Shown piece by piece: positions 1-64,000 of a stretch of DNA of 64,000 nt (positions are counted from its first letter, which is position 1; every line of letters begins with the position of its first letter). Both the position numbers and the translations under genes were made by a program. The stretch spans positions 4,345,315-4,409,314 of the forward strand of contig CM041199.1 of the NCBI GenBank assembly GCA_023078555.1. The letters are read 5' to 3'. The notes beneath the pieces were generated by a model that saw nothing but the letters and a program-made list of their open reading frames with translations, searched no databases and was not told the DNA's origin. The DNA comes from Ulva prolifera. Its lineage: Eukaryota; Chlorophyta; Ulvophyceae; Ulvales; Ulvaceae.

Positions 1-3000
1 TGTGGGGGCGTCGTCGCCGGGGGTGGCGCCGCCTGTGGGGGCGTCGTCGCCGGGGGTGGCGCCGCCTGTGGGGGCATCGTCACCTGGGGTGGCGCCACCT
101 GTGGGGGCGTCGTCGCCGGGGGTGGCGTCGCCTGGAGTGGTGTCCTCACCAGGAGTGGCGCCGCCTGTGGGGGCATCGTCGCCGGGGGTGGCGCCGCCTG
201 TGGGGGCGTCGTCGCCGGGGGTGGCGTCGCCTGGAGTGGTGTCCTCACCAGGAGTGGTGCCGCCTGTGGGGGCATCGTCGCCGGGGGTGGCGCCGCCTGT
301 GGGGGCGTCGTCGCCGGGGGTGGCGTCGCCTGGAGTGGTGTCCTCACCAGGAGTGGCGCCGCCTGTGGGGGCATCGTCGCCGGGGGTGGCGCCGCCTGTG
401 GGGGCATCGTCACCTGGGGTGGCGCCACCTGTGGGGGCGTCGTCGCCGGGGGTGGCGTCGCCTGGAGTGGTGTCCTCACCAGGAGTGGCGCCGCCTGTGG
501 GGGCATCGTCGCCGGGGGTGGCGCCGCCTGTGGGGGCGTCGTCGCCGGGGGTGGCGTCGCCTGGAGTGGTGTCCTCACCAGGAGTGGTGCCGCCTGTGGG
601 GGCATCGTCGCCGGGGGTGGCGCCGCCTGTGGGGGCGTCGTCGCCGGGGGTGGCGTCGCCTGGAGTGGTGTCCTCACCAGGAGTGGCGCCGCCTGTGGGG
701 GCATCGTCGCCGGGGGTGGCGCCGCCTGTGGGGGCATCGTCACCTGGGGTGGCGCCACCTGTGGGGGCGTCGTCGCCGGGGGTGGCGTCGCCTGGAGTGG
801 TGTCCTCACCAGGAGTGGCGCCGCCTGTGGGGGCATCGTCGCCGGGGGTGGCGCCGCCTGTGGGGGCGTCGTCGCCGGGGGTGGCGTCGCCTGGAGTGGT
901 GTCCTCACCAGGAGTGGTGCCGCCTGTGGGGGCATCGTCGCCGGGGGTGGCGCCGCCTGTGGGGGCGTCGTCGCCGGGGGTGGCGTCGCCTGGAGTGGTG
1001 TCCTCACCAGGAGTGGCGCCGCCTGTGGGGGCATCGTCGCCGGGGGTGGCGCCGCCTGTGGGGGCGTCGTCGCCGGGTGTGGCGCCGCCTGTGGGGGCGT
1101 CGTCGCCGGGGGTGGCGTCGCCTGGAGTGATGTCCTCACCAGGAGTGGCGCCGCCTGTGGGGGCGTCGTCGCCGGGGGTAGCGCCGCCTGTGGGGGCGTC
1201 GTCGCCGGGGGTGGCGCCGCCTGGAGTGGTGTCCTCACCAGGAGTGGCGCCGCCGGTGGGGGCGTCGTCGCCGGGGGTGGCGCCGCCTGTGAAGGCGTCG
1301 TCGCCGGGGGTCGCGCCGCCTGTGGGGGCATCGTCACCTGGGGTGGCGCCGCCTGTGGGGGCGTCGTCGCCGGGGGTGGCGCCGCCTGTGGGGGCGTCGT
1401 CACCTGTGGTGGCGCCACCTGTGGGGTCGTCGTCGCCGGGGGTGGCGTCGCCTGGAGTGGTGTCCTCACCAGGAGTGGCGCCGCCTGTGGGGGCATCGTC
1501 ACCTGGGGTGGCGCCACCTGTGGGGGCGTCGTCGCCGGGGGTGGCGTCGCCTGGAGTGGTGTCCTCACCAGGAGTGGCGCCGCCTGTGGGGGCATCGTCG
1601 CCGGGGGTGGCGCCGCCTGTGGGGGCGTCGTCGCCGGGGGTGGCGCCGCCTGGAGTGGTGTCCTCACCAGGAGAGGCGCCGCCTGTGGGGGCGTCGTCGC
1701 CGGGGGTGGCGCCGCCTGGAGTGGTGTCCTCACCAGGAGTGGCGCCACCTGTGGGGGCGTCGTCGCCGGGGGTGGCGTCGCCTGGAGTGGTGTCCTCACC
1801 AGGAGTGGCGCCGCCTGTGGGGGCATCGTCGCCGGGGGTGGCGCCGCCTGTGGGGGCGTCGTCGCCGGGGGTGGCGCCGCCTGGAGTGGTGTCCTCACCA
1901 GGAGTGGCGCCGCCTGTGGGGGCGTCGTCGCCGGGGGTGGCGTCGCCTGGAGTGGTGTCCTCACCAGGAGTGGCGCCGCCTGTGGGGGCATCGTCGCCGG
2001 GGGTGGCGCCGCCTGTGGGGGCGTCGTCGCCGGGGGTGTCGCCGCCTGTGGGGGCGTCTTCGCCGGGGGTGGCGCCGCCTGGAGTGGTGTCCTCACCAGG
2101 AGTGGCGCCACCTGTGGGGGCGTTGTCGCCGGGGGTGGCGTCGCCTGGAGTGGTGTCGTCACCAGGAGTGGCGCCGCCTGTGGGGGCATCGTCACCTGGG
2201 GTGGTGCCACCTGTGGGAGCGTCGTCGCCGGGGGTGGCGCCGCCTGGAGTGGTGTCCTCACCAGGAGTGGCGCCGCCTGTGGGGGCATCGTCGCCGGGGG
2301 TGGCGCCGCCTGTGGGGGCGTCGTCGCCGGGTGTGGCGCCGCCTGGAGTGGTGTCCTCACCAGGAGTGGCGCCGCCTGTGAGGACGTCGTCGCCGGGGGT
2401 GGCGTCGCCTGGAGTGGTGTCCTCACCAGGAGTGGCGCCGCCTGTGGGGGCATCGTCGCCGGGGGTGGCGCCGCCTGTGGGGGCGTCGTCGCCGGGTGTG
2501 GCGCCGCCTGTGGGGGCGTCGTCGCCGGGGGTGGCGTCGCCTGGAGTGATGTCCTCACCAGGAGTGGCGCCGCCTGTGGGGGCGTCGTCGCCGGGGGTAG
2601 CGCCGCCTGTGGGGGCGTCGTCGCCGGGGGTGGCGCCGCCTGGAGTGGTGTCCTCACCAGGAGTGGCGCCGCCGGTGGGGGCGTCGTCGCCGGGGGTGGC
2701 GCCGCCTGTGAAGGCGTCGTCGCCGGGGGTCGCGCCGCCTGTGGGGGCATCGTCACCTGGGGTGGCGCCGCCTGTGGGGGCGTCGTCGCCGGGGGTGGCG
2801 CCGCCTGTGGGGGCGTCGTCACCTGTGGTGGCGCCACCTGTGGGGTCGTCGTCGCCGGGGGTGGCGTCGCCTGGAGTGGTGTCCTCACCAGGAGTGGCGC
2901 CGCCTGTGGGGGCATCGTCACCTGGGGTGGCGCCACCTGTGGGGGCGTCGTCGCCGGGGGTGGCGTCGCCTGGAGTGGTGTCCTCACCAGGAGTGGCGCC

Positions 3001-6000
3001 GCCTGTGGGGGCGTCGTCGCCGGGGGTGGCGTCGCCTGGAGTGGTGTCCTCACCAGGAGTGGCGCCGCCTGTGGGGGCATCGTCGCCGGGGGTGGCGCCG
3101 CCTGTGGGGGCGTCGTCGCCGGGGGTGGCGCCGCCTGGAGTGGTGTCCTCACCAGGAGTGGCGCCACCTGTGGGGACGTCGTCGCCGGGGGTGGCGTCGC
3201 CTGGAGTGGTGTCCTCACCAGGAGTGGCGCCGCCTGTGGGGGCATCGTCACCTGGGGTGGCGCCACCTGTGGGGGCGTCGTCGCCGGGGGTGGCGTCGCC
3301 TGGAGTGGTGTCCTCACCAGGAGTGGCGCCGCCTGTGGGGGCATCGTCGCCGGGGGTGGCGCCGCCTGTGGGGGCGTCGTCACCTGGGGTGGCGCCACCT
3401 GTGGGGACGTCGTCGCCGGGGGTGGCGTCGCCTGGAGTGGTGTCCTCACCAGGAGTGGCGCCGCCTGTGGGGGCATCGTCGCCGGGGGTGGCGCCGCCTG
3501 TGGGGGCGTCGTCGCCGGGGGTGGCGTCGCCTGGAGTGGTGTCCTCACCAGGAGTGGCGCCGCCTGTGGGGGCGTCGTCGCCGGGGGTGGCGTCGCCTGG
3601 AGTGGTGTCCTCACCAGGAGTGGCGCCGCCTGTGGGGGCATCGTCGCCGGGGGTGGCGCCGCCTGTGGGGGCATCGTCGCCGGGGGTGGCGTCGCCTGGA
3701 GTGGTGTCCTCACCAGGAGTGGCGCCGCCTGTGGGGGCATCGTCGCCGGGGGTGGCGCCGCCTGTGGGGGCGTCGTCGCCGGGGGTGGCGCCGCCTGGAG
3801 TGGTGTCCTCACCAGGAGTGGCGCCACCTGTGGGGACGTCGTCGCCGGGGGTGGCGTCGCCTGGAGTGGTGTCCTCACCAGGAGTGGCGCCGCCTGTGGG
3901 GGCATCGTCACCTGGGGTGGCGCCACCTGTGGGGGCGTCGTCGCCGGGGGTGGCGTCGCCTGGAGTGGTGTCCTCACCAGGAGTGGCGCCGCCTGTGGGG
4001 GCATCGTCGCCGGGGGTGGCGCCGCCTGTGGGGGCGTCGTCACCTGGGGTGGCGCCACCTGTGGGGACGTCGTCGCCGGGGGTGGCGTCGCCTGGAGTGG
4101 TGTCCTCACCAGGAGTGGCGCCGCCTGTGGGGGCATCGTCGCCGGGGGTGGCGCCGCCTGTGGGGGCGTCGTCGCCGGGGGTGGCGTCGCCTGGAGTGGT
4201 GTCCTCACCAGGAGTGGCGCCGCCTGTGGGGGCGTCGTCGCCGGGGGTGGCGTCGCCTGGAGTGGTGTCCTCACCAGGAGTGGCGCCGCCTGTGGGGGCA
4301 TCGTCGCCGGGGGTGGCGCCGCCTGTGGGGGCATCGTCGCCGGGGGTGGCGTCGCCTGGAGTGGTGTCCTCACCAGGAGTGGCGCCGCCTGTGGGGGCAT
4401 CGTCGCCGGGGGTGGCGCCGCCTGTGGGGGCGTCGTCGCCGGGGGTGGCGCCGCCTGTGGGGGCGTCGTCGCCGGGGGTGGCGCCGCCTGGAGTGGTGTC
4501 CCCACCAGGAGTGGCGCCGCCTGTGGGGACGTCGTCGCCGGGGGTGGCGTCGCCTGGAGTGGTGTCCTCACCAGGAGTGGCGCCGCCTGTGGGGGCGTCG
4601 TCGCCAGGGGTGGCGTCGCCTGGAGTGGTGTCCTCACCAGGAGTGGCGCCGCCTGTGGGGGCATCGTCGCCGGGGGTGGCGCCGCCTGTGGGGGCGTCGT
4701 CGCCGGGAGTGGCGCCGCCTGGAGTGGTGTCCTCACCAGGAGTGGCGCCGCCTGTGGGGGCGTCGTCGCCGGGGGTGGCGTCGCCTGGAGTGGTGTCCTC
4801 ACCAGGAGTGGCGCCGCCTGTGGGGGCATCGTCGCCGGGGGTGGCGCCGCCTGTGGGGGCGTCGTCGCCGGGGGTGGCGTCGCCTGGAGTGGTGTCCTCA
4901 CCAGGAGTGGCGCCGCCTGTGGGGGCATCGTCGCCGGGGGTGGCGCCGCCTGTGGGGGCGTCGTCGCCGGGGGTGGCGCCGCCTGTGGGGGCGTCGTCGC
5001 CGGGGGTGGCGCCGCCTGAAGTGGTGTCCTCACCAGGAGTGGCGCCGCCTGTGGGGACGTCGTCGCCGGGGGTGGCGTCGCCTGGAGTGGTGTCCTCACC
5101 AGGAGTGGCGCCGCCTGTGGGGGCATCGTCGCCGGGGGTGGCGCCGCCTGTGGGGGCGTCGTCGCCGGGTGTGGCGCCGCCTGTGGGGGCGTCGTCGCCG
5201 GGGGTGGCGCCGCCTGTGGGGGCGTCGTCGCCGGGGGTGGCGCCGCCTGTGGGGGCGTCTTCGCCGGGGGTGGCGCCGCCTGTGGGGGCGTCGTCGCCGG
5301 GGGTGGCGCCGCCTGTGGGGGCGTCTTCGCCGGGGGTGGCGTCGCCTGGAGTGGTGTCCTCACCAGGAGTGGCGCCGCCTGTGGGGGCGTCGTCGCCGGG
5401 GGTGGCGTCGCCTGGAGTGGTGTCCTCACCAGGAGTGGCGCCGCCTGTGGGGGCGTCGTCGCCGGGGGTGGCGTCGCCTGGAGTGGTGTCCTCACCAGGA
5501 GTGGCGCCGCCTGTGGGGGCGTCGTCGCCAGGGGTGGCGCCGCCTGTGGGGGCGTCGTCGCCAGGGGTGGCGCCGCCTGTGGGGGCGTCGTCGCCAGGGG
5601 TGGCGCCGCCTGTGGGGGCGTCGTCGCCGGGGGTGGCGCCGCCTGGAGTGGTGTCCTCACCAGGAGTGGCGCCGCCTGTGGGGACATCGTCGCCGGGGGT
5701 GGCGCCGCCTGTGGGGGCGTCGTCGCCGGGTGTGGCGCCGCCTGTGGGGGCGTCGTCGCCGGGGGTGGCGCCGCCTGTGGGGGCGTCGTCGCCGGGGGTG
5801 GCGCCGCCTGTGGGGGCGTCTTCACCGGGGGTGGCGCCGCCTGGAGTGGTGTCCTCACCAGGAGTGGCGCCGCCTGTGGGGGCGTCGTCGCCGGGGGTGG
5901 CGTCGCCTGGAGTGGTGTCCTCACCAGGAGTGGCGCCGCCTGTGGGGGCGTCGTCGCCGGGGGTGGCGTCGCCTGGAGTGGTGTCCTCACCAGGAGTGGC

Positions 6001-9000
6001 GCCGCCTGTGGGGGCGTCGTCGCCAGGGGTGGCGCCGCCTGTGGGGGCGTCGTCGCCAGGGGTGGCGCCGCCTGTGGGGGCGTCGTCGCCGGGGGTGGCG
6101 CCGCCTGGAGTGGTGTCCTCACCAGGAGTGGCGCCGCCTGTGGGGGCGTCGTCGCCAGGGGTGGCGCCGCCTGTGGGGGCGTCGTCGCCAGCGGTGGCGC
6201 CGCCTGTGGGGGCGTCGTCGCCGGGGGTGGCGCCGCCTGGAGTGGTGTCCTCACCAGGAGTGGCGCCGCCTGTGGGGACATCGTCGCCGGGGGTGGCGCC
6301 GCCTGTGGGGGCGTCGTCGCCGGGGGTGGCGTCGCCTGGAGTGGTGTCCTCACCAGGAGTGGCGCCGCCTGTGGGGGCGTCGTCGCCGGGGGTGGCGTCG
6401 CCTGGAGTGGTGTCCTCACCAGGAGTGGCGCCGCCTGTGGGGGCATCGTCGCCGGGGGTGGCGCCGCCTGTGGGGGCATCGTCGCCGGGGGTGGCGTCGC
6501 CTGGAGTGGTGTCCTCACCAGGAGTGGCGCCGCCTGTGGGGGCATCGTCGCCGGGGGTGGCGCCGCCTGTGGGGGCGTCGTCGCCGGGGGTGGCGCCGCC
6601 TGTGGGGGCGTCTTCGCCGGGGGTGGCGTCGCCTGGAGTGGTGTCCTCACCAGGAGTGGCGCCGCCTGTGGGGGCGTCGTCGCCGGGGGTGGCGTCGCCT
6701 GGAGTGGTGTCCTCACCAGGAGTGGCGCCGCCTGTGGGGGCGTCGTCGCCGGGGGTGGCGTCGCCTGGAGTGGTGTCCTCACCAGGAGTGGCGCCGCCTG
6801 TGGGGGCGTCGTCGCCAGGGGTGGCGCCGCCTGTGGGGGCGTCGTCGCCAGGGGTGGCGCCGCCTGTGGGGGCGTCGTCGCCGGGGGTGGCGCCGCCTGG
6901 AGTGGTGTCCTCACCAGGAGTGGCGCCGCCTGTGGGGACATCGTCGCCGGGGGTGGCGCCGCCTGTGGGGGCGTCGTCGCCGGGTGTGGCGCCGCCTGTG
7001 GGGGCGTCGTCGCCGGGGGTGGCGCCGCCTGTGGGGGCGTCGTCGCCGGGGGTGGCGCCGCCTGTGGGGGCGTCTTCGCCGGGGGTGGCGCCGCCTGGAG
7101 TGGTGTCCTCACCAGGAGTGGCGCCGCCTGTGGGGGCGTCATCGCCGGGGGTGGCGCCGCCTGGAGTGGTGTCCTCACCAGGAGTGGCGCCGCCTGTGGG
7201 GACATCGTCGCCGGGGGTGGCGCCGCCTGTGGGGGCGTCGTCGCCGGGTGTGGCGCCGCCTGTGGGGGCGTCGTCGCCGGGGGTGGCGCCGCCTGTGGGG
7301 GCGTCGTCGCCGGGGGTGGCGCCGCCTGTGGGGGCGTCTTCGCCGGGGGTGGCGCCGCCTGGAGTGGTGTCCTCACCAGGAGTGGCGCCGCCTGTGGGGG
7401 CGTCATCGCCGGGGGTGGCGTCGCCTGGAGTGGTGTCCTCACCAGGAGTGGCGCCGCCTGTGGAGGCATCGCCGCCGGGGGTGGCGCCGCCTGTGGGGGC
7501 GTCGTCGCCGGGGGTGGCGCCGCCTGTGGGGGCGTCGTCGCCGGGGGTGGCGCCGCCTGTGGGGGCGTCGTCGCCGGGGGTGACGCCGCCTGTGGGGGCG
7601 TCGTCGCCGGGGGTGGCTCCGCCTGTGGGTGCACATCACTGACTTCAGCCATGTCTGATTGCCTGGTCACGTTCCAGCATCACACTGTTTTTTTCACGAT
7701 GACCGCAGTTGACCTACTCATCAGTGCCACTTTCTGTTTGCGCAAAGCTGCACCTCACACACTGAAGCACAGGTCAAGTAATCAACATTCGGTCATCCCA
7801 TCCCATTAGCACAGTCTTTTCTGAAACAGACTGTTCACTACGCAGGACATTGTCAAATGGTGCGTTGGCGGCAGCTCACCTGGTGGAGTGCCCGCATTAC
7901 CACCGTCTACATCCGTCGTCGGATTTCCTGCAGGCTCCGAATTCCCAGTGCCGCCAACTGATGGCTCATCGGGTTGCTGGGTGTTGCTGTCTGGCTCAGG
8001 TGGGTCTGGTGCAGTTGTACTGCCATCTGACGGCTCGCCATTCGGGGTGTCATTTGGGGGTGGATCATCCTCCAGCTGCTCATCTGCAATGGGCTGGAAC
8101 GTCAAAATTGACGGAGCTTGTGGAGGGGGTGTCTCAGAGACAAGTGGGGGGTCTTCCTGTTCCACGAAGCGTGGTGGCTGTGTTGGTGGCGGATCGCTAG
8201 GTGTCGGACTGCCGGTGTCTCCTGCGATGTATGGTGCCATTCACTCTGATGATTGTGCATTGTTGTACGAAAACATGGTCATCCTGTGGGTGCCAGCCGA
8301 AAAATCGAGACAGATGAGCAAATTGGTTCGTATTCATAACGGTGGAGACTGTGAACCGCCCATGGATGCCATGTGCCAGGAAACCGTCGTATTCGCTGAT
8401 GTCGTGTTTGATGAGAATTTTGCAGATAATGGTACCACTTCACAGTCTACATGCAATAGAAACTAACGTTCCAAAGGTGGACCTGGGGTGACGACCTTGC
8501 CAAGCGAATGTCTGTCCAGGAGCATTGCAATGATCAAGATGGGAGGGGATTTCCATCGCGACAATGCGATGAAATCTCATATCCACAATTGATTGCATTA
8601 TGAGCAATGCATTCAAATGTGAGCTGTGCTTCAGGGACAAAGTCATGCATATGGGTAGCGCCGTTGGGACGCTAGCCAACCAGCCTAGCCGGCTCATGAC
8701 TGCAGTGGTACAAGTGTAACGTTCAACAATGTGCAAGCAGAGCCGGACGCACCAGCTGGTCCGGCAGCTGTCGGGATGTTAGGGGTCGATGGAGCTTCGG
8801 AAGCTGCTGGATCGTCAGGATCTGGTGAATCGACAGTATCTGCCTCCTCTCCGTCTCCAGCAGCTTCTTCTAATGGTTGACCGGGCCCTACATACTGACC
8901 TGTTAAGTGCAAATATACAGTCAGTGTCTCAAGTGAAAGGACACAAATAACGTCATGCGCATCCTGCACAAGGAAATAGAGCAAGCTCGAATGTTGCCGA

Positions 9001-12000
9001 ATTTGTGCACATGCATGCATTTCTTAATATTGATCCAGTGATATGAAGTTTCGGGGTAATGGTGGGTATGTCGGTCCCAGGATATGTGGATATAGTGAAC
9101 ATCTGTGCTGCAGTGTGCGCTGCAGCCATGAGGGCTCACCGACCGAACCATCGGCGTCAATGAACCCACGGACAGCGCCAGGGGCGCCAGTGCCTGTAGG
9201 TGGGGGAGTGGTGGAAGGAGTAATGGTGGCCGGAGTGGCAGGTGTGCCAGCGGGCTCATCTACCACCTCCTCTGGCTCAGGATCACTGTCACCAGGCTCA
9301 GTGGGAGCTGCGCCAGTGGGTGGGGGATTGGTGGAAGGAGGAGTGGTGGCAGGAGGAGCGTCGGCCGGAGTGGCAGGTGTGCCAGCGGGCTCATCAACCA
9401 CCTCTGGCTCAGGATCGCTGTCGCCAGGCTCAGTGGGAGCTGTGCCAGTGGGTGGGGAATTGGTGGAAGCAGGAGTGGTGGAAGGAGGAGTGGTGGAAGG
9501 AGGAGTGGTGGAAGGAGGAGTGGTGGAAGGAGGATTGGCGGCCGGAGTGGCGGGTGTGCCAGCAGGCTCATTCACCACCTCCTCTGGCTCAGGATCGCTG
9601 TCACCAGGCTCAGTGGGAGCTGTGCCAGTGGGTGGGGGATTGGTGGAAGCAGGAGTGGTGGAAGGAGGAGTGGTGGAAGGAGGAGTGGTGGAAGGAGGAG
9701 TGGTGGCCGGAGTGGCAGGTGTGCCAGCAGGCTCATTCACCACCTCCTCTGGCTCAGGATCGCTGTCACCAGGCTCAGTGGGAGCTGTGCCAGTGGGTGG
9801 GGGATTGGTGGAAGCAGGAGTGGTGGAAGGAGGAGTGGTGGAAGGAGGAGTGGTGGAAGGAGGAGCGGTTGAAGGAGGAGTGGCGGCCGGAGTGGCAGGT
9901 GTGCCAGCGGACTCATCCACCACCTCCTCTGGCTCAGGATCACTGTCACCAGGCTCAGTGGGAGTTGTGCCAGTGGGTAGGGGATTGGTGGAAGGAGGAG
10001 TGGTGGAAGGAGGAGTGGTGGAAGGAGGAGTGGTGGCCGGAGTGGCAGGTGTGCCAGCAGGCTCATTCACCACCTCCTCTGGCTCAGGATCACTGTCTCC
10101 AGGCTCAGTGGGAGCTGTGCCAGTGGTTGGGGGATTGGTGGAAGGAGGAGTGGTGGCAGGAGGAGCGTCGGCCGGAGTGGCAGGTGTGCCAGCGGGCTCA
10201 TCAACCACCTCTGGCTCAGGATCGCTGTCGCCAGGCTCAGTGGGAGCTGTGCCAGTGGGTGGGGAATTGGTGGAAGCAGGAGTGGTGGAAGGAGGAGTGG
10301 TGGAAGGAGGAGTGGTGGAAGGAGGAGTGGTGGAAGGAGGATTGGCGGCCGGAGTGGCGGGTGTGCCAGCAGGCTCATTCACCACCTCCTCTGGCTCAGG
10401 ATCGCTGTCACCAGGCTCAGTGGGAGCTGTGCCAGTGGGTGGGGGATTGGTGGAAGCAGGAGTGGTGGAAGGAGGAGTGGTGGAAGGAGGAGTGGTGGAA
10501 GGAGGAGTGGTGGCCGGAGTGGCAGGTGTGCCAGCAGGCTCATTCACCACCTCCTCTGGCTCAGGATCGCTGTCACCAGGCTCAGTGGGAGCTGTGCCAG
10601 TGGGTGGGGGATTGGTGGAAGCAGGAGTGGTGGAAGGAGGAGTGGTGGAAGGAGGAGTGGTGGAAGGAGGAGCGGTTGAAGGAGGAGTGGCGGCCGGAGT
10701 GGCAGGTGTGCCAGCGGACTCATCCACCACCTCCTCTGGCTCAGGATCACTGTCACCAGGCTCAGTGGGAGTTGTGCCAGTGGGTAGGGGATTGGTGGAA
10801 GGAGGAGTGGTGGAAGGAGGAGTGGTGGAAGGAGGAGTGGTGGCCGGAGTGGCAGGTGTGCCAGCAGGCTCATTCACCACCTCCTCTGGCTCAGGATCAC
10901 TGTCTCCAGGCTCAGTGGGAGCTGTGCCAGTGGTTGGGGGATTGGTGGAAGGAGGAGTGGTGGAAGGAGGAGTGGTGGAAGGAGGAGTGGTGGCCGGAGT
11001 GGCAGGTGTGCCAGCAGGCTCATTCACCACCTCCTCTGGCTCAGGATCGCTGTCACCAGGCTCAGTGGGAGCTGTGCCAGTGGTTGGGGGATTGGTGGAA
11101 GGAGGAGTGGTGGAAGGAGGAGTGGTGGAAGGAGGAGTGGTGGAAGGAGGATTGGTGGAAGGAGGAGTGGTGGCAGGAGGAGTGTCGGCCGGAGTGGCAG
11201 GTGTGCCAGCGGGCTCATCTACCACCTCCTCTGGCTCAGGATCACTGTCTCCAGGCTCATTGGGAGCTGTGCCAGTGGTTGGGGGATTGGTGGAAGGAAG
11301 AGTGGTGGAAGCAGGAGTGGTGGAAGGAGGAGTGGTGGCCGGAGTGGCAGGTGTGCCAGCAGGCTCATTCACCACCTCCTCTGGCTCAGGATCGCTGTCA
11401 CCAGGCTCAGTGGGAGCTGTGCCAGTGGGTGGGGGATTGGTGGAAGCAGGAGTGGTGGAAGGAGGAGTGGTGGAAGGAGGAGTGGTGGAAGGAGGAGCGG
11501 TGGATGGAGGAGTGGTGGCAGGAGGAGTGGTGGAAGGAGGAGCGGTTGAAGGAGGAGCGGTTGAAGGAGGAGTGGTGGCCGGAGTGGCAGGTGTGCCAGC
11601 AGGCTCATCCACCACCTCCTCTGGCCCAGGATCGCTGTCACCAGGCTCAGTGGGAGCTGTGCCAGTGGTTGGGGGATTGGTGGAAGGAGGAGTGGTGGAA
11701 GGAGGAGTGGTGGAAGGAGGAGTGGTGGATGGAGGAGTGGTGGCAGGAGGAGTGGTGGAAGGAGGAGCGGTTGAAGGAGGAGCGGTTGAAGGAGGAGTGG
11801 CGGCCGGAGTGGCAGGTGTGCCAGCGGGCTCATCCACCACCTCCTCTGGCTCAGGATCACTGTCACCAGGCTCAGTGGGAGCTGTGCCAGTGGGTGGGGG
11901 ATTGGTGGAAGGAGGAGTGGTGGAAGGAGGAGTGGTGGAAGGAGGAGTGGTGGAAGGAGGATTGGCGGCCGGAGTGGCAGGTGTGCCAGCAGGCTCATCC

Positions 12001-15000
12001 ACCACCTCCTCTGGCCCAGGATCGCTGTCACCAGGCTCAGTGGGAGCTGTGCCAGTGGTTGGGGGATTGGTGGAAGGAGGAGTGGTGGAAGGAGGAGTGG
12101 TGGCCGGAGTGGCAGGTGTGCCAGCAGGCTCATTCACCACCTCCTCTGGCTCAGGATCGCTGTCACCAGGCTCAGTGGGAGCTGTGCCAGTGGGTGGGGG
12201 ATTGGTGGAAGCAGGAGTGGTGGAAGGAGGAGTGGTGGAAGGAGGAGTGGTGGAAGGAGGAGCGGTTGAAGGAGGAGTGGCGGCCGGAGTGGCAGGTGTG
12301 CCAGCAGGCTCATTCACCACCTCCTCTGGCCCAGGATCGCTGTCACCAGGCTCAGTGGGAGCTGTGCCAGTGGTTGGGGGATTGGTGGAAGGAGGAGTGG
12401 TGGAAGGAGGAGTGGTGGCCGGAGTGGCAGGTGTGCCAGCAGGCTCATTCACCACCTCCTCTGGCTCAGGATCGCTGTCACCAGGCTCAGTGGGAGCTGT
12501 GCCAGTGGTTGGGGGATTGGTGGAAGGAGGAGTGGTGGAAGGAGGAGTGGTGGAAGGAGGAGTGGTGGAAGGAGGATTGGTGGAAGGAGGAGTGGTGGCA
12601 GGAGGAGTGTCGGCCGGAGTGGCAGGTGTGCCATCGGGCTCATCTACCACCTCCTCTGGCTCAGGATCACTGTCTCCAGGCTCATTGGGAGCTGTGCCAG
12701 TGGTTGGGGGATTGGTGGAAGGAAGAGTGGTGGAAGCAGGAGTGGTGGAAGGAGGAGTGGTGGCCGGAGTGGCAGGTGTGCCAGCAGGCTCATTCACCAC
12801 CTCCTCTGGCTCAGGATCGCTGTCACCAGGCTCAGTGGGAGCTGTGCCAGTGGGTGGGGGATTGGTGGAAGCAGGAGTGGTGGAAGGAGGAGTGGTGGAA
12901 GGAGGAGTGGTGGAAGGAGGAGCGGTGGATGGAGGAGTGGTGGCAGGAGGAGTGGTGGAAGGAGGAGCGGTTGAAGGAGGAGCGGTTGAAGGAGGAGTGG
13001 TGGCCGGAGTGGCAGGTGTGCCAGCAGGCTCATCCACCACCTCCTCTGGCCCAGGATCGCTGTCACCAGGCTCAGTGGGAGCTGTGCCAGTGGTTGGGGG
13101 ATTGGTGGAAGGAGGAGTGGTGGAAGGAGGAGTGGTGGAAGGAGGAGTGGTGGATGGAGGAGTGGTGGCAGGAGGAGTGGTGGAAGGAGGAGCGGTTGAA
13201 GGAGGAGCGGTTGAAGGAGGAGTGGCGGCCGGAGTGGCAGGTGTGCCAGCGGGCTCATCCACCACCTCCTCTGGCTCAGGATCACTGTCACCAGGCTCAG
13301 TGGGAGCTGTGCCAGTGGGTGGGGGATTGGTGGAAGGAGGAGTGGTGGAAGGAGGAGTGGTGGAAGGAGGAGTGGTGGAAGGAGGATTGGCGGCCGGAGT
13401 GGCAGGTGTGCCAGCAGGCTCATCCACCACCTCCTCTGGCCCAGGATCGCTGTCACCAGGCTCAGTGGGAGCTGTGCCAGTGGTTGGGGGATTGGTGGAA
13501 GGAGGAGTGGTGGAAGGAGGAGTGGTGGCCGGAGTGGCAGGTGTGCCAGCAGGCTCATTCACCACCTCCTCTGGCTCAGGATCGCTGTCACCAGGCTCAG
13601 TGGGAGCTGTGCCAGTGGGTGGGGGATTGGTGGAAGCAGGAGTGGTGGAAGGAGGAGTGGTGGAAGGAGGAGTGGTGGAAGGAGGAGCGGTTGAAGGAGG
13701 AGTGGCGGCCGGAGTGGCAGGTGTGCCAGCAGGCTCATTCACCACCTCCTCTGGCCCAGGATCGCTGTCACCAGGCTCAGTGGGAGCTGTGCCAGTGGTT
13801 GGGGGATTGGTGGAAGGAGGAGTGGTGGAAGGAGGAGTGGTGGCCGGAGTGGCAGGTGTGCCAGCAGGCTCATTCACCACCTCCTCTGGCTCAGGATCGC
13901 TGTCACCAGGCTCAGTGGGAGCTGTGCCAGTGGGTGGGGGATTGGTGGAAGCAGGAGTGGTGGAAGGAGGAGTGGTGGAAGGAGGAGTGGTGGAAGGAGG
14001 AGCGGTTGAAGGAGGAGTGGCGGCCGGAGTGGCAGGTGTGCCAGCAGGCTCATTCACCACCTCCTCTGGCCCAGGATCGCTGTCACCAGGCTCAGTGGGA
14101 GCTGTGCCAGTGGGTGGGGGATTGGTGGAAGGAGGAGTGGTGGAAGGAGGAGTGGTGGAAGGAGGAGTGGTGGCAGGAGGAATGGTGGAAGGAGGAGCGG
14201 TTGAAGGAGGAGTGGCGGCCGGAGTGGCAGGTGTGCCAGCGGGCTCATCCACCACCTCCTCTGGCTCAGGATCGCTGTCACCAGGCTCAGTGGGAGCAGT
14301 GCCAGTGGGTGGGGGATTGGTGGAAGGAGGAGTGGTGGAAGGAGGAGTGGTGGCAGGAGGAATGGTGGAAGGAGGAGCGGTTGAAGGAGGAGTGGCGGCC
14401 GGAGTGGCAGGTGTGCCAGCGGGCTCATCCACCACCTCCTCTGGCTCAGGATCACTGTCACCAGGCTCAGTGGGAGCTGTGCCAGTGGTTGGGGGATTGG
14501 TGGAAGGAGGAGTGGTGGAAGGAGGAGTGGTGGAAGGAGGAGTGGTGGAAGGAGGAGTGGTGGAAGGAGGAGTGGTGGCAGGAGGAGTGGTGGAAGGAGG
14601 AGCGGTTGAAGGAGGAGTGGCGGCCAGAGTGGCAGGTGTGCCAGCGGGCACATCCACCACCTCCTCTGGCTCAGGATCGCTGTCACCAGGCTCAGTGGGA
14701 GCTGTGCCAGTGGGTGGGGGATTGGTGGAAGGAGGAGTGGTGGAAGGAGGAGTGGTGGAAGGAGGAGTGGTGGAAGGAGGAGTGGTGGAAGGAGGAGTGG
14801 TGGAAGGAGGAGTGGTGGCAGGAGGAGTGGTGGACGGAGGAGCGGTTGAAGGAGGAGTGGCGGCCAGAGTGGCAGGTGTGCCAGCGGGCTCATCCACCAC
14901 CTCCTCTGGCTCAGGATCGCTGTCACCAGGCTCAGTGGGAGCTGTGCCAGTGGGTGGGGGATTGGTGGAAGGAGGAGTGGTGGAAGGAGGAGTGGTGGCA

Positions 15001-18000
15001 GGAGGAGTGGTGGCAGGAGGAGAAGTGGAAGGAGGAGCGGTTGAAGGAGGAGTGGCGGCCGGAGTGGCAGGTGTGCCAGCGGGCTCATCCACCACCTCCT
15101 CTGGCTCAGGATCACTGTCACCAGGCTCAGTGGGAGCTGTGCCAGTGGTTGGGGGATTGGTGGAAGGAGGAGTGGTGGAAGGAGGAGTGGTGGATGGAGG
15201 AATGGTGGAAGGAGGAGTGGTGGAAGGAGGAGTGGTGGCAGGAGGAGTGGTGGAAGGAGGAGCGGTTGAAGGAGGAGTGGCGGCCAGAGTGGCAGGTGTG
15301 CCAGCGGGCACATCCACCACCTCCTCTGGCTCAGGATCGCTGTCACCAGGCTCAGTGGGAGCTGTGCCAGTGGGTGGGGGATTGGTGGAAGGAGGAGTGG
15401 TGGAAGGAGGAGTGGTGGAAGGAGGAGTGGTGGAAGGAGGAGTGGTGGAAGGAGGAGTGGTGGCAGGAGGAGTGGTGGAAGGAGGAGCGGTTGAAGGAGG
15501 AGTGGCGGCCAGAGTGGCAGGTGTGCCAGCGGGCTCATCCACCACCTCCTCTGGCTCAGGATCGCTGTCACCAGGCTCAGTGGGAGCTGTGCCAGTGGGT
15601 GGGGGATTGGTGGAAGGAGGAGTGGTGGAAGGAGGAGTGGTGGCAGGAGGAGTGGTGGCAGGAGGAGTGGTGGAAGGAGGAGCGGTTGAAGGAGGAGTGG
15701 CGGCCGGAGTGGCAGGTGTGCCAGCGGGCTCATCCACCACCTCCTCTGGCTCAGGATCACTGTCACCAGGCTCAGTGGGAGCTGTGCCAGTGGTTGGGGG
15801 ATTGGTGGAAGGAGGAGTGGTGGAAGGAGGAGTGGTGGATGGAGGAGTGGTGGAAGGAGGAGTGGTGGAAGGAGGAGTGGTGGCAGGAGGAGTGGTGGAA
15901 GGAGGAGCGGTTGAAGGAGGAGTGGCGGCCAGAGTGGCAGGTGTGCCAGCGGGCACATCCACCACCTCCTCTGGCTCAGGATCGCTGTCACCAGGCTCAG
16001 TGGGAGCTGTGCCAGTGGGTGGGGGATTGGTGGAAGGAGGAGTGGTGGAAGGAGGAGTGGTGGAAGGAGGAGTGGTGGAAGGAGGAGTGGTGGAAGGAGG
16101 AGTGGTGGCAGGAGGAGTGGTGGAAGGAGGAGCGGTTGAAGGAGGAGTGGCGGCCAGAGTGGCAGGTGTGCCAGCGGGCTCATCCACCACCTCCTCTGGC
16201 TCAGGATCGCTGTCACCAGGCTCAGTGGGAGCTGTGCCAGTGGGTGGGGGATTGGTGGAAGGAGGAGTGGTGGAAGGAGGAGTGGTGGCAGGAGGAGTGG
16301 TGGCAGGAGGAGTGGTGGAAGGAGGAGTGGTGGAAGGAGGAGTGGCGGCCGGAGTGGCAGGTGTGCCAGCGGGCTCATCCACCACCTCCTCTGGCTCAGG
16401 ATCGCTGTCACCAGGCTCAGTGGGAGCTGTGCCAGTGGGTGGGGGATTGGTGGAAGGAGGAGTGGTGGAAGGAGGAGTGGTGGAAGGAGGAGTGGTGGAA
16501 GGAGGAGTGGTGGAAGGAGGAGTGGTGGCAGGAGGAGTGGTGGAAGGAGGAGCGGTTGAAGGAGGAGTGGCGGCCGGAGTGGCAGGTGTGCCAGCGGGCT
16601 CATCCACCACCTCCTCTGGCTCAGGATCGCTGTCACCAGGCTCAGTGGGAGCTGTGCCAGTGGGTGGGGGATTGGTGGAAGGAGGAGTGGTGGAAGGAGG
16701 AGTGGTGGCAGGAGGAGTGGTGGCAGGAGGAGTGGTGGAAGGAGGAGCGGTTGAAGGAGGAGTGGCGGCCGGAGTGGCAGGTGTGCCAGCGGGCTCATCC
16801 ACCACCTCCTCTGGCTCAGGATCACTGTCACCAGGCTCAGTGGGAGCTGTGCCAGTGGGTGGGGGATTGGTGGAAGGAGGAGTGGTGGAAGGAGGAGTGG
16901 TGGAAGGAGGAGTGGTGGAAGGAGGATTGGCGGCCGGCGTGGCAGGTGTGCCAGCAGGCTCATCCACCACCTCCTCTGGCTCAGGATCGCTGTCACCAGG
17001 CTCAGTGGGAGCTGTGCCAGTGGGTGGGGGATTGGTGGAAGGAGGAGTGGTGGAAGGAGGAGTGGTGGCAGGAGGAGTGGTGGCAGGAGGAGTGGTGGAA
17101 GGAGGAGCGGTTGAAGGAGGAGTGGCGGCCAGAGTGGCAGGTGTGCCAGCGGGCTTATCCACCACCTCCTCTGGCTCAGGATCACTGTCACCAGGCTCAG
17201 TGGGAGCTGTGCCAGTGGGTGGGGGATTGGTGGAAGGAGGAGTGGTGGAAGGAGGAGTGGTGGAAGGAGGATTGGCGGCCGGCGTGGCAGGTGTGCCAGC
17301 AGGCTCATCCACCACCTCCTCTGGCTCAGGATCACTGTCACCAGGCTCAGTGGGAGCTGTGCCAGTGGGTGGGGGATTGGTGGAAGGAGGAGTGGTGGAA
17401 GGAGGAGTGGTGGAAGGAGGATTGGCGGCCGGCGTGGCAGGTGTGCCAGCAGGCTCATCCACCACCTCCTCTGGCCCAGGATCGCTGTCACCAGGCTCAG
17501 TGGGAGCTGTGCCAGTGGTTGGGGGATTGGTGGAAGGAGGAGTGGTGGAAGGAGGAGTGGTGGAAGGAGGAGTGGTTGCAGGAGGAGTGGTGGAAGGAGG
17601 AGCGGTTGAAGGAGGAGTGGCGGCCGGAGTGGCAGGTGTGCCAGCGGGCTCATCCACCACCTCCTCTGGCTCAGGATCGCTGTCACCAGGCTCAGTGGGA
17701 GCTGTGCCAGTGGGTGGGGGATTGGTGGAAGGAGGAGTGGTGGAAGAGGGAGTGGTGGCAGGAGGAGTGGTGGCAGGAGGAGTGGTGGAAGGAGGAGCGG
17801 TTGAAGGAGGAGTGGCGGCCAGAGTGGCAGGTGTGCCAGCGGGCTCATCCACCACCTCCTCTGGCTCAGGATCACTGTCACCAGGCTCAGTGGGAGCTGT
17901 GCCAGTGGGTGGGGGATTGGTGGAAGGAGGAGTGGTGGAAGGAGGAGTGGTGGCAGGAGGAGTGGCGGCCGGAGTGGAAGGTGTGCCAGCGGGCTCATCA

Positions 18001-21000
18001 ACCACCTCCTCTGGCTCAGCATCGCTGTCACCAGGCTCAGTGGGAGTTGTGCCAGTGGATGGGGGAGTGGTGGCAGGAGCAGTGGTGGAAGGAGGAGTGG
18101 TGGAAGGAGGAGTGGTGGAAGGAGGAGTGGTGTCCGGAGTGGCAGGTGTGCCAGCGGGCTCATCAACCACCTCCTCTGGCTCAGCATCGCTGTCACCAGG
18201 CTCAGTGGGAGTTGTGCCAGTGGGTGGGGGAGTGGTGGCAGGAGGAGTGGTGGCAGGAGGAGTAGCGGTCGGAGGAGAGGCGGCCGGAGTGGCAGGTGTG
18301 CCAGCGGGCTCATCAACCACCTCCTCTGGCTCAGCATCGCTGTCACCAGGCTCAGTGGGAGTGGTGCCAGTGGGTGGGGGAGTGGTGGCAGGAGGAGAGG
18401 TGGCAGGAGGAGTGGCGGCCGGAGGAGTGGCGGCCGGAGTGGAAGGTGTGCCAGCGGGCTCATCAACCACCTCCTCTGGCTCAGCATCGCTGTCACCAGG
18501 CTCAGTGGGAGTTGTGCTCGTGGGTGGGGGAGTGGTGGCAGGAGGAGTGGTGGCAGGAGGAGTGGCGGCCGGAGGAGTGGCGGCCGGAGTGGAAGGTGTG
18601 CCAGCGGGCTCATCCACCACCTCCTCTGGCCCAGGATCGCTGTCACCAGGCTCAGTGGGAGCTGTGCCAGTGGTTGGGGGATTGGTGGAAGGAGGAGTGG
18701 TGGAAGGAGGAGTGGTGGAAGGAGGAGTGGTTGCAGGAGGAGTGGTGGAAGGAGGAGCGGTTGAAGGAGGAGTGGCGGCCGGAGTGGCAGGTGTGCCAGC
18801 GGGCTCATCCACCACCTCCTCTGGCTCAGGATCGCTGTCACCAGGCTCAGTGGGAGCTGTGCCAGTGGGTGGGGGATTGGTGGAAGGAGGAGTGGTGGAA
18901 GAGGGAGTGGTGGCAGGAGGAGTGGTGGCAGGAGGAGTGGTGGAAGGAGGAGCGGTTGAAGGAGGAGTGGCGGCCAGAGTGGCAGGTGTGCCAGCGGGCT
19001 CATCCACCACCTCCTCTGGCTCAGGATCACTGTCACCAGGCTCAGTGGGAGCTGTGCCAGTGGGTGGGGGATTGGTGGAAGGAGGAGTGGTGGAAGGAGG
19101 AGTGGTGGAAGGAGGATTGGCGGCCGGAGTGGCAGGTGTGCCAGCAGGCTCATCCACCACCTCCTCTGGCCCAGGATCGCTGTCACCAGGCTCAGTGGGA
19201 GCTGTGCCAGTGGGTGGGGGATTGGTGGAAGCAGGAGTGGTGGAAGGAGGAGTGGTGGAAGGAGGAGTGGTGGAAGGAGGAGTGGTGTCCGGAGTGGCAG
19301 GTGTGCCAGCGGGCTTATCCACCACCTCCTCTGGCCCAGGATCGCTGTCACCAGGCTCAGTGGGAGTTGTGCCAGTGGGTGGGGGAGTGGTGGCAGGAGG
19401 AGTGGTGGCAGGAGGAGTGGTGGCAGGAGGAGTGGCGGCCGGAGTGGAAGGTGTGCCAGCGGGCTCATCAACCACCTCCTCTGGCTCAGCATCGCTGTCA
19501 CCAGGCTCAGTGGGAGTTGTGCCAGTGGGTGGGGGAGTGGTGGCAGGAGGAGTGGTGGAAGGAGGAGTGGTGGAAGGAGGAGTGGTGGAAGGAGGAGTGG
19601 TGTCCGGAGTGGCAGGTGTGCCAGCGGGCTCATCAACCACCTCCTCTGGCTCAGCATCGCTGTCACCAGGCTCAGTGGGAGTTGTGCCAGTGGGTGGGGG
19701 AGTGGTGGCAGGAGGAGTGGTGGCAGGAGGAGTAGCGGTCGGAGGAGAGGCGGCCGGAGTGGCAGGTGTGCCAGCGGGCTCATCAACCACCTCCTCTGGC
19801 TCAGCATCGCTGTCACCAGGCTCAGTGGGAGTTGTGCCAGTGGGTGGAGGAGTGGTGGCAGGAGGCGTGGTGGAAGGAGGAGTGGCGGCCGGAGGAGTGG
19901 CGGCCGGAGTGGCAGGTGTGCCAGCGGGCTCATCAACCACCTCCTCTGGCTCAGCATCGCTGTCACCAGGCTCAGTGGGAGTTGTGCTCGTGGGTGGGGG
20001 AGTGGTGGCAGGAGGAGTGGCGGCCGGAGGAGTGGCGGCCGGAGTGGAAGGTGTGCCAGCGGGCTCATCAACCACCTCCTCTGGCTCAGCATCGCTGTCA
20101 CCAGGCTCAGTGGGAGTTGTGCCAGTGGGTGGGGGAGTGGTGGCAGGAGGAGTGGTGGCAGGAGGAGCGGCGGCCGGAGGAGTGGCGGCCGGAGTGGAAG
20201 GTGTGCCAGCGGGCTCATCAACCACCTCCTCTGGCTCAGCATCACTGTCACCAGGCTCAGTGGGAGTTGTGCCAGTGGGTGGTGGAGTGGTGGCAGGAGG
20301 AGTGGTGGCAGGAGGAGTGGCGGCCGGAGGAGTGGCGGCCGGAGTGGAAGGTGTGCCAGCGGGCTCATCAACCACCTCCTCTGGCTCAGCATCGCTGTCA
20401 CCAGGCTCAGTGGGAGTTGTGCCCGTGGGTGGGGGAGTGGTGGCAGGAGGAGTGGTGGCAGGAAGAGTGGCGGCCGGAGGAGTGGCGGCCGGAGTGGAAG
20501 GTGTGCCAGCGGGCTCATCAACCACCTCCTCTGGCTCAGCATCGCTGTCACCAGGCTCAGTGGGAGTTGTGCCAGCGGGTGGGGGAGTGGTGGCAGGAGG
20601 AGTGGTGGCAGGAGGAGTGGCGGCCGGAGGAGTGGCGGCCGGAGTGGAAGGTGTGCCAGCGGGCTCATCAACCACCTCCTCTGGCTCAGCATCACTGTCA
20701 CCAGGCTCAGTGGGAGTTGTGCCAGTGGGTGGTGGAGTGGTGGCAGGAGGAGTGGTGGCAGGAGGAGTGGTGGCAGGAGGAGTGGCGGCCGGAGGAGTGG
20801 CGGCCGGAGTGGAAGGTGTGCCAGCGGGCTCATCAACCACCTCCTCTGGCTCAGCATCGCTGTCACCAGGCTCAGTGGGAGTTGTGCTCGTGGGTGGGGG
20901 AGTGGTGGCAGGAGGAGTGGTGGCAGGAGCTGTGGTGGCAGGAGGAGTGGCGGCCGGAGGAGTGGCGGCCGGAGTGGCAGGTGTGCCAGCGGGCTCTGCA

Positions 21001-24000
21001 ACCACCTCCTCTGGGTCAGCATCGCTGTCACCAGGCTCAGTGGGAGTTGTGCCAGTGGGTGGGGGAGTGGTGGTAGGAGGAGTGGTCACAGTGGGTGGGG
21101 GTGCTGCCTGCTCAATTGGTTCGGTTGGTGTGGGGGTGGCATCGCTTTGTTCCGGCTCTGAGGCGGTGGGGGGCACAGCTGGCGGTGCTGCCTGCTCAAT
21201 TAGTTCGGTTGGTGTGGGGCTAGCATCGCTTTGTTCCGGCTCTGAGGCGGTGGGGGGCACAGCTGGCGGTGCTGCCTGCTCAATTGGTTCGGTTGGTGTG
21301 GGGCTAGCATCGCTTTGTTCCGGCTCTGAGGCGGTGGGGGGCACAGCTGGCGGTGCTGCCTGCTCAATTGGTTCGGTTGGTGTGGGGCTAGCATCGCTTT
21401 GTTCCGGCTCTGAGGCGGTGGGGGGCACAGCTGGCGGTGCTGCCTGCTCAATTGGTTGGGTTGGTGTGGGGCTAGCATCGCTTTGTTCCGGCTCTGAGGC
21501 GGTGGGGGCCACGGCTGGCGGTGCTGCCTGCTCGTTTAATTCGGTTGGTGTGGGGGAAGCATCGCTTTGTTCGGGCCCTGAGCCTGTGGGGGGAATGCCT
21601 GGCGGTAATGCCTGCTCGATTGGTCCAGCTGGTGTAGGTGCTGCGTCGTTCGGTAATGGCTCGGCATCGAATGGGGGCACGGCTGGCGGTGCTGCCTGCT
21701 CAATTGGCTCACCTGGTGCAGGCGCTCCGATGTTCTCTGCTTGCTCGGGCACTGTCAGAGGAACAGCCGCTGGTGGTGCCTGTTCGTCTGGCCCAGCTGG
21801 TGCAGGTGGTGATGCAAGACTAGTGGGCACAGGTTCTGAAACAGGGTCAAGTGCAGCACTGGGTGGCTGTGCTGCTTGCTGAGGCACACCGATCGGCGAT
21901 GCTGGTGATGGCTGGCCTGCTGCAGATGGCTCGATCTGGCCGGGAGGCTGCACAGCCACCGGGGCAGAAGCATCTGCAGTTAGCGATTCTGATGTCAACA
22001 CAAGCATTTGGTCGTGGTACTAGCCGCTGGTGCTTGCGGCGATTCTGCCACCGGCCTTGGCAACACGTCGTTCTCAGCATGTTATTGCCGTTGTCTGTGC
22101 CGCAGTCGCCCGCACAGACCCGCCCTGATGACGGTGCCTGTGGTGCTACATGAACTAATGCATTTGCTGTACTCAAAATCACTAATGGTGTCGTTGGTGA
22201 TGCTGGCGAGTTGCTGCTCACCCGCCCCTGCTTTGGGGCCTGGCTCGTGTTGAGTGCAGAGGCGCCCGCCAGAGTTGAAAGCGTTTTGTGCCTTGCATGC
22301 TGTGTCTGATCCCAATGTCAGGGTTATCATGATTCAGCAGATATCAATATGTGACCGTGCATACATAGATGCATACAATACGTACAACGTCTCTACAGAA
22401 ATCTCCTGAACCTGGGTGCAATGAATCACGATCAAGTACAAGCTGGCTACTGTTCTGACGCAGTTTCGTGCTCAGTTTTGTGTACTGTGATACGTACATT
22501 GCTCAAGGTACACGCGTTGATCATCTGCAGAAGAATGATTGTGGGTGTGTTTCTACAAATGATGGCAAAGCCTCCGGATCACCATGTAACCTAGAATCAA
22601 CCAGTGAACGTTCCACCTAAGTATTCACCTTCACTCACTGGGACGTTAACTATTCTGGAGTCCGGTAGCGGGCGAGGAAAGCTACAGTAGGTTCCTGCTG
22701 TCAACTGTCAGTATCTGAGCCTAGCACTATGCTAACGACTTCAATAGTTTTGCTCATTATGTTTATATTTATGATCATTACTTTCTTGTCAGCAAGTGCT
22801 GGAGCGCAGCTGCGCACAGTCACTCAGCCGAGTGCGCAGTGGCCGAGGTGTAGGTCATTTACCAATTACAGGGATGCTTCTGGTGGTATACATCATAGTT
22901 GTGCACATCTAAGTTCACGTGGGGAAATGCAGCACAGCTATCCCATAGCGTTTCAGGTCCATCAAGGCCTACAGACCACACGACAAAATTGTTGACAATA
23001 CTTACTAGGCTGAGCTGAGGAATGCCAGAAACTCACCTCTGGCCACTTGGCTTACGCGTGGCATGTTTGTAGCATGTACATATATTTGTGGGCACAAATA
23101 TTAAGGATAATGTTCGTGGCGCCACTGTATATGGTCGTGTTGCGCCCGGGCTAGGCTTGACCTTTGCAGCTGTGTCTGAAACGCCGTAATTCAAGTGTCT
23201 GCGATTGATGATCCGCAAACCATAAGCAAACCCAAACAAATATATGCATTATCTGGTACAAGCACACATAAAAAAAATTCGATGCTGATCGGGAATGTTC
23301 ACGGCGCTACTGTCTGGACAACCAGTGACATGTGATGTATCACTGAACATGCAGCGTAACGGAAATGACCCCAGCACAAAATGAGCCACAACTTCCGAGA
23401 CCAAACAAATGTAGGTATAGCAAGCCCGGAAGTGATGTATAGTGTCAGGGCAGTGGAAATACCGCCTTGAACAGCCTCACTTACTGTAATGCACTGTACA
23501 TATGTGACAACAATGGCAACAAGCGGCATTAGAGGTACTGTGCATGTGAAACAATGGACAACAGGCATAAATCTCGATGTAATAATTGATGACATTGTGC
23601 TGGGCAGCTGAATAGTGTGCCATATTATGTGATGCATCCTGGATCATACAAAATACACGACTTGCAATCATGCAGTAACTCATAGCATAGGCCATTGGAA
23701 GTGAGCGGCTCGTATATGCAATCACCAGTGTCTGCATGCTTCCTACAATTGTTCTGACAGGCAAGGATTCAGGCCGCACCATCGTCTACGCCTGGACCTG
23801 CTGGCTGTTCTGGTTGCTCGCCCTGGGACGGCTCCGCTTGCCCGAGGCTCGGCTGCTCGCCGATAGGTGGGGCAGGAGCCGGGTTTGGCTGCTGGCCGCC
23901 TTGTGGCGGGCTGGCTGGATCAACGGGGTCACCTGCATCTGGGGCTGGAGACTCAGGCGAGGTGCCTGAAGGCGATGCGGCTGGGGGCGTGACTGCAGGG

Positions 24001-27000
24001 GGTATTGATGCGGCTGGGGGCGTGACTGCAGGGGGTATTGATGCGGCCGGTGGTGATGCAGGTGTGCTTGCCGTGGGCTGGGTTGCCGGTGTGTTTGGTG
24101 GTCTGCTGTCCTCTGGGTCTGGAGCAGCTGCTGTTGGGCCTGCAGGCTGGCCAGTGAGAAGTGTTGGTGCGGTTGTGGGTGATGGTGGGTCAGACGGCAT
24201 GTCGCTTGGAGCTAATGCTGGTGCAAGTGATGGAGGAGCTGCTGTGGGCTCAGCTGGTGTCTGTGCTGTTGGGTCGGTCGGGGTGTCAGGTAGATCCGCT
24301 GGAAGCCCAGCTGATGGCTCAGCTGGCGGCTCTGTGGCTGATTCAGTGGGCGATTCGGCTGGAGGACCAGCAGGCGGCTCTGCTGGTGGCCCTGCTGGTG
24401 ACTCAACAGGAGGATCGATCTGCTCCACTGGGGTGGCTGCTGGTTCATCGGTGGGAGGATCAGAAGATGGCTGGGATGGCGGCACGGCTGGAGGCATAGC
24501 AGGAAGATCGGCAGGAGGCCCGGTAGGAGGGCCGGCCGGCAGCTCAGCTGGTGGCGCTGCTGGTGGACTGGCAGAGGGATCCGCGGGCTCCTCTGCTGGT
24601 GGCTCTGCAGGAGATTCTGAACGAGGATCTGAAGGTGGCTCTGCTGGTGGAGCGGCTGGTGACTCGATGGGAGGATTGTCCGGCACTTGCGCTGGTGAAG
24701 CTGCTGGTGAATTTCCAGGAGGATCTGCCGGCGCATCTGCTGGTGGCTCTCCCGGTGTTTCGGCAGGAGGATCTGAAGGTGGCTCAGATGGTGGAGCGGC
24801 TGGTGGTTCGCTGGGAGGGCTGGCCGGCAGCTCAGCTGGTGGCGCTGCTGGTGGACTGGCAGAGGGATCCGCGGGCTCCTCTGCTGGTGGCTCTGCAGGA
24901 GATTCTGAACGAGGATCTGAAGGTGGCTCTGCTGGTGGAGCGGCTGGTGACTCGATGGGAGGATTGTCCGGCACTTGCGCTGGTGGAGCTGCTGGTGAAT
25001 TTCCAGGAGGATCTGCCGGCGCATCTGCTGGTGGCTCTCCCGGTGTTTCGGCAGGAGGATCTGAAGGTGGCTCAGATGGTGGAGCGGCTGGTGGTTCGCT
25101 GGGAGGGCTGGCCGGATCTTCCGCTGGTGGCACTGCTGGTGGACTGGCAGAGGGATCCGCGGGCTCCTCTGCTGGTGGCTCTGCAGGAGATTCTGAAGGA
25201 GGATCTGAAGGTGGCTGTGCTGGTGGAGCGGCTGGTGACTCGATGGGAGGACCGTCCGGCACTTGTGCTGGTGGAGCTGCTAGTGGATTGCCAGGAGGAT
25301 CTGCCGGCGCATCTGCTGATGGCTCTCCCGGTGTTTCGGCAGGAGGATCTGAAGGTGGCTCAGCTGGTGGGGCGGCTGGTGGTTCGCTGGGAGGGCCGGC
25401 CGGATCTTCCCCTGGTGGTGCTGCTGGTGTCTCGGAAGGAACACTAGCGGTCGGCTCGACAGGTGGCTCAGCTGGTGGCTCTGCTGGTGGACCGACTGGG
25501 CGCTGAGCTGGCACCTGATCTAGTAGCTGAGGTGGCGGCACGGCCGGAGACACTGCTGGTGGATCGGCTAGTGGGGAAGAGGGGAGCTCACCTGGAGTAT
25601 CAGGAAGGGGCTGTGTCGGCAGAATGGCTGCTGGCTCGTTCGGCGACTCCGCCTGTGGCGCAGCCGGCAGTGCGGCCGGTAGCTCGGAGGACGGCTCAGA
25701 CGGCGGCTCTGCTGATGGTTCTGCCGGCGGCTCCGTAGGTGGCTCAGTGGGCGGCGCTGCTGGTGGCTGCGCTGGCAGCACCGCTGATGGCTCCGCTGGT
25801 GGTTCGACGGGTGGCTCTGCTGGTGGCTGTGCAGGGGGCACTGCTGGTGGATCAGCAGGAGGCTCTGTTGGTGGTGCCGCTGGTGGCTGCACTGGTGCCT
25901 GAGCAGGGGGCACTGCTGGTGGCTCCGCCGGCGATTCCACGGGCGGCTCTGTTGATGGATCAGCAGGAAGCTCTGCTGGCGGCTGTGCGGGTGGCTGCGC
26001 AGAGAGCACTGCAGGTGGCTCCGCCGGCGGTTCCACGGGTGGCTCAGCTGGTGGCTCAGCCGGGGGTTCTGCGGGTGGCTCAGCTGGTGACTCAGCTGGT
26101 GGCTCAGCTGGTGACTCAGCTGGTGGCTCAGCTGCTGGCTCGGCAGGCGGCTCAGCTGGTGGCTCAGCTAGTGGCTCAGCCGGGGGTTCTGTGGGTGGCT
26201 CAGCTGGTGGCTGCGCTGGTGGCTCAGCTGGTGGCTCAGATGGTGGCTCAGCTGGCGGCACCACAGGAGGCTCTGCTGGTGGCTCCGCAGGGGGTTCTGC
26301 GGGTGGCTCTGCTGGTGGCTCAGCTGGTGGCTCAGATGGTGGCTCAGCTGGTGGCTCAAATGGTGGCTCAGCTGGCGACTCGGCAGGCGGCTCAGCTGGT
26401 GGAGCAGCTGGTGGCTCAGATGGTGGATCAGCTGGTGGCTGGGCAGGCGGTTGCGCTGGTGGCTCGGCTGGTGGCTCAGCCGGGGGTTCAGCGGGTGGCT
26501 CAGCCGGTGGTTCTGCGGGTGGCTCAGCCGGGGGTGCTGCGGGTGGCTCAGCTGGTGGCTCAGCTGGTGGCTCGGCTGGTGGCTCAGCTGGTGGCTCAGC
26601 TGGTGGCTCGGCAGGCGGCTCAGCTGGTGGCTCAGCTGGTGGCTCGGCAGGCGGCTCAGCTGGTGGCTCAGATGGTGACTCAGATGGTGGCTCAGCCGGC
26701 GGCTCCGAAGGAGGCTCTGCTGGTGGCTCTGCCGGCGGTTCTGCAGGCGGTGCCGCTGGTGGATCCGCCGGAGGCTCTGCTGGAGGCTCAGCTGGTGGCT
26801 CCGCAGGGGGTTCTGCGGGTGGCTCGGCAGGCGGCTCAGCTGGTAGCTCAGCTGGTGGCTCAGCTGGTGGCTCAGCTGGTGGCTCAGCTGGCAGCTGCGC
26901 AGGAGGCACTGCTGGTGGCTCCGCCGGCGGCTGTGCGGGTGGCTCAGCTGGTGGCTCCGCTGGTGGCTCAGCTGGTGGCTCAGCTGGTGGCTCGGCAGGC

Positions 27001-29650
27001 GGCTCGGCTGGCGGCTCAGCTGGTGGCTCGGCAGGCGGCTCGGCTGGTGGCTCAGCTGGTGGCTCAGCTGGCGGCTGCGCAGGAGGCACTGCTGGTGGCT
27101 CAGATGGTGGCTCAGCTGGTGGCTCCGCAGGAGGCTCCGCTGGTGGCTCCGCCGGCGGCTGTGCGGGTGGCTCCGCTGGTGGCTCAGCTGGTGGCTCAGC
27201 TGGTGGCTCCGCTGGTGGCTCAGCTGGTGGCTCAGCTGGTGGCTCGGCAGGCGGCTCGGCTGGCGGCTCAGCTGGTGGCTCGGCAGGCGGCTCGGCTGGT
27301 GGCTCAGCTGGTGGCTCAGCTGGCGGCTGCGCAGGAGGCACTGCTGGTGGCTCAGATGGTGGCTCAGCTGGTGGCTCCGCAGGAGGCTCCGCTGGTGGCT
27401 CCGCCGGCGGCTGTGCGGGTGGCTCCGCTGGTGGCTCAGCTGGTGGCTCAGCTGGTGGCTCGGCTGGTGGCTCAGCTGGTGGCTCTGCAGGGGGCGCTGC
27501 AGGAGGCTCCGCTGGTGGCTCCGCTGGTGGCTCCGCCGGCGGCTGTGCGGGTGGCTGCGCTGGTGGCTCAGCTGGTGGCTCGGCTGGTGGCTCGGCTGGT
27601 GGCTCAGCTGGTGGCTCTGCAGGGGGCTCAGCTGGTGGCTCGGCTGGTGGCTCGGCTGGTGGCTCGGCTGGTGGCTCAGCTGGTGGCTCTGCAGGGGGCG
27701 CTGCTGGTGGCTCAGCTGGTGGCTCAACTGGTGGCTCAGCTGGTGGCTCAGCTGGTGGCTCAGCTGGTGGCTCAGATGGTGGCTCCGCTGGTGGCTCCGC
27801 TGGTGGCTCAGCTGGTGGCTCAGCTGGTGGCTCGGCAGGCGGCACAGCTGGTGGCTCGGCAGGTGGCTCAGCTGGTGGCTCAGCCGGGGGTTCTGAGGGT
27901 GGTTCAGCTGGTGGCTCCGCTGGTGGCTCAGCTGGTGGCTCAGCTGGTGGCTCAGATGGTGGCTCAGCTGGCGGCACCGCAGGAGGCTCTGCTGGTGGCT
28001 CCCCAGGGGGTTCTGCGGGTGGCTCTGCTGGTGGCTCAGATGGTGGCTCAGCTGGTGGCTCAGCTGGTGGCTCAGATGGTGGCGCAGCCGGCGGCTCTGA
28101 AGGAGGCTGTGCTGGTGGCTCGGCAGGCGGTTCTGCAGGCGGTGCCGCTGGTGGATCAGCTGGAGGCTCTGCTGGAGGCTCTGCTGGTGGCTCAGCTGGT
28201 GGCTCCGCAGGGGGTGCTGCGGGTGGCTCAGAGGGTGGCTCCGCTGGTGGCTCCGCTGGTGGCTCAGCTAGTGGCTGTTCAGGCGGCTCAGCTGGTGGCT
28301 CAGCTGGTGGCTCAGCCGGGGGTTCTGCTGGTGGCTCAGCTGGTGGCTCAGCTGGTGTCTCAGCTGGTGTCTCAGCCGGGGATTCTGCAGGTGTTTCTGC
28401 TGGAGGTACTGCCGGTGGCTCAGCCGGGGGTTCTGAGGGTGGCTCGGCCGGTGGTTCTGCTGGAAGTTCAGCAGGTGGCTCGGCTGGTATTTCAGTGGAT
28501 ACCTCGGAAGGCGGTTGTGCTGGTGGGTCAGAGGGTGTGTCAGAGTCTGTGTTTGTTGTGTCTGGGTTGGTGTCTGATGTGCTGCCAGTGTCTGCACTGT
28601 CTGGGTCATCAGCAGCAGGTGGTGTGTTGTCATCAGCACCCACTACACAGAATTCATGACTCAGGCTCCAGTTGCCCAGATCATGTGGATGTGAGCAGTG
28701 ATGAACTTTGTCACACAAGTGCATGTTCATTGTGTCGTTCCTGTGCATGAGGAAGATTGTGGCGGTGGTGCCATAGCTTCGGATCCAGAGCATGTGCCAG
28801 TGTGTGAACGCAATGGCAGCTGCCGTCAGACGATGACATACCTGTCTCGCTGGACGTCTCGTCTACGTCGTCCGAGCCGTCTTCTACATCTCCTGACACA
28901 GGTGCGCCCTCTGAGTCCTCCCCGGAATCCTCTGCACAGTGCCACATTTCAACATAATTGCTACTTTGTCATTTCAGGTGCAGGCAAATACCTACAGGTT
29001 CCGAGCTCCTCGCACAGCAGTGTGCTGCCCGCAGTGATTGTGCCTCGACACAGCATGCCCAGCCCATATCATGAACACACGTGCGGATCACAGATTCATG
29101 AGGGGATCCGCTGTAGCTCTATCTTGAGAACGATGTCAAAAGTTGCTGACATATAGCGCCCAGCAGCGAATGTAGCAGCAACTGAAGGTCCCATAGCAGC
29201 GCGGCTTGTTTAGCAAGGAGCTGAACAACAGGCCGCCCCCCACAGTGCGGACACATCTGCCGTGCTCTCCTACCCCATTGCAACGTTCTCTATGGCTGGG
29301 GTGGAGGGGTGACATGCACACTCGTTGAGGGGGGCGACTGAGCGCCGTCGGCCATGAGCATGAGGCGTGTGGTCGCGGGCAGCATTTTATGTTTGTCAAG
29401 CATTCGCACCGTCGATGACATCCTCGACGACATCGTCCAAGCCTCCAGTAAGTCCTGGAACTGCTGGAAGATTTGGGAGCTGAAACAACGATCGTCGCCA
29501 TGAAGAAAGCAGCCGGCCTGCAATTGAGACCTCTGCATCCCCGCGAAGCGCTCTGCGAGGCCCAAGTACGCTCGCGTTCTCATCCGCGACGCGAGCTTCA
29601 GCAAACGCCGAGGTCAGAAGGAGTACGCAAGCCCATTGGAGCGGGCGCAT
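1..29650 (-). CDS. Giant secreted acidic Pro/Thr-rich repeat protein (partial, 3' end beyond window)
   Basis: Seven exons joined by eye: 29650-29410, 28931-28842, 28642-23780, 21973-9140, 8899-8753, 8221-7880 and 7622 to the window edge, giving 26,139 coding bases (8,713 codons) with no stop. Donors are GTGCGA, GTATGT, GTGCGG, GTGAGC, GTGCGT and GTGAGC, and every acceptor ends in AG. All six introns are phase 1, and the frame stays open through each join. The first ATG (29650) begins a signal peptide, [19 protein letters not shown]. An Asp/Glu linker follows, then AEPP repeats (exon 3), 28-residue and Thr/Pro repeats with acidic [15 protein letters not shown] cores (exon 4), two short acidic Pro-rich exons, and an 11-residue [11 protein letters not shown] repeat (exon 7). 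I infer a secreted, probably O-glycosylated wall or matrix protein resembling algal hydroxyproline-rich glycoproteins. No globular domain or named family is recognised. The exon 3 to 4 intron (1,806 bases) may hide another exon. Splicing needs RNA evidence, and two or more genes cannot be excluded. Confidence 0.75.
60..1065 (-). repeat. 330-base higher-order repeat, three tandem copies
   Basis: Blocks of ten 33-base units repeat at a 330-base offset. For example, the variant unit carrying GGAGTGGTGCCGCC recurs at about 254, 584 and 914, and the block boundary near 121 recurs at 451 and 781. The third copy diverges at about 1066. Because 330 is a multiple of three, the minus-strand frame is kept. 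Confidence 0.85.
1075..3009 (-). repeat. 1,419-base offset segmental duplication inside the 33-base array
   Basis: A rare variant block (a GAT variant in the spacer unit near 1129, a GTGAAGG variant near 1290 and a GTCACCTGTGG variant near 1400) recurs in the same order near 2548, 2709 and 2819, at an offset of 1,419 bases (43 units). The copies span roughly 1075-1590 and 2494-3009. Confidence 0.8.
3121..4440 (-). repeat. 660-base higher-order repeat, two tandem copies
   Basis: Positions 3121-3780 and 3781-4440 look identical by eye, including the rare GGGGACGTC variants at about 3172 and 3832. The copies diverge right after 4440. The offset is 20 units of 33 bases. Confidence 0.85.
9260..10873 (-). 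repeat. 807-base tandem segmental duplication in the Thr/Pro array
   Basis: The block 9260-10066 is repeated at 10067-10873 with matching landmarks: the deletion variant CAACCACCTCTGGC, the CCAGCGGACTCATCC variant and the GGGTAGGGG variant all recur 807 bases later. The offset is 269 codons, so the frame is kept. Confidence 0.85.
11024..13873 (-). repeat. 1,425-base tandem segmental duplication in the Thr/Pro array
   Basis: The block 11024-12448 recurs at 12449-13873 almost without change. The rare CTCATTGGGAG variant is at 11256 and 12681, and one visible substitution lies near 11207/12632 (CCAGCGGG against CCATCGGG). The offset is 475 codons. Near identity implies a recent event or ongoing gene conversion. 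Confidence 0.85.
21104..21640 (-). repeat. 84-base (28-residue) tandem repeats near the start of exon 4
   Basis: Five to six tandem units encode [20 protein letters not shown] followed by SPTPTEPI on the minus strand. Divergence increases toward 21640. They lie between the unique N-terminal part of exon 4 and the Thr/Pro array. Confidence 0.85.
22222..22305 (-). other. Possible extra symmetric exon in the 1.8-kb intron
   Basis: A strong donor (GTGAGC, intron starting at 22221) follows an open segment in the right phase. With an acceptor at the CAG ending at 22306, it would give an 84-base phase 1-1 exon whose peptide ends in [10 protein letters not shown] and contains two cysteines. Inserting it between exons 3 and 4 keeps the frame. 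The acceptor has a weak pyrimidine tract, so this is only a candidate. Confidence 0.25.
22729..22995 (+). other. Short plus-strand reading frame with a signal-like N-terminus
   Basis: The 88-codon frame begins [20 protein letters not shown] and continues SASAGAQ, which resembles a secretory signal with an Ala-x-Ala cleavage site, followed by a basic, Cys-containing stretch. It lies antisense inside the long intron of the giant gene. I recognise no family, and chance is a fair explanation. Confidence 0.15.
24265..25430 (-). repeat. 288-base (96-residue) coding repeats in exon 3
   Basis: Three tandem units start near 24553, 24841 and 25129 (exactly 288 bases apart). Each encodes a Pro-rich segment with the landmarks [16 protein letters not shown] and [14 protein letters not shown]. 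The first two are nearly identical and the third is more diverged. They form the C-terminal third of exon 3, with less regular Pro-rich sequence on either side. Confidence 0.8.
25900..28480 (-). repeat. 12-base AEPP microrepeat array
   Basis: On the minus strand the array encodes hundreds of residues of [12 protein letters not shown] tetrapeptides, with one charged residue per four. On the plus strand it reads [10 protein letters not shown], also without stops for 822 codons. The minus-strand choice follows from the splice sites at 28643 and 23779. Alternating Pro-Pro-Ala-Glu would favour an extended polyproline II rod, which is an inference. Confidence 0.85.
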
Positions 29651-32600
29651 TGCCCGCGCTGGGCGCTCCACACCGTCGGGGAGCACGACAAGCTGCTGTG
29701 TCAGTTGATGTCGCCAATCCAGGCAGCTTGCGTTGCCAGCTGCATCTCAATCAGCGAACCGGCTCCAGCCGGGAAGCTGCAAAGGCACACATGTTGACAC
29801 TTCCTTACATTGTATTCACGTGAATGAACTTGAGTGTAATACGTTTGGATCTACAGCTGCCGGTGATCCGACTTGAAACAATTCTAAAATAAGACCAGCA
29901 GCCACGCCATAAATGAAACAGTCAGGATTAAATGTAATCGTCCCATGTTTGTCTCAACGCGTATGGCGTACGCCTTGACAGGCGTATGGCGTCCACATGC
30001 TTGAATCGAACACGCGCACAGAATGCTGTCCATACTCGTCAACGTGGCGGAGCTTAAGAGCGAAATATTCAAAAACTGTCTACGATGTGGTTGGCCATCT
30101 CGCATACGGCCGCGGCGAGCGCAATCGGTATGGTTGACGCTGTAAATGTAGAAGCACTGCCCAGACCGCAATCTAAGGGAGTAAATCCACCAATGCAATC
30201 ATACTCTTGCATTGCATTGTATCTGGGAGCGGCTTCTGAAACACTTGTGCCCAGTACTCTTACCGTGAGTTGCGTTCAACTCCAACAATGCTACAGGCTG
30301 AAGCACCATCCGACGCAAGGCAATAAGAATGCACTACACGAGCTGATCAACGGTATTTATACCTGTCGACGTTGTTTTGGGTCACCCTGAGACCTCTACA
30401 TACCGGCCAGTAACGCATCAACTGCTGTACGTCATGCTGTGAAAAACGGCAGAGAGAAAAATGTGGTCAGTGAGAAAGGTTGACGGGTTAAAACTTGAGT
30501 TTTTAAAGGCGCAGTAGCGCTCATACCTGCAAATTTCCGCTTTGCCAGACTCCAGCTCCACTGCAACGTCGGGTCGCGTCGGTTGACGCCTTCAAACGAC
30601 TTCCAACGCACAAGCACACAGGTGAAGTGGCAGATAAATTCAAAGATCAATTTCGCCTACGTTGTTTAGTCTGTAGTTGTAGATATCGCATGTTATGCAC
30701 CACGCAGCTGTCGCCTGCACTGGCCTCAGCGAAAATTAAATGCATGCAATATGCCCTGGTATGAGAAGGCTACAGCATCACTTCATCTGTCCGTCAGACT
30801 CTTCTCCGGGACTGCCGGTGTCCTGCATCAGCCGTCGTGGTGTAGTACAGCCTGCTTTCCGTCTGTAATTTTTGGCGATTAGAAGCCGACACAATGCATG
30901 CAGGGAGCCAGCGCTGTGCCGCATATGCATGAGGGGATTATGCAAGATGATATGCATGAACTGCACCAGGCCTGTCGCCGCAAATGGCAGCCGTGCACCT
31001 GACCAGTGTAATAAATGTGCATCCTCCTCACTTCATATGTCAAACGCCAACTTTATGTGCGCATGTGGCCCCTTGCAGTGCCAGAACACTGCATGGTTGC
31101 TGCATCATGGGCGCCGGTGGCACATGGTGGCACATCGTCAACGCTGTGGCAATCTGACCTCCAAGCTGTCACTGTGCCAGCTGCGTTTGGCCCGTCCATG
31201 GTGTGGCCTTGCACATGTGGGCGAGGACACATCCAGCAGGCCCATAATTGGAGCACTGGCTGTGCAGTGCGCTGCACTTGATCTTAACACAAAGGTTGAA
31301 ACGCAGAAGGCTTTGTATGAGCTCATGCAGAACTGCGATTCATGGCACTTTTCCATAGCTCAGGCCTCTTGCCCAGTTTCACAAGCAGTGAAGCCAGGGC
31401 CTTGGTCCATGGCCCGACAGGATGCTACCCTCGTTCACGCAAAAGTAAAGAGGTCGCAAATCCTTCTCCCCAGGTTCTCCCCAGGCTTGGCGTTGTCCCC
31501 GCATCCATAGGCTGGCGGTATCAAGCAAGGGGCCCTAGGGGGAACTCAGCACACAGCTGAAGCTATCAATAGAGGTGTACTCATCCAACAGGATGCTCTC
31601 AAATAGCTTCCACAAGAGTACTCATCCAACAACTTGTGCGGTGCCACAACACGTGAGGTAATTGCATACATTATTCATGATGTGCCTGTGGTGTGGATGA
31701 AGCTAAGCTTGGAGCGCTCCAGCTGCATCAAGGATTACTGACCTAGCGCAAGCTTCACTGACTTTCACCGTCCCACTGACGAACGCACAGGAGTGCTCGC
31801 GTCTGGGAAAGTGAACTGCGCGCGAGCTGGTAATAGACGGAGGCAGGTGCCACGCTTGTTCGATGTGCCAGCTTGATGTGCCGCGCACGTTTCCAGTACT
31901 ATTGAACGTTCGGGATTCTTCGCTTTAGCGACATCAGACTGATCTTTGTCACGTGGTGCAACTGTCAATGATTCGCGAAGGATCCCTTGAGAGAGGATGC
32001 GGCCTTGAGAGGATGCGGCCTCTGAGTTTCGGCATCGCGACTGAGATTGCATGAACTGGACCGTGCGAGTGTCGATGATGCCCGTGTTGATACCAAGCCA
32101 CATGTACCATGGCATCAATGCATGCGCATGTGACGCGCGCTTCCGGAGGGGGTCAGAAGTTCGCGGCATCACATGTGTACAGTCAGCTGGCACGGCCGTT
32201 TCCGGGTCACTCGACGGTTGCGGCTGTTTCTTCGTTGTGCTGTATTCCTATGCGATATAAGTGGTGCTCATTGCATCTGAGACTGTATGGTTTCATCAAC
32301 ACAGCTGCCGCTACAGGGCCCTGCGTCGCGGGACCTGGAGAGCAACAGTTACGGGAGTGCACATCCTCAGCACATGCATGCAAGCATATTACTTGGGCTG
32401 TGCACAAAGTGCCCCAAGTCCACCACCGAGCATTCAGCAATTGTAGTATGATCTATGATACTGTTTCAAGCACGTCTCAGAATGGAATTTGAGCTTCTGG
32501 TGTGCTACACCGCAAATTAATATGCCACACGGCAGTGAACCCCCCATCGGTGCTTGCGAGTCGCAGCTGCAGCTATGCAGCACCGGAGATGGCACCGGAG

Positions 32601-34002
32601 ATGCCTAGAGCACTTCATGAATAGCTCCAGGCATCTTCGTGTGCTTGTAACACACTGCGGTGACGTTGATGCCGTGCCTTTCCACTGAATATCGGACTCG
32701 GAGAGCAAGTTTTGCTTTGTCTGCATACCTGGCGGATCGATGCAGGGTGCTGGTGTCGACCAGCTGTCGACCAGCCTAGGAGCCGCAAATCGACAGGGAT
32801 GCACCCCCAGTGAACAAATTTGCCCTATGTTGACTGGCGAAAACGCTCGCAATGTTCGCGTGGGCTACGGCTGCTCCCTGTGGCACGCTGCTGGACATCC
32901 CAACGTGCAATCATGGACACAACTGTTAACAGTAGGCAATAGCTCCTCCACATTGACCTGGACGTGCTAGCCAGGCGGCCAAGGTAGCCGTGCCGGCAGA
33001 CCGTCTCATTGTGGGGGCCATGCGGTCCGGTCCACCACAGTCAGTGCGGATGGAGTCCGCATGCGGGTTGTACGAGGTGCGATAGTCTTGCTCATCTTAG
33101 AGACTGAATTGGATACCTCGACCTGCTGAGATCAGCTGCGTGTACAGCAACACCGATACAACGGGTGTTGCAGTACTGACTCAGTACTACTGAGTTCTGA
33201 ATTTTCCTGGCCCCTGTGTCATACTTTCGGACTTCGGACAGTTTGTCACACACAAGACAGCACCGACCTCTTCACACGTGCCCGAGTCTGTAGCCACTCC
33301 AGTATGGTAGTCCGTGCATCGATCGTCCCCAAGCTCGAGGACGTTAAGGCGTTGCGGTTGAACGAGGTTGAACATACAGAGAACATTCTCATGGGCATGT
33401 GTTGGTGAGAGCTTTGACAGCAATGGCAACCAGTCATACGTTGACTTGCAGCTCAACACCAGCGCCTTGGGAGATTGGCATGCAGGTGATGCAGATTAAA
33501 ATCTATTGAAGAGTGTTCTCCAATCAGAAATGTGCTCAAGCCTGGAATTACTGACATGGTTACAGTGCTCTGATACCCTGAAAAAAAGGCTGAAGTATGG
33601 CTCATCCGTGCTCATGTAGCAAAGGGCACAATGCTGAGCCTGACAAATTGATGGCTATCATGCTCGAAGGATGCTGAAGCTGGGCCTCCTGGCTGCAGCC
33701 CCGAATCATGATCCCATCAGTTCTTATAGCAGGTTGTGTCCCCCGTCACTGGGGCAATGGAATGGAACTTTGAAGCACGTGCCAACGATGCAGTAACTAT
33801 CACAGCTAATATTCTCCAACGCTGCAACACCACTGATGTACTGGTCTGGACAAGCAGAGCTAGATCTCAGCAGGGCACTGCATGTTGCAAGCCTCACCTG
33901 CTGCTTCCGACATCTGCTCCCCACTCATGGACATGGGCCTACCCTCAAACTACGATATGATTCCCGGAAAACTCTCAAAAGCCGCATTGCCCAATTGCAG
34001 GG
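29651..34002. other. Intergenic region, no gene identified
   Basis: This lies between the start of the giant gene and the 3' end of the tubby-like gene, and must hold the giant gene's promoter. Open frames here (the longest is 30872-31510, plus) show no recognisable domain, splice context or protein-like composition. Small direct duplications are seen: TTGAGAGGATGCGGCC near 31985-32020, GTACTCATCCAACA near 31576 and 31617, and GCACCGGAGAT near 32580. Confidence 0.5.
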
Positions 34003-37000
34003 CTACTCACAGGCAAGTTTGCTGTCCAGAGACGTTATGCAGATGCAGAACGCTTGGTATGCTGTCAGAGGCCATGCAAAATCCATTGTGAACCGGTTCT
34101 CTGCCACCCGGCCAAACTGCAGCACTTCCCGCTCCTGCTCATCTCCCTCAGAAACAAGCTGGAAGTTTTTGACAGACGCCTGCGTCACACGACCGTTGAA
34201 ATTGAGGCAGTACGCTCCGAGCGTTGAGTTCCATTTGGGCACCTTGTTTACCAGCCGGATCATCTCAGACTCGTCATGAGTCTCCCGCTTGAGCCTGCAA
34301 CAGGCAGATGCCAGTCAGCACATATCAACGAACTGACTACGATGGACCCTGTTTTGGCGGCCATATGCAAGACACCGTTCATATCCCGGCGCGCTTCATA
34401 ACCATCACAGTGCAGAGGGATGCATTGAGAGATCACAGTGCTGAGAGCTGGTTATGGCCCTTCAGCAGGCCAGCATGTGTTGCGCGAATTTCTGCCGGTC
34501 GCAGCACATGCCATGCCTCCCCTGGCAGAGACCATGCAGCTGTACACCTCATGCAGTACGCTCCAATTCGAACGGAGAAAACAATATGACGACATGCATC
34601 TGGCAAACCAGCGCTGATCCCGCTGTCCAAGATAGTGGTAGACTTCTGATCAGTATCAGAGTCGGGCGAATGGCAACGTGCCAGAAACACACGCCACACC
34701 AAACTCATATCCACTCGTTGATACACAGGGACAATATGCCACATGAGGCGGTGCAGTCAAGTGCCTGGGTGCCACACCTGGCCATGCGGGTGCCTCCGGT
34801 CCACTTCATCGGCACGTTACTATCAAAGTCCACGTAAGGAACGCCGATGACCATCTTGCGTGGGCCCTTGGTTCCCATGACGTTCATATGGTACTGCACA
34901 AGCCCCAGCTCCGACCGCCCGCCGTCCTCCGGGCTGCCGGCACGGCCCTCCGCCGTCTCCGTGGAGGCGCCTTGCGCCGCAGACGGTAGCTGATGCCGGG
35001 GCCCACCGAGGAAGCTGCCCTGGCGCTTGAGCGGCGACGGCCGTCGCGCCACACGCTCCCCGCCGTCGAGGATCTGGAACTCCGTCCCAATAAAGTTTGA
35101 CTGCACAGAGCAACACACATGAGGCATGGTGTGGGGGAGAACCATGCGGATGGCGCTCTGTATATTGTCAACAGACGCACAGGAAGACACACACCAAGCT
35201 ACAACAAGATACTGCGCAGCGCACTTTGCGCAATTGCATTGAAGCGGAAAACCAATTATGCAACCCAGGTGCCACATGCGTACAGTTGTAGCGTAGTCAT
35301 CGCTGGTGTCACTGCGGCCTTTTCAACTGGCGTCACAACATGTGTACATTGTGAGAGAGCATCCAATTGAAGAGCATCTCTGCTGTGCAACAGCGTGACT
35401 GCAGTGAGACACTTCAGGTACACAAGGGACTCAGGCCACGCCAGCAGCACCCTTGGGGCAGCGGAGTGTGCACACCTTAATTTTTCCGCAGTAGCTTGAA
35501 CTTGAGCGGGAGAGTTCCGTTTCATCCAGGCTGACCACGTAGCTGGGGCACTTTGTGCGCTCACGCCGCCGTGCTGCCAACAAAAACGTATCCCGATCCT
35601 CAAGGTAGAGCTTGTAGCAGTGCGGAGCCTTCGTCAGCAGCCCGCCAGAGGCCTTTTCACGCACGATGTAGCACTTCAGAGGCTCCAGCAGCGGCCCCGG
35701 AGTGTGTACAAAGCGTGGTATGTCCTCCTTAATTAGCTTGAGGAGCTCGCAGTCCTGCGTCGGCGTCTCCGGGCGCGTGGCGTCAGCAGCGGCTGCGGCG
35801 AGATCGGCCGCATCGCTGCCCGCGGCTGGGATCGGCGAGTCCTGCGGGGCGATCACAGCAGATGCCTCTGCACCGTGGCTTGCTGCTCCCTACAAATTGG
35901 GAACAGTGTAAGCACAGACATGCCTGCCATCGTGTCAAGTAAGTGTCAGAGGGCCGCCTTGTTTTGTTCACCGTCTGATACAGACGACAGCTGGGAAAGT
36001 GCGTCAAAGCACGACAATATCAACAGCGCTCCCGTGCACTGGGCGCCTCTCCTAGAATCTGCATCATCATGATGTCAGCTACCAATGCCTGCTGCATGGC
36101 ACAGCTCCACCTGAATGTCTCCAGCCCGAAAGGCAATCACCTATCGACACCTGTAATAGGGACCAGACGGAGCATTGGCATTCTTGCTTGCATGCCACAT
36201 ATTTGGCGATTTCAAAAACCAGCTAGATGTACAAACTTCAGATGTTGCTGTTCGACAATGTTGGGGAAAAATAAAAGAGCACTGGGGAACGCACGTCTGA
36301 TCCGGCATCTGCATCATCCTGTTGTGCTTCACTCGAGTCAATGCCCACAGCCGCACTGTTTGGTGACGATGGCATGGAGTCCAAGGACGGGGCACCAAAG
36401 GCTCCACCAAAAGCCCCAACCCGGAGCGCGCCACCTGGAGTGGCCATTCGCAGAGGGCATGGGCTTTCATCCAGAACAATGGAGTCTAGAGATTCAGCAT
36501 CGTCATCTCCATCGTCAACATTTCTGCTCTGTACAGCTTCAAATCGAGGTTGAGCATGTGACGGCCGAAACCTGGGATCTGCGAGGGAGTGGCTTGAAGG
36601 GCGGACACGGCAGGAGCGTGGCCGATCTGCATCGCTTGGGGCAGCTGGCCTGGGACTGAGGGGCGAAGCAGGGAAGAATGGATTCGATGCTGTGGATGAT
36701 GTGACTGTAGAGTTCTGCACGCAAATCTTGTCATTGGTTACTATTATTTTCATGACAATGTCGGAGTGGTTCAACAATAGTATTGATTGTGATCTACAAT
36801 CTAAAGGCAACCGATTGCTTCAAAAGCGCTAACTGAAACTAAATGTACTTTACATTTTGCGAGTCCATGCCTGCGATCCTGAGCTCTGGGTTCAGGAGGA
36901 AGCAGGTTGGTGTGGTAGAAGTAGGCACATGCACCACCAACCCAGGTCAACCTCAGTTCACAACCTATGAGCCGTACCAGGATCCGATCTTGACGTAGAC

Positions 37001-37286
37001 GTTGGCTTTTATCTGCAGCTTGTGCTTTTAGCTTCGCAACTAACGGCGATTCTGGTTGCCGGGGTGTCACAACGACGTGATCTCCTACCACCACTGGCAT
37101 GACATCGGCAGCATCTCGGTCGGACAGCACATCTCCCGCAGTGTACAAGGGATTGTCATATCCAGCGGCTTTGCGGTCAGCTGTCCCTCGTACCGATCCG
37201 GACGACCTCGGCTGCCGACCTGTTCTGATGGACGGCGGGCGAGCCCGACTCTCTATCCTGCAAGAACATACTGCATTGAGCTGCAT
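34003..37286 (-). CDS. Tubby-like protein (TULP/TLP family)
   Basis: Five exons, 37286-36978, 36714-36295, 35889-35476, 35100-34778 and 34294-34003, give 585 residues. Donors are GTACGG, GTGCGT, GTGTGC and GTGTGG. The tubby C-terminal barrel starts near residue 297 ([11 protein letters not shown]) and includes [66 protein letters not shown] and the family-typical ending [15 protein letters not shown]...SLDSKLACE. The domain is known to bind phosphoinositides at membranes. A loop of about 45 residues after ILDGG is longer than usual and Ser/Pro-rich. Residues 1-296 are largely disordered, with a basic [17 protein letters not shown] stretch like the N-termini of animal TULPs. There is no F-box, unlike most land plant TLPs. 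The start is uncertain: the ATG at 37286 needs no further exon, but an upstream exon ending at an AG/GTGTAA donor near 37580 is possible. Confidence 0.88.
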
Positions 37287-39654
37287 TTCAGTTGCATTCC
37301 CACCGAAGGACCGTTGTGTTTTGCCTGTCGATGTCAAGAATCTCACAGATACGTGCATCAGCATTGCCGGTGCCAGCTAAGCGCGAACAACCACGCAGTC
37401 AACAGAAAATAGCCAAAATTCTGTCGATATACTTATTTCATAAGTTAATTGCTAGACTATAATGCGTGACACATGATGCTGTTGCGGGGCGGACTAGCAA
37501 CGCCCCTTTCCAGCACTTGACCACCGAGTGGCGTATTTAAATACGCAGGCGAAGCCAAAGTCAGCAAGATGAAGTTACACCTATATTCAGCAGGTGTGCC
37601 AGCAATGGCAGAGGTAGATGCAGCTTGACGACGAGGTCTTCGTTCGCAAGTCACACTCAACAGCAGCGCACTCGTCTCGGCTCATCCTGTCCACGGCAAT
37701 CTTCCTTCAGCTCGCTGAGACCCGATACTGGTCTCTTTCCGCGAGATTCGAAACAACAAGTCGAGCTAGGCAATGCTTTCGGAAGAAGGACCTTGGAGAC
37801 CAATGCCAACGTCCCCACAACGATAAGTGCATTCCACACGCACTGCCAACGTTGCAAGAACACTGAGGCTGCGCTGGCATTTTTTGTTGTAGTATTTGGC
37901 GAGAGTTTGTCAGTGTAATTCCTCGTCCTCTGCTAGTTGGGCCGAGGTGGACTTTACATGCATGTCGGCTGCATGCGTGCGTCCTTGCACATGGTTCCAC
38001 ACTTGACACCCGCCGACGTCTGACAATGTCCTACAGTCAGCAGGTACAGTACTGTCGCCCTTGAAGGATGCTGATTAACGTTTTGCATGCATTATTTGTG
38101 CCCATTGTGCCTCTGTTGAAGCTTCAAGTGGACTAATCTGCAATCCATTCAAGCGGCTCGTACATGCATCATGCATGTCATCGGAAATGGCTCCAACGCT
38201 TGAGCACCTGTTTGAAAGGAGTCGCATGTCGCCGCTGCAGACAGTAGCTGCATGGATCTCAAACGCCCATGCAGGTATAGACTTCGCACGTACTGGCGAG
38301 GGCGTTGGCTTCTTTGCGCGTTTGGTGACCCCGCGTGTTGGAGATCCAGGTTAAAGAATCTATTGAGATACATCCAACACTGTTGGACCAACACGTGCTG
38401 CAGACTGCATGCGGTGGGTACGGTTTAATCCACACATCTCTGTCTCTCACAGCCCACATCTTTGAACAAAGAATTTGATTCGTAAGGGTGAACTGAACTC
38501 GGCTACGCAGCCGCTCACGTTTTTTAATCTTTTAGGAAGGGGTCTTCTGGAGTGAAGATGCGGCCCGCGCGGTGTGCCATCGGATTTCACGCGGCTGTGA
38601 AGAGCCGCTGCTTCGAAAGTTTGCATGCTTACTACAGCCAGGTCCTTCATGAACTTTCTGCGAACGCAATGATCTCCCTGTGCGCAGTAAATGTGTTCAT
38701 CCCTCCACATGGGAGTATACGACAGCGACAGCCGCAGAGGCGATGCTGCTCTGTGCGCATGCCTTTGTACTACTATGCTGCTCAGGACCTGTCCAGTGCT
38801 GCGGGGTTGTGCGACACAATCTCATGGCACGGCTGCATCCCGAAAGCACTTGTGATCGGACAATCTGCATCGCAGCGTGTCGCGAGTGACACAGCCATAT
38901 TTGTTCGGCAGGCAGCTTCGATGCGTTGCATGTCACGTTTAGCCCACGTCACGGGGCTTTCCTTCGCTCGCTTTTCATCTACATGGACATTAGCGCCACC
39001 ATATTGGCGCCATAACACCGTCCCGATACGCCAGATGTAGAGCAACTGCAGGATTGAGTGGCATGTAATGCGCTAAGCCAAGGCCACATCATCGCGGTAG
39101 CCAGTAGATACTTGCTTCAACAGGCGCTGCAATGTCAAGTTCCAGCATCGCCTTACGGCATGCTGCAACAGTAACACCACATCTTGTCTAAGTGAAGGTC
39201 AGTCATGCAAACTGCCATTAAGTACCTTCAAGAACCATTGCGCCCGCAAACGAAATTGCTCGCCTGCGGCCGATCAACCGTCAACAGGCGATGCCACACG
39301 CGAACGACTGATAATTCAGATGCATGAGGTGGCAAGACAGCCTGACACAGTAGATATGAACTGGCACAGCAGTATTTTTGCTCAACATCTTTCTCCTGCT
39401 CATCATTCCGTCGCGTCATGGCCCATGGCCAGGTCCGCCTGCATTTTAGGACTCTCTGTCGGTTTCGCAGATGGGAATGGTCGCCGTGCGGGGAAGAAAT
39501 CAGTGGAACAAGCAAGAGGTCAGGCCCACGTATGCAAAAGACCAAATGCGTTAACTGTGGCCTCCCAAAGGCACTTGTGAGCACGGTTGATAGTCTGGTT
39601 GTGTTTCCATGCCAGCTTGTGCAGGGTCCTCTGCTCACCAATTTCAGTATGTTG

Positions 39655-39725
39655 CAAGGATGCATGCGGCGAGGCGGGCAGCACTCGAAAGAAGCAAGCA
39701 GAGAAAGCACAAACCCAGATCCCCG
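39655..39725 (+). repeat. Dispersed repeat family A, copy 1 (partial)
   Basis: It shares the core GCGAGGCGGGCAGCAC followed by a purine-rich AAGAAGCAAGCAGA tract with the copy at 40795-40890. It shares the GGCGAGGCGGGC core with the inverted copies near 63.5 and 63.8 kb. Confidence 0.45.
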
Positions 39726-40249
39726 ATTTCAGTGTGCCACACTGATCGACCTCAATGCGATTGCACGGGGCATGCCATGAGCGTTGCAGCTGTGTACATC
39801 AGTGCAGCCACACAGCAACTCCTTTGTCCTTGTAACACAGCAACTCCTCACCATGTAGCCAGACTAGCATGCATATTCACTGCTTTGAAGATGCATGCTT
39901 CAATCTTGTGCATTCAATGCAGGCACACCCAGCCTCCCAGCAACCTGGTGTCACAGCCGCATGAACCAATCAGTCACACTGGAAGCCTCTGCGACATATG
40001 TTATTGGCCAAGCGGCGCATGGATGCCCCTTTGGCCACGTTCGTATCTTTCGAATGGCGAGGACACAAGGTGTGCGTCGTTCAAGTGATGGTTTCAGCCT
40101 CTGTGGAATTGCCACACATGCATTCACCCTTGCTCCGATCCTGCTTCCGACAGTGCCCTTGTGCCTGGCGGGTGACCGTCCATCGGTGCCTGGCTCTCCT
40201 GATGGGCGCTTGCTCAATTAAGCTACTGTGACTGCATGTACACGGTGTC

Positions 40250-40470
40250 ACGCACATAGGATCGCGCATGGTGTGGGGGCTTGTGTGTGGCTGTGGCCAG
40301 CGCAGGTGCTCACGTTGCGTGGGTGTGCTGATGTGTGCTGCGTGTGGCTGTTTATGTGGGTGTGCGGCGCCTCTGGTTGTTGCTCGCGGTGCCACCTGCC
40401 TTGCTTGCTTTGTCCTTGGAACATACATGGTCGCGCAGAGCTGCTGCTGCATACAGACACAAGCGCCACC
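40250..40470 (-). repeat. Dispersed repeat family B, copy 1
   Basis: Read on the minus strand, this segment carries CCAAGGACA, GGCAGGTGGCACCGCGAGCA, ACAACCAG and CAGCCACACGCAGCACACA in the same order and spacing as positions 60515-60610 on the plus strand. No coding capacity is obvious. It may be a decayed non-autonomous element. Confidence 0.55.
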
Positions 40471-40794
40471 AGAAGAGTGACACGTCACCGCACCAGCCTG
40501 CGCAGAGTCACAACAGAAGCTGTTGCGACCAAAGTCAACTTTGCCATGTGCTCAAGAGACTATGTGTGCGTGACGCTCTTGCGCAGATGCATGGACATGG
40601 CCACCGCTACCGACGTCAGGCGACACGTGAGAGGTTCAATTGGTGGTCGTGAGCGAGGGCCTCAATGGCAGTGGTCGCGTCGGCCGTGGCACGCTCGCTC
40701 GAACGCGCCAACCGAGATGCCATCATGAGATCCAGGCTCGGGCCTGCAACCGCGTCCCAAGACTCGCGTGCAGCATCATCATTGATGACAGAAC

Positions 40795-40890
40795 ATTGCA
40801 AGGATACAGGTACCCGTGGCGAGGCGGGCAGCACCGCGGAAGAGGCAAGCAGATCAAGTACACACCCGGTCAAACGCACCCGCAGAACAT
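40795..40890 (+). repeat. Dispersed repeat family A, copy 2
   Basis: The segment AGGTACCCGTGGCGAGGCGG, then GCAGCACCGCG, AGCAGATCAAG, CACACCCGGTC and AAACGCACCCGC aligns by eye with the reverse complement of about 63470-63595. The copies are diverged but colinear. Confidence 0.5.
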
Positions 40891-41683
40891 GGAAATAACG
40901 TGACGGGCGTCGTGGGTGGGAATGGCGAATCAAGGAGGGGCAGCTGCTGGGTCCACAGGCACCGTATCCCGAGACATCGTCAGAGGCGGCCTGCACGGCT
41001 ACAGGCTCGGTGTTTTTGGAGTTGGCCTGGCTGCTGATGGTGCGCACTGTGGGGGGCCGCTCACGTTCGCCGCGCTGATGTAGCCCCAGGGCTAGGGCTG
41101 GTAGTAAACGAGCATCCGCCGTTGCCCGAGTCCTTACTTCCACTACCTGCACACCTGCATACATACCTTGCCACAGCCATTGTTTTTGAACGGAGCAGGC
41201 TGGTGCCCATGCGGAGCGCCTCTGGCCGGAGGGGGATCGCAGGGAGGGATCGACAGAGGAGGTGGATGGTGACGGCAAGACTGTATGGAATCTCACCTTG
41301 CAGTTTCGGCCAATAGTTGAGGCTGGGCAGGAGCAGTGCTGTCTAGATGACTCGTGTTCACAGCAGCAAGCAGCAAGGCAGAGGGCACCCAAGGCACCAT
41401 CACATCGGGGGTTGGGGAGTCATGACCCCCCATCTATACCGGACTCATACCGGATGGAGAAGGCGAGGCGCGCACGTAGGCCCAATTTACTTTGACCGAG
41501 GCCATGGTGCCGCCCTTGCGAGGCCTCGTTGATGACGAACATCCACCGCCGACAGCGCATTTGCCATCACCACCGCCTGCCCTCGGATTTGTTTCTGTTT
41601 TACACCGGCGCCGGAGCACTTGCAACACGTCACATTCAGGGCGCCGTGGTGCCTCTGCAAGAACAAACAATATTGTGTTGCAG

Positions 41684-41868
41684 CCAGCATTCACACTTGC
41701 ATTGCGAGACATCTTCTTTGGCATTTCTATGGGGACGAAAAACAGTATCATGATCTGCCAGAATATGCAATGGAATTTGCGATGACACAGCAGCTGATCG
41801 AGGCTGCATCGCCACTCTCGGCCGGCCAAAAGCGTCAGCTCGCGGCCTCCGGAGGTGTCATCGCGTAG
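41684..41868 (+). other. Possible terminal exon of an unidentified gene
   Basis: After a plausible acceptor (TATTGTGTTGCAG, ending at 41683), an open segment runs to a TAG at 41866-41868. Its peptide is unusually protein-like: RHLLWHFYGDEKQYHDLPEY, then AMEFAMTQQLIEA and a Ser/Ala tail. The overlapping frame reads ALRDIFFGISMG, which recalls small cytochrome oxidase subunits, but it has no donor or continuation. I find no convincing upstream exons, so this may be a gene fragment, a short gene with missed exons, or chance. Confidence 0.25.
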
Positions 41869-42762
41869 TTTTCATTCAAAGTATCTGATCCGACTACATG
41901 CGTACGAACCCAGGAACTTCCAAAAACTGCCAGGCAAATTGCGAATGCACGCATGGACAACTGCCTTTGCACTCGATCGAGGTGCAATATGATCGGAATT
42001 CCACTAGATTGAACCCAATATAATCGCACGGTGAGATCGGGAGTCATTCATCGTGCGTCTCCCGGACAGGCGATGGCCATGCAGGGCTGCTGCTACACCA
42101 GTGAGATCCATGCAAACTGCCAAAGGCGATAAGTTGCCGAGAAACGTAGTGTACAAGAAGTTACGGCAGGTATTAGCGTGTTGATCATGGTATCTGTGTG
42201 TCCCATTGTGCAGCAGCGTCTTGGGCAGCGCTGTGCACACATGGCCAGAAATGTTGCGTTTCATGGATGATTGCTGTAGCTGTGCAATTGTAGTATGGCG
42301 TGCAGCCTTCCGTGGGGTCAAGCAACTCGTCCTGCCATAGTTCATGCGACTGCAGTCTTCCGAACGCCGTCCATGTGGCGCCAGTGGCGTGGGGTTGTCC
42401 TGTGTTTTGCATTCCCCGGACCATGCCAGAGCCCGCGCAACGCATCCTCTGGCTTTGATTACTGTGGGCAGCATCCTGAAACAGTTCTCTACACTGCGTA
42501 TGCACGTGTGAGGGTGAGCTGCAACAATGCTCCATGCACGGTCAGCGTTGGTGCAGTCGCCCTTGTATAACTGTTCATTATAGATGATCCATATATTTAT
42601 AGGCCAGTTAAAGTGGTATAGCTGGCTTCACATGCATTAAATTTCTTCGCATTGGCTCTCTCCACACCATCGACGATCCAAGAGCTTCCCGGCCAGCGAA
42701 GGCGTTCACGATCATTCAATTAGCAGTTCAGTCCAGTTCATAAACTTCAAAGTGTCAGCTGT

Positions 42763-45470
42763 ATGAATCACGCTTCAAGGCCACCGCTGGTCTGCCATGG
42801 TCACACTCGTCCAGTACCGGAGCTCAATTTCAGGTGCTCCTTTTCCGCCCAATTAATTGCGCACCAAATTCACGATTCCTAGAAGTGTGTTGCAGATAAT
42901 GTGCTATCGTTGTTTACGTTCCCGATCTTGCGATATGCTAAATCGTGTTCTCTATGATCATGTCTCACCTCTGTGCAGCAACAACACCCCTGATGGTTTC
43001 TTCATTGTAAGTGCTTGTAAAGATGGAAAAGCTATGCTGCGCCGGGGAGATACAGGGGACTGGATCGGCACATTTGATGGGCACGGGGTCCGTTCCGCAT
43101 GTGCTCTTTGCGTGTGATGCTCCTGCTCATCCTGCATTCCTGCTCGTGGCACGCAGTGGTCATGTCTCGCATTCCAGCGAGCCGCATGTTCGTCTTGAGC
43201 CCATTTATCTGGTTGGGCAGATGCTCAAGGCCGTGCCAACAGTGTCGGCTTGTTCAGTGGGTTTGGTCAGCCACAGATGCATGGTGACTTTCTATACAAA
43301 TGCTTTGATGTTATGAAGCAAACGATTATGCACGAAATCTCAGTATTTACAAGTTCAGCACAAATCCATGGCCTCAATCAGGAGCTGTCGAATCTAATTT
43401 CTGTATCTAGAAAATGGTCGCTTCCGAGTGTGACGGCCGTGGCGACTGGGAAGCCATGCGACACAGCCTGTGATCACAACCGCGCGGTCTCTTGCAGCTG
43501 TCGATTCCTTGCGTTGCAAACTGTGATGCAGACGGTGGCTTGAATGCTAGTCGCCTGTTTTATTCAGGACGTATGTATGCAATGGTGTAAGCCAGTACAT
43601 GCACTGGATCAGGAGGACCACAACCGCATCAAGACTGTGAGTCAGTGAAAAGTACCTAGACAGAACCAGATTGCCTTGCATCTACAATGTTGGTAGGCAG
43701 GCATCCAGCTTGGTTGATCAGGACACAGCGCACCCTGGACATAGGTTCTGCTTGTCTTGGATGCGGCTTGACTGTACGATAGGCAGGTGGGCCGACGCAC
43801 GGGATCTTGAGTTTCATGATGCACCAACAGTAGTGCTGCGAGTGGAGTTCACACCTCTGAGGTGACTGCGGAGGCTACTGACACCTGCTGTCAGTAGTCC
43901 ACAAGCATCAGGGCATTATGCTACGTCACCTGACAGTTCACGTGATGGGTTGACAGCCAGTGTAGCTAGATGGCAACACGATAGCCATCAACACAGCTGA
44001 TTGCAAGAGCTTTTGCTGCGGGCACATGCGTACAGTGCCTCCGTGGGGTTGCGTCGACCCTTTCATTATTGTGGTACCTGGAGTATTTGAGAGCCCCATC
44101 GGCACCCTGTGCACTTTATCATCAGGGTGCTTACCACAGCCGCCCATGCATCGTTGCGTTCCACAATCACCTAGGTACTCCGCTAGGAGAGTTTCTGACA
44201 TGCTCCTGTTCCTGCAGACCGCGTGCGTTTGGTCATGCGCGTTGAATACCCCCGCGGTGCTCGCCGCCACCGGCTCCGCTGACTTCTCGTGTAAGCTGTG
44301 GAATGCGATCACGGGCCTGGAGCAGCACACATGGCAGCACCCCCAGATAGTCCGCTCCGTGCACTTCAGCGCGGCGAGCGACCTGCTCGCGACGGGCTGC
44401 CGTGACAAGACGGCACGCATCTTCTCCGTCACCGTGCCGTCCTCCGAGCCTCTGATCTCGTTCTCCGGCCTGCGCGACAGTGTGCACAGCGTGAAGTTCA
44501 CGAACGACGACCGCGAGCTCCTCGTCGCGTACTCCGACGCCCCCGGCCTCGGCGTCCTCGACGTCCGCAGCGGCCAGGAGGCGCGGCACCTCGACCTGCC
44601 GGCCAAGGTGCGCGCGCTCGACCTGTCGTACGCCGGCAGCGCGTCCCAGACGACGACGATCGCGTGCGGCAACGAGGTGCGCGTGCTCGAGGGCGCGGCG
44701 CTGACGGCGCGGGCGACGGTGGCACTGGAGAACCCGGTCGCGAGCGCGAGCCTCTCGCCGGACGGGAAGTCGGTCGTCGCCGGGGGCGAGGACATGTGGG
44801 CGTACCTGATGGACTTTCCGACGGGCAAAGTGCGGCAGGTGCGGCGGCGGCGTACTCTATCATCTGTCCCGTATGGTTTTGATCACCCCGAGTTGTGGCC
44901 CGGCTGGCATGCCACAACATTGGATTACATGACTGCTCATGTAGCTAGCTGTTGATGCTCATGGGGGCCGTGGCTGTCCACATGTGACTGGGGGGTATGG
45001 GGATTGAATAGGCCTTGGCATCTTGACTTCTACCTGGGTTGCCGGGGATGGTGAGGCTGGCGTTCTGTGGATGATTCGAGTGTGTATTACACTGAGACAG
45101 GCGATTGACATTTGTCGCACGCTGACACTTGGTTTCGGATGTGGAGGGAATGTGTGCATGTGTGCATACCCAGCCTCCGGATCCGACCCATTGATCATCT
45201 GGGTCCTCTTCACTACGGCATCGGATCGCTTCCCGCCGAAGCTCTCCGGCTGTGCCCATTGCTGAGGTCTGTAGCCCCCTCCAGCTTGTCTTCCAGTTTG
45301 TGAGTCATGTGCAGGTTTACAAAGGGCACCATGGACCGATCTGGAGTCTACAGTTTGCACCGCATGGCGAGACGTTTGCGACCGCGTCTGAGGACGGCAC
45401 CATTCGAATTTGGGATGCCTGTCAGTCTGATGCTGCCCCGGTAGCCACCGCAGCAGCGCCGGCGAAATGA
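42763..45470 (+). CDS. STRAP: STRAP/UNRIP-type WD40 repeat protein
   Basis: Four exons, 42763-42833, 42979-43087, 44218-44838 and 45315-45470, give 318 residues. Donors are GTGCTC, GTCCGT and GTGCGG, and phases match at each join. The order follows serine/threonine kinase receptor-associated protein: [14 protein letters not shown] (residues 11-24), [20 protein letters not shown] with GTFDGHG (about 34-60), then WD blades with [31 protein letters not shown], and a last blade [20 protein letters not shown] with [10 protein letters not shown]. In animals this seven-blade propeller associates with the SMN/UNRIP complex and with TGF-beta receptors. In plants and algae an RNP or translation role is more likely; I infer that from the absence of that receptor pathway. 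Exon 3 is much more GC-rich than its surroundings. The exon 2 donor (GTCCGT) is weak but is fixed by the alignment of GHG to the next blade. Confidence 0.9.
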
Positions 45471-47278
45471 GCTCTAGCCCGCCTCAAGCGCGCTCGCGGC
45501 TGCGATGCCGTAACCATCTGACTACGGCTGCTCCTGTGCAGCAGGGGATGGGTGCTGTGGACCAAAGCTGTGACTTGCAATGCACACGACCGTGCAACAC
45601 CCCGTACCACTGTTTGTGGCACATGACCATGCAGTCGCACTGTCTGTGCCTAGACTTATATCTCATCGTACTGGCACAGCGTAGAGATGTGCGAATGCTG
45701 TTGCTTCCGCAAGCCAGCTTGGGCTAATGTCACATACTGTCAACGTGCACGTCGGCTCATATCGCTGTAACCACACCTGGCATGGTTCTGCATGTTATTG
45801 GCGGGATGCCATGGTCAATGTGTTGGTGAGAATGGGGAATGCCATCTTCTGGGCAAGATGAATCAGGTCCAGGATAGCCATCTCCTGGGTGCTGTCACCA
45901 CTTTTGCAGACCTGAAATTCATTACAACAGAAAGGTCGCTGGCGGCTTGACAATGTGTCAGTGATTGTCACGGCGTGCGCCATGACTGCTGAAGGCGATC
46001 AATTGATACCCACAGCTCACTCCGGGTGAACCAGGTGGTCATGTTTGTGTCTGCTTCTTTCATCTCAGCTTGGGCTTCATATGATGTCATGTCCGGCTTT
46101 GCACATTGCCTTACTCCTGTTATTCCGGCTGATTCTGTGTGTTTCTTATAATGTGGCAATCTCAAAACCTGTGGGCAGACAAGGGACGTGGTGCATTTGC
46201 TGCTGATTCCACATCAGGCTGTCAAGCCTGGAAAATGTTCTCAAAGACATGCCGGAAAGGCTCATTCCTGCCATGTGAACGAGGACTTTCCCAGGCCGTT
46301 TGCAAATTGTGCATAATGATGTAGCGGTTGGATTGAGATGTGGTGTAGTGGGTGGATTCAAGTGTGATGTAATGCAGCACATCAGCTATCATCAGCAGAG
46401 CCTGCACTGCAGCCAATATATCAGTGTGACTACAAAGAAATATGCTTCGCAGCTCTATAGTTGGGCCTAAGTTGTGCTCAGACCGTACAGAAATCTACGG
46501 AAAAAGCTGCCAGGTGGTGAGTGGTGATAGCTGAATGGAGACCAGCGTCGTCTGTGGCTCAAGTCTGACAGACCGTTCAAACTGTTGTGTTGTGCCTGCT
46601 GACTCAGACGGTAGTGCGCATCACTGTCCGACAGTGTCCAGTATCTGCATGTCTATGACTGGAACAGATGCTTGCGCAACGTCATGTTGCAGCACAGGAT
46701 GGCTTGACGGTTTCCCAATTAGCAGAAACCACTGCGACAGGAACTCGAATTATTCCCTGAAGCTGTAAGAGATTGGCTCAAGAGGTTCAGCGGACTACAT
46801 CCACTCCGCCAGAGACCTCACTGCTATGCCGCCAGTAGACGTATTCGAGCACTGTACAGCGAAGGGTCGACACGGCGTTCAAGAACATCGCACATTACAT
46901 GGTAGGTGCTATGCCCGCTGCAGTCATGATTGTTCCTACAACGGTGATCTGCCATTCAAATTTCAACGCAGTCACCAGCATTCGTGCAATCCATAAATTC
47001 TAGGAGGTAGGATGAGCAATTGCGGGAGGGGAAGAGCAGGTCAGGTAGCACAAGCTAGCCTGTAAGCACACTCGCCCAGGTTTGTCAACCGCTACTGCTG
47101 GTCACTCTCCAAAGCCCCTCATTGCTTATGAGGGGAAATTAGGTCAACACTTGAGAGGTTGGCCTCTATGCGTCACCCGAAGCTGATGAAGACAATTTAG
47201 ACACTGTAGACACTGTTGGAAGACTGCAATGCCGCCGCTGGGTATCAGGATGCATCTCGGGCTGCTACAAAAGGCCTG
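45471..47278. other. Intergenic region between convergent genes, no gene identified
   Basis: This separates the 3' ends of the STRAP-like gene (plus) and the elongase gene (minus). Only short overlapping open frames are present and none has recognisable features. Confidence 0.5.
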
Positions 47279-48912
47279 TTATTGAGTCTTCTTGGGGTCC
47301 GGCTTCCGTTTCTTCTGGTAAGTGGAGACGAAAAACTGAATGAACAGAATCAACAGACACAGATTGAAGACGCCATTGAATATGAGAGCTTCAGTTCCAG
47401 CACAGCCCCCTTCATCAGCTTTGCCTACGAACTGGTACCAGAAGAAGGCGGGAAGGCACAGGAAACTGCAGACACAAACTGATTAATGCCACAGAGTTGC
47501 CCCACCATTTTGAGCAAAGTAAAAGTACTCTTAATGGGCACTCATTTGCGAGGCTTACGCAAAAGCGTATCCACATGCAGGTGCACAGCCCAGCACATGG
47601 CATGGATAGTGTAATGGTCAGTGCTCACATCTGTGAGCCGGTGATGGCATGCCCCATGTAGAATCGAGACACAAATACTGTGAGATAGAATGCATACAAA
47701 CAGTGCATGGCATGCCGGAACACCAGGACATCTCCACCACAAGTGCAGAGGTGGTGCAAAGCAGATGAAGTCCCGTACAACAGGCACATCCTTTCACTTG
47801 TCACGTGTGAAATTCACTATGCAGCAGTGCCTTCGCAGCAGTGCATATCCTTAGCAGCAACCAGAGTCAGCCTGACGGCAGCAGCAGCCTCTAAAGGCAC
47901 TAAGCGACAGCGCCTGTCCATTCTGCAAAGAGATTGTGAGGCGGCAAGCCAAGGCAACATGAGGTTGCTTTGGGAGCGCAGCGGCTTACCTGCTTACGAA
48001 CTGGACTATCTGCATCCCAGTAATGTACTTCTTCCACCATGGGCTCTGGTGAATGACGGTCAGGTAGTAGTAGTAGTACATGACGACGTGGACTGCTGTG
48101 TTTGCCAGCAGGCCAATGAACTGCAGTGTCTGAACCTGGTCAACCCAGAGCCAGGACATTGTGATGACCACAGCGTGATGGAACACATGCAGGAAGGACA
48201 TCGGCTTCTTCCTCAGAACGAGGAGTATCGTGTCCAGAAGCTCATAGAACTTGGAGTAATAGTATATCGTGGACCAAAAAAACAGTCGTCCGCTCGGTGA
48301 TGTGCCCTGGGGTGTGCAAAACAGAAAGTCTACAGACTCCCGGTCCAGCGCCTCCTGCAGCGGCGCACGAGGTGATCATGACGTCGCCTTCACGCAAGAG
48401 CTGATTGAACTTTTTAGATTTTGATATGTGAAGGAGCACTGGCCATGGCATAGCAGCGCTTCAAGCTCTAATGTGATTTAGGATGATCTGTGCGGAAAGT
48501 AGCAGCCTCCGAAGAATCTGACAAGGAGCGGCTAGCAACCTGCCTGTTTCGATGATATCCTGAGCATGGAGACTGACGACTGGTATGATGAGCTCTGTGC
48601 AGATCATGTGTACATTAGCTGTTGAAAGCGATTCTGACCCACCTGAATAACGGATGAAAGGCAGCCCACAAACATGATTCCGGATCCGATGGACAGAATC
48701 AGATTATGACTGATTAGAACTTTGGCCGGAACGGATACAGGCTTCTTGATCACCGATTTCAGGACGGCCAGTACAAGTAGGTACACGAGGCCGCTGATAA
48801 TCGGCCACCAGAAGCTTGACAGTGGCGTGGACCCACGGTGCCATTCAAAGTTTCGTCCTTCGTCAAACATCAACAGCAGGACACGTTTTGCCAAGTACAA
48901 GAAGAAAGTCAT
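47279..48912 (-). CDS. ELO-family very-long-chain fatty acid elongase (3-ketoacyl-CoA synthase)
   Basis: Three exons, 48912-48643, 48354-47990 and 47465-47279, give 273 residues. Donors are GTGGGT and GTAAGC, with phases 0 and 2 matched. ELO enzymes are ER membrane proteins that condense malonyl-CoA with acyl-CoA. Visible signatures are FFWSTIYYYSKFYELLDT (about 115-132), KKPMSFLHVFHHA with the HxxHH catalytic box at about 146-150, NTAVHVVMYYYYYL, and CAGTEALIFNGVFNLCLLIL near the C-terminus. About seven hydrophobic segments are seen. The last four residues, KKTQ, form a KKxx ER retrieval signal. The length is typical and the ATG at 48912 sits just before the expected TPLSS segment, so the model looks complete. 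The substrate class (saturated or monounsaturated, polyunsaturated, sphingolipid) cannot be settled by eye. The gene is divergent from the helicase gene, about 700 bases away. Confidence 0.92.
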
Positions 48913-49608
48913 GTTTGCGCCCAGGCGTGCATCAACTTAGACTCAGGCGCTGCAGCTGAGGATCTGTGCAGAGCGATTAACGGTTACACTACCTCTGCCT
49001 GCAGTATCGTATCCTTGATAGTATTATCTTGCCGCTCCGTGTGTCTGTAGCTCCATGTTTGTGCACCGATCACCCATGCCCCCTGTTCGCGCAGCTTGTT
49101 GCTGGCGTGGCTTCAGTGCAGCAGCCCCAAATAGTTACATCCGTGCATAACGTGAATGCAACGCAATGCTGAAGATATAGTATGCCGTACGGGCCAGCCG
49201 ACCTATGTTGATAGATAGATCCACGTATGTTCACCAGTAAAGTTGCGGAACAATCGTAACTGTGCAGTCGCACTGTTTATGCAGTGCAAGCGCCACTGTC
49301 ATTTGACGTTTCCGCAAGGCACTTGGCCATGCGAAAATGCACTGCCGTACCACCACCATTAAACATGCTAAATATGCTATATGTTCATGAAGCGAAAATT
49401 TTCAAGCACATTTCGTCCGCCACGGCGCGCAGGTGCGACGACGGGCCAGTTGCAAGTAAGCGCATGTGGAACTACACCGCAAACACAGCAAATCTCTGAG
49501 CCAAAATCAGGCCATTCGGAACCCGCTACCAGTATCAATATCATTCATTGCAAGCACTATCATGTGAGCTCCAGTATTGTGCAGGGGTAGGGGCACAGTG
49601 CTTGCCCG
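48913..49608. other. Shared upstream region of two divergent genes
   Basis: These 696 bases separate the elongase start (minus) from the proposed helicase start (plus), so they should contain both promoters and 5' untranslated regions. I see no clear TATA box, motif array or small gene. Confidence 0.45.
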
Positions 49609-52600
49609 ATGCAGACGCGGTTGACTTGGCCCAATCATGTGCGGCATCTTGTATCTCCCACAGCAGACCGTAGTCTATACAGAGAAACAACTCAATCAGG
49701 TCGTGTTGTAGGTGACAATTGTCCGGATGTAGCGGGCACGTTTCAGCCCAGCGGCCTTTCCAAGAATGCACATCAGCATGTGAGCAAGCCACCTGCACAA
49801 CTTCGGCTAGCTCCGTCTCACACTCATTCGACCAAGGGAAAAACTAACACACACCAGCCATCAGAACCAGTCAAGCACGTGCGTCATGTCGCACTCAAGC
49901 TGTCAGCCCACCAGCCTGCAGCACAGAACCAAATTACCCTCCGGAAGACTGCCCTGTCTGATCTACACCCGAGGTCTCCAGCCGCCCCAGCAGCAGGCCA
50001 CGTCTGCACTGCCAGATCTGCCCGTGCAGCAGCATCCGATGACGCCGCGAGAGGCGCACCAGCTGCCACCTGCAGCAAGCCCACCAAGATCAATGAGCCC
50101 CAGTCCAGTCCTCAGGGCACGAAAACGCACCACAAGCGTTCTCGATGCACAGAAGACCCGCTCCCAGTCCCAGTCAGACACCCTCCCTCCGCCTGCGCCC
50201 CAGTTGGGCCTGCAGGCACCCCAGCCCCCGAGCATCAGGGCCCAACTGCAGCCGCAGCGACTTCATTGGCGCCAGTTCTGGGTGCCCGGTCGACGCTGAG
50301 GCTCAGGCCACCGCACACCATGAGGTGCCAGCCGCCCCGTCCTCCCCCCACCTCAGCTGGTGCACCTGGAGACGCCGCAAACACCAGCGGGCCACCATCA
50401 CCTCCTCCGCCCAGTGGCAGCCACGCACCGCAGCTGTCAGCCAGCGTCTCCACCAGCGAAGCCTCAGCCCGCGGCGCCCTCCCTCGCCTCTTCCAGCGCC
50501 ACAGGCGCATGCATGCACGCGCAGCCCGCAGGACCGCCGCAGCGCGGACCCGTCCCGGCCCCCCAGCACCGCCACAGCTTGGGGCACCCCCGCGGGACGG
50601 TCAGGCCGCGCACGGCACTCCCCACCCGCGCAGCGAGCTGACGCCGCCGCAGCCTGACGGCAGCGCCGCAGGTGCAGCACAGGCGGCAGATGTGGGGGGC
50701 CCAGAGGGGCGCGGGAGCGATGCATGCGCGGCGGCGGCGTTGGTCGCGCTGCCCGCGCCGCCGGTCGCGACCTGGGCTGATCTGCGCAAACTCAGCACGG
50801 CGGCTGCGGCGGCTGGACCGGCCGTTTCAGCCGCGCCTGCCGGGAGTACCGCTGGTGCCGTGCCTGTGGCTGCACCGATGGTAGCACAGCCAGCCGGTGC
50901 TGGTGAGGAGGGGGCGCGAGTGGCTCCTCCCACAAATCGCAGCGGCTGCGGCGACGATAACTGGGCCGTAGCAGGTGCATGTGGTGTGGCCGTCAGCAGG
51001 GGCCTGCGTGGGTGCAAGGAGGGGGAGGCGGCGGCGCGGCTGCGTGGGCTGCTGGCGCGGCTGAACGAGCGGCAGCGAGCGGCGGTGTTGGCGCCGGCGG
51101 ACGCGCCGCTGCTCGTCGCGGCGGGCCCCGGCAGCGGCAAGACGAGCGCGATGATCGCGCGCGTCGCATTCCTCATGGCCCAGGCACGATACCCCTTCGC
51201 CCCTCCTTCTCGGCCCTTCGATGGGGTTTTTGACGTGCCGTCTGGAGCCACGGCAAGTCTGGGTCTTGACATGTGACTGCGGGATATGCGGCAACAGCGA
51301 TTCGAAACCGGACGTGAGGTGTTGGCCGCAGGACCTGCACTTGGCTCGCTGCTTCGGGTGCGTGTACAAGGCTAGCGCAGTGGGTCGGAGCTGCGCAGGT
51401 GTGGTGCCGCCCGGAGGTGAGTGTGCCCTCACGGGCCTCAGCCTGTGGCGTGCACGTGGGTTCTTTGCAGTGAGGTTGCCGCATGACGGGGCCCACGCTG
51501 CGCTGTGGTGGGTTGTGGCCGTGACGTCACTCGGCGAGGACACCGCACACACACCGTGCCACGCTCCGGTGATTGTACCAGCATCGCTGATAATGGCACA
51601 AAACCACCTGCAAAACGGCAATTGTAGGTATGGAGTGCAGAGGTCGTATCGCACCGTAGTCCGATCCCGCATGTAATTGCATGTAATCGCATCGGCTGTG
51701 TCATGCACTCCGCCCGGCTTGTGTGTGTCGACTCAGCGGCGGCGCTGCAGGGGCTTGCAGCCGAGGGCATCCTCGTGGTGTCGTTCACGACGGACGCGGC
51801 GGCGGAGTTCCGGAGCCGCCTCGCCGCTGCGGCCGGCCCGGCGGCGGCGGCGGTGCGCGTCGCGACGTTCCACTCCCTCTCGCTCTCCCTGCTCAAGGAG
51901 TTCCGGTGCGCTGCCGCCCCACATGACTGCGGCGCTCGTCTCACTGCTTCGCCGCGGCGCTGCCATGCCTCGCCTCCCCGTCCGTGCTGCCGCTGAAGCA
52001 ACGCCCTCGTCCATACCACGACAGGGATAAGTACGACACTGTGGTACCTGTCCAGGCTGACCTTACCCTGAGGGTTATGCAGAACACTCTGAATCTGCGT
52101 TCAGGGTCTGACCAGCTATCAGTGAACATCGGGTGTGTGACGCCTGGCTTTGTACGACATCATTTAACACATACTCAGGATGTAATATGTGTCAAGTGTG
52201 CGTTGTGTGAAACCATGCGTGTGCAGACGTGTCTACAGTGCCGGCATTGTGCATACGATTCACACTATCTCGGAGATATCATATCGGCCATGCTCCGCCC
52301 GGCACCCGCGAACGGTGGCCTGCACGGTGGCGCCTCCTGAGATGCAGCAGCATGCATACGAAGCTCGCCTCGGGTCGTGCATGACAGTGGAGATCGGCAT
52401 GCATGTACGGCTGCACGTATACCTGCATGCGAGTACCCGGCTTGGAAGGAGTGTGAGCTCAAGCCCCTGTAGCCACCCAGCATCGCCGCCCCTCTCACAT
52501 GCAGGGCCCACCTCGGGCGCTCACGCATCGCCATCGCGACTGGGCGCGAGCAGTTCAAGGTGGCTGAGGCGGCTCTGATGAGGTGGCGTGACTGCGAAGC

Positions 52601-55600
52601 CCGCATCCACGCCGCACGCAAGCGGCACGCTGCGTGCTGCGATCCTCCAAAGCAGGAGTGCATGCTGCCTTGCCTGCCTTCCCCCGGCCAGACACCGGCG
52701 GCCGCGGCAGGCCTTCCCGCCGTTGCTGCCACGCCCAAATCGGCGGCGGCTGCCGCCGCGCAGCACGGGTGTGCCCGCGCGCCGTCAGAGTGGAGTGACG
52801 ACGACACCGCGGCGGTGATCCATGCATGCTGCGCTGTCACGCGGGAGGACGCTCTCGCCATCGTGCACCCTCGTGCCCGCCCTGGACACCGCGGCGCGAA
52901 GAAGCTGGATACCGGGCACAGCACAGGCCTCAATAACACAGGGGCAGGACCGCCCACACGGTTGAGGCCGCATAGAGCGCCGGGCGGCCTGCATCGCGGC
53001 ACTGAAGCAGCGGCGGTGTCTGCGAGCCGCATGCTGTGTGGCGTGCGGAGCAATGTGGCTACAGGGGGCGTGAGAGCCGGAACTGTGACTGCACGGACCG
53101 GCGGAGCAGAGGGGCCGCAGCCGGGCGGAGGTGGGGAGGGTGTTCCGGGGGTGTGGGGAGTGTCTGGCGGCCGCACAGATGGGTCGGAGCGCGCGTTGAA
53201 TGACGGCGCTGTGCATGACCAGTGCAAAGACGGTGAGAAGCATGCGGCACACGAGGCGCAGCGGGCACGGCGGAAAAGTGCGTTCCGCTCTGGGTTCCCA
53301 ATCACGTTGGCTTGCAGTGGTGACGGGGGGGCTGTGCTTGCGGCGTGTTTGGCGGGGGCATGTGCCGCATGCATGCACATTGCCCATGTGCGGCGGCTGC
53401 AACGCCACCATACATCGATGTAGCCACCGCCACACATGCCTCCTCAGCGGGCCAATCGAGATCACCGTGATGGGTCTCACGATCTGACCTTGACGTTGCT
53501 GCACACCGACTGTGTCGTCACAATGTGCTCTTTCAAGCGAAGAGAAGAATACATTGCATGCTGTCCGGACAGGGCAGCTGCATGCAATGCGCCGCTCGGT
53601 GGCCTGCACACCGATTGCAACCTAGGAGCTCGTGCAACGAATGCATTGCCTACCTGCTCCTCCTGCTGTGCGCTGTGGGCTGCGTCCTGCTGTGGGCTCC
53701 CCCTCCTGCTGTGGGCTGCGACCTCCTCCTGCTGTGGGCTGCGTCCTGCAGTCACCGCAGATGCACACCGTCATGCCCGCCTCACCGCCTTTGTCCTTGT
53801 CACACACCCCCGCATACATGCGACTCGACTCAACGTTGACGGCCGCCGATCAGTGCAGAGCAGCAGGTGCGGGAGGTGTTGGCGGTGGTGTCGGAGGTGA
53901 AAGCCGGCGGCGTGGCGGGGGCGGCGGCGGTGCGCGCACACGGCACCCGCGCTGCCTTCCTGCACGCCTTCTGCTGCCGCTGCCTGGCGGCCGCGGGGCG
54001 GCTCGACCTCGACGACCTCGTGCCGCTGGCCGCGGCGCTGCTGCGCGGCCACCCCGCGGTCAAGGCCGCCGTCAGCGAGTGCGCACCTCCCACCTCCACG
54101 GTGCATGCATACAACGTGCGTTGCTGCTTTGTCGATATGGATGCAGCGTACGGGGGCTGTAGGCGCTCGGTAGGCTGTGTTCCAGACGGAGGTTCTGGTG
54201 GATGGCACCCTAGCCTGCGTGCCGCATCTGCTACAGAATTTCCTTGTCTTGCGATCGCACACGGCCTCCCTGACAGGTGTGCCTGTGCTGTACAATGGTT
54301 CACACGCGGAGACTGCTTATGTCTAAGAACTGCCTGTATGCATGAGCCAGGTGCCGACTTGCACCTCCAGCAAGTCGTGCACCTCTAGCAAGTCCTGGAC
54401 ATGCACTTGCACCTCTAGCGATCTTGTGTCAGAGGGTGCTCTGATACAGGAGCGTCGCGGATGGGGGCTAGCCCCGCGGCTTATCAGCCCAGCATCGTGC
54501 TATGCGATTGATTAGTGTTTCTGTAGTCTCAGGCTCGTGGTGTGCTCCGGTCCGCCGCGATGCAGAATTCTGAAACAGACCCCACACCATCCATGTGTCC
54601 ACCAGCGCACAGCCGCACGGGTGCAGGAGGCACCAGGCGGTCATCCTCGACGAGTTCCAGGACACGAGCGCGGTGCAGTTTGCGCTGCTGACTCAGCTCG
54701 CGCCGCACGGCCGCGTCACCGCCGTCGGCGATGACGACCAGAGCATCTTCGCCTTCTCCGGCGCCCAGCCCGCCAACTTCCTCCGCTTCCTTGATCGCTT
54801 CGGGCCCCTCCTCCCGGCACCCCTGCAGCCCATGCCGCTTGTGGGCCGCGGCATCTCCACCCCTGCAGCAGACACGCCGGAAGACGCGATCGGCCCTTCG
54901 GGAATAGGGGCCGCCTCTGCTACAGACCTCCCTGCGGGCACTGAGATGCCGTCGCAGGGTGGTATGTCAGTAAGAGATGATGCCGCAGGCAACCAGGCTG
55001 CTCCTGCCCCGGGCCCGCCTGTGGGCATAGAGGTACAGCTGCAGCATGAGGTTCCGCTGGAGAGATACCACGTGGCGGACGGCGGGGCTGAGAGCGTTGA
55101 GCGCGCACCGGGGCCGTGTCAGCGGGCGGCGGAAGCGGCCCCCGTCACCTCCGCAGCGGACGTGGCTGATGCCACCGCAGACGCTGCGGACGGGGCCCGG
55201 CAGCGTCTGCAAGGACACGATACTCAGGCGGTAGGTGGCGAGCTGCGGGCGCGCTGCAACGCCTCCGCGGCTTCGCCGTCTGTGCTGTGCACGCCGCTGT
55301 GCATGCGTACGGCGGCAGCGCGTGGCCGGGGGGTCTGCAGTTCCCCGGTCGGGCACTGGAGCGTAGTGTGTGACACCCCGCTAATTCCCGACACCCCGAC
55401 CCAGGACGTGTCTACTTTGCACGATTATAACGCCGCGAATATGCATGAATCTCCTCTGCCGCACCAGGCTGCGCCTGTGCATGGCACGTCGCAGCATCCG
55501 ACTCCGCCGCCACCGCGTTTCCCTTGTTGCGATGATCGCACGATTTTGGAGACGTGGGCAGAGCCTCCTCCGGCCTCGGCAGAAAACACAGACGAGCCGA

Positions 55601-58600
55601 TACGAGCGAGCGGCGGCCGGGGCGCAGGGGGTCGGCGCGCCACGGCGGGAGCCGTTGTGACGTTGGGCGTGAACTACCGCTGCCCTGGGAACGTGGTCGA
55701 GGCGGCGTCGGCGCTGGTGGCGGCGAACGCGGAGCGCCTGCCCAAGGACCTCCAGGCTGCACAGGATCTGGGTGCGCACTCGCACTCCCGCCGGAGTCAC
55801 ATCAGGAGCTGCTGTGCGCATTGGACGGTCTTGCAGCGATCAGAAGTACTGTCGGCGTCCAAAAGGAGCATTGTTTACGTACTGGTACATTGCGTAACGT
55901 CGTGCTGACCAGCGCCGTTGGTTCAGGAGCCCCTGTCGCGATCCTCGAGGCGGCAACACCGCAGCAGCAGACTGCGTTTGTCGTTGCGGCGGCGTGCCTC
56001 ATCACCGGCGTCGACGCCGCGGGGGGAGTAGTGCAGCGTATAGGCGCTTCTGAAGCCGCTGCGGCTGCCCCCTGTGCGGATCGCACCAGGCAGCTGGTGA
56101 GCGGCAATGGGACAGAACGCGGCCGGCAGTCCGGCGGGGAGGGCGTTCCGAGGCCGAGCGTTGCGATCCTGTATCGCCAGCGCCGCAGCGGCCGCGCCTT
56201 CCAGGCGCTGCTGCGGGACCGCGGTGTGCCGTTCAACAGCTGCGCGACTCCGCCGCTGCTGACGCGCGGCGCGCGGGACGCGGCTGCTGCGCTGCTGCTG
56301 CTCGCGTTCCGCCGCGCCGCTGGCGCACTGCCCGCCGGCCTCGAGTGTGGCAACGGCACCGCCGCGGCCGCGCCCCGACTTGATACTGCGTGCGGCGACC
56401 CCCACTCAACTCCGGAGCTGCAGCAGGGGGATGCATGCGCTACGCAGCTCGCGGCGGAGATGCACATGGATCGTGGGCTGCAAGCAACCGGAGCACGTGC
56501 TGGTGAGGCGGGGGCTGGGGGGGTGCCGTGGAAGCGGGGGAAGGAGCCGGCGTGGCTGAGGGGTGTTGCGGGTCGGCCGGGGGTGCCGCATACGCTCGTG
56601 GTGGCCGCGCTGCGGCTGTTCCGGGCCTTCCTCGAGGAGGAGCCATGCATGAAGCGCACTGATGCTGGCATCGGATCAGATGTGCGTCCGGTGCTGAGTA
56701 CGAATACGAAGCGCTGCGGCAGCATGCCGCCGCAGAATGCTGCCCCTGCTCGGTACCCTGGCCTGGTACACACCGACGGAAAATGTTTGATGTCTGCCCT
56801 GCTCTGCTCATCGCCTCTTTCAGGACACCTTGTCTGCGAGTGATAGATTATCACTAGGATTTCACCAGTGATGATGGAGTTGTGCTGCCAGTCGAAGGCG
56901 ACAGTGAGCCCTCCGACAGAGCACATAACGTATGTGACATACGCCAGACCGCTGCAGGCGCCGCACCCCGCAGCAGTGACTGTGCGCCACCTCACCTCCT
57001 GCGCGCGCCGCTGGCACGGCCGCGCCTGGCGCGCCCACCTCTTCTCCGCCGCCGACGCCCTCTTCTCGTCGCGCGCGAGCGGCACGCTGCGGGCTGCGGA
57101 GCTCGCAGCCGCGCGGCGCGCGCTCGCGTGCCTGCGCGGCTACCTCGCGCACGCCGCGGCACGCAGCACGCTGCGGGGATGCGTCGCCGCGGCCGCCGGC
57201 GGCCTGCCGCGGCGCCGCGGCCTCGAGCGGCCGCTGTGCGCTGCGGTGGAGCGGGACGGCGTGCTGCTGAACGCCGCGGTGGACTCGCAGACGGGGGCGG
57301 CGTTTCTTGCGGAGCGGGTGGAGGACTTCCTTGCAGGTGCGGGTCCCACGGGGCCGAGGCTGCTCCCGCACGATGATGCGTGTCAAGCGGCTGTGCCGCA
57401 TGCTGCATCCGCCCATGTTCCTGTGGATCGAGTCGCCAAAGATCCTGTGGTGTGGTATTGTTCAGGTGTATGCATGCGCACATGCTTATGCAAAGGGACC
57501 GTGGCCGCCACTATGTGCCTTGTGCACCCGCCAAGTACCTGCGCGTGAATTGTGATGCCGCAGACAGGAGGTATTGTTTCCTTGCACGCATGCATAGATG
57601 CATACAGAACTGATGCCATTGCTGCCGATGTCCAGCCGCGCAACCCACACAGCGCTCCTTCAGTGCCCATGCATGTTGGTTCGGGCCCACTGCCGGCCGA
57701 CTCTTCACACACGGCAGCCCTCCCCTCAACATTCTGTAGGCACCACCACGGCATGTATCACCTCCCGCAGCACCCTCGCACTACAGCTGGTGCATTGCAG
57801 GACTCCCCGCTGTACCTCCCGCCGACCCCCCAGCACGCAGCACGCAAGGCGAGCCGACCACAGCCGTGCCCAGCATACTGGGGGGGAGCATGGACGCGGA
57901 AGGGATGAGGGGTCATGTCCCCGGGCTGTCGTTGCTGCAGTGTGATGCCACCCAGGCCACTTGCAGCACCGTCCAAGCACCCGGCTCAGCCGAGGGGCTG
58001 CCGCTTCACTACTCCACTGCAGCTGCCCCCAGCTCCACTGCAGCTGCCCCCCACTCCACTGCAGCACGCCAGACACGCACTGCACTGCCACGTGGCGACG
58101 TATCACTGCAGCGCGAAGGCATGTACGGAGACGAGGCGGCGCATACTTCAACTACGCAGGAACCGCCGCACAAGCCTGCGAGCGCCGCCTTGGCCGCACT
58201 GGCCAGTGCTGCGCTGGAAGATGTAGGGGTACAGCGTGCTGCGGATTGTCAAGGTGGGGCCGGAGGGGTGCGTGGCCGAGGGGCGATGCCGGATGTGGAT
58301 GTGCTGCGTGCTGTGCCTGAGTCCGTCTGTCTTCCGGGGGACACGCTCGCGGCGCTGCCGGAGTTTGTGCTGTGGCTGACGCAGCGCGCCGCGGCGTCCG
58401 CCGCGGCTCGTCGCGACGCAGACAGCCGCGCTGTGACGCTGACGACGCTGCACCGCAGCAAGGGCCGCGAGTGGGACCACGTGTTTCTGGTCGATGCATG
58501 CGAGGGGCTGCTGCCGCTGCGGCCTCCGCCGCACAGCCGCGGTGGCGGCTGTGGTGCGGCCGCGGCCGCCGCCAGGTCGCAGGGCGATGGCGCCGGCGGG

Positions 58601-60399
58601 CAGGGGGACGACGCGGGGGGCCCCGCGGAGGCGGAGGCCGTGGACGTCTCGGAGGAGCGGCGGCTGCTGTACGTTGGCATGACGCGCGCGAAGCGCACGC
58701 TGTGCATCTCGTGGGCTGCGGAGGATGCCCGGGGGCGCGCCTGCGGCGCGAGCCCGTTCCTTGCGGAGCTGCCGGACGGAAATTGCAGACGGGGGGGCGT
58801 AGTCGATGCGCTGGTGCAGGGCGGTCAGGCCGCAGAAGTGGGAGAGGGGCTCTGGGCTGGTGGGGTGCGTGTGGGTAGGGACTGCTTCGCGGCGGTGCTG
58901 GAGGCCGCACATGCGCTGGAGGTGTGGCGGTTTCTTCCTGATGTGCTCTGAACGAAGACTCGAGCTGACATCTGCTTGCGCAATTCCTTGGGTTACCTGT
59001 GTCTTGCCGTGACAGAAAGCCCCTGATGGTATGGTTGAGGGACTAGTTGTTTGGCCAGCAGCGTTTCTGAATCACATCGTGTTGTCCAGCAGCGATGGCC
59101 GCTACTGCTGTTGGTCTTTCTTGCCGCGTGGTCCTTGTCCACGACATTGTTTCTTTCCAACAACGAAACAAATTAACTTTCGGATGATCGTATCACAAGG
59201 GCAGCCCCGATGCAGGCGGAAGGTGGTGTGGATGCGCAGGCAGGTGCATGCATGCCGCCCCGCGCCCCTGATGAACTCCTCTGCGGGACGCCGGAGGCGA
59301 CCGGGGCAGCACACGGGCCGCCTCCAGCCGCCGCCGGCACAGCAGCATTGCCGCGCAGAAGCACTGGAGGGCAAGAGGTCCCTCTGCGTGCCACGGCAGC
59401 ACCACCTCCAGGCGGCAGCCCAGCACCCTTGCAGACCCCTGTGCCGGATCACATCTGCCCCACTGCGGCCAATCGTCACCCACGACGTCACTGTGCGCCC
59501 GACGCCAGTGGCTTAGGCGGCGCCGTGCATAACGCACGCGAAGACCACGAGATGCGAAGTTGCCTGCCACCTGCGCAGCACACCTCTGCCAGGGGGCCTG
59601 CAGATGCATGCGTAGCAGCGGAGGCCGCTGCGGCTGCGGGCCCTTCGCAGCTGGCGGGGCCGGCGGCGGGTGCCGGGCCGCTTGAGCCGGATGCGCAGGT
59701 GGCCACGGGGGCGGACGGCGCGAGCCCGCGGCGGCACGCGTTCGTGCGCGGCCTGCCGCGGCGCGTGCAGGCGGCGGTCGCGAATGCATGCATGCGTTTC
59801 GCGGCGATGGCGGCGTTCCGGGAGGAGGAGCGGCTGCTGCGGAAGGTCGTGGCACACCTGCACCACCGGTGCGGCTCCGGATGCAATCTTTACCCCCGAC
59901 ACCACCCCGGGCTGCGCGCCGCCTGTGGCCGTGGCGGCGCGGACTATGGCAATGGCGCAGCGAGGGGCGAGCGATGCTGCTGCCGCCATTGCGCCCAGCG
60001 GCCCTTCCACCACCAGTGCGTGCACACAAGTCGTCCGCCACCCTCTGTGGACCACCGCTGCTTGGCGTACCATTGCTGCAGCGTGTGAGAGCACTGTGAG
60101 CTTGGTGGCCTGCTCGCATGTCCCGTGTGCAAGTACGGTGCGGCATGTGCAGATGTGGCTACATGCGCACGCAGGCACGTGTTCATGCTGCGGCTGACTA
60201 CACTGCTGCAACTTGACCTGTAAATCGTTGCAGGATGCCGCAGAGCGCGCCGGCGCTTGGTGCGGCCCTCGCGAGCGACGGCGGCCGCGCCTTCCTGCGT
60301 CACGCCATCGCCGCCGCCAGCCTGCCACGGCCGGAGGCGACGTTCCGCAAGTTCCTGGCACGCCGTAACGCCCCCCCCGGGCCGGGGCAGCGGCGGTGA
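49609..60399 (+). CDS. Superfamily 1A (UvrD/Rep/Srs2-like) DNA helicase with large low-complexity insertions
   Basis: Ten exons: 49609-51234, 51751-51905, 52505-53277, 53859-54078, 54627-55771, 55927-56681, 56958-57336, 57801-58942, 59216-59868 and 60234-60399, about 2,337 residues. Phases match at every join. Helicase motifs appear in order: RLNERQRAAVLA (Q motif), GPGSGKT (Walker A, about 506-512), VVSFTTDAAAEFR (Ia), ATFHSLSLSLLKEFR (Ib), LDEFQDTS (motif II, about 932-939), VGDDDQSIFAFSGA (III), NYRCPGNVV (about 1274), TLHRSKGREWDHVFLVDA (V, about 1901) and EERRLLYVGMTRAKR (VI, about 1969). Related 3'-5' helicases unwind DNA and strip recombinase filaments. The 480-residue Pro/Ala-rich N-terminus and inserts of about 258 residues (between Ib and II) and 290 residues (between III and IV) make it two to three times longer than usual. 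The exon 1 end is uncertain (51234 with GTGCCG, or 51183 with a GC donor). The ATG choice and the C-terminal exons after motif VI rest on splice phase only. Confidence 0.82.
53640..53760 (+). repeat. Short tandem repeat in a helicase intron
   Basis: Four imperfect copies of CCTGCTGTGGGCTGCG with CTCCTC spacers lie in the intron between exons 3 and 4. Confidence 0.7.
54355..54422 (+). repeat. Short imperfect tandem repeat in a helicase intron
   Basis: Three copies of a GCACCTCTAGCAAGTC-like unit of about 18 bases lie in the intron before exon 5. Confidence 0.65.
58002..58075 (+). repeat. Coding tandem repeat CTCCACTGCAGCTGCCCC in helicase exon 8
   Basis: About three imperfect 21-base copies encode STAAAP-type residues before motif V. 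They show in-frame expansion of the low-complexity linker at an early stage. Confidence 0.65.
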
Positions 60400-61320
60400 T
60401 GGCGCCACGGCGGCGGTGATGGCGCCGCAGCGGCACGTGCCTGTGGTGCACACGCTTGCAATGCTCTCCTGGTGTCAGGCTCTGTTTGTGAAGCATGCAC
60501 CAGGAGTGCCGTATGTGTTACAAGGACAGAGTCAACAAGGCAGGTAGCACCGCGAGCAATAACCAGGGGAATCGCACACCACGCAACCAGCCACACGCAG
60601 CACACACCAACATGCCAGGAGTGCCGTAGGTGTACTGCATGTGCCTCGGTCGAGCGTACTTCCTGGTTTGCGCAAGGTCTTTGGTGTGGGCGGTGGCGTG
60701 CATGGCTGTGTCTTGCCAGCACCTGCATTTGTGTGGTGTGCCGCTCAGTAGTGTCTGCACAGCTGTGAGCAAAACACTTGTATGCCGTCAGGTGCTGTAG
60801 AATAGTGAGTTCTGTGGGAGGGTTGTAAGTGCACTGCGGTACCTATCACACTGCTCCACATGACCTGTGTCTGCCTCTATCAAGCAAATCGACGTAGAGA
60901 ATGGGGGCATGTTGGGGGGATTGTTGCTGAAGCACCAGGACAGCGAGCCTGTCCGAATTAATTTATGTCAGACAGCTGCGACCTCAAAGACGCATGCAGA
61001 GGTGTTCCTTGACACGCTTCGCGATGCCTGGTGTTTGATGTATGCCTTCTGAAAGGCACGTTTGCAGTGCTGTGTTGGCTGTACAGGCTGCACGCGTGCA
61101 AGACGCACAGTGTCGAACAGCATGTGGCTACAGCGGTCTCTGACTGTGGTTCTGCGATTATCTGGGACAATCAGCGGAATGTAGCCAGATCTGCCGAGCA
61201 GATGGTGCATATTTATTATGATCGGAAACTCCACTGCAGATTCACGCGGGAGATGTTGATATATATTCACGCAAATTGTTCAATTGTTGTTCTATATCCT
61301 TCCTTACCTGCAGCGTCACC
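60400..61320. other. Intergenic region between helicase and VMA21
   Basis: No gene is seen. A family B repeat copy occupies about 60490-60615. A TGTAA pentamer at about 60824, the usual polyadenylation signal of chlorophyte genes, could serve the helicase transcript. Confidence 0.4.
60490..60615 (+). repeat. Dispersed repeat family B, copy 2
   Basis: It is colinear with the reverse complement of 40250-40470, sharing CAAGGACA, GGCAGGTAGCACCGCGAGCA, ATAACCAG and CAGCCACACGCAGCACACA. Copies 20 kb apart in opposite orientation suggest a mobile or once-mobile sequence. Confidence 0.55.
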
Positions 61321-61792
61321 ATGTCTAGCGATGCACACAAGAATGGTGTCGTCGTCGGGCCAACTATAAAAACAATGGTTGTGGTCAAGTTTATGTTCTT
61401 TTCAGCGCTGATGGTGGCGACTCCAACGGCTGTGTTCTTCCTGTCGCACTTTCGGTACCTGGACTGTGCGCTCCCCTCGCCGCTCTGCTCTGTTGAACGT
61501 AATTATGCATGACAAATTGTCTTAATTGCTGACATGTTGTAATTGCAGGGCTCTGGGGTATGACGATCGGCGTACCTAGTGACAAGTCGCTTCCAGCACT
61601 ATCCGGCATTGCAGCGGTTGTCTGCGTCAACATCGTACGCTACTCTAACTTATTTATCCGCGTGTTACAAAGGTGCATGTCGTGAGCTGAAAGGCGCTGT
61701 CATGTTTACAGGTCGTCGGTTGCTTTGTGATGATGGCCTTCACTGAAAAAGACGTGACCAGGGATAAACGGTCAGGAGTCAAGTCTGATTAG
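61321..61792 (+). CDS. VMA21: VMA21-like V-ATPase assembly integral membrane protein
   Basis: Three exons, 61321-61465, 61549-61634 and 61712-61792, give 103 residues. Donors are GTGCGC and GTACGC, with phases 1 and 0 matched. VMA21 is a small ER protein that chaperones assembly of the membrane (Vo) sector of the vacuolar proton pump and escorts it to the Golgi. The layout fits: a short hydrophilic N-terminus, the first membrane helix at about 19-43 (VVVKFMFFSALMVATPTAVF), a short luminal loop with WGMTIGVPSDKS, a second helix at about 65-87 (ALSGIAAVVCVNIVVGCFVM), and a charged cytosolic tail. The first helix carries the family-typical FFSALM...PT pattern. The tail ends GVKSD and has no clear dilysine retrieval signal, unlike yeast. 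Length is typical and the model looks complete. The alternative is another two-helix protein, which I consider unlikely. Confidence 0.85.
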
Positions 61793-62643
61793 CACTGTGG
61801 GCCATGGCACACCGTATGACGCTGCCGAAATGCAGTGTATTCCAATGAATGTCGAGGTAGAGATCGAGTTCCGAGAAGATGGTTGTCTTCTTGCTCCTCT
61901 GTTGTTGCCATTCCTGTTGTCTTGCTTTGCCTCCTTCCAGTTGATGCGACAGGCTGCATGAATAGGTGCAGCAGTAAGCGTTATGATACGCAGGGTCCCA
62001 AATGCTTACTTCTTAAATGGTGCGTAATGTTGACGCACGCACACAAATGTAATTGTGTGCCATAACCAATGAACAGCAGACTTTGTGGCACTACACCGAT
62101 TGACTGCTCAAATATATGTTCTGATACTCTGTCTAGCTCACACATGGTATCGGTGACAAGTGCATGGTGCACATCCGGGTTGTGCCAACACCTTGGCGCC
62201 ATATTGAACCGTCAGATCATGTATACCTGACGTTGAACTTCAGTATGATGTACCACCTGCTGGACGCTACCAGCAATCAGCAGTATAACGTGCTGCTGGT
62301 ACTGCACCTTATCGTCCTCATAGGCACCACCTTCACTGTGCTCCACCTTGACCCACACAGATCAGCGACTTACAGCCCAATCATGCAGAACAGGGACATA
62401 GGCCGTCTAATCGGCACTGCACCAATGTTGACTGCGATCCTATGCTGCCACAACTCTGCTTTCATGCGTCCCCAGACTCTCATTCTGAACAGCTTGCTGA
62501 AAGAGATGTGCCATGGCACTAAAGGTGCCATGGCAGTGTCCACATCATATGAGGCTGAACTGACGACACCGCAGCCTCTTTTGCCCCACGCAACACAGTG
62601 CAATGACCTGACCGGACGCCATACCTTCACGTGTATGATGTAT

Positions 62644-62703
62644 GCAACAGCCAGCTTGTTGCATGCTGTTCATGTGTATAGCATACAACAAGCTGGCCGT
62701 TGT
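62644..62703. repeat. Inverted repeat (23-base arms)
   Basis: The left arm (62644-62666) and right arm (62681-62703) are reverse complements at 20 of 23 positions, with a 14-base spacer. The core CCAGCTTGTTG/CAACAAGCTGG is perfect. Confidence 0.75.
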
Positions 62704-63464
62704 TCCACCAGCAACAGAACCCTGGACACCTGCACCGCGGCACCCCGCCCCATGATCTCCCGATGCCCTACCTCTGCTTCTGCTGCTGAACTGTGCCCTC
62801 GCAGTTCCCTTGACCTTGGACATGCATGTGCACCGGTGGCCACTCCTCCATCGATCCATCCATGGATGGCCTGCATCTGCGGGTGAAGGTGCGGCACCGG
62901 TGCGACCACCTCGGCGTGCGAGGCATCAGCGGTACAGTGGACACACCCCAGCGGGCACAGCCCCGGCCCACATCTAGAGCCCTTTGTGGTCACGTGCAGC
63001 CTTGAGGCGGCACTGTGCTGTAGGCTGTGCCACAGGCCAGAGGGCCGCCGGCCCCAACAGGTGATGGGGGCGGAGGCGAGGAAGGGCAGCAGCATGGGCG
63101 CTCTCAGCAGTCGACTTGCGGTCATGGGGCTGGCACTGCAGTGCGCGAATGAGCCAGCTGCCAGGCACAATGTGTTGAGGCCGAGGCCGCCAAGCGGTTG
63201 CGCTACTGCGGCCTTCACAGGAGGAGGCCCTGTGAGGTGCGCACAGGTGTCCGCAGGGGGCCTGCCAGATGGTAAATCCCTGCGGCACGTGCCCCCGTCA
63301 CCCGGAGTTGTCAAAGTCCTCTTCAGGATACGGCTACACATATCCAAATCCACTGTACTTTACCCATGTGTGCTGCAGCGTGATGAGTTTCAGCTGCTGG
63401 TTGTGGTCAGGCTGTGGAGGAGATGCACGTGGTGGATCAGGGCATGAAGTGCACTGAAGCAGCT

Positions 63465-63600
63465 GTCTCCAGCAGCCGCGCAGGAACACCGCGCGGGCGC
63501 GTTGGACCGGGTTGCTGGGAGTGTTCTTGACCTGCGTGCTGCTTTCGCGGTGGCGCCCGCCTCGCCACAGTTACCCTCGTAACACAGGAACCTAGCACAA
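63465..63600 (-). repeat. Dispersed repeat family A, copy 3
   Basis: On the minus strand it reads GGTTCCTGTGTTACGAGGG, then TGTGGCGAGGCGGGC, CACCGCG and CAACCCGGTCCAACGCGC, matching 40795-40890 in order. Confidence 0.5.
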
Positions 63601-63774
63601 CTGATCGTGGAGTGTGGGGTTGTCCTGCTGTGCACGGGTGTTGGGTCGCTTGGCAGCATTTCCAGGGCTACCACCCAGAAATTTGACCTGAATATTCGGA
63701 ATTGTTACATGTATGATCGCGCCCGCCGACCCAACACTGCTGTGCACGGGAGCCGTGGAACGGATTGACGCACG

Positions 63775-63885
63775 CCATGGCGCAGCGTCTGGTGGCATTG
63801 CTGTGCTCGTGTGTTTCCCCGGCGCAGCGACCCGCCTCCCCGGATGTGTCCTCATGCCACAGGAACACAGCAGAACTGTTGATGA
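63775..63885 (-). repeat. Dispersed repeat family A, copy 4
   Basis: On the minus strand it reads AGTTCTGCTGTGTTCCTGTG, then ATGAGG and GGGGAGGCGGG, resembling the start of copy 3 about 300 bases away in the same orientation. It is more diverged. Confidence 0.4.
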
Positions 63886-64000
63886 TTCTGCAATCAGCCA
63901 CACCGCAGGCAGCACCTACCGCGGGTCATCTTCAGGGCACCACAGGCACTCCACACGGCCCCCATTGCGGGCAACCCCAAACGCACCCCGCACGCTGCTG

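Follow-up and report, generated by a model that had tools for sequence, protein, structure and literature searches.

In animals, transmembrane mucins combine a signal peptide, a giant Pro/Thr/Ser repeat region, one helix and a cytoplasmic tail. The shaft of the Chlamydomonas sexual agglutinin, SAG1, is proline-rich. Cleavage soon after synthesis separates its N-terminal agglutinin from C65, an integral-membrane piece (PMC4362204). Chlamydomonas MST3, which forms the axis of the mastigoneme, has 8,572 residues, a likely signal peptide, 42 repeats and a PKD-like membrane domain; its N-terminal proline-rich rod points outward, its serial repeats act as a spacer or ruler, and a C-terminal membrane part leads to an intracellular C-terminus (PMC11015965). 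The same study reports that Lys can inhibit proline hydroxylation, and that it is absent from the MST1 helix and the MST3 N-terminus (PMC11015965). Extensins are characterised by the pattern Ser-Pro3-5 or Tyr-X-Tyr (PMC4769139).

Here we describe a locus of Ulva prolifera predicted to encode a giant surface protein. The window, meaning the whole stretch of 64,000 nucleotides analysed, covers positions 4,345,315-4,409,314 of contig CM041199.1 in an 88.9-Mb, 44-contig genome, and 40 kb of leftward flank was also read. In the partly available literature on giant proline-rich or mucin-like algal membrane proteins and on agglutinins, we recognised no description of this protein.

A twelve-exon model on the minus strand

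The minus-strand model comprises 12 exons. It opens with a signal peptide (29650), includes three giant repeat exons, then reaches a hydrophobic helix and a tail of ~380 residues, and ends at a stop at window -4748 (L009:5252), 4.7 kb outside the window. The predicted product has 9,651 residues and a mass of ~910 kDa before modification. The features are listed below in order of transcription; L009 is the stretch to the left of the window, given in minus-strand coordinates (L009:9421 is window -579).

29410..29650, minus strand: exon 1, with start codon, signal peptide (hydrophobic core in the hydropathy scan) and a short stretch with several Arg
28842..28931, minus strand: exon 2, 30 residues, 13 of them Asp/Glu; alternative acceptors possible (modelled joins rank 2 and 6)
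23780..28642, minus strand: exon 3, 1,621 residues, PAEPP-type rod, 41.6% Pro, 258 PxxPP units
21974..23779, minus strand: intron 3, 1,806 nt, the weakest join inside the window and a possible gene boundary
9140..21973, minus strand: exon 4, 4,278 residues, 60 acidic EVVxEPAGTP cores with variable runs of STTPP-type pentads between them
8753..8899, minus strand: exon 5, acidic linker of 49 residues; modelled splice pairs first-ranked on both sides
7880..8221, minus strand: exon 6, Pro/Asp-rich linker of 114 residues
7622 to window -579 (L009:9421), minus strand: exon 7, array of 11-residue units, 2,734 residues in all, ending at a GTAAGC donor
L009:8862-8119, minus strand: exon 8, acidic, 248 residues
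L009:7758-7549, minus strand: exon 9, very acidic, 70 residues, 34% Asp/Glu
L009:7049-6828, minus strand: exon 10, hydrophobic helix VLAVAIVLAAAAVACIIGSTLAVFL, then VRKR
L009:6548-6227, minus strand: exon 11, Gly/Ser-rich
L009:5990-5252, minus strand: exon 12, Gly/Ser-rich, stop at its end

An earlier sequence-only reading of the window had proposed a signal peptide at 29650 joined to three giant minus-strand repeat exons, encoding an acidic repeat protein of at least 8,700 residues. All of this is borne out: the giant exons are exons 3, 4 and 7, an ATG stands at 29650, and exons 1 to 7 hold 8,713 coding residues within the window. The size, acidity and module layout were also correctly described, and the two peptide types that it cited are real, being the 11-residue unit of exon 7 and the EVVxEPAGTP core of exon 4. 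Its statement that the chain runs off the window without a stop is true inside the window but not beyond it. Leftward extension to the C-terminus, which it had recommended, revealed five more exons, the helix, the tail and the stop. We think it likely that the full 12-exon chain is a single gene, presumably read as a single transcript, and are considerably surer that exons 4-12, including the helix, form one unit.

Several other open frames lie nearby. On the plus strand, the frame at window 43966-44955 contains a WD40 match above cut-off (PF00400); the THOC3 beta-propeller model gives its best E-value, although the match falls short of the curated cut-off for this model. Plus-strand frames of the UvrD/REP helicase type at window 49591-58951 (PF00580 in two, PF13361 in a third) probably belong as exons to a single neighbouring helicase gene. 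Downstream of the giant gene, a minus-strand frame of 1,914 residues (L010:2223-7964) has no Pfam match, and neither has a 433-residue minus-strand frame with a signal-like hydrophobic stretch near its start (L012:7659-8957).

Coding signal, strand and splice joins

Apart from the final stop, the sense frame alone stays open across all 12 exons. Exon 4 has no stop in 4,278 sense codons, compared with 23 and 300 in the other two sense-strand frames; in exon 3 these other frames hold 7 and 130. These counts speak against a chance open frame in the giant exons. On the opposite strand no frame is open in exons 1, 3, 4, 5, 8 or 12, and the three antisense frames of exon 3 contain 8, 45 and 4 stops. 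One antisense frame is entirely open in exon 7 and is interrupted by just one stop in exon 4, so that openness alone does not fix the strand in these two exons.

The repeats themselves also carry a coding signal. The period is a multiple of three in all 49 tandem-repeat rows, and in each of the four unit sets codon position 2 of the sense frame varies least from copy to copy. For codon positions 1, 2 and 3, the variation values are 0.09, 0.08 and 0.51 in exon 3 (218 units), 0.12, 0.05 and 0.27 in exon 7 (248 units), 0.14, 0.06 and 0.19 in the exon 4 pentads (313 units), and 0.10, 0.04 and 0.09 in the 60 acidic cores of exon 4, where position 3 is not the highest. In exon 4, neighbouring copies compared at periods of 15, 84 and 150 showed no third-position excess. 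The synonymous-to-nonsynonymous ratio of the antisense against the sense frame is 1.22 vs 0.90 in exon 7 and 2.49 vs 2.41 in exon 3; the antisense frame with these equal or higher ratios shares the third positions of the sense frame. The codon-position tests therefore support coding, though in exons 3 and 7 they are also compatible with the opposite strand. As the antisense frame scores equally or higher, the strand call rests on the exon chain, the signal peptide and the helix, and not on the codon tests.

Non-coding satellite arrays that are open by chance, or coding on the plus strand, could also be invoked, given that long plus-strand open frames exist and that the antisense frame is open or nearly so in exons 7 and 4. 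We regard this as very improbable, since it has to contend with the stops in every antisense frame of exon 3, the repeat periods, the conserved second codon position and the presence of both a signal peptide and a helix on the minus-strand chain.

For each join, frame-compatible GT-AG pairs nearby were scored, with the open frames taken as given. The splice matrix was a generic one, drawn from general knowledge and not fitted to this genome, and the exon chain had initially been chosen by eye, which biases the exercise towards success. The top-scoring pair is of phase 1 at 10 of the 11 joins, and the last join favours phase 2. At five joins (4-5, 5-6, 7-8, 8-9 and 9-10) the very pair used in the model comes first. 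It ranks 2, 6, 4, 4 and 3 at joins 1-2, 2-3, 3-4, 6-7 and 10-11, where the top pair has the same donor and a different acceptor. The exon 11-12 join is loose (modelled pair 47th of 106), and its residues are uncertain because a donor 3 bases away scores higher.

Intron 3 is the weakest link, and could separate two genes. One would encode a secreted PAEPP protein from exons 1-3 and stop at 23769; the other would start within intron 3 and encode a giant membrane protein from exons 4-12. TGTAA is a green-algal polyadenylation word, and intron 3, the longest of the 11, holds one at 22870; a hydrophobic frame with a GTAAGT donor begins within it, at an ATG at 23568. That donor, however, is of phase 0 by eye, whereas the modelled exon 4 acceptor is of phase 1, as are all four of the best exon 3-4 pairs (the modelled pair ranks 4 of 22). 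Composition is also alike on both sides, being acidic with 0.25% and 0.07% K+R. Two adjacent genes seem rather unlikely to us. TGTAA occurs in introns 9 and 10 as well (-2731 and -3299), and the first one past the final stop lies ~1,080 bases on. A possible phase 1 mini-exon in intron 3, seen by eye only (window 22222-22305, minus strand; GATCAG acceptor, GTGAGC donor), carries Lys, Cys and His, unlike the remaining outer part.

Upstream of exon 1, an ATG at window 30309 (minus strand) opens a short frame with a GTAAGA donor after TATAAATA, by eye a possible upstream exon; were it spliced into a longer exon 1, the signal peptide would be buried. Near the start there is one sense-strand TATAAAW, at 30361 (38 kb scanned, 0.28 expected in shuffles), which is too weak to use.

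Modules, charge and the predicted membrane anchor

The outer part of the predicted protein (residues 25-9240, ~9,216 residues) is dominated by P (2,581), T (1,680), A (1,310) and G (1,028). Asp and Glu account for 1,532 residues (D 813, E 719), or 16.6%, with only 2 K and 21 R and no Cys, resulting in a computed pI of 4.05 and a charge of about -1,506 at pH 7. Exon by exon, K+R is 0.25% (exon 3), 0.07% (exon 4), 0% (exon 7), 0.6% (exons 5-6) and 2.0% (exon 8). The scarcity of Lys (2 in 9,216) fits the report that this residue can hinder proline hydroxylation (PMC11015965). Two N-glycosylation sequons are present in the outer part, and O-glycosylation of the predicted product is plausible.

Each giant exon has its own unit. 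In exon 3, AE fills 151 of the 258 PxxPP units, and the non-Pro residues of the rod are mainly A, E and S. In exon 4 the length of 57 of the 59 core spacings, in residues, is divisible by five, a pattern expected from gain and loss of entire STTPP-type pentads. Repeat rows of equal score lie 1,425 bases apart in this exon (11089-11184 and 12514-12609; 11434-11800 and 12859-13225), and a further pair lies 807 bases apart (9325-10036 and 10132-10843). The rows in window 9325-13225 are probably recent internal duplications, and exon 4 may therefore vary in length between strains. Exon 7 consists of ~248 units of 11 residues, the two commonest variants being present in 100 and 64 copies. A polyproline II helix extends by 0.31 nm per residue, at which the maximal span is ~503 nm for exon 3 and at most ~2,858 nm for the outer part; full extension is likely for the Pro-dense part only.

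The hydrophobic helix comprises 25 residues (9244-9268), with a best 19-residue mean hydropathy of 2.73. No further segment of the outer part exceeds the hydropathy threshold used, and a weaker hydrophobic stretch lies in the tail (9542-9565, mean 1.44). The 379-residue tail is rich in Gly, Ser and Ala, and contains 5.3% K+R against 0.25% over the outer part. The two hallmarks of a type I membrane protein, an N-terminal signal peptide (judged from hydropathy and by eye) and one later helix, are both predicted. The orientation of the helix rests on the signal peptide, because the basic residues in the 25 positions on either side (4 outside, 3 inside) lend no support from the positive-inside rule. 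The predicted topology is that of a protein that is probably type I rather than secreted. The sequence-only reading had called the protein secreted. This is most likely an error that arose from the position of the window edge, since the anchor lies beyond it.

A membrane precursor could nevertheless be cleaved close to the bilayer, releasing the acidic giant to act as a shed protein in the wall or mucilage. SAG1 offers a precedent (PMC4362204), and here an acidic exon followed by an RR pair at 9233-9234 adjoins the helix, although a cleavage site is beyond what sequence can establish. We treat this reading, which overlaps with the membrane-tethered one, as possible but short of probable.

A candidate surface bristle and its relation to known proteins

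Sequence searches placed the protein in no family. Pfam searches at E 0.1 returned no match for nine exon pieces (9,257 of the 9,651 residues), nor for four further pieces (joined exons 1-2, 5-6 and 8-12, and the rest of exon 7). The Pherophorin domain (PF12499) was not detected in the protein, and none was found in the genome in a search that had no positive control. When the last 497 residues were compared with the organism's own genome (E up to 1, 8 candidates scored), all four matches were exons of this gene, and no second copy of the anchor and tail was found; against the PDB, the same residues gave two matches at chance level only (best E 3.2). As for the genome at large, there are 38 exon matches to the chlorophyll a/b-binding (light-harvesting) family, and one such protein aligns over its length with structurally solved chlorophyll a-b binding proteins, which we take from their names to be green-lineage LHCII; a green-algal host is therefore almost certain. 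The RuBisCO large subunit was not found in the genome, as expected if the plastid genome is not included.

PKD_channel matches occur at 5 places in the genome, and the giant protein has the size class and layout of MST3, so that a mastigoneme-like axis, with the length of the ciliary hair set by repeat number, deserves mention. With no PKD domain found in the protein, and repeats that are not of the P13/P11(XXP)3 type, we judge such a role improbable.

The explanation that we prefer, at slightly better than an even chance, is that one gene encodes a membrane-tethered, polyanionic, hydroxyproline-rich type I glycoprotein of ~9,650 residues that forms a bristle. The open exons, the modules, the charge and the predicted signal peptide and helix are features of the sequence itself. 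The signal peptide would direct the product into the secretory pathway, and the single helix near the C-terminus would hold it in the membrane, with ~9,200 residues facing outward in three serial modules and the tail towards the cytoplasm. Outermost would be the stiff PAEPP rod, followed by STTPP pentad runs with acidic cores and, nearest the membrane, a flexible spacer of 11-residue repeats. Hydroxylated, O-glycosylated proline helices would give stiffness and reach (~2.9 micrometres at most, in the fully extended state). With ~1,500 negative charges net, the protein could retain water and cations, and either keep surfaces apart or link polymers of the wall or mucilage via calcium. The single transcript, the glycosylation, the topology, the extension and the role as a spacer or matrix linker are inferred.

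More tentatively, and with rather less confidence, the protein could represent a new class of algal surface polymer, a single-molecule polyanionic bristle of more than 1 micrometre with a one-helix anchor, in which three separately homogenised modules set stiffness, charge and length. If so, a polypeptide would be doing what sulfated or uronic polysaccharides do elsewhere. Should the predicted protein itself prove real, it would be as large as MST3, more simply anchored and strongly biased in charge, and so a clear-cut case for testing how giant green-algal surface proteins encode length, stiffness and charge; its tail, if intracellular, could readily be tagged.

How, then, does the predicted protein compare with those already described? 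It shares the four-part layout of animal transmembrane mucins, but its outer part has no Cys and no Pfam domain and it belongs to a different lineage, so that any likeness is convergent at most. Like the hydroxyproline-rich glycoproteins (extensins, arabinogalactan proteins and GP1), it has a signal peptide, simple repeats of Pro with A, S or T and probable O-glycosylation; typical members of this group are far smaller. It is also very acidic. None of its repeat units follows the extensin pattern of Ser-Pro3-5 or Tyr-X-Tyr (PMC4769139). As in SAG1, a large outer polypeptide is encoded together with a C-terminal membrane piece; SAG1, in contrast, is cleaved and serves gamete adhesion (PMC4362204).

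The absence of a nameable family, claimed in the sequence-only reading, thus stands as far as sequence matches go, but in layout there is a close analogue in MST3. A second study reportedly gives an MST3-like protein the name Mstax. Both proteins are giant, with a likely signal peptide, an outward N-terminal proline rod whose non-Pro residues are mainly A, E and S, serial repeats, a C-terminal membrane part and, by prediction in the Ulva protein, an intracellular C-terminus (PMC11015965). The Ulva protein differs in having one helix, with no PKD-like domain detected, and in carrying PAEPP, STTPP with acidic cores and 11-residue repeats in place of the 42 P13/P11 repeats reported for MST3. We do not class it as MST3, because it has neither the PKD domain nor P13/P11(XXP)3 repeats. 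By analogy, it may nonetheless share the MST3 principle of a long, stiff, glycosylated polypeptide tethered to the membrane.
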